Below are positions 1-46,498 of a stretch of 46,498 nucleotides of DNA, piece after piece. Source of the stretch: a virus. The notes under the pieces are model-generated. The model ran no database searches. It was given only the letters and a program-made list of their open reading frames with translations, and was not told where the DNA came from. Position 1 is the stretch's first letter; every line of letters starts with the position of its first letter. The DNA is taken from positions 1 through 46,498 of IMG/VR virus record IMGVR_UViG_3300043777_000187. One strand, given 5' to 3'. A program made the translations under genes and the position numbers.

Positions 1-100
1 CGAAGCGAGCCTGGATCTTTCGGTGTCCTGGATTCCGCGGCTGCGCGGGATTCGCAAGCTGCTACTGCCCCTGCAAGACGGAATGACAGCTCACGATGGT

Positions 101-203
101 GGGAGCGCAATGGTTGGAATAGTGGGAATAGTGGGAGCGCAATGGTGGGAATGCAATGGTGGGAATGCAATGGTGGGAATGGTGGGAGCGCAATGGTGGG
201 AAT
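101..203. repeat. G-rich minisatellite
   Basis: The unit GGGAGCGCAATGGTGGGAAT occurs at 101-120 (one mismatch), 133-152 and 184-203, and shorter GGGAATG or GGGAATAGT units fill the gaps. About ten GGG runs fall within roughly 110 bases on the plus strand, some separated by only six bases, so a G-quadruplex is conceivable. The right-end copy lies at about 46358-46460. It interrupts a recognisable gene and lies a few hundred bases after the large terminase gene once the ends are joined. Confidence 0.9.
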
Positions 204-226
204 AGTGGGAAAATGTTTCCCACTAT
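202..226. other. Perfect 11-bp inverted repeat with 3-base loop
   Basis: ATAGTGGGAAA at 202-212 and TTTCCCACTAT at 216-226 are exact reverse complements around the loop ATG. The same hairpin is at 46459-46483 in the other repeat copy. There is no T-run after it, so it is not a classic intrinsic terminator. Next to a terminase gene and a G-rich repeat it could be a packaging or replication signal (inference). Confidence 0.85.
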
Positions 227-228
227 AG

Positions 229-432
229 CTCCGAGAGATTTACGGCTGGGGTATGGTCGCGGCGGCCTGGAGGCGGCACTACCACGTGGGCCGCGTCAAC
301 ACCGCGCGGCGGATCAGGCTGTGCGCGGAAGCCGGCGCGGATTCGTTCGACGGAACCAGCGTTACCATGTTCAGTTGTACCCTGCCGCTACTCGAATCCG
401 CGCGCCGGCAGCCGAGTCTGCTGGCCCCTTAG
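229..432 (+). pseudogene. C-terminal half of DpdA/TGT-like gene (continues from 46103)
   Basis: This frame has no start codon in context; it opens after a TAG at 226-228 and ends at TAG 430-432. It reads about 67 residues including HVGRVNTARRIRL, AGADSFDGTS and LLESARRQPSLLAP. I recognise these as the C-terminal signature of a small phage protein family related to tRNA-guanine transglycosylase (DpdA-like, insertion of 7-deazaguanine bases). The N-terminal half is at 46103-46344 in another frame. The family motif GGSTEWK expected between the halves is replaced by the minisatellite and hairpin. The DpdA assignment is from memory of the family. Confidence 0.6.
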
Positions 433-497
433 CCGAAGTGCCGCGCCGGCAACAGGCGTCACCGGGTCGAACGCTCCCGCATGTGCCCCCAGCCCCG

Positions 498-541
498 AGG
501 TTTCCCAGCGCCTATCGTTCTGTGATAGTCTTCAGCCAATG
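498..541 (+). promoter_or_regulatory. Duplicated promoter-like element before the gene at 539
   Basis: Bases 498-541 match 46062-46105 at 40 of 44 positions, and both copies end exactly in an ATG start codon. TTTCCC (501-506) and GATAGT (524-529) are 17 bases apart, as -35 and -10 boxes would be. Nine bases separate GATAGT from the ATG and there is no Shine-Dalgarno sequence. This fits a promoter making a nearly leaderless transcript. Bases 433-497 show nothing else. Confidence 0.55.
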
Positions 542-853
542 GTCCAGCGGTTCATCCTGTGGTGGAAGTGGCACTTCGGCGATCTATGCCGAAAGAAATG
601 GGATGAGCAAGACGGGCGGCTTCTAGCGCACGATAAGCATATCACGGCGATCCTGGAGCGGCTGGGTGCGTTGGAAGCGCCATCCCCGATTCCGATTGCC
701 GCTCTGGCCGATCTCCAGAAGCAGCTCGACCAGCTTCGCGCCAACGTCGCCGCCCATGAAGAAGAGCGTAAACAAGTTATCCGCGCTAAGACTTGGCGCG
801 AGTTCCAGACTTTGACCAATGAGGAGAGCCTAGAAAATGTCCCTGCACGCTGA
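539..853 (+). CDS. Hypothetical coiled-coil protein
   Basis: A 104-residue protein of unknown function. It starts with an aromatic, basic stretch (FILWWKWHFGDLCRKKW), then has a helical region rich in Leu, Ala, Gln and Glu (about residues 35-85) that could form a coiled coil. It is the first gene of the rightward late region and sits directly behind the duplicated promoter-like element. There is no Shine-Dalgarno sequence before the ATG. It overlaps the next gene by 17 bases in another frame, which suggests translational coupling. Confidence 0.6.
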   Translation: MVQRFILWWKWHFGDLCRKKWDEQDGRLLAHDKHITAILERLGALEAPSPIPIAALADLQKQLDQLRANVAAHEEERKQVIRAKTWREFQTLTNEESLENVPAR

Positions 854-1547
854 ACCGAAGACCGCTGCGCAGTCGCTGGCACTGCACTTGGAAACCAACT
901 ACGGGCTGCAACTCGATCCGGCGCGCCACGGGCTGCTCTGTGCCGATCTCGACCAGCACCTGCGCGCTGTAGCGGCCGGCGCGCAGAAGCGGGTCTTCTT
1001 GCACCAGCCCGATTCGGCGCTGCCCCTGCGGCCGGACACCACCATTCCGCACCCATTCGTACCTGGCACGGTCGATCTGCCGCTGTGCGGCGACTGCGGC
1101 GGCTCCGAGGATAGCTTGATCCACCGCAACCCGCTGATTCCCGGGACCATCGTCACTGCCTATTACCAGGACGGCACCAGCAAGACCGGCCCCGCGCCGT
1201 TGCCGCTGGTCGCGCTGCCAAGCGGTGCGCCGCTGGTCGAATGGGAGACGATGCCGCCGGTGGCCGACCTGCCGCAGACTGCACAACGGTGGCCCGAAAT
1301 GCAAACTTCTGACTATTTCGATGCCGCGGGGCCACCACCGGCTAATCTCGAAGTTGGCACGGTCTATTACGCCGATGGAACATCCGCCACCGGTGTGTTG
1401 CCCCTGCCCGATACCAGCCCTGGCGGCGCGCCACGTGTCCCGGCCACGGTTCCCGAGCCGGATGTCACCGCCGAACTCGATGCCGCTGGGCCACCGGCCA
1501 TCGAACAGCAACCGCCCGCTCAGGAGCCGCCGAATGCCGCCGCCTGA
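837..1547 (+). CDS. Hypothetical phage protein with a repeated AYYxDGTS motif
   Basis: A 236-residue Pro- and Ala-rich protein with no recognised family. Start ATG 837 follows AGGAG at a usable distance. Two related segments (around residues 105-125 and 175-195) read as PGTIVTAYYQDGTSKTG and VGTVYYADGTSATG, each followed by a Pro/Leu stretch, so the protein contains an internal duplication. A CGDCGG motif near residue 85 might bind metal. The tail is Pro/Ala/Gln-rich and likely disordered. Its place before the portal suggests a minor virion or accessory protein, but this is only context. Confidence 0.6.
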   Translation: MSLHAEPKTAAQSLALHLETNYGLQLDPARHGLLCADLDQHLRAVAAGAQKRVFLHQPDSALPLRPDTTIPHPFVPGTVDLPLCGDCGGSEDSLIHRNPLIPGTIVTAYYQDGTSKTGPAPLPLVALPSGAPLVEWETMPPVADLPQTAQRWPEMQTSDYFDAAGPPPANLEVGTVYYADGTSATGVLPLPDTSPGGAPRVPATVPEPDVTAELDAAGPPAIEQQPPAQEPPNAAA

Positions 1548-1579
1548 CGATTACGGCCCCGTGCCGGAAGGAGACGCCA

Positions 1580-1984
1580 GTGGTCAAGAGTAAAGACGGC
1601 CGGATGCATCCCAACGTCCAGCGCGCCATGGCGGCTGATCGAATGCCGCCCATGAAGGCAAAGCCCATGGCTGGCCCTCCGAAGATGGGTGGCGGCTCGC
1701 CGGAAGCGCCTGCCATGGAAACCGAGAGCGACGGCCAAAGCCCGGTCCATGAGCATTTGGCGGCCATACACAGCGAGATGGGCGGCACCCACATGCACAT
1801 CCATGGGCACTCGATGGGGCACACCACCCACCACGTGGGCCACGATGGAATGGTGCAGGGTCCGCATGAGCATCCCAGCATGGATTCCGTGAAAAGCCAC
1901 ATGGATCGGGTTTTCAGCGAAGGGGAAGGGGAACACGAAGGCGGCGGCACTGAAGGAGAAGGCGCCGGAGAAGGAGCTTATTGA
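1580..1984 (+). CDS. His/Met-rich small protein, possibly metal-binding
   Basis: A 134-residue protein starting at GTG 1580 behind GGAAGGAG. The N-terminal third is basic and Met/Pro-rich. Residues about 55-105 are packed with His and Met (for example GGTHMHIHGHSMGHTTHH), a composition typical of proteins that chelate copper, nickel or zinc. The C-terminus is a Glu/Gly tail. I know of no phage family matching it. Related Gly/Met/Pro-rich short proteins occur near structural genes of some phages. The metal-binding idea rests on composition only. Confidence 0.6.
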   Translation: MVKSKDGRMHPNVQRAMAADRMPPMKAKPMAGPPKMGGGSPEAPAMETESDGQSPVHEHLAAIHSEMGGTHMHIHGHSMGHTTHHVGHDGMVQGPHEHPSMDSVKSHMDRVFSEGEGEHEGGGTEGEGAGEGAY

Positions 1985-1985
1985 C

Positions 1986-3590
1986 ATGAACATCAATCGA
2001 TTCACCGCTTTCGGCCTGCTGGCGCTGGCCCTGTCTTTCACCGCACTCGCTCAAAATCGCACCAAGTTTACCGGCCGGATCTCGGCGTTGGACTATGCCT
2101 TCGGCATTGGCGGTGGCGGCACCGGGATTCCCGGCCCGCTCGTGATTGGCGGTGGCCCCTACACCACCGGCACGCAAACTATCACAGTGGCCTTCGGCTA
2201 TGCGGTCGCGGGCGATGGAACCACATTCTACCCGCTCAACATCAATGCCCCGATCCTGGTCGGTGGCCCCTCGAATCAGGAGACGGTGACGCCCACGGCC
2301 GTGAGTTGTTCGACGCCCGCCGTCTATAACAGTTGCAGCTTTACCGCGAGCTTCGCCAATGCGCACGGGTTCGGCGAGAACGTCGCTTCAGCCACCTATG
2401 GGCTATCGGAGGCCGTCAACCTGGCTGGCAGCAGCACTGGCGGCATGGTGGATCTCAGTGCCTCCTGGGCCACGGCCGGAGGCACCAACGCTACCATCGC
2501 TCTGGTGACCCCGCTTTGGAATGTCGGTATCGAGGACATGCGCAGTACCCCGCTTCGCTACTGGGGAGCGCAGCCAACCACGCTCTCCACGATCGCGGCG
2601 CCAACCACCTTGACCAATACGACGGTGACCTTCACCGCTTCGCCGGTGGGCACCTGGGGCACCTCGGCGTACTACTTCTGCATCACCTATGTGGATATCC
2701 TGGGAGGCGAGAGCGCCTGTTCGGCCAGTTACACTCAGACGCCTGGCACCACGGCTTATTCGCTGAATATCACCAGCCCTGCCGCCTCCGCCGGCGCGGT
2801 GGGTTGGCGGGCCTATGGCGGCGTCACCTCGACCGCGCTGGCCTACCTGCTGCCCATCACCTCGACCAATTGCACGCTCACCACGCTCGAAGGCGTGATG
2901 CCGGCATGCGCGATCGGCTCGAATGCCGTGTTCCCAGCGATCTACGTGACGACGGGCGCGCTATCGCCGGTGATCACTCCGGTTACGAGCGTGAACAACC
3001 CGGTTCCGCAGAGTCATACCACATTCGCCTATCAGCCTTCAGGCGTGCCTCCGGTCCCATTCCAAACAAACTACGGCCCCTTTGGCGCAGCGGCGGTATC
3101 GTCGGCCGCTTCTGCCGCGACTACGATATTGGGGACCTTCGAACTCCCTGCCGGATATCTCAATTGGATCGGCCGCACCGTCCGGGTGACGGGCAAGATC
3201 AAGTTGACGGCCGGCGCGTCAAGCACGCTATCGATTCAGACCGGCATGGTGTGGGCGGCCGGCGTGGTGGCTGGACTCCCAACCGCAGTCTGTAACTCCG
3301 TGAGCGGCTTCGTGTTTGCTACGCAGCCGTACACCGATGTCAGTTTTCGGTGCGACATGACCACCAACGCAGTCGGGGCCACTGCGGTTGGTTCGATCAT
3401 GCCGGACTCATTCTTCATCGCCAGCTATGCGGCGGGAACCTTGATTCCGGTTGGCGCCGACACCAGCGCCGCGGCGATTGGCTCTCTCGGGTTATTCGCG
3501 CAGGACGAATTCTCGATTTCGATCCTGCCCTCCGTCGCCGCCGACACCACCGTGCAACTCATGAGCCTGCACATCGAAACCATTCAATAG
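1986..3590 (+). CDS. Putative secreted or virion beta-rich protein with signal peptide
   Basis: A 534-residue protein whose N-terminus is a textbook Sec signal peptide: MNINR, a hydrophobic core (FGLLALALSFTALA) and a likely cleavage site before QNRTKF. The rest is Gly/Thr/Ser/Ala-rich beta-type sequence with four or more Cys, like surface adhesins or phage fibre and spike proteins. A segment near residues 200-310 (VTFTASPVGTWGTSAYYFC... ) resembles an Ig/fibronectin-like fold. It sits in the structural operon ahead of the portal. A signal peptide is unusual for a phage structural protein, because virions assemble in the cytoplasm. Function unknown. Confidence 0.7.
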   Translation: MNINRFTAFGLLALALSFTALAQNRTKFTGRISALDYAFGIGGGGTGIPGPLVIGGGPYTTGTQTITVAFGYAVAGDGTTFYPLNINAPILVGGPSNQETVTPTAVSCSTPAVYNSCSFTASFANAHGFGENVASATYGLSEAVNLAGSSTGGMVDLSASWATAGGTNATIALVTPLWNVGIEDMRSTPLRYWGAQPTTLSTIAAPTTLTNTTVTFTASPVGTWGTSAYYFCITYVDILGGESACSASYTQTPGTTAYSLNITSPAASAGAVGWRAYGGVTSTALAYLLPITSTNCTLTTLEGVMPACAIGSNAVFPAIYVTTGALSPVITPVTSVNNPVPQSHTTFAYQPSGVPPVPFQTNYGPFGAAAVSSAASAATTILGTFELPAGYLNWIGRTVRVTGKIKLTAGASSTLSIQTGMVWAAGVVAGLPTAVCNSVSGFVFATQPYTDVSFRCDMTTNAVGATAVGSIMPDSFFIASYAAGTLIPVGADTSAAAIGSLGLFAQDEFSISILPSVAADTTVQLMSLHIETIQ

Positions 3591-3605
3591 AAAGGAGATA
3601 ATCTC

Positions 3606-3641
3606 ATGCCCGGGGACCCAATCATTATCATTGTCAACTAG
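3606..3641 (+). CDS. Tiny 11-residue ORF with strong ribosome site
   Basis: MPGDPIIIIVN follows AAAGGAGATAATCTC, a near-ideal Shine-Dalgarno sequence and spacing. It ends 15 bases before the next start, which has its own AAAGGAGG. It may be a real micropeptide, a leader that couples translation, or a remnant of a longer gene. Evidence is only the ribosome site and position. Confidence 0.3.
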   Translation: MPGDPIIIIVN

Positions 3642-3656
3642 CCAAAGGAGGCTGCT

Positions 3657-3839
3657 TTGAAATTCACTCTCGTTATCGATGCGGTCAAGACACCGCAGGA
3701 AATCGTCAATGCGCTCGGCTGCGTAGCTGGCCAGGTGCTGCTAACCGGCAAACTGTCAACCGGCTTGGCCGATGGCCCGCAGAATGGGGTTCTCGTGGAT
3801 GCCACGGGCAAGCCGGCGGGCTGCTGGGATCTATCGTAG
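3657..3839 (+). CDS. Hypothetical 60-residue protein (TTG start)
   Basis: Starts with TTG 3657 after AAAGGAGGCTGCT, a strong ribosome site. The sequence begins MKFTLVIDAV and is a small soluble protein with Gly/Leu-rich middle (QVLLTGKLSTGLADGPQNG) and one WD near the end; no known motif. Its N-terminal strand-helix pattern suggests a compact alpha/beta fold. It is part of a run of small genes before the portal and its function is unknown. Confidence 0.6.
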   Translation: MKFTLVIDAVKTPQEIVNALGCVAGQVLLTGKLSTGLADGPQNGVLVDATGKPAGCWDLS

Positions 3840-3848
3840 GAGGTTTCC

Positions 3849-4184
3849 GTGCGATCACCCGATATTCCGGAGCTCGTTGTTCTGGTCGCAATTCTGTCTT
3901 TCGCCTGCATCCTGATTACAATCTGTGTGGTAGCAAAGCACGGCCGGCGCACATTGAGCGCCGATTTGAAGGCTTCCGCCGCCCGTCCCCAGGTAACCAC
4001 CAGCTTATACACCGTGGCGGAAGAAGAAGCGCGGCTGGTGCGCCTGGCGCGCGCCAACGGCCTCTGTGGCCCAGCGCTGAACGGGCAGGAATGGTTGCGG
4101 GCGGTCGAGATTGGCCGCCAGATCGAACGGGGCCAACGGGGTGGGGATGCCATTCGTAAGCAAACGGCAAGAACGGTGGGGTAA
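3849..4184 (+). CDS. Small membrane-anchored protein
   Basis: A 111-residue protein starting at GTG 3849, nine bases after the previous stop, with AGGAGG just upstream. Residues about 9-29 (LVVLVAILSFACILITICVV) form one transmembrane helix. The rest is a basic, helical cytoplasmic or periplasmic tail (EEEARLVRLARANGLCG...). Small one-helix proteins in this position can be spanin-like or holin-like, but no specific signature is seen. Confidence 0.6.
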   Translation: MRSPDIPELVVLVAILSFACILITICVVAKHGRRTLSADLKASAARPQVTTSLYTVAEEEARLVRLARANGLCGPALNGQEWLRAVEIGRQIERGQRGGDAIRKQTARTVG

Positions 4185-4278
4185 TAGTCCCGCTGGACGC
4201 CGCGCTCTTGGTGGCCCTCGGGCGGTAAAGGAATGGAACGATTCCACCGATCAATCGAATCTGCCGGAAAGGACGGGA

Positions 4279-4458
4279 ATGGCTGAAAAGAAAAACTGGA
4301 TTTCCGGAGCGGTGAAGCACCCGGGCGCGCTGACTGCCGCTGCCAAAGAGCACGGGAAAAGCAAACTCCAGGAAGCCGAGGCGGAGAGCCATTCCAAGAA
4401 TCCGCATATCCGGGCGCGCGGAAATCTGGGAAAGCGTTTCATCAAAAAAGAGATATGA
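4279..4458 (+). CDS. Conserved short phage protein (GAVKHPGAL motif)
   Basis: A 59-residue basic protein. I place the start at ATG 4279, behind GGAAAGGACGG, rather than at an earlier in-frame ATG that would overlap the preceding gene. The core WISGAVKHPGALTAAAKEHG is a motif I recognise from many tailed-phage genomes, where it occurs as a short stand-alone protein near portal or terminase genes. Its role is not established. The stop overlaps the next start by four bases (ATGA). Confidence 0.7.
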   Translation: MAEKKNWISGAVKHPGALTAAAKEHGKSKLQEAEAESHSKNPHIRARGNLGKRFIKKEI

Positions 4459-4685
4459 CGGGCACCGAGAAGCTACAATCCGTCGAGCGCCAGATTGCCA
4501 CATGCGAACTGCTGGGTATCTACCATCTAACGTGCCCCTACTGCGATGCGGAGAACAATGCCGAGAGCGAGGCGCTGTGCTGCGAGTTGCTTGGCAAGGC
4601 CGTGAAGGCCATCCTGCACCGCAAGGCAATCCAGGATCATTTCCGGGAGTTGGATGAGCTTTACGAACGGGTAAGCCGGAACTGA
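4455..4685 (+). CDS. Small Cys-rich helical protein
   Basis: A 76-residue protein coupled to its neighbours by overlaps on both sides (ATGA at 4455, one base shared with the portal start at 4685). It has a CPYC pair near residue 28 and a CC pair near residue 42, so a small zinc site is possible. The rest is helical and charged. I do not recognise a family. Position directly before the portal suggests a head-related or regulatory role. Confidence 0.6.
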   Translation: MTGTEKLQSVERQIATCELLGIYHLTCPYCDAENNAESEALCCELLGKAVKAILHRKAIQDHFRELDELYERVSRN

Positions 4686-7075
4686 TGGCGCCGCTCCCCG
4701 ATGTCGAAGACGAAGACCTGGACCAAACCCCAGAAGATCCTGAACCTCAGTACGGCCCGAACAACGAGGACCTCCCGGAACAGATTGTCAACGCCCTGAA
4801 AAGCGTGATCGTAGAATTCCAGGGCCACGAAAAATACACTCGCCGCCGGGAAGTCATTCACAGCCGCAAACTTCTGTTCTACGACCGCGGTCACCAGCAC
4901 ATCACCTGGTCGAACCAAGGCAACTCCTTTTTCATTCAGAGCGCTGGTGGAATGGGCTACAACAGCCAAGGCCAACAGGTCCAATGCCCGGCTTACATAG
5001 ATGATTTCAACATCTTCCAAGCGTTCGTAAATATTATCGAGTCCGTCCTTACGCAGAACCCGCCGGGCGTTAACTTCCAGCCGATCGATCCTAGCGTTCC
5101 CGAAGATATCGACAAAGCGCACTCCGCCGAGGATTACAGCCACGCCTGGGACCGGATGAACGACCGGCCCGCGATCCAAAAGCAGATTGTCCGTATGTTC
5201 TGCCTGAGTGGCCGCACAGTGAGTTGGACGCGCACGGAAGAGGATGGCCAGCGGTTTGGATACGATGAGCAGGGCAAACCTAAGAAGTTCCAGCGCACCA
5301 CGATCCACGGGACGCTGGAAACGAAAGTTCCCATCACGGCCAAGGAATTCGACAAGGATTTCCTTTACTGCATCGTCTACGACGATCCCGATGTGAAGGT
5401 AGCCAAGGAAGCCTACCCCAAGATCAAAAAGAAGATTAAGGCCGGTACTGCGGCACTGGGCGAAAACAATTACGAGCGCACGGCCAGGCTGGGCGTGCTC
5501 AACGGAAGCCGGTCGCAGGTCCAGATCGGGGATTCCTATACGCACCTGGTGAGCCGGGCGAACGTCTTCCTGCGGCCGGCCGCCTTCGAAGGTGAGCTTT
5601 TCGATCAGCCGCTCGAAGAACCGGACGATATCCTCGACACGATCAAGGACGAGGAAGAGCCGGACGAAGAAAAATCCGATTCCTTTTCGCGTGATCAAAA
5701 CAACACGCCCTCGACACGCCGGGTGATGACTATCCGCGAAAAGCTTCAGCAGATGTTTCCGCATGGCTGCCGATCGGTCTGGGTGGGAGACACCTATGCA
5801 CAGAGTTTCGCCGAATCGATGGACGATCATGTAGATGTGCGTTTCCCCTACGAAGGCGAAGGCATGTTCCGCATGGCGGTCATGGACCCGCATATCGTCA
5901 ATCAGGATTTTTTCAACGATACGCTGAATGGCCTGCGGGAGGGCATCGACACCGGCTGGCCCGATATCTGGTTCGACTCGGAAGATGAAGACTTGGACGC
6001 CGTGCGCAGCCAGCGGAGCGCGCCAAACTCCGTTCGCGGGTTCAAATGCCGGGATCCGAAGACGATGGCGCAGAGCATCTACCAGACCAAGATGTTCGAT
6101 ATCCCGGCCAGCTTGGAGACTGTGCTGCAGCTTCTGATGGGCGAGTTGCCACAATTCCAGCTTGCCACCCCGCCGGCGGTTTTCGGCGCCAGCATGGAGG
6201 ATCAGAAGACGGCCAGCGGGTACGCTCAGGCGCGCGCCCAGGCCATGGGCCGGCTGGGGGTGCTCTGGGGCAGTCTCCAGCGCATGTTCGCGCGCATCCG
6301 CTACCAGGCGGCGCTTTGCGCGGCCAATTGCGACCAGCAGACCGGCCAGATGACCATCCCGTCGCCCACGGGCGGCCAGCCGATCCGCGTGGATATGGAC
6401 CGGCTGCGGAAGGGCAATTTTGGCTGCTACCCGGATGAGGATTCCAGCTTCCCCGAGAGCACGCAACAGAAACGGGCCACCGTAGATAAGCTAATCGCGG
6501 CGAGCGCGACCAACCCGGCCATCGCGCAGCTCGTGAACAACCCCGATAATATCGCCACGTTCAAGCGGTACGAGGGGTTGGATGAACTGGTGTTTCTGCC
6601 GGCGGAGGCGCGCGACAAGCAGCTTGCCGAGATTGAAATCCTGATTAGCCAAGAGCCGATCGGATGGGTACCGCCGGAAATGATGGATCGGGCGCAAGCT
6701 GCCTGGCAGGTTGGCGCTACCCAGGCGCAACTGAGCGGGATGCCCGCGCCGCCGCCGCCCAACGATCCCGCCGGACTTCAGCCTTCCGTGCCAATCCGTC
6801 CATTGGATTATGATCAATGGGAAGGGCCCAAGTGTCAGGAATGGCTTTCAAGCAAGGCTTGCCGCGATGAAGAGGCCAAAGGAAACTTCGCTGGAGTGGC
6901 GAACGTGACAGCGCACGGGATGAAGCATTTGGCGCGTGCCGCGGCAAAAGCTCAGGCCATGCAGGCCGCTATGGGCCCGCCGCCGCCGATGGTTCACAAG
7001 CCGGCTGCTCCGCCGCCACCCGCTGGGGGGCCGCCAGCCGCGCCCAGCGCTCCGCCAGCGGAACCATTGATGTGA
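4685..7075 (+). CDS. Portal protein
   Basis: A 796-residue protein, the length class of large short-tailed phage portals. Portals form the dodecameric ring at one head vertex through which DNA is packaged and ejected. The N-terminus is acidic and Pro-rich; the middle is a long alpha/beta region with many Trp, Tyr and charged residues; the last ~110 residues are Pro/Ala-rich repeats (for example PPPMVHKPAAPPPPAGG) and probably disordered. The acidic insert around residues 315-340 (DTIKDEEEPDEEKSD) is notable. The call rests on overall character, length, and position before scaffold and capsid genes. The start overlaps the upstream stop (TGATG). Confidence 0.75.
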   Translation: MAPLPDVEDEDLDQTPEDPEPQYGPNNEDLPEQIVNALKSVIVEFQGHEKYTRRREVIHSRKLLFYDRGHQHITWSNQGNSFFIQSAGGMGYNSQGQQVQCPAYIDDFNIFQAFVNIIESVLTQNPPGVNFQPIDPSVPEDIDKAHSAEDYSHAWDRMNDRPAIQKQIVRMFCLSGRTVSWTRTEEDGQRFGYDEQGKPKKFQRTTIHGTLETKVPITAKEFDKDFLYCIVYDDPDVKVAKEAYPKIKKKIKAGTAALGENNYERTARLGVLNGSRSQVQIGDSYTHLVSRANVFLRPAAFEGELFDQPLEEPDDILDTIKDEEEPDEEKSDSFSRDQNNTPSTRRVMTIREKLQQMFPHGCRSVWVGDTYAQSFAESMDDHVDVRFPYEGEGMFRMAVMDPHIVNQDFFNDTLNGLREGIDTGWPDIWFDSEDEDLDAVRSQRSAPNSVRGFKCRDPKTMAQSIYQTKMFDIPASLETVLQLLMGELPQFQLATPPAVFGASMEDQKTASGYAQARAQAMGRLGVLWGSLQRMFARIRYQAALCAANCDQQTGQMTIPSPTGGQPIRVDMDRLRKGNFGCYPDEDSSFPESTQQKRATVDKLIAASATNPAIAQLVNNPDNIATFKRYEGLDELVFLPAEARDKQLAEIEILISQEPIGWVPPEMMDRAQAAWQVGATQAQLSGMPAPPPPNDPAGLQPSVPIRPLDYDQWEGPKCQEWLSSKACRDEEAKGNFAGVANVTAHGMKHLARAAAKAQAMQAAMGPPPPMVHKPAAPPPPAGGPPAAPSAPPAEPLM

Positions 7076-7082
7076 GGAGATT

Positions 7083-8402
7083 ATGGACGAAGTAGAAATC
7101 GCGGACGCGCCGCTCGATACCGGGTTTGAACCGGCCGCAGAGTCGCCGGAATTCGAGACGTCCACCGAAACCACGGATTCTGGCGTTGAACCACGCTCTG
7201 ACGTTGAAACCACGGCAGACACCAACGTCGATAGCCCAGCCATCCAGCACGGCCGCATCAGCGACCCCGCCATTCGAAAGGTTCTCGACGGCCTCAAGGC
7301 CGATCCGGCCAACAAGGATGCCCTGCGGGCCCACAAGGCCATCCAGCGGGCGCTCTTCACCGAAGAACGGCTTCGTTCCCAGTTCAATGGCGACCTGAAA
7401 CAGATCGATTCGCTACGCACCATGGCTGAGAGCCTTGGCGGCGAGCAGGGTGTCCAGGAGATTCAACAGGAATTGGACGGCTGGCGCCAGTTCGATGAGC
7501 AGTTCACCGCCGCCGATCCCAAAGTGCTGGACTTCATCACCAGCACGCCCGAGGCGAAAGACGCTTTCGTGCGCCTGGCGCCGATGGTCTTCGACCGGTA
7601 CCACGAGGCGCATCCCGCAGGCTACGACGCCTACATTGCTCAAGCCTTCAACTCCACGATGGAGGCAAGTGGCATTCCGCTGGCGCTCGAACGGTTGGGC
7701 GACTTCCTGTCCGAGGTAGCGACCGAAAATCCACGGATGGCGAAGGCCGTCGAGCAGTTCCAGAAGTTGGTCAACTTCAACGCCTTTATCCAGCAAAAGG
7801 CCCGGACCGCAGTCGAGCCGCCGAAGACCGCTACACCAGCGCCCGACACCCGCATGGCCGATCTGGAGAAGCGCGAGGCCGCCTTCCGGCGGCAGGAATA
7901 TCAGGCGGAACCACGGCGTGAGCGGGATGCGCTTTTCGAAAGCACCCTGAGTAAGCATCTGGGCACCGACAAACTTTCCCCTGAGAAGCGGGACAGCATC
8001 CGGACTTTGTTTGAGAAAAACCTTATTGCTGAGATCAACAAAAAGGGTGCCGGGGTTGGCAAGCAATTAGACGCCTATCTGGCGAAACAGCAGAAAGACG
8101 GCTTCCAGAAGTACCTGCGCGGCCTCTATCGGGAAACCGTGCCACTGGCCGTCCGGATCACGCTGGGCAATCTCGGGATGCTGAAGAAAGCGCCGGGCAG
8201 TGGAACGCCAGCACCGGGGAAGAACGGCGCCGCGGCAGCGCGCACGCCCAGCGGCAAGCCAGCTACGCCCGGCGAGGGGGTTAGATTCGTAGGTGGCAAG
8301 CCGGATTTCTCGACCGTGGATAATGTGCGAACGCCGGCCAGCATGTGGCAAGAAGGCAAAGCCATCCTGAAGAATGGCCAGAAAGTAGCCTGGAAAAAGT
8401 GA
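7083..8402 (+). CDS. Scaffold-like head morphogenesis protein
   Basis: A 439-residue, helix-rich, highly charged protein right after the portal, with GAGGAG before ATG 7083. The N-terminal 60 residues are acidic and Thr/Ser-rich; the middle (about 65-300) is amphipathic helix with coiled-coil character (LRSQFNGDLKQIDSLRTMAE); the C-terminus is basic and Lys/Gly-rich, as in scaffold domains that touch the capsid protein. Scaffolds guide procapsid assembly and then leave. Unusually, the capsid gene is not next but 4.7 kb further on, behind the receptor-binding block and an HNH gene. Confidence 0.65.
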   Translation: MDEVEIADAPLDTGFEPAAESPEFETSTETTDSGVEPRSDVETTADTNVDSPAIQHGRISDPAIRKVLDGLKADPANKDALRAHKAIQRALFTEERLRSQFNGDLKQIDSLRTMAESLGGEQGVQEIQQELDGWRQFDEQFTAADPKVLDFITSTPEAKDAFVRLAPMVFDRYHEAHPAGYDAYIAQAFNSTMEASGIPLALERLGDFLSEVATENPRMAKAVEQFQKLVNFNAFIQQKARTAVEPPKTATPAPDTRMADLEKREAAFRRQEYQAEPRRERDALFESTLSKHLGTDKLSPEKRDSIRTLFEKNLIAEINKKGAGVGKQLDAYLAKQQKDGFQKYLRGLYRETVPLAVRITLGNLGMLKKAPGSGTPAPGKNGAAAARTPSGKPATPGEGVRFVGGKPDFSTVDNVRTPASMWQEGKAILKNGQKVAWKK

Positions 8403-8410
8403 GGTAAGGG

Positions 8411-8773
8411 ATGCCGGCATACGGAACAGTGCAGGGCGGTGGAGTGCTCACCCAGCTCAACGCTGGCGATCAGATGTACCTGTGGAATGCGGAGACCCCC
8501 GTGGCCGGGACGGCCAGCCTGGCGTTTGCCCGCGGCTCCGATCCGGTTGCCGGCCAGCCGAATCTGATCGTCTTCACGATCTCGTTTGCCACGGCGCCCA
8601 CCGATGTGGTGAACATTCAGGGCAGCAACGATCTGGTGAACTGGGAAACGCTTTACACCTCGACCAGCACCTCGCCAGATTATTACGGCGATGCCGGCGG
8701 ATTCGCCTTCTACCGGGCATTGCTGGTATCGCAGTCGGGCGGTGGCGCGGTGACGGTGATCGCGAATAGGTAG
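8411..8773 (+). CDS. Small beta-rich structural protein, possible head decoration
   Basis: A 120-residue beta-type protein (MPAYGTVQGGGVLTQL...). It contains NIQGSNDLVNWETLYTST, a pattern often seen in phage structural and Ig-like proteins where a 'noise or distance' type strand-turn-strand repeats. Size and place after the scaffold fit a head decoration or stabilising protein, but a fibre-associated role is equally possible because the next two genes encode adsorption proteins. Confidence 0.55.
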   Translation: MPAYGTVQGGGVLTQLNAGDQMYLWNAETPVAGTASLAFARGSDPVAGQPNLIVFTISFATAPTDVVNIQGSNDLVNWETLYTSTSTSPDYYGDAGGFAFYRALLVSQSGGGAVTVIANR

Positions 8774-8776
8774 ACC

Positions 8777-10843
8777 ATGCGGAAATGGAAAGCACCAATC
8801 TGGCTTGCGGGCATTGTCGCAATGCTCATTTTACTGCCAGATCTCGATAGCCAGCCTCTGAACCCGATCACCTACACCACCACCACGCCCGTGACTTGCG
8901 GCCCGCGTAGCGTTTATCTGCTCACGCCAAATGGCACGATGTACACGTGCGCCAACGGGACACCAGAGGCGCTGGGCACGGGGAGCGGCGGGGGCGGCCC
9001 GATCACTTCATTCACCGTTCCAGTTGTTGCCGGTACGGCGTGCATCATTGTTCACGGTCTCGGCCTGGCAACGCCATACTACCCTTTGTGGAGTTGTTTC
9101 AATTCGGCCGGTCCAATTATCGCGATCGGGCTTTCGGCTGAAACCACCAACGGCTTGACGATCACGGACACGAATAGTGAGACGATCTCTTGTGTGATGG
9201 GGGGCGCCACAGGCAGCACTGGGGCCGGTGGTGCGCTGGGCACAATCGCCTGCGGCGGGAATACGATCAGTCCCACCAGCACCCCGACGTACACGGCTAC
9301 GCAGTCTGTTTCGACAGCTTTTACCTGTACCGGGTGCACCTCGGCGTCATGGAATTCAACCGGACTGAGCGGCTCCGGTCTTAGCATCAGTGGCTCAGGC
9401 AGCAGCGCCAACTTGGTCGGCACAGCCGTGGCTGGCACATACGCAGGCGTGGTCATTTCCTATGGTTCAGTCAGCACATCCCCTTTTACCGTCACGATCA
9501 ATGCAGCCCCGAGTACCGGCACGTGCGGAGGGACTGGGCCGCCGAGTTGCCCCGGCGCGACGAACGGAAGCCCGTATGGCCCTGAAGCCGTAGTGGTCAC
9601 CGGTGGAACTGGTACGGTCACGCTCAACGTGACTTCCGGCGCCCTCCCGAGCGGCGTTACTATATCTGCTCATACCTTGACCGCCACCAATGTGACCGCG
9701 ACGGCTGGGACCTATAACTTCGACCTTGCCGGAACCGACGCCAACAGCGTGCAAGGTACTCCAGTGGCCTATTCGATTGTGGTGGCCGGCGGCGGGGGCG
9801 GGGGAACTTTCGCGCACTACTACGCAATCACCGCCGGAACTGTCACCGGCACTTTGACCAATTTCCCGTGGTGTATCAACACCGGTAATTCCAGCTTCTC
9901 CGCCGGGTGCGCTCCGTTGAACATCGCTTCCAGCCTTAACTCTTCAATCGTAAACACGGTGACCCAATCGACCGGCGTCAGCGTCGTTGAGCCGGCCGAC
10001 GCGGTGCTCACAGCAACCGCTCCAGGGGGATCGACCGGCGCATGGACCTGCCCCAGCACGGCCTATATTCCATGGGAAACGGAAGCATATAGCGCCGGGT
10101 CCTGGATAGTCCACGCTAAACCTGCCAGCACGGCGACTGGTGGTGTGGTCTACATCTGCTTCGGGCAATCCGCGATGACAACCCAGCAGAACACCAGCGG
10201 GAATTCGGCGGCCCCGGCCTCGGTGTGGAGCGCCTACAGTAGCGTTTACCATCACGCCAACGTAAGTAGCGCTTTGAGCCTTGTGGATTCCACCGGCAAT
10301 TCCAACGAAACTGCTACAGGTTCACCGACGACATTTGCCTCCCTAATCGACGGTGGCGTTGCATTCAACGGGTCCAATGAACTTTCATTCACAAACCAAG
10401 TAACTTCGGGTAACAATTTAACTATTAGTGCTTGGGTAAATACATCCACTACGGGAATCCAGATTTTTGTGGACCAGAGGAATTCAGGCCTGACAACCGG
10501 CTGCATACTCTACATGCACAACGGCTCAGGGGCTGTGGAGTTCTTCTGCGTTCCTTCTCCGGTTGCAGGTTCCGGTGCGAATTTTGCAGACGGCAACTGG
10601 CACTATTTTGTCGGTACGGTAAATTCATCTACTATTACATTTTATGCGGACGGATCAAGTTCCACTAACAGTGGCACCATTACCCCTGGAGCTAGCACCG
10701 TGTACATAGGTGAGAATAGCTTTACAGGAAATATAGATGAGGTTCGCATGTCCAGCGCCACTATGACTGCCGCCTGGGTAGCAGCAGAGTACGCCAATCA
10801 AAAAATAAGCAGTACGTTCTTGACGGCCGGGAGCGAGCAATGA
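8777..10843 (+). CDS. Receptor-binding-type protein: signal peptide, Ig-like and LamG-like domains
   Basis: A 688-residue protein. Residues 1-26 look like a Sec signal peptide or membrane anchor (KWKAPIWLAGIVAMLILL). After a Ser/Thr/Gly-rich region, an Ig-like putative domain spans about 250-340 (GGTGTVTLNVTSGALPSG, VTATAGTYNFDLAGTD). A Gly hinge follows, then a DUF2341-like segment (about 345-460), and a C-terminal concanavalin/LamG-like domain (about 500-680) with GNWHYFVGTV and GNIDEVRMSSATMT, typical of carbohydrate binding. It probably acts at the host surface. Its end overlaps the tailspike gene start (ATGA). Confidence 0.7.
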   Translation: MRKWKAPIWLAGIVAMLILLPDLDSQPLNPITYTTTTPVTCGPRSVYLLTPNGTMYTCANGTPEALGTGSGGGGPITSFTVPVVAGTACIIVHGLGLATPYYPLWSCFNSAGPIIAIGLSAETTNGLTITDTNSETISCVMGGATGSTGAGGALGTIACGGNTISPTSTPTYTATQSVSTAFTCTGCTSASWNSTGLSGSGLSISGSGSSANLVGTAVAGTYAGVVISYGSVSTSPFTVTINAAPSTGTCGGTGPPSCPGATNGSPYGPEAVVVTGGTGTVTLNVTSGALPSGVTISAHTLTATNVTATAGTYNFDLAGTDANSVQGTPVAYSIVVAGGGGGGTFAHYYAITAGTVTGTLTNFPWCINTGNSSFSAGCAPLNIASSLNSSIVNTVTQSTGVSVVEPADAVLTATAPGGSTGAWTCPSTAYIPWETEAYSAGSWIVHAKPASTATGGVVYICFGQSAMTTQQNTSGNSAAPASVWSAYSSVYHHANVSSALSLVDSTGNSNETATGSPTTFASLIDGGVAFNGSNELSFTNQVTSGNNLTISAWVNTSTTGIQIFVDQRNSGLTTGCILYMHNGSGAVEFFCVPSPVAGSGANFADGNWHYFVGTVNSSTITFYADGSSSTNSGTITPGASTVYIGENSFTGNIDEVRMSSATMTAAWVAAEYANQKISSTFLTAGSEQ

Positions 10844-12411
10844 GACTTCTCACCTTATTAACGCTATCCGCATTCTCTCTCGCCAATCCGGCGCATCCTT
10901 TCCGTCGCTGGAACCCCGCGAACCTTCGGAGTCTGTTCCAGACGAATTCAATCAATGCCCCAACGGTATTTGGAGGATCGGTAACAATTAACAAGACGCC
11001 ACCGCAGTACTGGGTAACGCCAGAGCAGTTTGGGGCTTATGGCGACAATTCGCACGACGACACGACGGCCATAAATAATGCCATCTCGGCACTGCTCACT
11101 TCAGCATTGTGTACTCAGACGGTGACCTGTGAGCTTAGATTTCAGGCGAAAACCTACAAGACGACCGCGCCCGTTACGCTGGCTGGGTCCTACGTGACTA
11201 TCGTCGGGCAAGGGATGTTCTCCACTTTTATCAGTAACACGGCGACAACGGGAGACGGACTAGACATCACCGGTACAGGCTCCAACTGCGCAACAGGGGC
11301 GGCCTTCTGGAATACGGTCAAGAGTCTTCAGATTACACGTCCTAATGCAGCTACAGCAGGTGTCGGCTTGAATATCCTCGATGCTTGCTGGACAAAGATA
11401 TCCGATGTTCAACTGACCTATAACTACATTGGACTAAATGTCTCATCTAGTGGACAAACCGTCATTCAGGATACCCAAGAGTCGGCAGCAGCCGGTTCCC
11501 CTTATGGATTCCAGCTTTCCGGAGGGCTTTCGTCTACATATATAAGGCGTGGAGTTTATGATGGCACACTGAATACTAACCATATTGGACTTTACATGTC
11601 TAGTTGTCCATCGGACACGTTTATTAGCGATTTTACCGGTGCTCATGGTGCTTATGGAATTCAAGTTAACGGTAGTACGGAAAGCGGGGTAAGCATCTGC
11701 AATGGAGATGTCCACCTCGACCATCCGGTTCTAGATTCATGTCTTATTGCCTGCATCCAGATCAACAATCTGAACTCCGGTGGCTTGGCCGCAGTGGACA
11801 TTGACGGCGGGTACGCCAGCACACTTGCTACGGGTATAGACCTTGAGAACGTGTCGGGGGCTAGCGTGCGCGGCGTCCAGATTCGCAACGGTACAGGCGC
11901 CTCTGGCACCATAGGTCTGAACATCGCGGGAGGCAGTTCGAACGCGGACATCATCACGGGCAACGTGATTCAACAAGTCATTACATGCGTAAGTGTGAAC
12001 GGTAGCGGCAACCATATCATCACAGGCAATACCTGTACTGCGATCTCGGCGCAGCCGATCACGACTGGCTTCAACTTCGTGAGCCTGACGAATAGCATTG
12101 TGCGTAATAACGTGATGGGCGGCAGCTTCACCACGTCGTTTAGCTTCGATTCCGGCTCGAACAACAACACCGCGGATGGCAACAACGGTTTCGCATACAG
12201 CACGGTTTCGAACTCAGGCGCGGGAAACAACTTTGGGTTCCTAGGCTCCTACACGATCTCTGGCCTGCCATCTTGTGGGTCTAGCATCGTTGGCGCAAAG
12301 GCTGCGATATCAAACGGCCTCGCAACGGTGACCTTCCAACTTGCTGTGAGCACTACCGGATCGACCATCCAGCCGGTTACCTGTCTCGCCTCAGGTTGGG
12401 TGTATCAGTGA
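10840..12411 (+). CDS. Pectate-lyase-3-type beta-helix tailspike with signal peptide
   Basis: A 523-residue protein. After a short signal-like N-terminus (MRLLTLLTLSAFSLANPAHP), the motif FGAYGDNSHDDTTAI at about residues 66-80 is the classic opening of the pectate lyase superfamily 3 fold found in tailspikes that cut host polysaccharide. It is followed by many short Gly/Asn/Thr turns (GNHIITGNTCTAI, SIVRNNVMGG) of a right-handed beta-helix. The C-terminal 60 residues look like a small trimerisation or binding domain. Base composition appears more AT-rich than its neighbours around 10400-11700, as expected for an exchanged receptor-binding gene. Confidence 0.75.
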   Translation: MRLLTLLTLSAFSLANPAHPFRRWNPANLRSLFQTNSINAPTVFGGSVTINKTPPQYWVTPEQFGAYGDNSHDDTTAINNAISALLTSALCTQTVTCELRFQAKTYKTTAPVTLAGSYVTIVGQGMFSTFISNTATTGDGLDITGTGSNCATGAAFWNTVKSLQITRPNAATAGVGLNILDACWTKISDVQLTYNYIGLNVSSSGQTVIQDTQESAAAGSPYGFQLSGGLSSTYIRRGVYDGTLNTNHIGLYMSSCPSDTFISDFTGAHGAYGIQVNGSTESGVSICNGDVHLDHPVLDSCLIACIQINNLNSGGLAAVDIDGGYASTLATGIDLENVSGASVRGVQIRNGTGASGTIGLNIAGGSSNADIITGNVIQQVITCVSVNGSGNHIITGNTCTAISAQPITTGFNFVSLTNSIVRNNVMGGSFTTSFSFDSGSNNNTADGNNGFAYSTVSNSGAGNNFGFLGSYTISGLPSCGSSIVGAKAAISNGLATVTFQLAVSTTGSTIQPVTCLASGWVYQ

Positions 12412-12425
12412 TGGAGCCTACTACC

Positions 12426-12453
12426 TTGACAATCTCACCTACGACGTGACAAT
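12426..12453 (+). promoter_or_regulatory. Promoter-like sequence after the tailspike gene
   Basis: TTGACA (12426-12431) and GACAAT (12448-12453) are 16 bases apart. It would transcribe rightward, antisense to the HNH gene and toward the capsid gene. The upstream ACCTTGACA is shared with the palindrome at 41685-41697. A 12-codon ORF overlaps the tailspike stop here (TGATG at 12409) but I do not call it a gene. Confidence 0.35.
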
Positions 12454-12487
12454 TTCGTTTGCAGTGCCGCAAAGCGGGTTTTGCGTC

Positions 12488-12850
12488 TTAAAATGAACGG
12501 CGTTTCCGGCGGCCGGCGTCGGCTCGTTGATGGCACGGATAGCAGAGCAGGCGAACATCATCAGGCCGTTCAGCGCCAAGGGTTCGATAGTGCAGATGGT
12601 GCAAGTCCACCCGGCCATCCCGGCCACATGCCTCGCATTTCATTCCGCGCGCCGCGATAATCGATAGCTTGAACATTTGCCATTGCGGAGAATTGATCCA
12701 CGCCAGATACTCATCGGTGAGCCGTTTGCTCTTGGGTCGGCGGTTGCCGCGGTGCTTCTTCTTCCTTTTCGGATCGAGTCTGCCGGTCAAAAGAAGCGAA
12801 GCGGGCAATAGATCGAACATATCCGGCCTGTCCATTTTGGGAAGCGGCAT
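12488..12850 (-). CDS. HNH endonuclease
   Basis: A 120-residue protein antisense to all its neighbours. It has the HNH zinc-finger layout: CEACG at residues 72-76, DLHHLHY with the catalytic His at about 84-85, and LLCYPCH at 102-107. The N-terminal 45 residues are very basic (DPKRKKKHRGNRRPKSKR) and suit DNA binding. Stand-alone HNH genes inserted between structural genes usually act as homing endonucleases; phage packaging HNH proteins normally sit beside the terminase, which is not the case here. A -10-like TATACT ends six bases before the ATG, so the mRNA may be leaderless. Confidence 0.85.
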   Translation of the reverse strand: MPLPKMDRPDMFDLLPASLLLTGRLDPKRKKKHRGNRRPKSKRLTDEYLAWINSPQWQMFKLSIIAARGMKCEACGRDGRVDLHHLHYRTLGAERPDDVRLLCYPCHQRADAGRRKRRSF

Positions 12851-12856
12851 TGATTC

Positions 12857-12862
12857 AGTATA
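12857..12862 (-). promoter_or_regulatory. -10-like TATACT for the HNH gene
   Basis: On the minus strand TATACT is followed by GAATCA and then the ATG of the HNH gene, with no Shine-Dalgarno sequence. The same GCTATACTGA core occurs on the minus strand at 32794-32803 upstream of the replication gene. The -35 region is weak. Confidence 0.45.
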
Positions 12863-12872
12863 GCGGCTGGGA

Positions 12873-12901
12873 TTTGTATTTCTTTTCCGTTCCGTGATAT
12901 T
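12873..12901 (+). promoter_or_regulatory. Candidate promoter for the capsid operon
   Basis: TTTGTA (12873-12878) and GATATT (12896-12901) are 17 bases apart. The sequence CGTTCCGTGATATTCTTC resembles CGTTCTGTGATAGTCTTC in the duplicated elements at 498 and 46062. It would give a leader of about 165 bases before the capsid start. Bases 12908-13060 of this leader hold no gene that I can see. Confidence 0.35.
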
Positions 12902-13075
12902 CTTCGTCCTGTAAGCCTCTTGGCGGTCTAAGCGCTTGCTCTACCATCGGCACGCGGCGCGCCCGGCGGCCTTACCAGCAGTACAGCGACGGTCCTACCA
13001 GCGTAGGCAGCGGCCAGCCAGCCTTTGATGGGCGAACGGCCAGGACACGGCTGATTCCATTTCAGGAGTCTACCC

Positions 13076-14353
13076 ATGCCCGCTGGGAGTGTATCTCAAA
13101 ACATCGCATCCCAAATTGAATATATCCGCAAAGACCTTGAGGAACTTGTTCTCCTTCAAGGAGTTCTGCGTAAGCGGATCTCCAAATCCACCGACATCAA
13201 AGCCATTTCGAACCGCCCGGCGCGCATTCCGTTCAACGTGCTCACTGGCGGCCTCTTCCGCACGGGCGCCGCCCTATTCGATGGCAACGATCTGGGCCGC
13301 GGTTCCGCGCCTACCGAAACTTTCGGCAACTTGAGCGCGATTCCCTTCGTTCAGGCGTCGGAATACACCTCGCTCTCGGAATTCTCAACCGACAGCACCG
13401 AAAAAGCCATCGAGAATTACGTCACCCTCACCAACCGCCAGGCCACCGAGACCTACGCGGGCTACATGGATGCGTTGTACGCCAATTCCACCGGCGCCAA
13501 CGATCTGGACACCGTGGTTTCGGTTTCGGGCAATGAAATCGTCGTCAATAACGCCGATATCTTCCAGGACAACCAGATTGTGGACATCTGGACGGCCATT
13601 GGCGGCACTTTCCTTGGCTCGTGGCAGATTCAGTCCATCGACAGCTCCAACACGGCCCTGTGGGGCACTGTGGCCCCCCCTGTAGGCACTGTGGCGGGCT
13701 GCGTTCTCATGGTAACCGGCAGCTCAGGCCAGGCCAACTCGGGAATTCCCGGAATCCTCAGCTATCACGTGGGGACCAATACCGGGAACTTCATGGGCAT
13801 CCCGCGAAGCGCCTTCCCTGGCAAGTTTGCGACTCCCTACGTCTCTCCCGGCGGCGCGGCGGCCACCGGCCCGCTCACTCCGGCCAACGTGCGCGCCATG
13901 CTGAACCAGATGAAGCTGGCCATGGGCGCGGACACCGATGAGACGGAATTCGTGGTTCACGGCAACGTGGATACGCAAGCCGCCTGGGAAAATAACGCTC
14001 TGCCGGTCCAGACCATTATCTACAACGAGTTGAAGGGCGACAACTCCGCCGACATGCTCAAGAAGAACATGCCCACGGCCATCGCCGGCCGCGAGTTCCT
14101 ACTGAACGTGCGCGCCAAGCCGGGCCGGATCGACGGCCTCAATCTGAAGCACTGGTTCCGCTTGGAAACCAAGGCGCTCGACCTGCACGAAGTCGGCGGC
14201 CAGACGCTATTCCCGATCTACGGCGCGTCCGGCGGCCTCAATTCCAGCCAGATATTCTACTACGAGGCGATGGAGACCTTGGGGCTGGGGCAGCCGAGGC
14301 GGGATTGCTACATGCCCTCAATTACAATTCCTCCCCGTTATTTCGGACATTGA
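13076..14353 (+). CDS. Major capsid protein
   Basis: A 425-residue protein with CAGGAG before ATG 13076. Its N-terminal helix region (SQIEYIRKDLEELVLLQGVLRK) is followed by the strand-rich segment typical of HK97-fold capsid proteins (PTETFGNLSAIPFVQASEYTS) and an alpha/beta core ending in a basic, aromatic C-terminus. Residues about 135-220 (VVSVSGNEIVVNNADIF...VAGCVLMVTG) look like an inserted beta domain, as capsid proteins of several phages carry. Length and central place in the head gene cluster agree. No prohead protease is visible, which suits scaffold-assisted assembly. Confidence 0.7.
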   Translation: MPAGSVSQNIASQIEYIRKDLEELVLLQGVLRKRISKSTDIKAISNRPARIPFNVLTGGLFRTGAALFDGNDLGRGSAPTETFGNLSAIPFVQASEYTSLSEFSTDSTEKAIENYVTLTNRQATETYAGYMDALYANSTGANDLDTVVSVSGNEIVVNNADIFQDNQIVDIWTAIGGTFLGSWQIQSIDSSNTALWGTVAPPVGTVAGCVLMVTGSSGQANSGIPGILSYHVGTNTGNFMGIPRSAFPGKFATPYVSPGGAAATGPLTPANVRAMLNQMKLAMGADTDETEFVVHGNVDTQAAWENNALPVQTIIYNELKGDNSADMLKKNMPTAIAGREFLLNVRAKPGRIDGLNLKHWFRLETKALDLHEVGGQTLFPIYGASGGLNSSQIFYYEAMETLGLGQPRRDCYMPSITIPPRYFGH

Positions 14354-14381
14354 CAACGGTTTTGCGAAGTAGCGCTTTGGA

Positions 14382-15065
14382 ATGTTGCAATACGATCCCA
14401 TCTCGGATCTCCGGTTCTGGCCGGCGCCGCTCTTGCGCTTCGGCCAGAACCCCCATGGCGCCCCGCTCTACCGGATCGTCTTCGCACCCTCCCGCCGGGA
14501 ACTGACTTATGGCGATTGGTCCGGGGACGGCGAGGGCGCCGCTTACGCTCAGTGGACGCTGAAGTACCCGGCCGCCGGCAACATTTGGGTGATGGAACGC
14601 TGGGTACCGCCGTCCTACTTTCGTTGTTCGAAGGAAAACTGGCCAGCGGTTAACGGTCCCTTCCCCGACCGCGGCGATTACGAACTGGCTCACGAATTTC
14701 AGGCGTGCCTGCCGGATCAGGCCAACATCGAAAAGTTGATCTCCTGGATTGAGATGAGCCAGGATGTTTCGCTCTATCAGGCGCGCGTGGCCCTGCGGCG
14801 CGCCGAGGAAGACCGCCTGGCTGCCCAGCGTAAACTCGTCGAGGATCGCATTCGGAGCCTGCTGCCCGCCTACGGCTGCCGGCCGATGTTCTCGGGCGGT
14901 GGCGGGAAGACTACTATCCGCGGAACGAAGAACGATCACGGGCCCCGGCTGCGGCGGGTACGGACGGCGCAGGAAATCGGAATGCCGGCGCGGGCGGGCA
15001 TGTACCCCCGCTCGACACCGCAGGTTCCCGGTACCATCAACGGAGTTCAACAGAAGATAGCTTGA
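14382..15065 (+). CDS. Phage protein of unknown function, after capsid
   Basis: A 227-residue protein. The first 110 residues are Trp/Pro-rich (DLRFWPAPLLRFGQNPHG, WVMERWVPPSYF); the middle has a long charged helix (VALRRAEEDRLAAQRKLVEDRI); the C-terminus is basic and Gly/Pro-rich. I do not recognise a domain with confidence. Being directly after the capsid gene and before connector candidates, it may be a head-completion or virion protein. No clear ribosome site precedes ATG 14382. Confidence 0.6.
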   Translation: MLQYDPISDLRFWPAPLLRFGQNPHGAPLYRIVFAPSRRELTYGDWSGDGEGAAYAQWTLKYPAAGNIWVMERWVPPSYFRCSKENWPAVNGPFPDRGDYELAHEFQACLPDQANIEKLISWIEMSQDVSLYQARVALRRAEEDRLAAQRKLVEDRIRSLLPAYGCRPMFSGGGGKTTIRGTKNDHGPRLRRVRTAQEIGMPARAGMYPRSTPQVPGTINGVQQKIA

Positions 15066-15066
15066 T

Positions 15067-15801
15067 ATGTCTCAACCACTTGCAATTCGGCACGGAATGA
15101 CCGAACGCTATGTACCGGGCGTTCCCGACATGGTGAAAAAGCTCGCCAGGGACACCCAACTTTACATTTTCAACGTGGGGCCATGGCGGCTCACCCGCGA
15201 GATGGGCAGCGTTCCCACGGCCATCATCCCGGCATGCCCCGAGGGTCGCGAATACTCCGAACCTTACATCGTCCTAGGGATCGACCAGGAGCCCTATCCG
15301 GTCAATGAAACCACCTGTGCCATGATCCCGAAGTCCGGGCCGCCCGGCCAGGAAGGCGGCTCGGCCGAGGGAATCTACCTCGCGCAGCAGATCCTGGGCG
15401 AAGGGCCGCAACTGAACAAGCGGGAGACCTGGCGCCGGTTCGGCGTCTTCATCTCGAAGATCGACCCGCCGTCTGAGCATGATGTGCGCACCGCGCGTGC
15501 CGCGCTCTATGAGCACCTGGGCGTGCTGGTGAAAGAAGCTAACGATTCCTGGGCGCTCGACCGCGACAAAGGGCAGATCATCCAAAAGGATTGGCACCAG
15601 CGCGCCGCGGAGATGCTGCACAAGACCGTGGCCGAATGCCCCTGGATGGGCGACCGGCAACTCGGGCCTGAGCGGGTACCATGCGCCTTCTGCGGCCAAG
15701 CCATCCCCATCACCGTGGCGAAGTGCCCGAACTGCAAGGAAGTGGTGAAGCAGGCGCTCTATAAGGCCGCGCAGATGGCGGCACGCGAAGCTACGGTGTA
15801 A
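15067..15801 (+). CDS. Phage protein with C-terminal zinc ribbon
   Basis: A 244-residue protein whose C-terminal part has two CxxC pairs (CAFCGQ about residue 203 and CPNCKE about residue 220), a zinc-ribbon arrangement. The N-terminal part is soluble alpha/beta with WRLTREMGSVP and PACPEGREYSEPY. No family is recognised. It is followed one base later by the first of three related connector-type genes, so it is likely co-translated with them. A virion or assembly role is inferred from position. Confidence 0.6.
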   Translation: MSQPLAIRHGMTERYVPGVPDMVKKLARDTQLYIFNVGPWRLTREMGSVPTAIIPACPEGREYSEPYIVLGIDQEPYPVNETTCAMIPKSGPPGQEGGSAEGIYLAQQILGEGPQLNKRETWRRFGVFISKIDPPSEHDVRTARAALYEHLGVLVKEANDSWALDRDKGQIIQKDWHQRAAEMLHKTVAECPWMGDRQLGPERVPCAFCGQAIPITVAKCPNCKEVVKQALYKAAQMAAREATV

Positions 15802-15802
15802 A

Positions 15803-16633
15803 GTGGCGCTTCCGCCCTTAGACACGCTTGAAGCCGCCGTCAACATGGCGCGCGTCCGTCTGAACGATGCGATTCAGGCGATCGGCGGCGACATCTTCAC
15901 CGACACGGCAGTTTTCACTTTTTCGGTGATCCAGGCGAGCTGGCGGCGGATTCAATCGGCGCTCTCCGATCTCGGATGGCAGGGCGAGAATCGGGAAACG
16001 CATCTTTTAGCGGTTCCAGCCTGCACCGCGGCCGATCAGGGCACGCGGGTCTATTTCAACTGGGCCCAGTATTTCGATGGCACCAATCCGCAGGCCGCGC
16101 CGGTGCTGCCCAATGACTGCCTGGCGCCGCTCGACCTCGCGGAACGGCCAACCGGTTCGACGGGCTTCTATACCCCCATGGATCAGTGCCTCAACGGGCT
16201 ACCGACCGCGCCGCGGACTTATCTGAACCGCTGTTGGGAATGGCGCGGCCAACTCGTCGGCAGCAATGCCATCTTCATGCCTGGCGCGCTGATCGCCACC
16301 GATATTCTGTTCCGCTACCAGGGCGGCTTCCCCGATTTCGTGCCGGCAGCCACCACGGCGTTTGCGGCGCAGAACATCCCTATTGTGAATTGCCTGTCGG
16401 CTTTCGCGCAGTATCTGTGCTCGGAGGTGGCCCGGCCGCGCGGCGATCTGGACGCCAAGACGTTTGACGATGCAGCACGCGACGAAACAATCTTGATCTG
16501 GAATCGCGATCCGCGGCAGGGGAGGAGCATTTTCAACCGCGCCGATTACAACAAGATGGTGGGGCCGGATACGCCGACGCTGGGGCCGGCGGGGCCGCGC
16601 GGGCTACAGACACCGGTCCCGCCGCCGGGATAG
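15803..16633 (+). CDS. Connector/tail-type paralogue A
   Basis: A 276-residue protein starting at GTG 15803, one base after the upstream stop. It is clearly related to the proteins at 16899 and 17813: shared blocks are ARVRLNDAI near residue 17, SWRRIQSALSDLGW near 47, VYFNWAQYFDG near 81, PLDLAERPTG near 110, WEWRGQ near 140, LFRYQGGFPDF near 170 and a late CSEVARPRGDL. Three adjacent copies at the head-tail boundary suggest ring-forming adaptor, connector or tail-tube subunits (inference). The family is not known to me by name. Confidence 0.65.
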   Translation: MALPPLDTLEAAVNMARVRLNDAIQAIGGDIFTDTAVFTFSVIQASWRRIQSALSDLGWQGENRETHLLAVPACTAADQGTRVYFNWAQYFDGTNPQAAPVLPNDCLAPLDLAERPTGSTGFYTPMDQCLNGLPTAPRTYLNRCWEWRGQLVGSNAIFMPGALIATDILFRYQGGFPDFVPAATTAFAAQNIPIVNCLSAFAQYLCSEVARPRGDLDAKTFDDAARDETILIWNRDPRQGRSIFNRADYNKMVGPDTPTLGPAGPRGLQTPVPPPG

Positions 16634-16641
16634 GATAGAGC

Positions 16642-16899
16642 ATGTCGCCTGGTTTTACCAAATTCCGCAAAAAGCCCGTTGTCATCTCCGCTGTTCAGTG
16701 GACGGGAGCGAACGTCGATGAGATTTTGGGATTTATCCTGCCGGTTGGGAGCGCCCGGCGCGCAGGAAATGATCTCCTGATCGAAACCCTGGAAGGAACA
16801 ATGTCGGCCTCTCCGATGGATTGGATTATCAAGGGCGTAAAGGGCGAATTCTACCCTTGCAAGCCGGATATCTTCGCAGCAACCTACGAGCCTGCCTAA
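16642..16899 (+). CDS. Conserved small phage protein (FRKKPVVI...WIIKGVKGEFYPCKPDIF)
   Basis: An 85-residue protein of a family I recognise from many phages and prophages: FRKKPVVISAVQWTG at the N-terminus, ETLEGTMSASPMDWIIKG in the middle and GEFYPCKPDIFAATYEP at the end. The biochemical role is unknown. It is inserted between paralogues A and B and its stop overlaps the next ATG (TAATG at 16897-16901), so all are probably translated from one message. Confidence 0.85.
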   Translation: MSPGFTKFRKKPVVISAVQWTGANVDEILGFILPVGSARRAGNDLLIETLEGTMSASPMDWIIKGVKGEFYPCKPDIFAATYEPA

Positions 16900-17732
16900 T
16901 GTCCCCCTCCGCGCTCGACAATCTGGGGACCGTGCTCAACACCGCCCGCGCGCGCTTGAACGACCGGATCGATACGCCCGCCTTCGTGACGGGCAAGATC
17001 CTGGACACCGGCCAGTGGTTCAGCCTTCAGATGGTCAATAACGGCTGGCGGAAGCTCCAGGAGCGGCTGGCCGACCTCGGGTTCAGCTTCACCCGCACCA
17101 CGAGGGTCTTTCCGGCCGTCCCAGCGGTCTCTGTAGCCGATCCCGGGATTCAGGTGTACTTCAACTACAACGGCTACTGGAACGGGGCAGCCACGAGCGG
17201 CCTGCTGGCCCTCCCCGGCACTCTGATGGCGCCGCTGGAACTGATGGAGCGCCCCACCGGCGCGGTGCCGCTGGCCCAGTTCACCACCATGGACCGGATC
17301 ACCTCGGATTTGCCGCTGGTAAACAAACAGCCCTGGAACCGGCAGTGGCAATGGATCGGCGGCCAACTGATTATGCCCGGCGCCACCCGCACCACCGATA
17401 TCTGGATGCAGTTCGAGCAGTTCTATCCCGACTTCGCGGACTTGGTGGTGGGCAGCGGATACGCAGGCACCACGCCATGGTATCAGCTTCCCGTGCCGAT
17501 CCCGCGGTGCTCGGATTCCTTTGCGGATTACATTTGCCGCGAGTTCATGATCGCTCAGAAGAACCTGGCGGGCGCCGAGGCGTTTCAGGCCAGCGCGGAG
17601 GCTCTTGCGGTCCAGGTGCTCAATCGCGACACCACGAAACTGAAGGAGATTTATAAGGGCAGCGAATTCTCGAAGATGCGCGATAAGTATACGCCGAACA
17701 GTGGAGACACGCAGCCAGTGAGCCATCCATGA
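16899..17732 (+). CDS. Connector/tail-type paralogue B
   Basis: A 277-residue relative of the proteins at 15803 and 17813. I start it at ATG 16899, overlapping the previous stop; an earlier in-frame start at 16821 would lie inside the preceding gene. It keeps the family blocks ARARLNDRI, NNGWRKLQERLADLGF, VYFNYNGYWNG, PLELMERPTG, WQWIGGQLIMPGA, QFYPDFADL and CSDSFADYICREFM. Conserved Trp, Pro and Asp positions suggest the same fold and perhaps a shared ring. Function as head-tail adaptor is inferred from location. Confidence 0.65.
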   Translation: MSPSALDNLGTVLNTARARLNDRIDTPAFVTGKILDTGQWFSLQMVNNGWRKLQERLADLGFSFTRTTRVFPAVPAVSVADPGIQVYFNYNGYWNGAATSGLLALPGTLMAPLELMERPTGAVPLAQFTTMDRITSDLPLVNKQPWNRQWQWIGGQLIMPGATRTTDIWMQFEQFYPDFADLVVGSGYAGTTPWYQLPVPIPRCSDSFADYICREFMIAQKNLAGAEAFQASAEALAVQVLNRDTTKLKEIYKGSEFSKMRDKYTPNSGDTQPVSHP

Positions 17733-17791
17733 GCGACATTGTCGAGGATGGAATCATCGATGCAATCCCATCCTCAATAATATGCCGGTAA
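17729..17791 (+). CDS. Possible 20-residue coupled ORF
   Basis: ATG 17729 overlaps the stop of paralogue B (ATGA), giving MSDIVEDGIIDAIPSSIICR. The DNA inside forms a hairpin (GAGGATGG 17744-17751 with CCATCCTC 17768-17775). It may be a micropeptide, or only spacer DNA with a processing or attenuating hairpin. No other support. Confidence 0.2.
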   Translation: MSDIVEDGIIDAIPSSIICR

Positions 17792-17812
17792 ATCATCCGT
17801 AAGGAGTGAAAT

Positions 17813-18640
17813 TTGCCTATAATTCCTCCACCGACCGCGACCCCCTACGACACGGTGAGCTTCGTGCTCGATGCCGCCCGGGTGCGTCTAAATGACGAAG
17901 TGAAGACGCTCCAGCCCACCCGCGGCCAGATCCTCAAGAACAACAATTACTTCACCCTCCAGATTTCGAACAACGGTTGGCGGAAGATGCAGGACTTCCT
18001 GGGCAATCTGGGCATGACACGATTCCGCGGCGAGCAGATCGTTTACGCGCTGCCGCCGACCGCGCCCGCCACCGACCCGGGCGTCTTCGCTTACATCAAT
18101 TGGTTCAATTACTTCGACGGCGCGAATATTTGGAATGCGCCCGTGCTGCCGGCCGACTTCGCCTATCCGCTGTGGGTGAAGGAACGCCAGAACGGATTCA
18201 ATACCACTTTCCGGCCCATGGAGAATTTCATGGACGGACTGCCGACTTGGCCGAAACTTCCTTGCAATGGCCGCTGGGAGTGGCGCGACGATTCGATCTG
18301 GATGCCAGGCAGCACCTATACCATGGACCTGCAACTCCGGTACGGGAAGTACCTGCCAGACTTCGCCGATGCGGGCAACACTCAGTGGTTCCAGGGTACC
18401 GTGCCGCTGGTGCATTGCTCCGATCCGCTGAGCAACTTCGTCTGCGCGGAGTTGGCGGAGGCCCGGCAGGATTTGGGGATCGATCCGCTGCCGTTCCGCG
18501 AGAAGGGCGAAGCCGGCGCCCGCAGGCTAATGAACCGGGATATCGGCATGAAACAGCGGGTGAACCAGCGGCGGCTCTCGCGGTCTGGTAGGCTTGAAAG
18601 CGGCTGTGGCGACGGGTATAGCTACGGCTGGGGAGGCTAA
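17813..18640 (+). CDS. Connector/tail-type paralogue C (TTG start)
   Basis: A 275-residue third member of the local family, starting at TTG 17813 behind AAGGAG. Shared blocks: ARVRLNDEV, NNGWRKMQDFLGNLG, FAYINWFNYFDG, PLWVKERQNG, FRPMENFMDGLP, WEWRDDSIWMPGS, LRYGKYLPDFAD and CSDPLSNFVCAELAEARQDL. It is closer in pattern to A than B in several blocks. The C-terminus is basic and Arg-rich. Divergence among the three copies indicates an old duplication with possible specialisation, for example stacked rings of a short tail. Confidence 0.65.
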   Translation: MPIIPPPTATPYDTVSFVLDAARVRLNDEVKTLQPTRGQILKNNNYFTLQISNNGWRKMQDFLGNLGMTRFRGEQIVYALPPTAPATDPGVFAYINWFNYFDGANIWNAPVLPADFAYPLWVKERQNGFNTTFRPMENFMDGLPTWPKLPCNGRWEWRDDSIWMPGSTYTMDLQLRYGKYLPDFADAGNTQWFQGTVPLVHCSDPLSNFVCAELAEARQDLGIDPLPFREKGEAGARRLMNRDIGMKQRVNQRRLSRSGRLESGCGDGYSYGWGG

Positions 18641-19015
18641 ATGTCGGCAGTTGCGAGTCTTTTCACTTCGATCGTTCCGAATCCGCTGGACATGACCCAG
18701 CAGGAAGAAATCATCGATTTCACCGTTGCGCTCACCGGCAGCTATCCCGCCAACGGCGATACGCTCGACCTCTCGCAACTCGGCGCGATCAGCTCCGCGC
18801 TGCCCAACAAGGTGGAGTTGTGGGAGGCCACCCCGGCCAGCGGCAAGCCCGCCAGCGGGTACTACTTCCTGTTTCTGCCGGGAACTACGCAGGCCAATGG
18901 CGTGATGGAAATGTTCAATGGAACCACTCAGGTAAACGCCGGAACCTACGCCAGCCTGAGTCTTCCCACGGCGTTCGTGCTACGGGGGAGAGCCTGGTTC
19001 CAAAAGTTCGTCTAG
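18641..19015 (+). CDS. Small structural protein of unknown role
   Basis: A 124-residue beta-rich protein starting directly after the previous stop. Sequence pattern LPNKVELWEATPASGKPASGYYFLFLPGTTQANGVMEMFNG suggests a compact beta sandwich without Cys. It lies between paralogue C and the giant tail protein, so a tail-completion or decoration function is plausible. No family recognised. Confidence 0.55.
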   Translation: MSAVASLFTSIVPNPLDMTQQEEIIDFTVALTGSYPANGDTLDLSQLGAISSALPNKVELWEATPASGKPASGYYFLFLPGTTQANGVMEMFNGTTQVNAGTYASLSLPTAFVLRGRAWFQKFV

Positions 19016-19022
19016 GGCGCCC

Positions 19023-22000
19023 GTGGCGTTCAACAAAAGTGGCGGCAAGGATGTAGCCCTTTCGGTATTCGGCGGCCTTGTCACTGAAATGGCCGCGCCG
19101 GATCTTCCGGAGGGTGTCAGCCCCGCTTGCCAGGATGTCGCTTTCGTCCCCGGCTCGGCCTTCAGCCGCCCCGGCCTTGCCAAATATTTCGCCACGGCTC
19201 TTTCGGCCGGCGGCCCTCTCGACTTAGTTCCGACCGTCACCTACGGAAAAACCTTCATTACCCCGCTCGGCGTCATCTATAACCTATGGCTGGACTCTAA
19301 TGGCCTCCTGTACTACGAAAATGTCTCCACCGCGCCCGGCGTGGTCAATGTGCTGGCGGCGGTCCAACCCGGCTCCTACGCCAAATCGGTGACGGCCTTC
19401 GGACGCGAGTACATTGCGATAAGCGATACCCAGCATGGCTCCGATGTGCCGTTGCAGTGGGATGGAACCAACCTCGACAGAGTGACGCAGGACGGCCCCG
19501 GGGCGCCACCAGTGGTGGCCTCGGTGACTCTGCCGCCGGTCGAGATGGAAGCCAGCTCGCTTTCGCCGGTCACGCCTGTCGAAGCAGACCCGGCTACGCT
19601 GGTGGGCGGCCAGTACACCCAGATCAACCTCTTCACCAGCAGTAGCGTGGCGGGCCTGCTGGTAGGCCAGCAGATCACCATTGCCGGGTACACCGGCGGC
19701 ACCCATACGGCCATGAACGGCACGTGGACGATCTTGACGATCTATCCGGGGAGCCCAAACAGCCTGATCGTCGTGTCGGCCATCTTGCCATCGACTACCG
19801 TCTACAGCACTCAAACCAGCGGAGTTACCTGGGTGGTTGTGACCGGCTTCACCATGCAGCGCGCCAACAATGTGGTGACGGTGACGACTTCCGAGCCGCA
19901 CAACCTCCAGCCGGGCTTTCAGGCGCAGATCACCGGGATTCCAACAGCGGCGGTGGGCGGGGGTATCGCCAGTGTCGTTATCGACAATGAGGATCTTCCC
20001 GGCGAGGCCACGGTCACCACCAACGATCCACATGGGCTGCTGCCGGGCTGCCTGGTGTCGCTCACCGGGATTTCCGGGGTAGCCGTTGGCACAGCCATCA
20101 CGTCGGCGGTCTGGAATGGCGGATTAGTAACAGTCACCACCTCGGCGGCACATGGATTGGCGCCCGGCGCCAATATCACAATCGCTACGACGGGCGATAC
20201 CCCCGCGGGTTACTTCGACGGCACATGGACGGTCATCGACACGCCGACGACTACGACTTTCACTTACGTCTACAGCCCCGTAACTGCACCAACAGCCAGC
20301 GCTACAGGTGGAACGGTTAAACTCAACTGGCCAATTCCAGACGAACCGGACCCGACTTATTACGAGGTCATCACCGCGCCGACGCCTACCAGTTTCACGG
20401 TCCAGATCACCTACTGCGATTCCACCTTCGCCTCGGGCACGGTGAGTTTTCCATGGAACGGAACCTTCTTTGTCCTCGCGGTTCCGGCCAGCGATGTTTT
20501 TCAGTACACCCAATACGGCCCAGACGCCACCACCACCACCACGGGCGAAGTCACGCCCTACGGCCAGGCCGCGCCAGGCATCCATCAGTGCAGGGTTTCT
20601 TTTCTCACTAGGAATGGCTTCATCACGGAACCCAGCCCGCCGGTCACCTTCGTAGCCAATGGCGGCCAATATGTCTCACTTACCCAACTTCCGGTGGCGT
20701 CTTCCGCGGCGGTGGTGGCGCGCGTCGTTCAATTCACCGGCGCCGGCGGGGCCTATTTCTTCTATATCCCCACGCCCGCGCAGATCGACGGCCAGCAGGT
20801 GAGCACGGCGACTCAGATCAATGACAACGAGACCACGGCGGTACTGCTCGACTTCAGCGACAATACCCTGTTCGCGGCAGAGGGAGTTTCGATTCCAGGC
20901 AACGATATCGCGGCGCAATCGCCTATCGACGGCGCGCTGGGCTTCGGCTTCTACGCCTCGCGGCTGCTCACCTGGGGCCAGCGGAATCGCATCGACAATC
21001 TGCTGAACATGGGTTTTGCAGGCGGATATGGCTTTGTAAAATCCGGCCAGATGTGGATCCCAACGGATGCCGGAGTGCCGCTCGGTTGGACCTCGCCGAC
21101 CGGGATGGGAGGAAGCATTTTACAGAACGGCCATTTCGGCACCGTCCTGGACTTTGAAGCCGCCGGTAACAGTTATACGACCATCGAACAATCCGCCTAT
21201 CTGGATGCCTACGGATCGCCAATCTCGACGCCCAACGCACAATACAGGCTGCGCCTATGGTGCCGTGCAGACGTTCTTTCCAACAATTTCAATCTGCTGG
21301 CCGTTTTCAGCAGCACCTCCACCAGTTTCTCATCGAGCGCGGAGATTCTGGGGAGTGCCATGACATCGGCGGCCGCAGGCGAATACCTGGAATCGCCGTT
21401 CAACAATCCGATGCCGGCGGCGATCCCTTCGGATATGGTGTTTGCCTTGATTTTCACCAACACTACCGCCGCGCCGTACACCATGCAGTTAAACGAAGTT
21501 TCGGTGCTTTATGCCACTAACCCCTACACCGATACGGTATTCAACGTCTCTTACGACCAGAACCCGGAAGCCTTCGACGGCGTAACCGGCGTGATGGGTA
21601 GCGACGAAGATACCCGCAAAATCATGGACTTAGGCGGGATCATCCGCGAGACGCTGTATTTCCTCACCGAGGAGCCTTCCGGGCGGCTGCATCAGACCGC
21701 CGACAACGGGGTGACGGAGCCGAGCGGCTGGACGGTGAGCCAGGCGGCGGCCAACTGCGGTGTGCTCTCGGCCTTCGCGGTGACGCGCAGCCAGGCCGAC
21801 GACGCCACGGCCTCCGGTGGGGAGGAATGGTTCGCCTGGGCCAGCACCAGCGGCGCGCGGATGTTCGGCGGCGGTGGCGATCCCGGCAAGATCAGCCAGG
21901 AGATTCAGCCCAACTGGCAGCAGTTCGCCGCGCCTTACCAGCAGACCGCCTGGGCGCTCAACGATTATGTGAACCGGGTGCTCTACTTCGGGCTGTGCGT

Positions 22001-22673
22001 GGGCGGCAACACCGCGCCGAGTGTGGTCTACCAGTGCTCGTACCGCGAGCTCGACACCGCCTACCAAATCATCACCTCGGGGCCGATCCACACCAGCTTC
22101 ACGGGCCGGCTGATCGCCACGGACCATACCCGCAAGTGGGCGCCATGGAACGTGATTGCCAACGGGGCGGCCATTATGTACTCGGGGCCGAACGCGGCAC
22201 AGGTGATTTTCTTCGGTGGCAACGGGCAGACGCCGGGCGCCGCGGCGGGGCATGGAAACGTCTATAGCCTGAGTGCGGCCAAGCTCACGGACGACGATTA
22301 CGGACAGATTTACCCTTTCTACGCCACCTATTTCTTCGTGTCGCACGACGCCGAACAAGCGCTCTTTGCGCCCAATGGAGGTGGCCGGAAACTGCTGCAG
22401 TACGTGCAAGCGTATGTCTCGGGGGTGGGCAACCTTACGCTGACATTCTTCCCTGACCGGCTCGGTAATCCGTGGGCGCTCACCGTGACGCGGACGCTTT
22501 CGCTGACGCCGAATTACGATCTGGAGTGCGCCGGCGGGAACGCGCAGGGGCAGCGGATCGCCATCCAGTTCAGCGTGTTACCGGCCACGGGGACCGATGT
22601 TTCTTTCAACCTTGAAAAAGTGATCGCCAATCTCAAGCTCGTTACGCATCTGCCGATCCGCGGTTCTGTGTAA
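19023..22673 (+). CDS. Large tail/virion protein with repeated HGLxPG modules
   Basis: A 1216-residue protein, the largest here, starting at GTG 19023. The N-terminal region (SVFGGLVTEMAAPDLPEG) resembles openings of phage tail hub or tube proteins. Residues about 280-400 contain three repeats of the type VTTSEPHNLQPGFQAQITGI, VTTNDPHGLLPGCLVSLTGI and VTTSAAHGLAPGANITIAT, small beta modules common in phage tail proteins. The C-terminal half is beta-rich with a propeller-like look (YFFVSHDAEQALFAPNGGG). It has no tape-measure features such as long helices. A central short-tail or nozzle component is my best guess. Confidence 0.6.
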   Translation: MAFNKSGGKDVALSVFGGLVTEMAAPDLPEGVSPACQDVAFVPGSAFSRPGLAKYFATALSAGGPLDLVPTVTYGKTFITPLGVIYNLWLDSNGLLYYENVSTAPGVVNVLAAVQPGSYAKSVTAFGREYIAISDTQHGSDVPLQWDGTNLDRVTQDGPGAPPVVASVTLPPVEMEASSLSPVTPVEADPATLVGGQYTQINLFTSSSVAGLLVGQQITIAGYTGGTHTAMNGTWTILTIYPGSPNSLIVVSAILPSTTVYSTQTSGVTWVVVTGFTMQRANNVVTVTTSEPHNLQPGFQAQITGIPTAAVGGGIASVVIDNEDLPGEATVTTNDPHGLLPGCLVSLTGISGVAVGTAITSAVWNGGLVTVTTSAAHGLAPGANITIATTGDTPAGYFDGTWTVIDTPTTTTFTYVYSPVTAPTASATGGTVKLNWPIPDEPDPTYYEVITAPTPTSFTVQITYCDSTFASGTVSFPWNGTFFVLAVPASDVFQYTQYGPDATTTTTGEVTPYGQAAPGIHQCRVSFLTRNGFITEPSPPVTFVANGGQYVSLTQLPVASSAAVVARVVQFTGAGGAYFFYIPTPAQIDGQQVSTATQINDNETTAVLLDFSDNTLFAAEGVSIPGNDIAAQSPIDGALGFGFYASRLLTWGQRNRIDNLLNMGFAGGYGFVKSGQMWIPTDAGVPLGWTSPTGMGGSILQNGHFGTVLDFEAAGNSYTTIEQSAYLDAYGSPISTPNAQYRLRLWCRADVLSNNFNLLAVFSSTSTSFSSSAEILGSAMTSAAAGEYLESPFNNPMPAAIPSDMVFALIFTNTTAAPYTMQLNEVSVLYATNPYTDTVFNVSYDQNPEAFDGVTGVMGSDEDTRKIMDLGGIIRETLYFLTEEPSGRLHQTADNGVTEPSGWTVSQAAANCGVLSAFAVTRSQADDATASGGEEWFAWASTSGARMFGGGGDPGKISQEIQPNWQQFAAPYQQTAWALNDYVNRVLYFGLCVGGNTAPSVVYQCSYRELDTAYQIITSGPIHTSFTGRLIATDHTRKWAPWNVIANGAAIMYSGPNAAQVIFFGGNGQTPGAAAGHGNVYSLSAAKLTDDDYGQIYPFYATYFFVSHDAEQALFAPNGGGRKLLQYVQAYVSGVGNLTLTFFPDRLGNPWALTVTRTLSLTPNYDLECAGGNAQGQRIAIQFSVLPATGTDVSFNLEKVIANLKLVTHLPIRGSV

Positions 22674-22690
22674 AAGGAGTAAAATACCCA

Positions 22691-23050
22691 GTGGAAGGGA
22701 TCGGCATGGGTGAACTGGAAGGCCAGAATACGCATGAAGCCATGTCAATCGGCGGCATCGAGGACGATGTTGCCGCCCACCAGGCGGATGACACACAAAA
22801 GCGAAGCAGCCAGACCCTCGCCGGTCAACAGCGCGTAAACCTGATCTGGGAAACTACCCAGGCTTTTATCGCGGTTCTAATTACCGCGGCGATCGTCACG
22901 GCCAGCATTATTACGATGTTGACCGGGAAAGGCGAGATCCCTAATATCCTGTGCGCGGGATTTGGGCTTGTGGTGGGCACCTATTTCCAAAGAACCAATC
23001 ACATCAAAATCGGCGGAGTCGGCTACAAACCTCCGTATGAAGAGCGATAA
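22691..23050 (+). CDS. Holin-like two-helix membrane protein
   Basis: A 119-residue protein with GTG 22691 behind AAAGGAG; ATG 22706 is an alternative start. The N-terminal 55 residues are acidic and soluble. Two hydrophobic helices follow: about 58-78 (AFIAVLITAAIVTASIITML) and about 84-101 (IPNILCAGFGLVVGTYF), then a short basic tail. The two-helix layout and location behind tail genes fit a holin or another phage membrane protein. No endolysin is recognised nearby, so a lysis role is uncertain. Confidence 0.5.
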   Translation: MEGIGMGELEGQNTHEAMSIGGIEDDVAAHQADDTQKRSSQTLAGQQRVNLIWETTQAFIAVLITAAIVTASIITMLTGKGEIPNILCAGFGLVVGTYFQRTNHIKIGGVGYKPPYEER

Positions 23051-23083
23051 TCGAGACATTCCGGATATGGTGTCGATCTTCAA

Positions 23084-23656
23084 ATGAGCGACTTAGTCAA
23101 CCTCGATTGGCTGCGGACAGTCACGCCCAAAGATGCGCCGGATCTCGGCGCGCGGCTGTATGAGACGATTTCAGCGCTCAACCAGAAGCACGAAACGCTG
23201 GCGCAGCAGGTCAACGGAAACGGGAAGGGCCAGCCGGTCGCGCCGCCCGGGATCGCCGGGTTGACGGTGTCGGCGCAAAACGGCCATTTCACCGCCTCGA
23301 TCTCGGATAATAGCCAGATTTACCGGGGTGTGAACTACTGGCTGGAGCATTCGGATTCCCCGCACTTCATCAATCCCATCGTGGAGGATTTGGGCCAGAG
23401 CCGTAACTGGCACGATTTCCTGGGCAACTCGACACGCTACTTCCGCGCCTACAGCAGCTACGCCTCGACGCCGCCGGGGCCACCCGCCTACCATGGCTCT
23501 CAAGTGGCCCCGTTGCCCGTGGCTGGCGGAGGAACGGCTGGGCCACCCACATGGCTCACGGCGCAGGGCAGCGGCACAGGGACGCCGGGGACTGGCTTGC
23601 AGGGGCCAGGCGTAGCACCCTTCAGATCCAGCACAGGAAAGCCGCCCGTGCGGTAG
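23084..23656 (+). CDS. Hypothetical virion-associated protein with Ig-like core
   Basis: A 190-residue protein. Residues 1-45 are helical, the centre (about 55-125) is a beta domain of fibronectin or Ig type (GLTVSAQNGHFTASISDNSQIYRGVNYWLEHSD), and the last 60 residues are Pro/Gly/Thr-rich. That arrangement, a small adhesive domain plus a flexible tail, is seen in tail and fibre proteins. No enzymatic motif is seen. The structured RNA region follows directly. Confidence 0.55.
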   Translation: MSDLVNLDWLRTVTPKDAPDLGARLYETISALNQKHETLAQQVNGNGKGQPVAPPGIAGLTVSAQNGHFTASISDNSQIYRGVNYWLEHSDSPHFINPIVEDLGQSRNWHDFLGNSTRYFRAYSSYASTPPGPPAYHGSQVAPLPVAGGGTAGPPTWLTAQGSGTGTPGTGLQGPGVAPFRSSTGKPPVR

Positions 23657-23708
23657 AATGACCCTAATGCTGTGAAATGTTGAAGAGAACCTTGTCTTCC
23701 GATGTGAT

Positions 23709-23937
23709 AAGGCGGGCGGCGAGAGTCCGGTGAAAGTCCGGAACGGTCGCCCGTCTTGAATTCGTGGTATTCTACGTATTCCCAATTACCCACCAAGAGA
23801 GGGGCACTGGGGAGTTTGGCGCAGTGAAGGGAAGTTGAGAAGACGGGAATGTCGAGTACGGAGCATGGTTGTGAGTGCATGGCTCCCGAAACAAACCCAG
23901 GGACATCGTAATAAACGGGCCGAACCCGATAGATGTC
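23709..23937 (+). ncRNA. Candidate structured RNA with cobalamin-riboswitch-like core
   Basis: A 12-bp helix with two G-U pairs joins 23709-23720 to 23746-23757. Inside it is a second hairpin: TCCGG 23726-23730 with CCGGA 23738-23742 and loop TGAAAGT. The stretch GTCCGGTGAAAGTCCGGAAC closely resembles the conserved P5/L5 part of AdoCbl riboswitches. Further hairpins follow at 23860-23886 (GGAGC/GCTCC plus ATG/CAT) and 23902-23937 (GACATC/GATGTC enclosing CGGG/CCCG). I see no clear B12 box or L13 partner, and no cobalamin gene. It may be a riboswitch relative, another regulatory RNA, or an elaborate terminator region. Confidence 0.45.
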
Positions 23938-24375
23938 ATCTGGCGGTTCGATGTAAGTGAACTCACCGACTCAGCAGGCCCCAGTCCAGACTTCGCTGGT
24001 GCCCCATTGACCGTTCGCCCATCTCGCCCTTCAGACCTCCCAGTTCTTCAATCCTTGGCAGCCGCCGCAGGCACCCCTTGGCCGAGTCGCGTCGAGCTTC
24101 TATTGGTGGTGGCCGACGATGAAGATCGACCCGTGGGCGCCTTTTGGGCGGAAACCATTCTCGGCGCGGGCCTCTGCATCGGCAAGATGCCGCCGCTCGC
24201 CAAGATCCATGCTCTGCGGCTCCTGGAGACTGAGGCCATACCAGCGCTGCGGGCACGCGGGTGGGCGGCGATCCACGCTTTTGTTGGCCCTGAGTTGGAA
24301 CGTAGCTTTGGGCGCCGCATCATACGCACCTTCGGATGGGTCCGCTGTTGGACGGCTTTCTACAAGCGGTTGTGA
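23875..24375 (+). CDS. GNAT-like acetyltransferase or relative
   Basis: A frame of 166 residues from GTG 23875; the true start may be TTG 24007, where LTVRPSRPSDLPVLQSLA gives the usual first strand and helix of GNAT N-acetyltransferases. LLLVVADDEDRPVGAFWAE would be strands 2-4, and SFGRRIIRTFGWVRCWTAFYKRL the C-terminal strands. The acetyl-CoA loop (Q/RxxGxG/A) is not evident, so activity is doubtful. The upstream part overlaps the structured RNA candidate, which argues for the later start. Its role in the phage is unknown; similar proteins occur near tail genes of other phages. Confidence 0.5.
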   Translation: MHGSRNKPRDIVINGPNPIDVIWRFDVSELTDSAGPSPDFAGAPLTVRPSRPSDLPVLQSLAAAAGTPWPSRVELLLVVADDEDRPVGAFWAETILGAGLCIGKMPPLAKIHALRLLETEAIPALRARGWAAIHAFVGPELERSFGRRIIRTFGWVRCWTAFYKRL

Positions 24376-24393
24376 AGTGATAGGCTTGAGCAG

Positions 24394-24948
24394 ATGGCCA
24401 GCAATGGCAACGCCTCCGCGAAGACAGCCGCCGCGACGGGCCAGGACATTTCAGACGTAGCGGGCGCCAACGCGGGCCAAGTGTATGGCGCGCTGGCCCC
24501 GGAACTGATGTCCGAAGCCGCCCATCCTGCCGGTTTCGATCCCGCTACTCTTGCCAGCATGAACACGGCAGCGCAGCAATCGTCCGGCGGCTCGGAAGCG
24601 GCAGCGGTAGGCAGCGGCGCGCTGCGGGCGGCGCGGACGCGAAATGCCGGCGCCCCGGCGGCGGCAACGGCAGCGGGCACCCGGGGAGCCGCGGACGCCT
24701 TGAGCAAGCGCGCGCTGGACATTCAGAACGAAAATGCGCAGTTGAAGAACCAGCAGCAGCAGAGCGGCATTCAGGGTGAGGAGAACCTGAACGCCACGGA
24801 ACTGGGCACCGCCGCGGGGGTGCTGCCATCGATCGCCAGCAATGTGAATGCGAATTCCAACGCTGTAGGGGCGGGCTACGACTGGGTGAAAGCTCTCGCC
24901 GCGCCGGCCGAGGGCGCCGTGAACTATGCCAGCGGCGGATGGGCGTGA
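24394..24948 (+). CDS. Ala/Gly/Asn-rich candidate ejection protein
   Basis: A 184-residue protein dominated by Ala, Gly, Ser, Asn and Gln with helical stretches (RGAADALSKRALDIQNENAQLKNQQQQ). Low-complexity Ala/Gly-rich proteins placed in groups of three before the tailspike are typical of internal virion (ejection) proteins of short-tailed phages, which leave the capsid to form a channel. No catalytic motif is visible. Assignment is by composition and context only. Confidence 0.5.
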   Translation: MASNGNASAKTAAATGQDISDVAGANAGQVYGALAPELMSEAAHPAGFDPATLASMNTAAQQSSGGSEAAAVGSGALRAARTRNAGAPAAATAAGTRGAADALSKRALDIQNENAQLKNQQQQSGIQGEENLNATELGTAAGVLPSIASNVNANSNAVGAGYDWVKALAAPAEGAVNYASGGWA

Positions 24949-24949
24949 T

Positions 24950-26455
24950 ATGGGACCGGCGCCAATCGCTCCGGCTCCCGACGATGAACTGCGACGCGCG
25001 ATGGCGCAGCGGGGGCTTATGGCGCCGTCAGCGGCTGCACAGCCCGCGCCAATGGCTGGACCTACCAGCCAACCTGCCACGCAAGGCACGCAAGGCACGC
25101 CTATCCCTGCTATCGTACCGCCGCAATCCACGGCGCGGGGCATAGCACCCATTCCCGGCGAGCAGCAGGCGAACCTTAGCGAGTTGAACCGGCTCACTAA
25201 CCCTTCGTTGGCTACATCGGGAAGTGGAATTTCGCAAATTGGCGGCCCTCACCCCAGCACGGGATCCAAAATCGCGAGAGGAATCCTCGGAACTGTAGAC
25301 ACGCTCGGGACGATGTTCGCCCCGCGGTTCGGCGCGGCCATTCCCGGCACGCAACTACACCACCAGCAACTTGTGAACCAAGCTCAAGGACGCGTGGCCG
25401 AGGGGGAGAAGGAAGCCGCCGCGGAGACAGCGCAGAATGAAGGCGCCGCGCGGGTGGGGCTGCAAAACAGCCAGGCCAAAGAAGCCGATGCTGGAATTCC
25501 GCTAAAGGCAGCACAGACCGAAGCTGAAAAAGCGCTGGCGACCGGACGCACAGGTACCGAAACAAGAGCGGCGGCGGCGGCGCCGGGCGAAGAGGATGAG
25601 CGAAAGGCACGGACACGCAACTTCAATGCGGAAGCGGCCGGGCGAGAGAATCCCACCGTAAAGGGCGAGGTTGTTCAGCGGCAAATCGATGGCAAGCCGC
25701 ATAGCGTGCTCATCAACCCGAATACCGGCGCTGACATCAAGGATCTGGGAGAAACTGGAGAAAAGGCGGTACCACCACGGGCTGGCCACGTAGTTCAGCG
25801 GGAGATTAACGGAAAACCTCACAGTGTGCTTGTGGATGCCGCCACCGGAGAAGACATCAAAGATCTCGGAGAAACCGGCGAGAAGCCGCCAGCACCACCC
25901 GTGGTGAACGTCGGCAATCAAGATTTCCAAAGAGCTGAGCATGGTCGCGGATTGCTGGATGCCGCAGAAAAGCAATACCGCGGAGCGAATCAAAGCGCAA
26001 ACGCTCTTGGAGATTTCGTTCAATCCGCCAAATCCGGCAACAAAGTGGTGGGACAAGTTCTTCCGCTCGAAGGCGCTTTAACGATTACGACAGCACAGGG
26101 CGTGCATCGGATCAATCGTAATGAAATCGATCAGATTCAAGGGGCCGGCAGCCTTTTCGATAAGATCATGGGAAAAGCCGGAAAGTGGGTTGCTGGCCAG
26201 CCGGTTCCCGCGGATCTGCTGAAGGATTACGAATCTTTGGGGAAATTGCTTCAGCAGGAAGCGTATAAGACCTACAAAGAAGCCCACGATAGCGCCGTCA
26301 AGCGTTATGGCCTGACTGGCGAGGAACCGTTGCCGGATCCTGGCGCGCGCGGTGCCGCAACCGCTCCAGTTATTCAGCGTAGCCCATCCACGGGGCAGTA
26401 CCGCTATTCCACCGATGGAGGTAAAACATGGCAGCCGGGCCAGCCTCCCAGGTAA
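24950..26455 (+). CDS. Candidate ejection/internal virion protein with 42-residue tandem repeat
   Basis: A 501-residue protein from ATG 24950, one base after the previous stop; upstream in-frame codons would overlap that gene. The N-terminal 90 residues are Pro/Ala-rich; about 150-230 is a charged Ala/Glu helix. Two adjacent ~42-residue repeats follow (VVQRQIDGKPHSVLINPNTG and VVQREINGKPHSVLVDAATG, each ending in IKDLGETGEK). The C-terminal part is helical with a final YRYSTDGGKTWQPG strand motif. It overlaps the next gene by 28 bases in another frame. Confidence 0.55.
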   Translation: MGPAPIAPAPDDELRRAMAQRGLMAPSAAAQPAPMAGPTSQPATQGTQGTPIPAIVPPQSTARGIAPIPGEQQANLSELNRLTNPSLATSGSGISQIGGPHPSTGSKIARGILGTVDTLGTMFAPRFGAAIPGTQLHHQQLVNQAQGRVAEGEKEAAAETAQNEGAARVGLQNSQAKEADAGIPLKAAQTEAEKALATGRTGTETRAAAAAPGEEDERKARTRNFNAEAAGRENPTVKGEVVQRQIDGKPHSVLINPNTGADIKDLGETGEKAVPPRAGHVVQREINGKPHSVLVDAATGEDIKDLGETGEKPPAPPVVNVGNQDFQRAEHGRGLLDAAEKQYRGANQSANALGDFVQSAKSGNKVVGQVLPLEGALTITTAQGVHRINRNEIDQIQGAGSLFDKIMGKAGKWVAGQPVPADLLKDYESLGKLLQQEAYKTYKEAHDSAVKRYGLTGEEPLPDPGARGAATAPVIQRSPSTGQYRYSTDGGKTWQPGQPPR

Positions 26456-27786
26456 ACGATTGGCAGACTGTCAAGGGTGCCGCTGAGCCGGCCGATTGGC
26501 AGACTGTGGGTGCCGCGCCCCCTATTCCCGGCATGGAACAACTGGGCGGTTCAGCCCCGCCCCCGGTTGCGCCGCCCAATCCCATCCTGAATGGTCCAGG
26601 ACCATGGCTTCCGCGTTTCGGCAATTCGCTCGGCCAGAGCGCTAAAGGTATCGTCATGGGCGCGGTGCCCGGTCTCTCGGAAACCGTTCAAAATGCCCGT
26701 GCGCTCAGCCGCGGCGGTCTGCCGGAAGTCCAGCGGGTACAGATCGAAGGCAATCCCATCAATCAGGCACTACAGGGGGTTCGCGGCATGGGTCCGGTGA
26801 CTATGCGCGACGTGCCGGAGATCGCCGGGCGCATGGCCGCGCCGTTCCTTCCTGGCGGTCCACAGGTGGTACAGGGCAGCGAGCAGTTGGCACGTGGCCA
26901 GACTGCCGAGGGGCTTGGAACGCTAGCACTTCCAGCGGCCATGATAGTGGGGCCGAAAGCCGCGGAAGGCGTAGGCGCAGTAGCGGAGCGGGGGCTGCGT
27001 TCTCCGTTCAGGATGGGTGAGCCGCTATTGCCGGATTTGCCCATGACCGGGCCAAAGTACGGCGCCGCCCAGAAAATCAGCGGAATACGCCTGCAATCGC
27101 CTATCCAGCCGCCCACGTACTCGTTGCCGCCACCGCCCGCCTTCCTGCCTGGGCGGCCGCCGGGTATTGTTCCCACTACCACTGAAGCGCCGCCGTTTCT
27201 CCAGACTCCGCCTGCAGGTCCTGGATCAGAAGCGCCCGCCTTCCTGCCCGCGCGGCCGCCCGCCGCCGAACCGCCGCCGAACCCGATTCCCCGTGGCAAC
27301 GAAGCACCTTCTGGGCCGGTTGGCATGGTCCGTCCCACACCGGCCGTTCCGCCTGGCCGCCCCGCGATCGCGCCGCCAATGCCTTCAGGCCGCGGCCTTC
27401 AGATGCCCGCCGGGATGCCGCGGCCCATCGCGCCCGCAGTTCCTGGGCCGGAAGCCATCGCATCAGCGCCGCCTGCCGGTCCCACCATCGCCCCACCGGT
27501 GCCGCCTTCGCGCGGGATAGTGGACATTCCCCGTACGCATCCCGAGGCGCAGCCCGCCATTGTCACCGGCCAGCGGCTGGCGCGCGCCGCTACAGCCAGC
27601 GGCATCGTGGGCGATCTGAAGGCCGCCGGGTATACTCTCGAAGATCTGCCGGCGGGCGACGATGTGAAGGGCTGGCAAAAGCTCTTCGACACCGCCCAAT
27701 CGCCGTTCCGCAAGACGCCGGAAGCCCAACGGAAGATGATCGACGCGGTACGGGCGGAATTCGGGCGGCAAGGGAAACCCCAATGA
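26428..27786 (+). CDS. Pro-rich candidate virion protein
   Basis: A 452-residue protein. DWQTV occurs twice near the N-terminus (about residues 11 and 24), a short motif I have seen repeated at the start of other phage internal proteins. Residues 50-200 are Gly/Ala/Leu-rich with a hydrophobic stretch (GTLALPAAMIVGPKAAEG). Residues 230-375 are nearly all Pro, Ala, Gly and Pro-Pro-Ala repeats (AFLPGRPPG, AFLPARPPA) and are surely disordered. The last 80 residues fold as a small helical domain. Likely an ejected or internal protein. Confidence 0.5.
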   Translation: MAAGPASQVNDWQTVKGAAEPADWQTVGAAPPIPGMEQLGGSAPPPVAPPNPILNGPGPWLPRFGNSLGQSAKGIVMGAVPGLSETVQNARALSRGGLPEVQRVQIEGNPINQALQGVRGMGPVTMRDVPEIAGRMAAPFLPGGPQVVQGSEQLARGQTAEGLGTLALPAAMIVGPKAAEGVGAVAERGLRSPFRMGEPLLPDLPMTGPKYGAAQKISGIRLQSPIQPPTYSLPPPPAFLPGRPPGIVPTTTEAPPFLQTPPAGPGSEAPAFLPARPPAAEPPPNPIPRGNEAPSGPVGMVRPTPAVPPGRPAIAPPMPSGRGLQMPAGMPRPIAPAVPGPEAIASAPPAGPTIAPPVPPSRGIVDIPRTHPEAQPAIVTGQRLARAATASGIVGDLKAAGYTLEDLPAGDDVKGWQKLFDTAQSPFRKTPEAQRKMIDAVRAEFGRQGKPQ

Positions 27787-29558
27787 AACCCGCTATCATA
27801 TTCGCAACCGCTATCGTATTCGCAACCGTAGCGCCGGCCGCCGTGGTCTACCGGGTGGACCCGACGCCTGTCCAGACGACCGCAGGCAATGCGCCCACCG
27901 GCGGCTTCCCGGCGGTCTTCGCGGTCGCCAACGCCACGATCAGCCTGTGCTCCGACCAGGCATGCACCATCCCAGTGGCGTCCTACACGGACATCACCGG
28001 CAGTCTTCAATGCGCTACGCTCAGCCCGGTAACTACCGTAGGATCTCCAGTTTGCAGTGCGACGACCAACCAGCAGGGCGGCTTTGGCTTCTGGCTGGCC
28101 TCGGGGACGTATTACTACACCGTGACGCTGCCCACACCGCCCGGCGGTACCTATGGCCCCTACGCGCTCACCGTTCCGGCGACCGGCCTCCCGAGCTCAT
28201 CGCTGCTTTCGCCGCTCAATTTCGGCGGCACTTGCAATGGCACAACTAACGACACTACGGCGGTAGCGCTGGCCGTCTCGGCGCTGGGATATCTCTGGAT
28301 TCCGCCGGGCCTAACGTGTGTAACCTCAACGGTGAGCGTCACCGCGCCTAATTTCGTTGTCTTCGGCGGCGGAGGCTTGAAACTGCTGGCCGGCACCAAT
28401 GGCGACTTGCTCCACTTCGACGGCAGCGGCAATACCGCCTTGAACGGCTCGCATTTCCAGGTAGACGGAATGTTGCTCGACGGCAATTTCAACGGGCAAA
28501 CCGGCGGCACGGGAAATGTAATCTTCCTGCGGAACGCATCGTATTCGACCGTGACCAATAACTACATTCATTCGGCGCGCGGAGCTGGCGTTCACATCGA
28601 AAATTATAACGCCTCGAATTATGCGGACGAAGTGAACATTGGGCCGAATAACTTCATCTTCGGCAATGGGACGAACGGCGTTGAAATCGTGCCTGCTTCG
28701 AATTCCTCCACTTACCAGCAGCCGGGGGATCATATCGTCGTTGACAACCACATCAATTACAATACGGGCAATGGCATTTACGGCCAGTTTCTCACGTCCA
28801 GCCTGATTCAGGGAAACAATGTTCTAACCAACGGCGCCCAAGGCATTTATTTAACCGCCGCCGATAGAGTTACGATTTCGAATAACGCCGCGCGAAACAA
28901 CACCGGAAACGGGCTGTTTGTCACTCAGGACGCCACTTTCGGAAGGTCCAAAGACATTCTCGTGGAAGGCAACAATTTCCATTACAACTCGTTCGCCGGA
29001 ACCGGCAATTCCGATGAAGCGGACATCTTCTATACCGACCGTTTGCGCGTGCTCGGAAACTATTTAGGCGACACCGATTTCACGGCCAGAGCTAACTATG
29101 GACTGCAACTCTCGAACGACACAGTTGTGGATATTGGCCATAATATCTGTTACAACCTCGTAGCCGGTTGCCTTCTGAGCAATGGAGACACTTACTCGGC
29201 TTACGGTAATTACGGCATTGCGGATTTTCAGGGACTTGCCTGGTCCGCGCCATCTCTACTGAATGGATGGAGCAATGTGGCGGCCGAGACTCCGGCTGGC
29301 TATACGATTAACTCAAACGGCTTCGTGCAACTCGAAGGAAATATCGGCGGAGGCACAATCACGCCGGGAACGGTGTTGTTCACTCTGCCAGCCGGCTACC
29401 GGCCCGTGGCGCCGCAGTTCGTGCCGATCGTGACGTACACGATCTCGGGCACCGGATACGGGGCGCTGGAGATTCTGGCGAATGGGAACGTGGAACTGGT
29501 GACCTCGATAGGCTCGGCCACCGGAGTAGTGCTCAATTCGAACTTCGCGGTGTTCTAG
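27783..29558 (+). CDS. Second beta-helix tailspike with signal peptide
   Basis: A 591-residue protein whose start overlaps the preceding stop (ATGA). Residues 1-20 (MKPAIIFATAIVFATVAPAA) form a Sec-type signal peptide. Residues about 20-140 are a beta domain with paired Cys. From about 145, FGGTCNGTTNDTTAVALAVS opens a right-handed parallel beta-helix, continued by many rungs with Asn ladders (NYIHSARGAGVHIENYN, NNAARNNTGNGLFV). The C-terminal 110 residues form a separate beta domain. It is the last gene of the rightward structural operon and overlaps the convergent methyltransferase by 26 bases. Confidence 0.7.
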   Translation: MKPAIIFATAIVFATVAPAAVVYRVDPTPVQTTAGNAPTGGFPAVFAVANATISLCSDQACTIPVASYTDITGSLQCATLSPVTTVGSPVCSATTNQQGGFGFWLASGTYYYTVTLPTPPGGTYGPYALTVPATGLPSSSLLSPLNFGGTCNGTTNDTTAVALAVSALGYLWIPPGLTCVTSTVSVTAPNFVVFGGGGLKLLAGTNGDLLHFDGSGNTALNGSHFQVDGMLLDGNFNGQTGGTGNVIFLRNASYSTVTNNYIHSARGAGVHIENYNASNYADEVNIGPNNFIFGNGTNGVEIVPASNSSTYQQPGDHIVVDNHINYNTGNGIYGQFLTSSLIQGNNVLTNGAQGIYLTAADRVTISNNAARNNTGNGLFVTQDATFGRSKDILVEGNNFHYNSFAGTGNSDEADIFYTDRLRVLGNYLGDTDFTARANYGLQLSNDTVVDIGHNICYNLVAGCLLSNGDTYSAYGNYGIADFQGLAWSAPSLLNGWSNVAAETPAGYTINSNGFVQLEGNIGGGTITPGTVLFTLPAGYRPVAPQFVPIVTYTISGTGYGALEILANGNVELVTSIGSATGVVLNSNFAVF

Positions 29559-30531
29559 GCCAGAAGCAGCGCGCGATGTGCGCCGACAGCGCGTAGGGGA
29601 TGCGGGCGATGAGGGCGCTGGCGGCGCGGCGGGAACCGTGCTGCTTAACCTCCTCACGCTTGATGGCTTCCATATTGAATCCCTGCGCCGGTCTGGTGCG
29701 ATCACTCCAGTTCATTCCGGGCACCTTAACCCCTTCTCCCGTCACCGGGTTCTGGCTGTGCCCGCTCTCCGTGTTGTGGGCGATGGCGAACCAGGAGCCG
29801 CCCGAGTTCTTCAAGGCATCGCTCGGGCCGTCCCTGCCATGGTTGCCCTCCACGCTGGCGCCGTTTCCCTGAGGGAACCAGGAGCCGCCGGAGTTCTTTG
29901 TTGCCTCACGGTAAGCCATCTCTGTCGCGTAATTCATGATCGTGGTGCCATGATGGTTCTTTCCATGCAGCCCTTTGCCAGCCTCACTCCGCGCCGCCTT
30001 CACCCCTCCCATCCCAAACTCCAGCGGCCCGCTTCGCACGATGCGGCCACCGATGGACTCGACATCGCCCCACAAATAATATGAGCCGTAGTGCGCCTTC
30101 GCCCGGCCAACCCACGGCTGCGCGCCCTTGACGTTCTCAACCACCATCGGGATGTATCGGCCAGCCGCCGCGCTGGCTTCCCGCTGTATGCGGAAGCAAG
30201 CTCGGAACAAGTCGTTCAGATGGAAGTCGCCGAACGGGCTATCGCGCTCCCACCGCTGCCAAGACGCCTCACGCTTCCCGCGGCTGAACGGCATCGCCAT
30301 GTAGCTATAGCGTTGGCAAGGCGGAGAGGCGAGGATCAGGTCCGCATCACGGAATTGGCGCCCGTCCAGCGTCAGCACGTCCTGCAAAACAAGTTCCGCG
30401 CCGGCCGGAACCGGGCCGTGGTGCGGAAGGTGCTCCAAGTCGAAGCCGATGGCGCGGCCACCGAGGGCCAGCCAGCCGGCACTCCAGCCAAAGGTACCGC
30501 AGAATAATTCGATGCAAAGCGGCGGTTTCAG
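29533..30531 (-). CDS. DNA (cytosine-5-) methyltransferase
   Basis: C5-cytosine methyltransferase: motif I LFCGTFGWSAG, motif IV SPPCQ with the catalytic Cys near residue 72, and motif VI ENVKG near 132, followed by GSYYLWGDV. The motif I region lies upstream of TTG 30438, the first common start codon in frame; the frame extends to a CTG at 30531, just seven bases after the upstream gene's stop, so I place the start there. A C-terminal part carries two KNSGGSWF repeats. It probably methylates phage DNA against host restriction. Last gene of the early operon. Confidence 0.8.
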   Translation of the reverse strand: MKPPLCIELFCGTFGWSAGWLALGGRAIGFDLEHLPHHGPVPAGAELVLQDVLTLDGRQFRDADLILASPPCQRYSYMAMPFSRGKREASWQRWERDSPFGDFHLNDLFRACFRIQREASAAAGRYIPMVVENVKGAQPWVGRAKAHYGSYYLWGDVESIGGRIVRSGPLEFGMGGVKAARSEAGKGLHGKNHHGTTIMNYATEMAYREATKNSGGSWFPQGNGASVEGNHGRDGPSDALKNSGGSWFAIAHNTESGHSQNPVTGEGVKVPGMNWSDRTRPAQGFNMEAIKREEVKQHGSRRAASALIARIPYALSAHIARCFWPRTPRSSN

Positions 30532-30537
30532 GGTATG

Positions 30538-31029
30538 TCACCGGTCTTGGGACGAAGACCCTGGGTTGATTTCGGATTTCAGTCGTGCGTGTTCCGGCGC
30601 ATCGCACTTCATGCCCATCAGGCCATCGCCATGGCAGATACAGCCTGGCGGAATGCAGTACAGGCTCTTTGCTTCAAGCGCTTCAGCCCCGGCCTGAGGT
30701 GTATTGACCTTCGTTGGCAGGCAGTTGGCATCGCTTCCTTCGGAATCTTCGAGAAGCGGGGTTAGGGCGACGCAGACTTTTGCATGTAATACACCCAGTG
30801 TCACGCAATCTGGCGGTTCATGCTCTTCGCAATCGTAGGTACAGTTTTCGCAGTGGATCGGCCCCTCTTCGATCAGCACTACGCCCTTACAGATGTGGCA
30901 GGTTTTCATCGCGGCCGCTAACTCCCGCGCCGCCTCCGCAACCGTCAGCAATTGTCGCATGGTCCGCGCGTCTTCCCGCCAGTCGATACCTGCCGCCAGT
31001 TTGGCCCGCAGTTCTTCCAGTCGCCTCAT
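30538..31029 (-). CDS. Cys-rich zinc-finger-like protein
   Basis: A 163-residue protein from ATG 31029, which overlaps the upstream gene's stop (ATGA). Two Cys clusters are visible: CHICKG...CENCTYDC...C (about residues 44-72) and CIPPGCICHGDG...KCDAPEH (about 127-150), both consistent with zinc binding. The first ten residues MRRLEELRAK are identical to those of the upstream neighbour, with a 31-base identical DNA stretch, so the two genes share a duplicated start region. Function unknown. Confidence 0.6.
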   Translation of the reverse strand: MRRLEELRAKLAAGIDWREDARTMRQLLTVAEAARELAAAMKTCHICKGVVLIEEGPIHCENCTYDCEEHEPPDCVTLGVLHAKVCVALTPLLEDSEGSDANCLPTKVNTPQAGAEALEAKSLYCIPPGCICHGDGLMGMKCDAPEHARLKSEINPGSSSQDR

Positions 31030-31031
31030 TT
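31001..31031. repeat. 31-base direct repeat shared by two adjacent gene starts
   Basis: Bases 31001-31031 are identical to 31183-31213. Each covers the start codon and first codons (MRRLEELRAK) of one of two neighbouring minus-strand genes. The identity points to a recent duplication or to gene conversion. Confidence 0.9.
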
Positions 31032-31211
31032 TTCGACTTCTTCCAGCAGTGGGGCGAGAGCGGCGCGGATCTTCACGCACCGAAAGCACGGGCAACCGTC
31101 ATTAGATACGTCATCAGCCGCCTCCGCGACGGCCAGCAGTTGCCGGACATCACCGTAGGCAACCGGCAGCATTCGTTCGCACTTGGCCCGCAGTTCTTCC
31201 AGTCGCCTCAT
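31026..31211 (-). CDS. Small Cys-containing protein, N-terminus like its neighbour
   Basis: A 61-residue protein from ATG 31211, overlapping the stop of the preceding gene. It starts MRRLEELRAK, has a helical body (VRQLLAVAEAADDV, matching RQLLTVAEAARE in the neighbour) and a CPCFRC cluster. It looks like a shortened paralogue of the gene at 30538-31029. Function unknown. Confidence 0.6.
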   Translation of the reverse strand: MRRLEELRAKCERMLPVAYGDVRQLLAVAEAADDVSNDGCPCFRCVKIRAALAPLLEEVEK

Positions 31212-31441
31212 TTGGCCTCCAATCGGTCGATATAACCCACGAAAGCATCGTGATTCGCTTTGCGCTTGGCCGTGGTCTGGCGGGGGATTACCTGCTCGCC
31301 GCCGCCCGCGAAGCGCTCATTGCACACAAAGCCTTTGCGGCCATTAACCATCCGGCCCTTGAGGTGAGAATTGGCGCCAGGCGGCAACGGCCACGGCACG
31401 AACCGCAAATCCAGCGGTAGCGGGCTCTTCCATTCGCTCAC
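31208..31441 (-). CDS. Hypothetical early protein
   Basis: A 77-residue basic protein with GRMVNGRKGFVCNERFAGGGE in the middle and a Lys/Arg-rich end (PRQTTAKRKANHDAFVGYI). One Cys only, so no zinc site by itself. It overlaps the next gene's ATG by four bases. The basic character would suit nucleic-acid binding, but I recognise no family. Confidence 0.55.
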   Translation of the reverse strand: MSEWKSPLPLDLRFVPWPLPPGANSHLKGRMVNGRKGFVCNERFAGGGEQVIPRQTTAKRKANHDAFVGYIDRLEAK

Positions 31442-31447
31442 AGCCGT

Positions 31448-31915
31448 TCACGCGCCCACCCTCGTCAAGGGAGCCTGATGGCCCTTCGCGGCCTTCCGCG
31501 CCGCGGCGTCTTCCTTGCGGCTACGTTCCGCCTCGCGCTTCCAGACGCCGAGTTCGCAATCGCAGAAGTCGGCGGTATCGTAGCCGTTGGACACGTAGCT
31601 TTTCCACCCGCTGCCATGGCAGACTCCGCATCCCAGCGGGGCCTTCATCAGTTCCGGTGCATTGACGGATCGGATAGCCTCTACCAAGTCGGCCGGCGCG
31701 GGAATCCGTGAGATCAGGCTGCCGCGGCCATCCGGCAGCTTGCTGTCCACCAGGAGTTCAACGACGGCGGCCACGTGGGCATCGGTATGGCAGCCGGCGC
31801 GGAAGATGCGCAGGAACTCTTCGCGCAAGCCCTTCACGTCCTCATCGGTGGACGGCGCTAAGGGTAGGCGCATCAACCGTTTAATCTGCTCGTCGAGTAC
31901 CTTTTTTGAAATCAT
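31448..31915 (-). CDS. Early protein with DnaJ-type CxxCxGxG zinc motif
   Basis: A 155-residue protein. ATG 31915 follows GGAGGACTC and overlaps the upstream stop, so I prefer it to a longer in-frame extension. The N-terminal 100 residues are helical (LDEQIKRLMRLPLAPSTDED). A CGVCHGSGW motif (about residue 97) and a later CDC pair resemble half of a DnaJ zinc finger. The C-terminus is basic. Placement beside the replication gene suggests a helper role in replication or loading (inference). Confidence 0.6.
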   Translation of the reverse strand: MISKKVLDEQIKRLMRLPLAPSTDEDVKGLREEFLRIFRAGCHTDAHVAAVVELLVDSKLPDGRGSLISRIPAPADLVEAIRSVNAPELMKAPLGCGVCHGSGWKSYVSNGYDTADFCDCELGVWKREAERSRKEDAAARKAAKGHQAPLTRVGA

Positions 31916-32709
31916 GAGTCCTCCTTGAAAATTCGGTCCAACTGCGCGCTTCGGCTTTCTTTCTTCGGCGGATCGGCGGCAGCGACCGGCCAAGTTCCTT
32001 GCCAGTGATCCTCTGCTGCCTCCCTGAGCCATCCAGGACGGCCGTAATGCGGTCCGAGATAGGAAACCTTGCCTTCACGCACTTCCGTCGATCCCAGGTA
32101 CCTTGCCGCGCAGGCAAAGACCATTTCCTCATTGGCTGAGGTCACAAGTTCGCACCAAACATGCTCGGCGGCCTGGCGGCCGGTCTTTCGTGGCCACGCG
32201 GCCCAGAATTCCTCGAAGCGCGGTGAAGTTTGCGCGCGCGGAGAATCTGTTTTTTCAGTTGTTACATTTAAAGAAGAACCAGATACAGATACACAATCAG
32301 ATTCATACGCGCGTCCAGATCGTATCGCGTTTGGATCGCGTTCAGTTCTATTCACGTTTGAAACGCGTTCGCGTTTTTCCCGCGATGCGTTCGCGTTTCC
32401 AGGGCGTGCATTGGCTTCGCTGGTCTGAAGCGCCCTTTCCCTCTCGGTTTCCTGTCTGCGGTTGCACATTCGATCTTTCCTCAGCTCGAAGAACGTTCCG
32501 ACGCGCTTCCATAGCCGGTCTAACTCGGGCCGCGGCGTGTGCATAAGCCGTGCCACCTCATCGAGATCCCCCGGCAGTCCCGCATTGATCCAGGAGCGGT
32601 TCAGGCAACGATGTAGGAAGCCCAACTCCTCATTGGTGAGGGTGGCGTACTTCTCATCCATTTCCCAGTCGGCGGGAAACCATCTGAAATAGGGCAATGA
32701 TTTTGGCAA
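31912..32709 (-). CDS. Replication initiation-type protein (DUF1376/YdaU-like N-terminus)
   Basis: A 265-residue protein. I start it at TTG 32709, preceded by AAGGAG, giving PKSLPYFRWFPADW at once; a longer frame to 32751 lacks a ribosome site. The N-terminus YFRWFPADW...DEKYATLTNEELGFLHRCLNRSW matches the DUF1376 family found in phage replication proteins. A charged, low-complexity linker follows (about 95-160). The C-terminus has PRFEEFWAAWPRKTGRQAAEHVW, the pattern common at the end of phage O-like and YdaU-like proteins. It probably opens the phage origin or loads helicase. Confidence 0.7.
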   Translation of the reverse strand: MPKSLPYFRWFPADWEMDEKYATLTNEELGFLHRCLNRSWINAGLPGDLDEVARLMHTPRPELDRLWKRVGTFFELRKDRMCNRRQETERERALQTSEANARPGNANASREKRERVSNVNRTERDPNAIRSGRAYESDCVSVSGSSLNVTTEKTDSPRAQTSPRFEEFWAAWPRKTGRQAAEHVWCELVTSANEEMVFACAARYLGSTEVREGKVSYLGPHYGRPGWLREAAEDHWQGTWPVAAADPPKKESRSAQLDRIFKEDS

Positions 32710-32795
32710 ACATCTCCTTGCGGTGAGATGGCCGGTGGGCGACACCCGCAAGAATGCCGCCGCGCCCGGTCTTTTCTGAACTTTCGCTCAGAATC

Positions 32796-32825
32796 AGTAT
32801 AGCCGAAAAGCGGTCAATTTTGACC
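32796..32825 (-). promoter_or_regulatory. Promoter and operator candidate before the replication gene
   Basis: On the minus strand TATACT lies at 32801-32796. Just upstream is the inverted repeat GGTCAA-TT-TTGACC (32812-32825 on the plus strand), which could bind a repressor dimer. The 10-base core GCTATACTGA is shared with the HNH gene promoter. The -35 box is not clear. Confidence 0.4.
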
Positions 32826-32827
32826 AT

Positions 32828-32998
32828 AGCCGGAGCCGTCGCCAGAGCCGTCGCCAGAGCCGTCGCCGAAGCCAGAGCCGAAGCCGGAGCCGTAGCCGTC
32901 GCCGGAGCCGAAGCCGGAGCCGTCGCCGGAGCCGTCGCTGAAGCCGAAGCCGGAGCCGAAGCCGTCGCCGAAGCCGTCGCCGTCGCCGAAGCCGTCGC
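32828..32998. repeat. Hexanucleotide-type repeat tract (GCCGGA/GCCGTC/GCCGAA)n
   Basis: About 170 bases are built from six-base units GCCGTC, GCCGGA, GCCGAA and GCCAGA. The tract begins right at the stop codon of the DUF6948 gene. On the minus strand it has an open frame 33011-32814 (GTG start) coding about 65 residues of alternating Gly with Asp, Phe, Ser and Tyr (GDGFGDGDGFGDGFG); on the plus strand it reads as Ala-Val/Glu repeats. I cannot say that either is translated. It looks like a slippage-generated microsatellite. Confidence 0.9.
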
Positions 32999-33295
32999 CT
33001 ACTGGCGCCACACCGGCACTCCTTCAATGCTCGCGCGTGCCACGTCTGTGCCTTGGATTATTTCAATTACTCCGAGCACTTCGTGACCGTTCACAGGCGC
33101 CGGGAACTTACATTCTTTCGGCTTACTCACGCCGTCGATAGCCATTTGAGAAAGGCTGGCGGCGCCTTTCCAGTACCATAGTCTTCGGCAGTTATCGAGC
33201 ACCACTTTGCGAATCGAGTCGTCTTGCGCAATTAAGACGCCTGCAAAGCAGCCGGCCTCGTTTGCGCGCACTATCACGTATGTTCCTATTTTCAT
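32999..33295 (-). CDS. DUF6948-family protein
   Basis: A 98-residue protein from ATG 33295 behind GGAGACAAG. I recognise the family from MKIGTYVIVRANEAGCFAG at the start, NCRRLWYWKGAASLSQMA in the middle and a late ASIEGVPVWR. These small proteins are widespread in phages and are of unknown biochemical function. The gene ends where the hexanucleotide tract begins. A longer in-frame extension upstream overlaps the nuclease gene and is not supported. Confidence 0.8.
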   Translation of the reverse strand: MKIGTYVIVRANEAGCFAGVLIAQDDSIRKVVLDNCRRLWYWKGAASLSQMAIDGVSKPKECKFPAPVNGHEVLGVIEIIQGTDVARASIEGVPVWRQ

Positions 33296-33323
33296 CTTGT
33301 CTCCAAACTCAACTTCGTGGCTG

Positions 33324-33737
33324 TCACAGGCCCTCCCGGAGCAGCAGGCCGCTGGCGCGGTAGTGTTCCATGAATCCTTCAACGGTCGGCGGAAAATCTT
33401 TCCGCTGGACCCAGACAAGGGCACCGCGCTCACGCTCCGCGAATTGCCAGACGTTCTGAGCCGCGCGGTGCTTGGCGGTACGGGACTTCGCCTCAATCCA
33501 GAGCACATGGGCCGTAGCCAAACATGCCGGCCGAACGCAAGTCTTGTCGCAAGGCCCCTGATAGCGGATGGCCAGCAGGTCGGGGCCACCCTCTTCGTAA
33601 ACATACTTGCGGCTCTTTTCGAGCAGGCCGGCTTCGAGCACAAATACATGCCAGCCATCTAATTCCAGCCAGCCCTTGATGTCGCTCTGGATATCGGCTT
33701 CGCGCACGCCCAGCGCGCGGGACTTGCGCGGCTTCAT
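33324..33737 (-). CDS. VRR-NUC domain nuclease
   Basis: A 137-residue protein from ATG 33737, which overlaps the upstream stop. It has the VRR-NUC (PD-(D/E)xK) active-site pattern: GGPDLLAIR with Asp53, LWIEAKS with Glu82 and Lys84, and a following RAAQNVW helix. An inserted Cys cluster (CDKTCVRPAC, about 63-72) may bind zinc. Stand-alone VRR-NUC proteins are common in phage replication modules and are thought to act on branched or structured DNA, such as replication or recombination intermediates. Confidence 0.85.
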   Translation of the reverse strand: MKPRKSRALGVREADIQSDIKGWLELDGWHVFVLEAGLLEKSRKYVYEEGGPDLLAIRYQGPCDKTCVRPACLATAHVLWIEAKSRTAKHRAAQNVWQFAERERGALVWVQRKDFPPTVEGFMEHYRASGLLLREGL

Positions 33738-34402
33738 ATCAGTGCCGCCTGCAATGCGTCCGCGCATTCCTGGATCAGCTCGTCCGTGGCACCCTCGCGC
33801 ATAGCCAGCAGCGATTGACACAGATGCCAGGCTCCTTGTGCGGCGCGGCGGAGAGCGTCGTCCGGCGGCTTGGGCAAGGCTCTCTGCGGCGCCATGGCTT
33901 GATCGGCGTCCCTGACTTCGCGCAGCTCGGGGCCGTGGCCGATCTTGAGCCGCTTGACGCCGGGGAAGCACCAAAGCGAAAAGTAGTTGGATGGGTCCAG
34001 CAGTCGCGCCTCCGCCGGGTACAGTTCGAACGCCTCACACTCGGGCCCGGCAAGCTGATTCTTGATCGCCTGGAAGTCGCGCCAGTCGTGCCGCGCCGTC
34101 CCATCGAACGATGAAATTCCAAGCTGGATCATGCCGCCATCGGTTCCGAACACCGGGTCTTTGTCCTTGCGGCGCAGGGTGATGCAGTAGGTATCGTTGT
34201 GCCAGATCTCATCGGGGTCGGACGGTGTGCGCTTCCGCCAGTCTTCCAGGCGCATCAGGGGCTTGAGGTAGGAGCTGCGCTCCTTGGCCGCTTCGGGGTG
34301 GGTCCGCTTCCATGTCTCCACCAGCAGGCGTTCGTTCTCTAAGGCGCCTTCGTTGTAATCCTTCAGGCGCTTCAATACTTCGGCGGGTTGAGTCTTAGGC
34401 AT
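33734..34402 (-). CDS. DUF7694-like phage protein
   Basis: A 222-residue protein from ATG 34402, with GGAGACTTCCTG ahead of it. The core WHNDTYCITLRRKD...ISSFDGTARHDWRDFQAIKN followed by GPECEAFELYPAEARLLD and YFSLWCFPG matches the DUF7694 type that I know from phage early regions: a strand-rich domain with the WRDFQ and ELYPAE signatures. The N-terminal 70 residues are a charged helical extension. Activity unknown. It is translationally coupled to the VRR-NUC gene (ATGA). Confidence 0.7.
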   Translation of the reverse strand: MPKTQPAEVLKRLKDYNEGALENERLLVETWKRTHPEAAKERSSYLKPLMRLEDWRKRTPSDPDEIWHNDTYCITLRRKDKDPVFGTDGGMIQLGISSFDGTARHDWRDFQAIKNQLAGPECEAFELYPAEARLLDPSNYFSLWCFPGVKRLKIGHGPELREVRDADQAMAPQRALPKPPDDALRRAAQGAWHLCQSLLAMREGATDELIQECADALQAALI

Positions 34403-34454
34403 CAGGAAGTCTCCTTGGTTTCTCCCATTGCTTGCGGCGGTTCGCCCGGGAAGC

Positions 34455-34949
34455 TCACAGCCTATCCTTGGTTCTGCGCTCGTAATCCCAATGCCAGATG
34501 CCACCATAGAAGGGCAACTCCGAGCGGCGCCACGTGCGAATCCAGTATGCCCAGTTGTCGAAGCCATCCGCGCGGGCAAACGCCTCGCGACCCTCACTCA
34601 GAAGAAGACTGAATCCATTGCGCATGGCGTATAGCGTATGGCTGGCGATTGAAGGAGGAACCTTCTCGATCCCCTTTTCAAGGCGATTCCAGCTGAGCTC
34701 GGACAGACCGCTCGGAAGAGGATTTCCTAGCTGGGTCCAGATTTCACCGCCCGGCCAGATCACGAGCGTCTCAACTTTGACGCAAGGACAGCGCCACAGT
34801 AACTCCGCGCCCTTCCGCCGCAAGCCCGTATAAAGGTGCATCGTGTCGCCCGGCACATCCTGGCGCAGGCGCGGGCCTCGGATCGTCTGCCGTAGCGTGC
34901 CATCCAGGACGCCTTCGACGAAGTAAGGGGCGAAGTTGTACAAGCCCAT
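34455..34949 (-). CDS. ASCH/PUA-like domain protein
   Basis: A 164-residue protein starting at ATG 34949 (TGATG overlap with the upstream stop). The opening FAPYFVEGVLDGTLRQTIR, then DVPGDTMHLYTGLRRKGAEL and CPC, follows the ASCH layout: a beta-barrel with a conserved 'KxxTiR...PGD.l.ly' pattern, related to PUA RNA-binding domains. The C-terminal half has a helical part with DGFDNWAYWIRTW. It could bind RNA or a modified nucleotide. The domain call is from pattern only. Confidence 0.6.
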   Translation of the reverse strand: MGLYNFAPYFVEGVLDGTLRQTIRGPRLRQDVPGDTMHLYTGLRRKGAELLWRCPCVKVETLVIWPGGEIWTQLGNPLPSGLSELSWNRLEKGIEKVPPSIASHTLYAMRNGFSLLLSEGREAFARADGFDNWAYWIRTWRRSELPFYGGIWHWDYERRTKDRL

Positions 34950-35068
34950 CAGTATCGCTCCGAGCCGCCGAACAGCCAATCCATTTCCTCGAGAGAGAGG
35001 AGCCTGTCCGTGGACCCAACTGGTGGTTGCCCTTCTATCACGACAGACGACACATCGTCCCAGGTCAC
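34949..35068 (-). CDS. Small 39-residue coupled ORF
   Basis: Starts at GTG 35068, overlapping the TGA of the upstream gene, with AAAGGAGGG nearby, and ends in TGATG with the next start. The sequence is acidic (TWDDVSSVVIEGQPPVG, LLSLEEMDWLFGGSERY). Only coupling and the ribosome site support it; a longer in-frame version to 35281 would overlap the membrane-protein gene over its whole length. Confidence 0.5.
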   Translation of the reverse strand: MTWDDVSSVVIEGQPPVGSTDRLLSLEEMDWLFGGSERY

Positions 35069-35268
35069 CAGTTCACCCTCCTTTCGCGCAAGCACCGGCG
35101 GCAGCGCACGGTGCTGTGGCTGGGCCAGTAGTCGCCGCCGTGGGCAAGCCGGCACCACCAGGCCGGCGCCACGCTCAGGAAGGCGCGAAGGGCCAACAAG
35201 AGCGTGGCAGCCAGCGCCAAGGCCAGCACGGCGGCGGCCTGCGACGGAGTGAAATGGCCGTGGTTCAT
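35065..35268 (-). CDS. Small membrane protein
   Basis: A 67-residue protein overlapping both neighbours by four bases. Residues about 10-34 (AAAVLALALAATLLLALRAFLSV) form one transmembrane helix; the C-terminus is basic with CRLAHGGDYW and RCRRCLRERR, possibly a short Cys/His metal site on the cytoplasmic side. Its place in the early operon suggests a host-interaction or membrane-targeting role rather than lysis, but nothing specific is known. Confidence 0.55.
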   Translation of the reverse strand: MNHGHFTPSQAAAVLALALAATLLLALRAFLSVAPAWWCRLAHGGDYWPSHSTVRCRRCLRERRVNW

Positions 35269-36122
35269 GCTGGCACACCATTGAGAACTACGGTTTCGGT
35301 TGCCGCGGCGACGATGTCGCGCACGGACGCGAAGGCGGCGCGCTCGACCGCGGCGGTGCGGTAGAGATCGTACCAGAGGGTGAGTTTGCCGGAGGCCAGC
35401 CGGTAGCGCAGCCAGGCGGTGAGCTCCACCTTTGGACTGCCGATGTACACGGGGATCGAGACCGTGAACTGAGAAGGAATCTCCAGTTCCCCCGCGGCGC
35501 CAGCTACCCCTTTCACCACTTCGTTGAAGTGGATTTTGGCCCCGGCGTTGGTGCGCGCGACGGAATCGCAGGAGATTTCCGCTTTCGCCTGAAGGGTGCG
35601 GACCAGTTCCAGCATTGTGGCTGGCGCGGGTTTCACGATATCCGGCAGGTTGTCTTCGATGAACTGGGCGAAATCTTCATGGGACTTTACCTGTTTATTG
35701 TGCGCGTTCCACAGAATCCACTCTTCGGACTTCTGGAGTTGGAGGGTGGCTTGGTGCTGGCACCAGCGGGGCATGCACTCCATCCGTTCACCTGATTGGC
35801 CTTGATGATAGTCCAGCACTGCGATGAACTGGGCATTGTTTTCCACGGCGAAGATACTGGAGTCCGGATCGCTGAAGTCGGTGAAATACTTGATGAAACT
35901 CTGAGCGTCCACGAATTTGGGATGCGCCTTGATCCGCCGCGGGCGGTCGGCCAGTTCGGGTATGGTCGGCAGCACAAGCAGTACGGCCATCGCTTCGCCG
36001 CCGTCCCTATCCGGGGCCACCGCCAATACGCAGTCCTGGCCGCCTGGCTGGGTGGACTTCAACACGGTAGGCACGGCCATAGCCGCTATTTGTTGGATCG
36101 CTTCTTTGGTAAGTTCGCTCAT
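35265..36122 (-). CDS. DUF2303-family protein
   Basis: A 285-residue protein of the DUF2303 (YfdQ-like) family found in phages and prophages. Recognisable parts are the AHPKFVDAQSFIKYFTDFSDPDSSIFA segment with VLDYH, then WILWNAHNKQVKSHEDFAQFIEDNLPDI, and a C-terminal beta domain with FTVSIPVYIG and WLRYRLASGKLTLWYDL. The function is unknown, though genes of this type commonly sit with recombination and single-strand binding genes, as here. It overlaps the neighbouring genes at both ends. Confidence 0.85.
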   Translation of the reverse strand: MSELTKEAIQQIAAMAVPTVLKSTQPGGQDCVLAVAPDRDGGEAMAVLLVLPTIPELADRPRRIKAHPKFVDAQSFIKYFTDFSDPDSSIFAVENNAQFIAVLDYHQGQSGERMECMPRWCQHQATLQLQKSEEWILWNAHNKQVKSHEDFAQFIEDNLPDIVKPAPATMLELVRTLQAKAEISCDSVARTNAGAKIHFNEVVKGVAGAAGELEIPSQFTVSIPVYIGSPKVELTAWLRYRLASGKLTLWYDLYRTAAVERAAFASVRDIVAAATETVVLNGVPA

Positions 36123-36451
36123 CGTTTTTCTCCAGTGGATGCGGTTTTCGCATCGGGTTCGAACATCTTGGTTTGGCTCGGATGATCCCGCGCGAGATCG
36201 CCCTGTTGATCCAAAAAGTAGTAAGAGGATCCGAGCGATAACTTGGGCCGTTTCACTTTGGAATCGTAATCTACTTTGATTTCGACTTCTCCGTCTTTGC
36301 GCTTCTTGGGAGCAACCTTCAGTTTGATGTTAATCTCCCCCGGCATATTCGTTTCTTTCACGCCGTCGAGCATATCCTGAAATTCACGGCTGATCTCAAT
36401 AGCAACTTGACCGTTCTGCATTTCGCCAAGCATCGTTAGAAAGTCCGTCAT
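36119..36451 (-). CDS. Conserved early protein beside DUF2303
   Basis: A 110-residue protein from ATG 36451 behind GGAGGCGGATACA. A longer frame to 36604 exists but covers a hairpin-rich spacer. N-terminal helix (FLTMLGEMQNGQVAIEISREFQDML) leads into a beta hairpin with KLKVAPKKRKDGEVEIKVDY. Small proteins of this kind are found next to DUF2303 in other phages; I cannot name a function. Confidence 0.6.
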   Translation of the reverse strand: MTDFLTMLGEMQNGQVAIEISREFQDMLDGVKETNMPGEINIKLKVAPKKRKDGEVEIKVDYDSKVKRPKLSLGSSYYFLDQQGDLARDHPSQTKMFEPDAKTASTGEKR

Positions 36452-36534
36452 TGTATCCGCCTCCAGCAGGCCGGGCGTTAAGCCGAATCTACCTTCCCCC
36501 AGGTCGATCCAAGCCATACCGCGCGGCCTGCAAG

Positions 36535-36589
36535 AGGCTCTGGCTAACGCAGGCCAGAGCCTTAGTCTAATTGGCAGGCTTTTCCTGCC
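36535..36589. other. Two hairpins in the spacer upstream of 36451
   Basis: A perfect 10-bp stem (AGGCTCTGGC 36535-36544 with GCCAGAGCCT 36553-36562, loop of 8) is followed by a 6-bp stem (GGCAGG 36573-36578 with CCTGCC 36584-36589, loop CTTTT). The spacer 36452-36600 is the largest break in the early operon. The hairpins could be a partial terminator, an RNase processing site or an attenuator. No T-run on the minus strand. Confidence 0.6.
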
Positions 36590-36600
36590 CGGCGTGCATA

Positions 36601-36831
36601 TCATCCTCCTTCGGCCGCGGCGATCCCGGCATCGCTGGCTAACTCCCCGGGCCCGGAACTGGGCACAAGGACTTCCATCTTCGGCCGTTTGCCTTCGCTG
36701 ATCCTGATGGCGCGGTCCTGCATAGCAGCCAGTTCCAGGAAGGCGCGGCGGTCCTCGGGCGGCATGGCGCAGAACTGATCGAGAAGCGCCGTGCGAGTGG
36801 CTTCTTTGGTCGAACCTCTGGGGCGGCCCAT
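36601..36831 (-). CDS. Small basic protein, possible regulator
   Basis: A 76-residue protein from ATG 36831 (TAATG overlap with upstream stop). It begins MGRPRGSTKEATRTALLDQF, a basic Gly-Arg-Pro start like AT-hook or helix-turn-helix DNA binders, then a helical segment (MPPEDRRAFLELAAMQDRAI) and an acidic Ala/Gly tail. I do not recognise a named family. Confidence 0.55.
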   Translation of the reverse strand: MGRPRGSTKEATRTALLDQFCAMPPEDRRAFLELAAMQDRAIRISEGKRPKMEVLVPSSGPGELASDAGIAAAEGG

Positions 36832-37484
36832 TAGCGGATCACCAGCGATTCGCGGAAATCGACATCGGCGCCGGGCACTTCGGTGCCGCCCTTGATGGCC
36901 TTTTTGATCGGGGCAAGTTGGCATTTGGCGGAGACGCGCAAATCTTGCGCTTCAGACGCTAAAACCGGCGCGCCGGAAATGTAATTCAGGATTCGATTCC
37001 ACAATTCCAGGGGCAATTTGACCTCTGCCTCCTTGTACTGGACGGGTACCTTCTCCGCGTCTTCGATGATCACCGCCTCGGAGCCGCGCAGGAAAATTGT
37101 GTTGCTGGGCGTTTTCAGGTTGCGGATGCCCTTGTCGAGCATGACTCGCACCACATAGGCCCGCAGCCAGACCTCCGCGCGTTCGAGGGTCTTGCGGCGG
37201 GCGTGCAGGCGCATTTCCTCGGCTTTGACCAGATCCTGTTCCATGACCATCCGCCGGACGACACCGGCGATGGCATCGGTCTTGCCAGCGAGTTGCGCGC
37301 CGATGGTTTCGATCTGCGCCTCAATTTCGGAGTGTGACCGCTGCAACTCCAGGCGCTCATCGTCTGACAGCGATTCGGCGAGTTGAGCTTCGACCATGGC
37401 CAGCGTTTCGTGCCAGGTCTGCAAATCGTCCACTATGCGGAAAAGTGTAAGTTGCTGCGAAGATTCGTTGATGGTTGGCGTCAT
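36831..37484 (-). CDS. Siphovirus Gp157-like protein
   Basis: A 217-residue protein with the Gp157 layout: an N-terminal LTLFRIVDDLQTWHETLAMVEAQL helix, a long coiled-coil centre (ETIGAQLAGKTDAIAGVVRRM, EEMRLHARRKTLERAEVWLRAYV), and a beta-containing C-terminus (RGSEAVIIEDAEKVPVQY, PIKKAIKGGTEVPGADVDF). Gp157 proteins are linked to phage resistance effects and recombination modules, commonly near single-strand annealing or SSB genes. The context here, beside a protein with an SSB-like tail, agrees. Confidence 0.8.
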   Translation of the reverse strand: MTPTINESSQQLTLFRIVDDLQTWHETLAMVEAQLAESLSDDERLELQRSHSEIEAQIETIGAQLAGKTDAIAGVVRRMVMEQDLVKAEEMRLHARRKTLERAEVWLRAYVVRVMLDKGIRNLKTPSNTIFLRGSEAVIIEDAEKVPVQYKEAEVKLPLELWNRILNYISGAPVLASEAQDLRVSAKCQLAPIKKAIKGGTEVPGADVDFRESLVIR

Positions 37485-37493
37485 AAGTTACCT

Positions 37494-38591
37494 CTAAAAT
37501 GGAACGTCGTCATTGGAGGCAGAATACTCGCGGCCAGCTTCAGCGGCATCCTCCACCGGAGGATCGGCTTCTTTGGCCGCCAGTTCTTCGCTGGCCTTGC
37601 GTGCGGCTTCCCACAAGGCGGTGAAGCATTTCTTTGCCACGCCGATGCTGGGGAACATTTTCGCGCCGTCGCACTTGTGTTCAATGCAGATTTGATCCCA
37701 GTGATTGATATCAAGCAGTTGCAGGAACTGAGGCTTGAGCTGCGCAAAGGCCGTCTGGATCGTGGCCAATTTGCCGAAAGTGGCCAGCACCTGATCGAGC
37801 GTGGAAAGATGCGGCTTGGCCTCGGCTACAGGCTCTGTGGTGCGATCCGGCGGCGGGGCAGGCCGGTGAGCGGCGCCATTCGTGCGCTGGGGCTGCTCCG
37901 GCTCGTTCTGCTGGCCGTCTTCGACATCCTGGGTGAAGAACTCGCTGGCCGACGTAGCGTTGATCGTGGCGCTCACCTTGGCCCGCTTGTAGGCCATCTT
38001 CAGGATGGTGTTGACCTGATCGTGGATGTCGGGGTTCGCCACGCGGCCAACATCCTGCGATTCGATGGTTTTATCGCCATTCCTGAATGTCGCGCCACAG
38101 CCGCCGGTCTTCGCCCAGCAGTACCATCCGCTACCATCTCTCGACTTCCGGATATTGGGCTTCCCACACTCCGGGCACACCCTTTCGGACTTCCGCCAGC
38201 GGTACTTGCTCTCGAAGGAGTGACAGACGCCAACGCCCTCGCCCATCACGAAATCGCCGCGGTAGGCCAGGGCGCGAATTTCGTAGAAAAAGAACGGCTC
38301 GCCATCGTGCGCCGCGCCGGACCAGTCTTCAATCTTCTCGATGAACTCGTAGCGGATGACCAAACCGAACAGGTTGCACAACTTGTCGGCGCCCGGTTGC
38401 AGCAGACAGGGGCGGTCGCCGGCACCGGGGATCTTGCCGTAATCGACGCCATCGCGCATCAGTTTCTGGGTAGCCTCCACAATCACGTTGCGTCGCTCCA
38501 GAGCTTGAGCCATTGCCATGACAGGCAGGAACCGCTGCAACTCAGCGCTTCTTTCCGGCGCAGCGGCCGGCACTACTTCGGTGGTTGCCAT
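37494..38591 (-). CDS. Recombination-type protein with zinc finger and SSB-like acidic tail
   Basis: A 365-residue protein. The core DGVDYGKIPGAGDRPCLLQPGADKLCNLFGL is a signature I know from phage proteins near annealing and SSB genes. A Cys cluster (CPECG near 139, with later C..C to about 167) probably binds zinc. VNTILKMAYKRAKVSATINAT gives a helical patch also seen in RecT/ERF-region proteins. The last residues SNDDVPF mimic the C-terminal tip of bacterial SSB (DDDIPF type), which recruits replication and repair partners. The middle 225-280 is Pro-rich linker. I infer a DNA-binding recombination mediator. Confidence 0.65.
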   Translation of the reverse strand: MATTEVVPAAAPERSAELQRFLPVMAMAQALERRNVIVEATQKLMRDGVDYGKIPGAGDRPCLLQPGADKLCNLFGLVIRYEFIEKIEDWSGAAHDGEPFFFYEIRALAYRGDFVMGEGVGVCHSFESKYRWRKSERVCPECGKPNIRKSRDGSGWYCWAKTGGCGATFRNGDKTIESQDVGRVANPDIHDQVNTILKMAYKRAKVSATINATSASEFFTQDVEDGQQNEPEQPQRTNGAAHRPAPPPDRTTEPVAEAKPHLSTLDQVLATFGKLATIQTAFAQLKPQFLQLLDINHWDQICIEHKCDGAKMFPSIGVAKKCFTALWEAARKASEELAAKEADPPVEDAAEAGREYSASNDDVPF

Positions 38592-38609
38592 TTACAATCT
38601 CCTTTGACT

Positions 38610-38837
38610 TCAACGCTCGCAAACAGGCGGTTCGTGATACTCGCGGTACCCCGAGATCTCCAACTGTCTGATGTGTCTCCGGCTCTCTTCCACATCGGAC
38701 ACGCGCACACGCACTTCATAAACGCCGTTAGTTCCCTTGACATCAGTGTCCGTAATTATGCCAGCCGCGCTCAATTCGCTGATCACGCGCAAGGTAACCA
38801 TCCAGCGCCCGTCTCGAAATACTGTGATGTTTTTCAT
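38610..38837 (-). CDS. Small hypothetical early protein
   Basis: A 75-residue protein from ATG 38837, overlapping the upstream stop (ATGA). Pattern: MKNITVFRDGRWMVTLRVISELSAAGI then a beta-hairpin EVRVRVSDVEESRRHIRQLEISGY. It looks like a compact alpha/beta protein. No motif recognised; the larger in-frame extension lies within the neighbour and is not used. Confidence 0.55.
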   Translation of the reverse strand: MKNITVFRDGRWMVTLRVISELSAAGIITDTDVKGTNGVYEVRVRVSDVEESRRHIRQLEISGYREYHEPPVCER

Positions 38838-39106
38838 AGCAACCCCATATCCCGCCGGAACTGCGGATTCCGCAGCAGATCGCCAGCGCGCTCTATTTGC
38901 TCCGCGGTGGGCTTCCTGTCTCCGCAGCGGAAGCACTGGCCCTTGAAGTCACGCGCCGCATGTGGGCAGGCCTTCTGCTCGCGCTTGTAGGTGTCCAGCA
39001 AGCTCTCCCCGGGCCGCTGGCATGCGTCCAGGTCCAGAGTGACAAACTCAGCCTTCGCCGGCGCCCCCATGTCGAAGGTTTGCACCCGAACAGTGATCTT
39101 ATCCAC
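38834..39106 (-). CDS. Small Cys-containing early protein
   Basis: A 90-residue protein. N-terminal beta strands (KITVRVQTFDMGAPAKAEFVTLDL), then CPHAARDFKGQCFRCGDRKP, a likely zinc-binding element, and a helical end. It overlaps the downstream gene by four bases and the upstream gene by eight, which is tight even for this operon. Function unknown. Confidence 0.55.
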   Translation of the reverse strand: MDKITVRVQTFDMGAPAKAEFVTLDLDACQRPGESLLDTYKREQKACPHAARDFKGQCFRCGDRKPTAEQIERAGDLLRNPQFRRDMGLL

Positions 39107-39377
39107 CGATCACGTCCCCCTGCACGTGAATGGTCACTGCCCATGGGCCATTGGCGTCGCAGATGGCGACCCAATCGCCGCCGTCGCGTGCAATGACGCA
39201 ATGCGAGGTAGAGCCGGACGTGTCGAACGTGCGGATGTCCGTAAATCCCTCATCCTCAGCCGCTTCGCGGGGAGTCATCTTATCGCCGCCGACTGAGTAT
39301 CCATTGCCTTCATTGTTGCCCTCGTCCCAGAGGCGCTCAATTTCTCTGTCCGTCAGATTCAAGGTCATGTTTTTCAT
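39099..39377 (-). CDS. Hypothetical early protein
   Basis: A 92-residue acidic protein from ATG 39377 with GAGGAAAACG directly ahead. It starts KNMTLNLTDREIERLWDEGN and ends with beta strands (CVIARDGGDWVAICDANGPWAVTI). A 20-base leader identical to that of the gene at 39945 precedes it. The frame goes on upstream to 39581 but that part overlaps the next gene. No family recognised. Confidence 0.55.
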   Translation of the reverse strand: MKNMTLNLTDREIERLWDEGNNEGNGYSVGGDKMTPREAAEDEGFTDIRTFDTSGSTSHCVIARDGGDWVAICDANGPWAVTIHVQGDVIGG

Positions 39378-39397
39378 CGTTTTCCTCATCCCGGCAG
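39378..39397. repeat. 20-base leader repeat
   Basis: CGTTTTCCTCATCCCGGCAG at 39378-39397 is repeated exactly at 40357-40376. On the minus strand each copy lies just before a start codon (39377 and 40352) and supplies the ribosome site GAGGAAAACG. It may be a duplicated leader or a shared regulatory site. Confidence 0.85.
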
Positions 39398-39436
39398 CAT
39401 GTCGTGGAAACAGTCGTACCGTCGCCGTCGCCATGA

Positions 39437-39742
39437 TTATTTGGTCTCCTGTTTCGCTTTGCCGCATCGCAGGCAGAAATCGTCGATGCCGTCTATCTGC
39501 GTTCCGCAACCGCCGAGGCAGGGGCGTGTCGGGTGCGGCCGGATCGGCGCCCAGTCGCAATAGGCGTCGTGATACCACCACGTTTCCGTCGCCATTACGC
39601 TACCTCCTTCACATCGGAATCTATCCGTCCCGCCCGGTGAAGGGCCCTCGTTGCCGTCGCCGTCGCCATCGTGTTCCTCCAAATCCTCGTACCGCTCCCC
39701 GTAATAATCCCGGTCTGAGGCTGCATCCCAGATGCTTTGCAT
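39437..39742 (-). CDS. Hypothetical Cys-rich early protein (possible two starts)
   Basis: A 101-residue frame from ATG 39742, overlapping the upstream stop (TGATG). Its first half is acidic (YEDLEEHDGDGDGNEG). An internal ATG at 39595 has its own GGAGGTAGCGTA and would give a 52-residue protein with CLGGCG...CLRCG, a small zinc knuckle. Either the full protein or both products may be made. Function unknown. Confidence 0.5.
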   Translation of the reverse strand: MQSIWDAASDRDYYGERYEDLEEHDGDGDGNEGPSPGGTDRFRCEGGSVMATETWWYHDAYCDWAPIRPHPTRPCLGGCGTQIDGIDDFCLRCGKAKQETK

Positions 39743-39930
39743 CAGGCCACCCCCGCGTTCCAGCCGTGAATGCCTGCCACCACGGAGGGGCCCCAGGTGA
39801 TTCCGTTGAGCCGGTAGATCGCGGCTTCAAGAATGATTACGCCGTCCCAATCGTTGCAGCGTATCTTGGCGGCTTGCAGGATCGCGATAGCATCCTTGTG
39901 CGCCTGAGTCCGGGGGGCTTTTGCTTTCAT
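39742..39930 (-). CDS. Small hypothetical early protein
   Basis: A 62-residue protein from ATG 39930 behind GGAGGGAAACG. It has a basic start (KAKAPRTQAHKDAIAILQAAKI) and a hydrophobic, aromatic second half (GVIILEAAIYRLNGITWG). A helix followed by strands; no known motif. Confidence 0.55.
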   Translation of the reverse strand: MKAKAPRTQAHKDAIAILQAAKIRCNDWDGVIILEAAIYRLNGITWGPSVVAGIHGWNAGVA

Positions 39931-39944
39931 CGTTTCCCTCCCCA

Positions 39945-40352
39945 TCACATGCCTCTTTCGTGTGCGGCTTCGACGCGAGCGATCAGTTTTCGCTCCTTGT
40001 GTGCGGCGTCGATGGCCTTGGCGCTGTGGAATTCCGCGCGTCCCCCACGCTGAATGAAGAGCGTGCCCGCCTTGCCTTGGAATGCCAGATCCTGACGGTA
40101 GGCGCTGGCAAGCGTCTTATCTTCGGTTAAGCCCGCTTCGCTTGCCGCCGAGATAACGGAATCGAGAGCCTCTTTGCGCTGGGCCTTGATGGCCGTCATG
40201 CGAATGGCGGCTTCGGTCGGGTTCTTCTGCCCCTTGGGAGCTTCGGCGGTCAGGATATATCCGATGCCGGCGAGTCCCATCGCGTATTCCGTCGATAGGA
40301 TCACGGCGGTGTAGGCTCGGGCCGCTTCGGTTAGGATGTTTGCTTTGGTCAT
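39945..40352 (-). CDS. Hypothetical early protein
   Basis: A 135-residue mostly helical protein (TEAARAYTAVILSTEYAMGL, IKAQRKEALDSVISAASEAG). A short basic strand region near residue 95 (QGKAGTLFIQRGGRAEF) lies before a last charged helix. Its leader carries the same 20-base sequence as the gene ending at 39099. I do not recognise the family. It is the second gene of the early operon. Confidence 0.6.
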   Translation of the reverse strand: MTKANILTEAARAYTAVILSTEYAMGLAGIGYILTAEAPKGQKNPTEAAIRMTAIKAQRKEALDSVISAASEAGLTEDKTLASAYRQDLAFQGKAGTLFIQRGGRAEFHSAKAIDAAHKERKLIARVEAAHERGM

Positions 40353-40475
40353 TTTTCGTTTTCCTCATCCCGGCAGTCTCACCACTGTTCCCCCTGGTGG
40401 GGTGCGTAGGACTCGCCGCTCTCCCTCTGCGTTTTCCAGGCTTGGGACTGGCTGCGCGAAGGCAGGCCGCATTAC

Positions 40476-40490
40476 GGGGCCATCGGCCCC
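40476..40490. other. 6-bp GC hairpin between early genes
   Basis: GGGGCC (40476-40481) pairs with GGCCCC (40485-40490) around ATC. It sits in the 146-base gap between the first and second early genes. It could attenuate or process the early transcript. No T-run follows on the minus strand. Confidence 0.5.
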
Positions 40491-40498
40491 TTATGGTG

Positions 40499-40750
40499 TT
40501 AGTCGTCGCTCCTCAGGGAGTTATAGGCGTCCTGCTTGGCGATGGAAATCCGTGTGATGGTCGCCATCTCTGCATCCGTAATGCAGCCAGCATACTTTTC
40601 GAGTTCGGCGCGCCGGTTGTCCCAGTGCAGGTACTCTGCGTCGGTGTTTGCGGTCCAGGCCAAAGCCGAAACCACCGCGATGCTCTCAATCAGTCCGCCG
40701 CGTGTTCCCGGCCAATTGGTTCCCATCGGCTGAGTCGTTTGCGTTTCCAT
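40499..40750 (-). CDS. First gene of the early operon, hypothetical
   Basis: An 83-residue acidic protein from ATG 40750, with TTTAGGAGCAAACGAG ahead. The sequence is helical (GLIESIAVVSALAWTAN, ITDAEMATITRISIAKQ) with a Trp-rich centre. It would be the first protein made by leftward transcription. No family recognised; first early proteins often act on the host or on regulation. Confidence 0.6.
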   Translation of the reverse strand: METQTTQPMGTNWPGTRGGLIESIAVVSALAWTANTDAEYLHWDNRRAELEKYAGCITDAEMATITRISIAKQDAYNSLRSDD

Positions 40751-40901
40751 CTCGTTTGCTCCTAAACCAATCCTAACCCGTTGCCTCTCAGCCTCCTATA
40801 CCCTTGATGTGGTGATCGCCTGGCTATTTTGCGGGTGGAAGGTTACCCCTCAAATGGGGGTATCGGTCTACCCTCATCGCTGCGTGCGCTACACTTACGG
40901 C
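40751..40901. promoter_or_regulatory. Divergent control region between early and terminase transcripts
   Basis: This 151-base gap separates leftward early genes from the rightward small-terminase gene. It contains the inverted repeat TACCCC-TCAAATG-GGGGTA (40844-40862), a good repressor-site candidate. TACACT (40890-40895) stands six bases before the terminase ATG as a -10 box; on the other strand TATAGG occurs near 40799. No convincing -35 box is seen for either. Confidence 0.45.
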
Positions 40902-41303
40902 ATGGCGAAGCCAGCTGGCCGGCCTTCGGCTTACACTCCTGAGCTTGGCGCCGCAATTTGCTCCGCCTTGGCAGACGGCAAATCCCTGCGGGAAATTTGC
41001 GCAAGCGACAATATGCCGCCCGAAGCTACCGCTCGGCGCTGGAGCTGGAATGCCGCTCAAAGCTCCTCTGAGTTTGTGGCGCACTACGCGCGCTCGCGTG
41101 ATCTCGGTCTCGATGTAATTGCGGAGCAAATGCTCGATATCGCGGATACGATTGCCGAGGACGCCAACAGCCGGCGTGTGCGCGTCGATGCGCGTAAGTG
41201 GTACCTGAGTAAGTTGGCGCCCAAGCGTTACGGTGATCGCTTGGAGTTAGCCGGCGACAAAGAAGCTCCGCTGCATATCAGCTTCAGACGGCTGGATAAG
41301 TAA
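40902..41303 (+). CDS. Terminase small subunit (Sf6-like)
   Basis: A 133-residue protein. I start it at ATG 40902 (AKPAGRPSAYTPELGAAIC); a longer frame from 40809 is less likely because the -10 box lies inside it. The N-terminal helix-turn-helix (GRPSAYTPELGAAICSALADGKSLREIC...MPPEATARRW), the AEQMLDIADT helix and the VRVDARKWYLSKLAPKRYGDR C-terminus match Sf6-type small terminases. These bind the packaging site and form a ring that hands DNA to the large subunit. The large subunit gene is 3.1 kb away. Confidence 0.85.
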   Translation: MAKPAGRPSAYTPELGAAICSALADGKSLREICASDNMPPEATARRWSWNAAQSSSEFVAHYARSRDLGLDVIAEQMLDIADTIAEDANSRRVRVDARKWYLSKLAPKRYGDRLELAGDKEAPLHISFRRLDK

Positions 41304-41524
41304 TGTCGTGGAAACAACGGTACGTGCCCAGCGCCCCAGGTGCCCACCAGAGAGGGCCGCGGAAGGCTTACGCCAAGCCGGCGCCGCCTGAGCCGGAGGA
41401 GCCGGAGGAAGCTCGGGCGAACGGCGTACACCGCGACCGGCTGGCTGAGCACTTCGTCAGGCGCAAATCTGAGGGATATCTCTGGGACCGCATCGCGTTC
41501 ATGACGGGTGGTCCACAGACCTAA
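41303..41524 (+). CDS. Hypothetical protein coupled to small terminase
   Basis: A 73-residue protein with ATG overlapping the terminase stop (TAATG). The first 40 residues are basic and Pro-rich (RGPRKAYAKPAPPEPEEPEE) and probably disordered; the rest is helical with DRLAEHFVRRKSEGYLWDR. It might assist packaging, but only position suggests it. Confidence 0.5.
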   Translation: MSWKQRYVPSAPGAHQRGPRKAYAKPAPPEPEEPEEARANGVHRDRLAEHFVRRKSEGYLWDRIAFMTGGPQT

Positions 41525-41684
41525 ACTAGGGGCCGACACCCAACCCAGCGGCGATGTCACTGCCATTGCGGTGTCGCTTTGCTCGCAGGCACGCTCGCTC
41601 CCTGTAGGCGATCTAACTCTCTATGCGATACACCCCAATTTTATTCATACAGTGATTACTCCTTTAGAATGAGACGGTAATCAT

Positions 41685-41697
41685 ACCTTGACAAGGT
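41685..41697. promoter_or_regulatory. Palindromic operator candidate ACCTTGACAAGGT
   Basis: A perfect 13-base palindrome around a central A. The 11-base core CCTTGACAAGG recurs at 42388-42398, where it overlaps the -35 box of a good promoter. A partial copy (ACCTTGACAA) is at 12423-12432. The two full copies flank the iteron region and the two small genes, as expected for one regulator acting at both. Confidence 0.55.
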
Positions 41698-41832
41698 TTA
41701 TTCACTTTAACGCTAACGTAGAGCGTTACCGCTAAATATGCCCACTTTAACGCTAACGCTACCTGATTCCGACGTTTACGTTAACGCTAACGTAGATTCT
41801 GCCATAGGTAAACTATGCCACGCCATATCTGC

Positions 41833-41838
41833 TACAAT
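41833..41838 (+). promoter_or_regulatory. -10-like TACAAT for the gene at 41846
   Basis: TACAAT ends seven bases before ATG 41846 and no Shine-Dalgarno sequence lies between. The -35 region is weak. It fits the leaderless pattern seen at other first genes. Confidence 0.45.
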
Positions 41839-41845
41839 CTAAAGC

Positions 41846-42016
41846 ATGAAGCCTAACGCCAACGCGAAGGTGGTGCGCAATATCTGCCCCATGTGCGACC
41901 GCTGGCGACTGATTGCGACCGGCGCGCGTGTCTGCCAGGAGTGCGAGGATCTCGGGATCACTGAGGAGGATATCGCCGAGCACGCGGAGAACGCAGGCGA
42001 ACTGGTGGTAGGCTGA
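41846..42016 (+). CDS. Small zinc-finger protein
   Basis: A 56-residue protein with two CxxC pairs: CPMC at residues 14-17 and CQEC at 30-33, a compact zinc ribbon. The first residues are basic (KPNANAKVVRN) and the tail is acidic (GITEEDIAEHAENAGE). It is the first gene after the iteron region, with a -10-like box immediately upstream. It may be a regulator of replication or transcription (inference). Confidence 0.6.
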   Translation: MKPNANAKVVRNICPMCDRWRLIATGARVCQECEDLGITEEDIAEHAENAGELVVG

Positions 42017-42020
42017 GGGC

Positions 42021-42143
42021 ATGAAGAAGCTGAGGCCGCCGAAGGACAAGCCGCCGCAGGGCACGGTGGCGTGCTCCTACAAGCTGGGCGACCTGGTCAT
42101 CGTGGTGACCCAGCATCTTGACGCCCGCCGGCAATCGGCGTAG
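42021..42143 (+). CDS. Small 40-residue protein
   Basis: Starts at ATG 42021, five bases after the previous stop, with GAGG just before. Sequence MKKLRPPKDKPPQGTVAC then SYKLGDLVIVVTQHLD: a basic, Pro-rich start and a hydrophobic strand. No motif. Close spacing to the zinc-finger gene suggests co-translation. Confidence 0.45.
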   Translation: MKKLRPPKDKPPQGTVACSYKLGDLVIVVTQHLDARRQSA

Positions 42144-42182
42144 GCTGAAAGCTACCTCAGCGACCGTAAACCAGCTTGGAGA

Positions 42183-42299
42183 CGCCGCGGTGCCCAGCCG
42201 CGGCGCTTCCGTGAGAGGGGCAGGCGAAAGCGATTATGCGCGAGTGCGCAAAACCTAGACCTGCTAAACTCCAGTTGGGATTCGGGAGAGATTCCCGAA
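42183..42299. other. Non-coding spacer with two stable hairpins
   Basis: The 283-base gap 42144-42426 holds no convincing gene. It contains an 8-bp stem (CGCCGCGG 42183-42190 with CCGCGGCG 42198-42205, loop TGCCCAG) and a 7-bp stem (TTCGGGA 42281-42287 with TCCCGAA 42293-42299). They could end the upstream transcript or be part of a small RNA; no T-run follows. The end of the gap is the promoter described at 42390. Confidence 0.5.
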
Positions 42300-42389
42300 C
42301 GCCCATAATTCACGAAAGGAGGGCGCGGAGCGTAGCCAGAGCAATCGATGCGCGTCTGGTGCGCCGGGTACAGCCCAGGCGCGCATCCC

Positions 42390-42418
42390 TTGACAAGGTA
42401 GCGCTTTCGGACTACCAT
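42390..42418 (+). promoter_or_regulatory. Strong promoter candidate for the 42427 operon
   Basis: TTGACA (42390-42395), a 17-base spacer, and TACCAT (42413-42418). The start site would be at about 42425-42427, that is, at the GTG of the next gene. The palindrome CCTTGACAAGG (42388-42398) covers the -35 box, so a bound repressor would block it. This is the best sigma-70-type promoter seen in the window. Confidence 0.65.
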
Positions 42419-42426
42419 CGGCTTTC

Positions 42427-42603
42427 GTGTCCCCCACCAGTTTCAAACTCAGCGAAATCGACAAATCCCTGATCGAGGAAATGGCGCTGCGCGACGGGTG
42501 CAGCAACATCGATGTACTCAGACGGCTGGTCCGCACGGAGGGCCGGCGGCTCGGGCTGCTCAGCGAAGATGGGCAACTGATCCTCACCAAGGAGAAGCCG
42601 TGA
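42427..42603 (+). CDS. Ribbon-helix-helix-like small protein
   Basis: A 58-residue protein from GTG 42427. SFKLSEIDKSLIEEMALRDGCSNIDVLRRLVRTEGRRLGL has the strand-helix-turn-helix pattern of RHH (CopG/Arc-type) DNA-binding proteins. It could autoregulate through the palindrome over its own promoter. No ribosome site precedes it, and the predicted transcript begins at or near the GTG, so it may be translated without a leader. The stop overlaps the next start (GTGA). Confidence 0.6.
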   Translation: MSPTSFKLSEIDKSLIEEMALRDGCSNIDVLRRLVRTEGRRLGLLSEDGQLILTKEKP

Positions 42604-43400
42604 GCGTCATGCCCCAGCAAAAGCCTGCCAGCGATCACTACATTGGAGCCATCCCCAAAGGTGCGACTGGCGATCCGCGGTTCCGCGTCAGTTGCGTGAC
42701 GATCTGCGTAGGCTACTCCGATTTCCTGGCTCACACCCTCCCGCTGAATCAGCATCACTTCGACCGCATGGTGGTGGTAACGGCGCCGTGGGACCCTGAA
42801 ACGCTCAAGGTCTGCGAATACTACCGCGTGGAGGCGATTCAGACGAATCAGTTCATGGAAGAGGCCGGCGAGTTCCGGAAGGCGATCGGCATCAACCATG
42901 GGCTACGGTCGCTCTATGCCGATCCGGAAGGATGGATCTGCCACATGGACGCAGACATCGTGCAGCCGCCGCACTTCCGCGATTCGGTGCGCAACGCCTG
43001 GCTCGACAAGTCGATGCTTTACGGCATGGACCGGGCCGAGTTCAAATCGTTCGCCGAGTGGGAGGATTTCCACCGCCTGCCAGAACCGCAGGTGCAGGGC
43101 GGCTTCCTGATCCACACCATGAACGCCGGTAAGCCTATCGGAACCAGGCTACAGTTCTACCACACCGGCGGGTACGTGCCGATCGGCTTCTTTCAGATGT
43201 GGCACAGCGGCCTGGGACAGCCTGAGTATCCTGAGAAGTCGAGCAACGCCGGCGCGACCGATGCGCACTTTGGGACGAAGTGGGCGCGCGCCAAACGCGG
43301 GATGATTCCAGAAGTGATTTGCTACCACCTGGAATCGGAAGCGGCGCCGATGGGCGTAAACTGGAAAGCGCGGGAGACTAAGCCGTTCGGAGCACTTTGA
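42600..43400 (+). CDS. GT-A-type glycosyltransferase
   Basis: A 266-residue protein. GTG 42600 overlaps the preceding stop and has AAGGAG upstream, so I prefer it to the longer frame from 42498. It begins with strands typical of a GT-A fold (RVSCVTICVGYSDFL, FDRMVVVTAPWD) and contains GWICHMDADIV with the DxD metal-sugar motif at residues 117-119, then WEDFHRLPEPQVQGGFL and a late His in VICYHLES. Phage glycosyltransferases can modify phage DNA bases or host surface glycans. The sugar and acceptor cannot be read from sequence. Confidence 0.7.
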   Translation: MSVMPQQKPASDHYIGAIPKGATGDPRFRVSCVTICVGYSDFLAHTLPLNQHHFDRMVVVTAPWDPETLKVCEYYRVEAIQTNQFMEEAGEFRKAIGINHGLRSLYADPEGWICHMDADIVQPPHFRDSVRNAWLDKSMLYGMDRAEFKSFAEWEDFHRLPEPQVQGGFLIHTMNAGKPIGTRLQFYHTGGYVPIGFFQMWHSGLGQPEYPEKSSNAGATDAHFGTKWARAKRGMIPEVICYHLESEAAPMGVNWKARETKPFGAL

Positions 43401-43403
43401 ATA

Positions 43404-43781
43404 ATGCGCCAAGTTACATTGCGCTTATCTTGTACGGATGCGCAAGTGTCCCGCCTCGCGGAATTGCTAGTGGGTCTTTGGGGGCAACCGCAGCAGATCG
43501 AACTCGCCTCGATAGTGAGGATGGCGGTCCGTGGTATGGTTACGCCTCTGGATGAAAGCAACAAGGAGATACGAATGAACATCGTCGCATACAAAATCGC
43601 GGTCGGTCACGATCAATGGGAGCTTGAAATCGTGGTAGGCAAAATGATGGGCTCCGGGTGGAAGCCGCTGGGCGGTGTCTCCGTGCATGGCGTCCTGGGC
43701 GTGCCAGCCACAGATTTGACACCGACCGTGCCAGCCAACTTGTGGTGGTCTCAGGCGATGGTGCAGTACGAAGCTGCGTAA
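43404..43781 (+). CDS. DUF1737-like protein with N-terminal extension
   Basis: A 125-residue frame. The last 68 residues (from ATG 43575, which has a strong AAGGAGATACGA) match DUF1737: AYKIAVGHDQWELEIVVGKMMGSGWKPLGGVS, ending in LWWSQAMVQY. The first 57 residues are helical and could be a separate translated part or a distinct small gene in the same frame. I keep the long form with low certainty about the start. DUF1737 proteins are small and of unknown function. Confidence 0.6.
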   Translation: MRQVTLRLSCTDAQVSRLAELLVGLWGQPQQIELASIVRMAVRGMVTPLDESNKEIRMNIVAYKIAVGHDQWELEIVVGKMMGSGWKPLGGVSVHGVLGVPATDLTPTVPANLWWSQAMVQYEAA

Positions 43782-43791
43782 AGGAGAATCT

Positions 43792-43953
43792 ATGATTCAG
43801 CTAAACGAGTGGGAACAGTTGGTAGTTGGCTTCGCGATAGGAGTCATGGGCCTGCTGGCTACTAAGACGAAAAACGCTACAGCGCTTGCGGCCATCGCCG
43901 ACTTCACCGCGTTCTTGACCTCACTGGAAGCCGGGCAAGTTCCTACGGCATAA
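43792..43953 (+). CDS. Small one-helix membrane peptide
   Basis: A 53-residue peptide from ATG 43792 behind AAAGGAGAATCT. Residues 9-24 (QLVVGFAIGVMGLLAT) are hydrophobic, and a second mildly hydrophobic helix follows (ALAAIADFTAFLTSL). Possibly a membrane peptide of the lysis or host-takeover type; nothing more specific can be said. Confidence 0.5.
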   Translation: MIQLNEWEQLVVGFAIGVMGLLATKTKNATALAAIADFTAFLTSLEAGQVPTA

Positions 43954-43957
43954 GTCG

Positions 43958-44044
43958 ATGGTGGGATTCGTAATCGGGGTCGTAGTGGGAGCGGGAGTGC
44001 TGCTCTATCTGTTCATTCGAGGATTCAGGTTCCCCTGGACATGA
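43958..44044 (+). CDS. 28-residue transmembrane micropeptide
   Basis: MVGFVIGVVVGAGVLLYLFI is nearly all hydrophobic, followed by RGFRFPWT. It starts five bases after the preceding stop and overlaps the next ATG by four bases, so it is probably translated. Its role is unknown; micropeptides of this kind sometimes help holins. Confidence 0.45.
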   Translation: MVGFVIGVVVGAGVLLYLFIRGFRFPWT

Positions 44045-44235
44045 AACAACCCTGCCTGAGCACGGCGCTGGTTCGGGTGCTGGCAGCCATCTACAACGTG
44101 AGTTGGCCGCCTGAGCAGTTCCAGGTCTTCGAGGATGCCCGCGCCACGTTGAAGCACCTGGGCCGCCGGCCGCCCGGAATCACCGAGGACGAATGGTGGC
44201 ACGCTATGCACAGTGCGCCGCCGATAACGCAATGA
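44041..44235 (+). CDS. Hypothetical 64-residue protein
   Basis: ATG 44041 overlaps the micropeptide stop (ATGA). The protein is helical: STALVRVLAAIYNVSWPPEQFQVFEDARATLKHLG, then EDEWWHAMHS. No family recognised. It is coupled to the next gene by another ATGA overlap, placing it in the terminase operon. Confidence 0.55.
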   Translation: MKQPCLSTALVRVLAAIYNVSWPPEQFQVFEDARATLKHLGRRPPGITEDEWWHAMHSAPPITQ

Positions 44236-44435
44236 TCGAGCTGCGCCAGCCGCTCATCTTCGATACGCCGAAAGGCAAAGCGATGGCTCTGTTCGTCATC
44301 GATCCAGGCACACAAAACAATCTTCAGTGGGTGTGCTTCATGAAGGATACCGGCGAATGTTGGACCTTCGATAACGGAGACATCCGCTTGGAAGCCAACG
44401 TGACGATGGGCATCCGATGCTGCCAATCCAGATAG
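44232..44435 (+). CDS. Hypothetical 67-residue protein before large terminase
   Basis: ATG 44232 overlaps the preceding stop. It is a beta-type small protein (KGKAMALFVIDPGTQNNLQW, ECWTFDNGDIRLEANVTMG). Proteins with this 'W.F.N.dIR...N.T.G' pattern appear before terminase genes in other phages. It overlaps the terminase start by 19 bases. Confidence 0.6.
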   Translation: MIELRQPLIFDTPKGKAMALFVIDPGTQNNLQWVCFMKDTGECWTFDNGDIRLEANVTMGIRCCQSR

Positions 44436-46063
44436 ACGGCGGCACTTTCCAACCCAAACAAGCCGCATTACTCGATCTGTTGGAAGCCACCGGCCCGGAC
44501 GTTCCCACTATCTTGGCGTTCTGCGGGGCGCGCGGCAGTGCCAAGAGCCGCGGCCTCCGCAACTGCGCGCTGTACCTCGCCGGCAACTATCCAGGCATTG
44601 TCATCTACATCGTCCGCCGCGTACTGAAGGATCTGCTCGAGAACCACGCCGAGAAGATGGCGCTCGAACAGCCCCACTTTCATGCGCGCTACTACCGCCA
44701 GAGCCGCTACGAATGGGAACTCGACAACGGTTCGCGCATCGTAATGGTCTATGCCGAGAATGCGGTCGATGTCCAGCGCGTCTCCTACGGACCGGAATGC
44801 ACTTTCCTGCTGATCGACCAAGCCGAGCAGTTCACCGAAAACGAGCTAACCAGCTTTCGTATTTGCAACCGCTGGCCCAGTGCGGCGCGTGGCTTCGTCA
44901 AAACCTGCCTGTTCTTCAACATTGGGGTGAGCGATGAGCGCGGCCTGCCCGCGCTGTCCATGCAGTACCTGCGGCGCATTTTCCACCTGCGCCAGTTCCA
45001 CGGCAAGGAGCGGCCGGCGGATTACCACTGCCTGATCGCCTACGGATGGGATAACTACGAGTGGTTCCGCGGCCAGGTGGCGCTCACCGAAGAGCAGTTC
45101 TACGCGCTATCCAGTCAGGAGCGGTACCTGCTGTTCATCAACCACACATCGGAAGGGCATAAGATGGACGCGCTGCCGGCGCACCGCCGCGAGGGTGAGT
45201 TGCTGGGCAACTGGGACGCTTTCAGCGGCCAATACTTTGCCGACGTTTGGGGCGATCACTGCGTTCTGGACATCGGGACCGTCAATGCCCTTGTCCAGCC
45301 CTGGTGGCGCCGCTGGATGGCCCAGGACTGGGGCTTTGGCGATCACGATTACCACTGCTGGCTGGCCATCGGAAAGGTATCGCCAGAGCTTTGGATTCGT
45401 CACTTCGGAGGCGACATCGGGATGCCACTCGATGTCATTATCCTGTATCGCGAGTTGCTGCAGAACGGCCGTGCGGAGGGCGACCTCGCCATGGACATCG
45501 CAAACGCCACACCAGAGGCGGAGCGGCCCTTCCTTAAAGACTTCTGGCTGAGCCAGGATGCGTTCGGCCAACGGGCGAAACAGGGCGGCGCCAATACGGT
45601 GGGCGAGGCGATTGGCAAGATTCTTCATCGCCACAATCTACCATGGCCCACGCCCGCCCGGCAGGACCGGATCAACGGTTGGCGGTGCTTCTACAATTGC
45701 TTGCGGCAAGCCGGGCTGCGCGGCTGCAACATCGACCGCGAGCGCGCGCAGCAGGGGCCGGCATTCTTCGTGAGCGCCAACTGCCCCGCGGCGATCGAGC
45801 ACATTCCGCTGGGCGTGCGGGATCCGGATAATCCCGAGGACATGATGAAAGTGCCCGGCGCGGTCTGGGAAGACGTGCTGGATGGCGTGCGCTATGGCCT
45901 ATACTCGATGCTGGAGGCCAAGAAGCGGGCTCCCGTTGAGGTGCGCGCACATGAAGTTTACGCCGCGGCTTCGTCGCCTACCGATGCCCATCTGCGGATG
46001 CTCCACTTCCAGGAGAAAGAAATGCAGCGCACGCGAGTTTCGAAACAGCCGCGCTGGCGGTAG
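44417..46063 (+). CDS. Terminase large subunit
   Basis: A 548-residue protein, usual length. Walker A GARGSAKS at residues 37-44; Walker B-like FLLIDQAEQFT at 130-140, where DQ stands in place of the usual DE; a coupling-type LFFNIG near 165-170. The C-terminal RNase-H-like nuclease starts with MAQDWG (Asp304) and has later acidic positions in LSQDAFG and WEDVLDGVRYGL. It cuts concatemeric DNA and drives it into the head. It is the penultimate gene before the contig end; the small subunit lies 3.1 kb upstream. Confidence 0.9.
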   Translation: MLPIQIDGGTFQPKQAALLDLLEATGPDVPTILAFCGARGSAKSRGLRNCALYLAGNYPGIVIYIVRRVLKDLLENHAEKMALEQPHFHARYYRQSRYEWELDNGSRIVMVYAENAVDVQRVSYGPECTFLLIDQAEQFTENELTSFRICNRWPSAARGFVKTCLFFNIGVSDERGLPALSMQYLRRIFHLRQFHGKERPADYHCLIAYGWDNYEWFRGQVALTEEQFYALSSQERYLLFINHTSEGHKMDALPAHRREGELLGNWDAFSGQYFADVWGDHCVLDIGTVNALVQPWWRRWMAQDWGFGDHDYHCWLAIGKVSPELWIRHFGGDIGMPLDVIILYRELLQNGRAEGDLAMDIANATPEAERPFLKDFWLSQDAFGQRAKQGGANTVGEAIGKILHRHNLPWPTPARQDRINGWRCFYNCLRQAGLRGCNIDRERAQQGPAFFVSANCPAAIEHIPLGVRDPDNPEDMMKVPGAVWEDVLDGVRYGLYSMLEAKKRAPVEVRAHEVYAAASSPTDAHLRMLHFQEKEMQRTRVSKQPRWR

Positions 46064-46105
46064 GTTTCCCACCGCCCACCGTTCTGCGATAGTCTTCAGC
46101 CAATG
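46062..46105 (+). promoter_or_regulatory. Second copy of the duplicated promoter-like element
   Basis: Matches 498-541 at 40 of 44 bases. TTTCCC (46065-46070) and GATAGT (46088-46093) are 17 apart and nine bases precede ATG 46103. It begins at the terminase stop codon. Two copies at starts of two genes either side of the genome junction suggest a functional promoter or a duplication. Confidence 0.55.
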
Positions 46106-46462
46106 CTCGGCTACGCCTCCAACACCGGCACGCGCCGCAATCTGGCGGCGTTGCGGGATGCTGGCTGGCGTCTCAAACCCGAACCCTTTGCCGCGCTGGT
46201 CGAGCACCTGGGCTGCGCGGCCGACTTCGTGATCTTGCCAGATATCGTGGCGGGCGGCGAAGCGAGCCTGGATCTTTCGGTGTCCTGGATTCCGCGGCTG
46301 CGCGGGATTCGCAAGCTGCTACTGCCCCTGCAAGACGGAATGACAGCTCACGATGGTGGGAGCGCAATGGTGGGAATAGTGGGAATAGTGGGAGCGCAAT
46401 GGTGGGAATGCAATGGTGGGAATGCAATGGTGGGAATGGTGGGAGCGCAATGGTGGGAATAG
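46103..46462 (+). pseudogene. N-terminal half of DpdA/TGT-like gene, disrupted
   Basis: Starts MLGYASNTGTRRNLAALRDAGWRL and continues ILPDIVAGGEASLDLSVSWIPRL, then LLPLQDGM, the order of a phage protein family related to tRNA-guanine transglycosylases (DpdA-like). After residue ~82 it runs into the G-rich repeat and becomes Gly/Met/Val/Trp repeats before a stop at 46460-46462. The expected segment with a conserved Asn-Gly-Ala-Trp between GWRL and the PDIVAGG block also seems missing. The C-terminal half is at 229-432 in another frame. Either a broken gene or a misassembled junction. Confidence 0.6.
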
Positions 46463-46498
46463 TGGGAAAATGTTTCCCACTATAGCTCCGAGAGATTT
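46258..46498. repeat. Right copy of the terminal direct repeat
   Basis: Same sequence as 1-241 with one difference. It begins within the disrupted DpdA-like gene and ends 15 bases beyond the hairpin. See the left copy for interpretation. Confidence 0.95.

Follow-up and report, generated by a model that had tools for sequence, protein, structure and literature searches.

Predicted Sec leaders on fibre and spike proteins of a clade of short-tailed phages are consistent with a tail assembly stage outside the cytoplasm

The window analysed here is the 46,498-base virus record of a soil phage, the ends of which overlap directly (1-241 and 46258-46498, 99.6% identical). Because of this 241-base terminal overlap the genome is in all likelihood complete, and the terminase gene wraps round to the region of g1986. 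Gene order and family matches (terminase, portal, capsid and virion structural protein) mark a tailed phage, probably a podophage as judged by its layout, and the nozzle role given to the largest virion structural protein in Table 1 is the probable one for its position. Three tandem paralogous genes at 15803-18640 occupy the position of the tail tubular (gp11-like) protein, and an open reading frame upstream of the terminase gene (42498-43400) looks glycosyltransferase-like by eye.

Table 1 Features of the window discussed in the text; ^ marks a predicted cleavage site
Feature	Position	Strand	Evidence
g1986, 534-aa fibre-like protein between terminase and portal	1986..3590	+	leader score 4.56
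g1986 predicted leader, 22 aa, MNINRFTAFGLLALALSFTALA^QNRT	1986-2051	+	scorer; leader in all close relatives
Portal protein, without leader	4685..7075	+	phrog_156, 6.6e-05
g8411, small structural-type protein, without leader	8411..8773	+	
g8777, 688 aa	8777..10843	+	leader score 3.10; PF13385, 5.9e-14
g8777 predicted leader, MRKWKAPIWLAGIVAMLILLPDLDS^QPLN, weaker c-region	8777-8851	+	
g8777 LamG domain	about 10367-10783	+	PF13385, 5.9e-14
g10840, 523 aa	10840..12411	+	leader score 3.14
g10840 predicted short leader, MRLLTLLTLSAFSLA^NPAHP	10840-10884	+	
g10840 tailspike-type start	about 10924-11235	+	Klebsiella phage Dlv622 tailspike, E 9e-5
Major capsid protein, without leader	13076..14353	+	phrog_14242, 3.1e-05
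1216-aa virion structural protein, probable tail nozzle, without leader	19023..22673	+	phrog_3287, 1.6e-05
g27783, 591-aa tailspike at podophage tailspike position	27783..29558	+	leader score 4.91; Beta_helix PF13229, 4.4e-12
g27783 predicted leader, 19 aa	27783-27839	+	
g27783 N-terminal head-binding-like domain, directly after leader, four conserved Cys	27840..28187	+	A6 alignment, AF2
Terminase large subunit, without leader	44417..46063	+	phrog_2, 4.9e-11

Leaders were predicted with a home-made, rule-based scorer, distinct from SignalP, that looks for a net-positive n-region, a hydrophobic core of 9-12 residues and small residues at -3/-1. On E. coli controls it accepted 17/17 exported and 0/46 cytosolic proteins, and among the 102 coding sequences of lambda, T7 and epsilon15 a score of 3 was exceeded only by Lom, which is exported, and by two Rz spanins. 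Within the window 4 of 34 genes were accepted, and these are exactly the four (g1986, g8777, g10840 and g27783) to which the initial annotation had assigned Sec leaders, with none of them rejected. The scores are strong for g1986 and g27783 and weaker for g8777 and g10840, in which the c-region is also weaker, but both still lie above every cytosolic control. All four start codons are plausible, with either a ribosome-binding site or an ATGA overlap with the preceding gene.

The two weaker leaders belong to a block (8411-12411) that lies between the scaffold and capsid genes and also contains g8411. Homologues of g8411 stand upstream of the terminase in genomes G003, G004 and G005, and the one in G003 also adjoins a leader-bearing protein. 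The LamG-like domain already read in g8777 was recovered as a Pfam match. Of the two proteins described at first as β-helix tailspikes, g27783 retains that description, whereas a Pfam search with g10840 gave no match and only its start, residues 29-132, is tailspike-like. Relatives of g8777 and g10840 were sought in viral contigs and none were found. Other leader-bearing proteins seen along the way include one resembling a GH43-type propeller by eye (L031:1591-3921), beside which lies another of 218 aa, likewise leader-bearing, that contains a GKVGIDQTTPGTTNAV motif, and a 184-aa protein ending in ...GPNFRF that resembles a small outer-membrane barrel of the kind of lambda Lom (L023; G009:30452-31006, minus strand).

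The strongest leader of the window precedes g27783, which follows the putative nozzle and internal virion genes, a tailspike position also found in G001, G009 and G010. The C-terminal part of the protein is common to Geobacillus phage tail fibres and the phrog_5339 virion structural protein; the whole protein as query returned no relatives, and only its N-terminal domain is shared. This domain of about 115 residues is constant directly after the leader, while the remainder of the spikes varies. Its profile matches 26 open reading frames in 33 related genomes, and a leader precedes the domain in 26/26, in 25 by the scorer and in G020 by eye (a hydrophobic start that ends GTAFG^Q); for 8 of the 26 the leader guided the choice of start, and an unbiased choice already gave 18/26 positive. 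Among core virion proteins 1/292 scored as leader-bearing, the lone match being the G009 scaffold, the start of which is probably wrong. The suggestion of export signals on the spike proteins of a tailed phage is thereby borne out, and it extends across the clade.

An AF2 model of the N-terminal domain (pLDDT 85.1, pTM 0.77) finds its closest solved structures in tail-complex chains of the cyanopodophages Pan3 (Z 6.6) and Pam1 (Z 6.3), with P22 tailspike entries, including the head-binding domain, at Z 4.2-5.2 and non-phage β domains (CnaB at Z 6.0, pilins) interleaved among them; all values are below 8, could reflect a common β-sandwich and would not alone settle homology. In BFVD, N termini of phage spikes lead the matches; phage pectate lyases come first, and tail spikes and tail fibres rank below them. 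Sequence searches of PHROG, Pfam and PDB with the domain gave no significant family. At these modest Z scores, the mature N-terminal domain looks like the head-binding domain of a podophage tailspike.

The leader of g1986 recurs in every close relative, where its residues have diverged but the n/h/c structure is kept, and the mature start (AQNRT/GQNRS) is constant in most of them. Relatives of about 40-60% identity sit between terminase and portal, with QNRT/QNRS in the nearer ones. A capsid-based scan with a four-sequence alignment (an alignment of seven was too diverse for scanning) yielded 51 loci, and a profile of the g1986 family found members in 48 of 57 loci. The family occurs in two forms, one leader-bearing and the other leaderless and beginning at the mature border (MANRTRFAG... 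versus A^QNRT...); 21 of the 42 distinct members carry the leader. Leader-bearing members are rich in cysteine and leaderless ones poor (Mann-Whitney p = 5e-6). Over the first ~180 shared residues the two forms are 37% alike, and leader-bearing members are 38% alike among themselves. An AF2 model of g1986 built on 8 sequences reached a pLDDT of 55 and was not used for claims about fold.

Placed on the capsid tree, the leader state of this family requires 10 changes, at least 7 of them on supported branches, whereas the family's own tree needs only 3. Because of this difference, the exported and cytosolic forms behave, as far as sequences can tell, as two alleles exchanged at one locus; many independent gains of the leader are not favoured by a family tree with so few changes. 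High cysteine content tracks the leader in 5-6 of 7 independent pairs on the capsid tree and never goes in the opposite direction. Such alleles suggest one task that either form may perform. We also considered whether exported g1986 and exported spikes switch together in each phage and rejected this, as spikes keep their leaders where the g1986 family member is leaderless (G013, G016, G018, G019, G029 and G031). G025 has two copies of the family (20017-20472 and 40877-41455; L124, L125): the neighbourhood of its portal gene and its spike region each contain one.

Among mature leader-bearing proteins of at least 200 aa with any cysteine, 51/56 have an even number, as do 36 of 40 clusters formed at 40% identity (p = 9e-8). 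The corresponding count for core proteins is 110/229, and the cysteine density per 100 residues is 1.86 versus 0.95 in the core. Within the window the mature proteins carry 8 (g1986), 16 (g8777), 12 (g10840) and 8 (g27783) cysteines. Two cysteines of the spike N-terminal domain never vary, and two others are either both present or both absent (17 both, 2 neither). Even and paired cysteines are the pattern predicted by oxidative folding, and the leaders look functional because the mature proteins have an even cysteine number. Export and oxidative folding of the leader-bearing proteins are thus well supported at the level of sequence, and cleavage of the leader and disulfide formation would be expected to accompany them.

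The predicted cleavage sites are of the A^Q type in 53 of 58 leader-bearing phage proteins, with g27783 and g10840 as exceptions in the window. Because the leaders run up to A^Q sites that look cleavable, just where the mature domain starts, the membrane-anchored assembly raised in the initial annotation is not favoured. Glutamine also occupies +1 in 15 of 25 predicted exported proteins of plasmid pACIX901 of the acidobacterium Granulicella (L034-L038); the match in style indicates that Acidobacteriota share the A^Q type, and the host of the window phage is probably a member of this phylum.

Two cultured podophages, Tunturi_1 and Tunturi_2, both grown on Tunturiibacter psychrotolerans X5P2 (PMC11924767; PP887698, PP885685), offer a parallel. 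Like the window phage they are podophages, and in their case the host belongs to the Acidobacteriota. Leaders occur in both on proteins of the structural region, annotated tail spike and structural proteins among them; Tunturi_1 has five, of which one is its annotated tail spike and another a virion structural protein. The four large leader-bearing proteins have even cysteine numbers. Neither 'signal peptide' nor 'mass spectrometry' occurs in the main text of the description (PMC11924767). Unlike the window phage, they belong to a different lineage, and neither the g1986 family nor the profile of the spike N-terminal domain found a match in them. Tunturi_3, on the same host strain, has no leader among the proteins tested, which indicates that the trait belongs to the phage lineage and not to the host.

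Folding and assembly of tailed-phage virion proteins are generally regarded as cytoplasmic, and P22 tailspikes can be added in vitro to finished heads as a last step; we know of no tailed phage that mounts its spikes after export. We lean, if only a little, towards a mechanism in which Sec exports the spikes, disulfides form as they fold in the periplasm, and lysis brings them onto the tails. On this view the host Sec system handles all four proteins, which would be fibres or spikes of a short-tailed phage; signal peptidase would cut the leader, mostly exposing an N-terminal glutamine, and disulfides would form in the mature proteins in the periplasm, with the main spike retaining its head-binding-like domain directly after the cleavage site. 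Mature spikes would wait there while particles are made in the cytoplasm, and assembly would finish with their binding to the tail hub when lysis opens the inner membrane. Any surplus would escape from the cell and could serve as free depolymerases or receptor blockers. It is the retained domain of virion-binding type that points to virion spikes that may mount after export, a reading beyond the three options first listed for these genes. The wider proposition is that part of virion assembly takes place outside the cytoplasm throughout a large clade of tailed phages, with some fibre genes as interchangeable exported and cytosolic alleles and with virion spikes bearing a head-binding domain; we regard it as an even call.

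The main rival, unlikely in our judgement but to be taken seriously, is that the proteins are exported and never join the virion, acting outside before or after lysis as secreted depolymerases, receptor blockers or decoys. Leaders, cysteine parity and the LamG domain fit ordinary secreted proteins, a leader-bearing protein of G003 resembles a GH43-type enzyme by eye, and parallels can be drawn with five unknown Q-rule exported proteins encoded by Porphyromonas phages (PMC10367356) and with bacterial WceF, a Tat-exported enzyme of tailspike-like fold (PMC7949094). The conserved N-terminal domain could instead bind a component of the host envelope. However, the 26 spikes keep this head-binding-like domain after the leader while their other parts vary, nothing else at that position in these genomes was recognised as a candidate tailspike, and exported and leaderless g1986 alleles substitute for each other at one locus.

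The capture of spikes from host surface proteins with the signal simply kept, an origin also contemplated at the outset, now seems very improbable. LamG and β-helix domains are common in host enzymes, and the A^Q leaders are in the style of Acidobacteriota exported proteins, but scans of the genome collection genome_contigs, which depend on short peptide patterns, found no relatives of the g1986 family or of the G010 spike start, so that recent capture has no support; moreover, the mature N-terminal domain is nearest in fold to phage tail proteins and the trait is conserved across the clade. Leaders that go unused, on spikes that remain cytoplasmic and employ the hydrophobic N terminus structurally in the virion, would agree with conventional tailed-phage assembly, and the predicted signal peptides of Porphyromonas capsid proteins have been attributed to prohead protease cleavage (PMC10367356). 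We nevertheless find this very improbable: the n/h/c structure and the A^Q site at the domain border are kept though sequences diverge, cysteine parity and enrichment indicate oxidative folding, and leaderless alleles start at the mature border. Chance hydrophobic N termini or wrong start codons might be suspected from a home-made scorer, from the spike starts picked with the leader in view and from the G009 scaffold, yet the near absence of accepted cytosolic controls and core proteins, the clade-wide recurrence and the cysteine parity make a prediction artefact exceedingly improbable.

Should the spikes indeed travel by Sec, a spike could use disulfides for stability in soil, its attachment would become a lysis-coupled step, and free spikes could get to the cell surface ahead of phage release. 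Filters that separate virion from secreted proteins by signal peptides would misclassify an entire phage group. The trait is open to direct experiment in the cultured Tunturi_1 and Tunturi_2, for which Tunturi_3, grown on the same strain, provides a natural negative control.

Individual features of this arrangement are found in several known systems. In substrates of the Q-rule, described as specific to Bacteroidetes (PMC5837995), glutamine at +1 is the feature in common with most of the phage leaders, and Acidobacteriota share it. The Nixviridae, phages of Porphyromonas gingivalis, encode proteins whose signal peptides follow the Q-rule of the host, although the five in question were read as possible outer-membrane modifiers and not as spikes (PMC10367356). 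WceF of Pantoea stewartii is likewise an exported trimeric β-helix with the fold of a phage tailspike, but it is a bacterial gene with a Tat signal, outside any phage structural operon (PMC7949094). The tail spike depolymerase of Klebsiella phage Dlv622 resembles the start of g10840 and, unlike it, has no leader. A comparison can also be made between g27783 and the P22-type podophage tailspikes. P22 gp9 and the Pam1 and Pan3 tail complexes have an N-terminal β domain whose fold may be similar, given the modest Z scores; the variable C-terminal receptor or depolymerase part and the location near the end of the structural operon are shared, and g27783, alone of the four proteins, has the β-helix body. 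Known podophage tailspikes, however, lack a signal peptide and are put together in the cytoplasm, whereas here a Sec leader is combined with conserved, paired cysteines; a tailspike of the P22 type would also be expected in the virion as a trimer. With a leader on every related spike, g27783 would work like a standard P22-type tailspike and yet is not filed as one.
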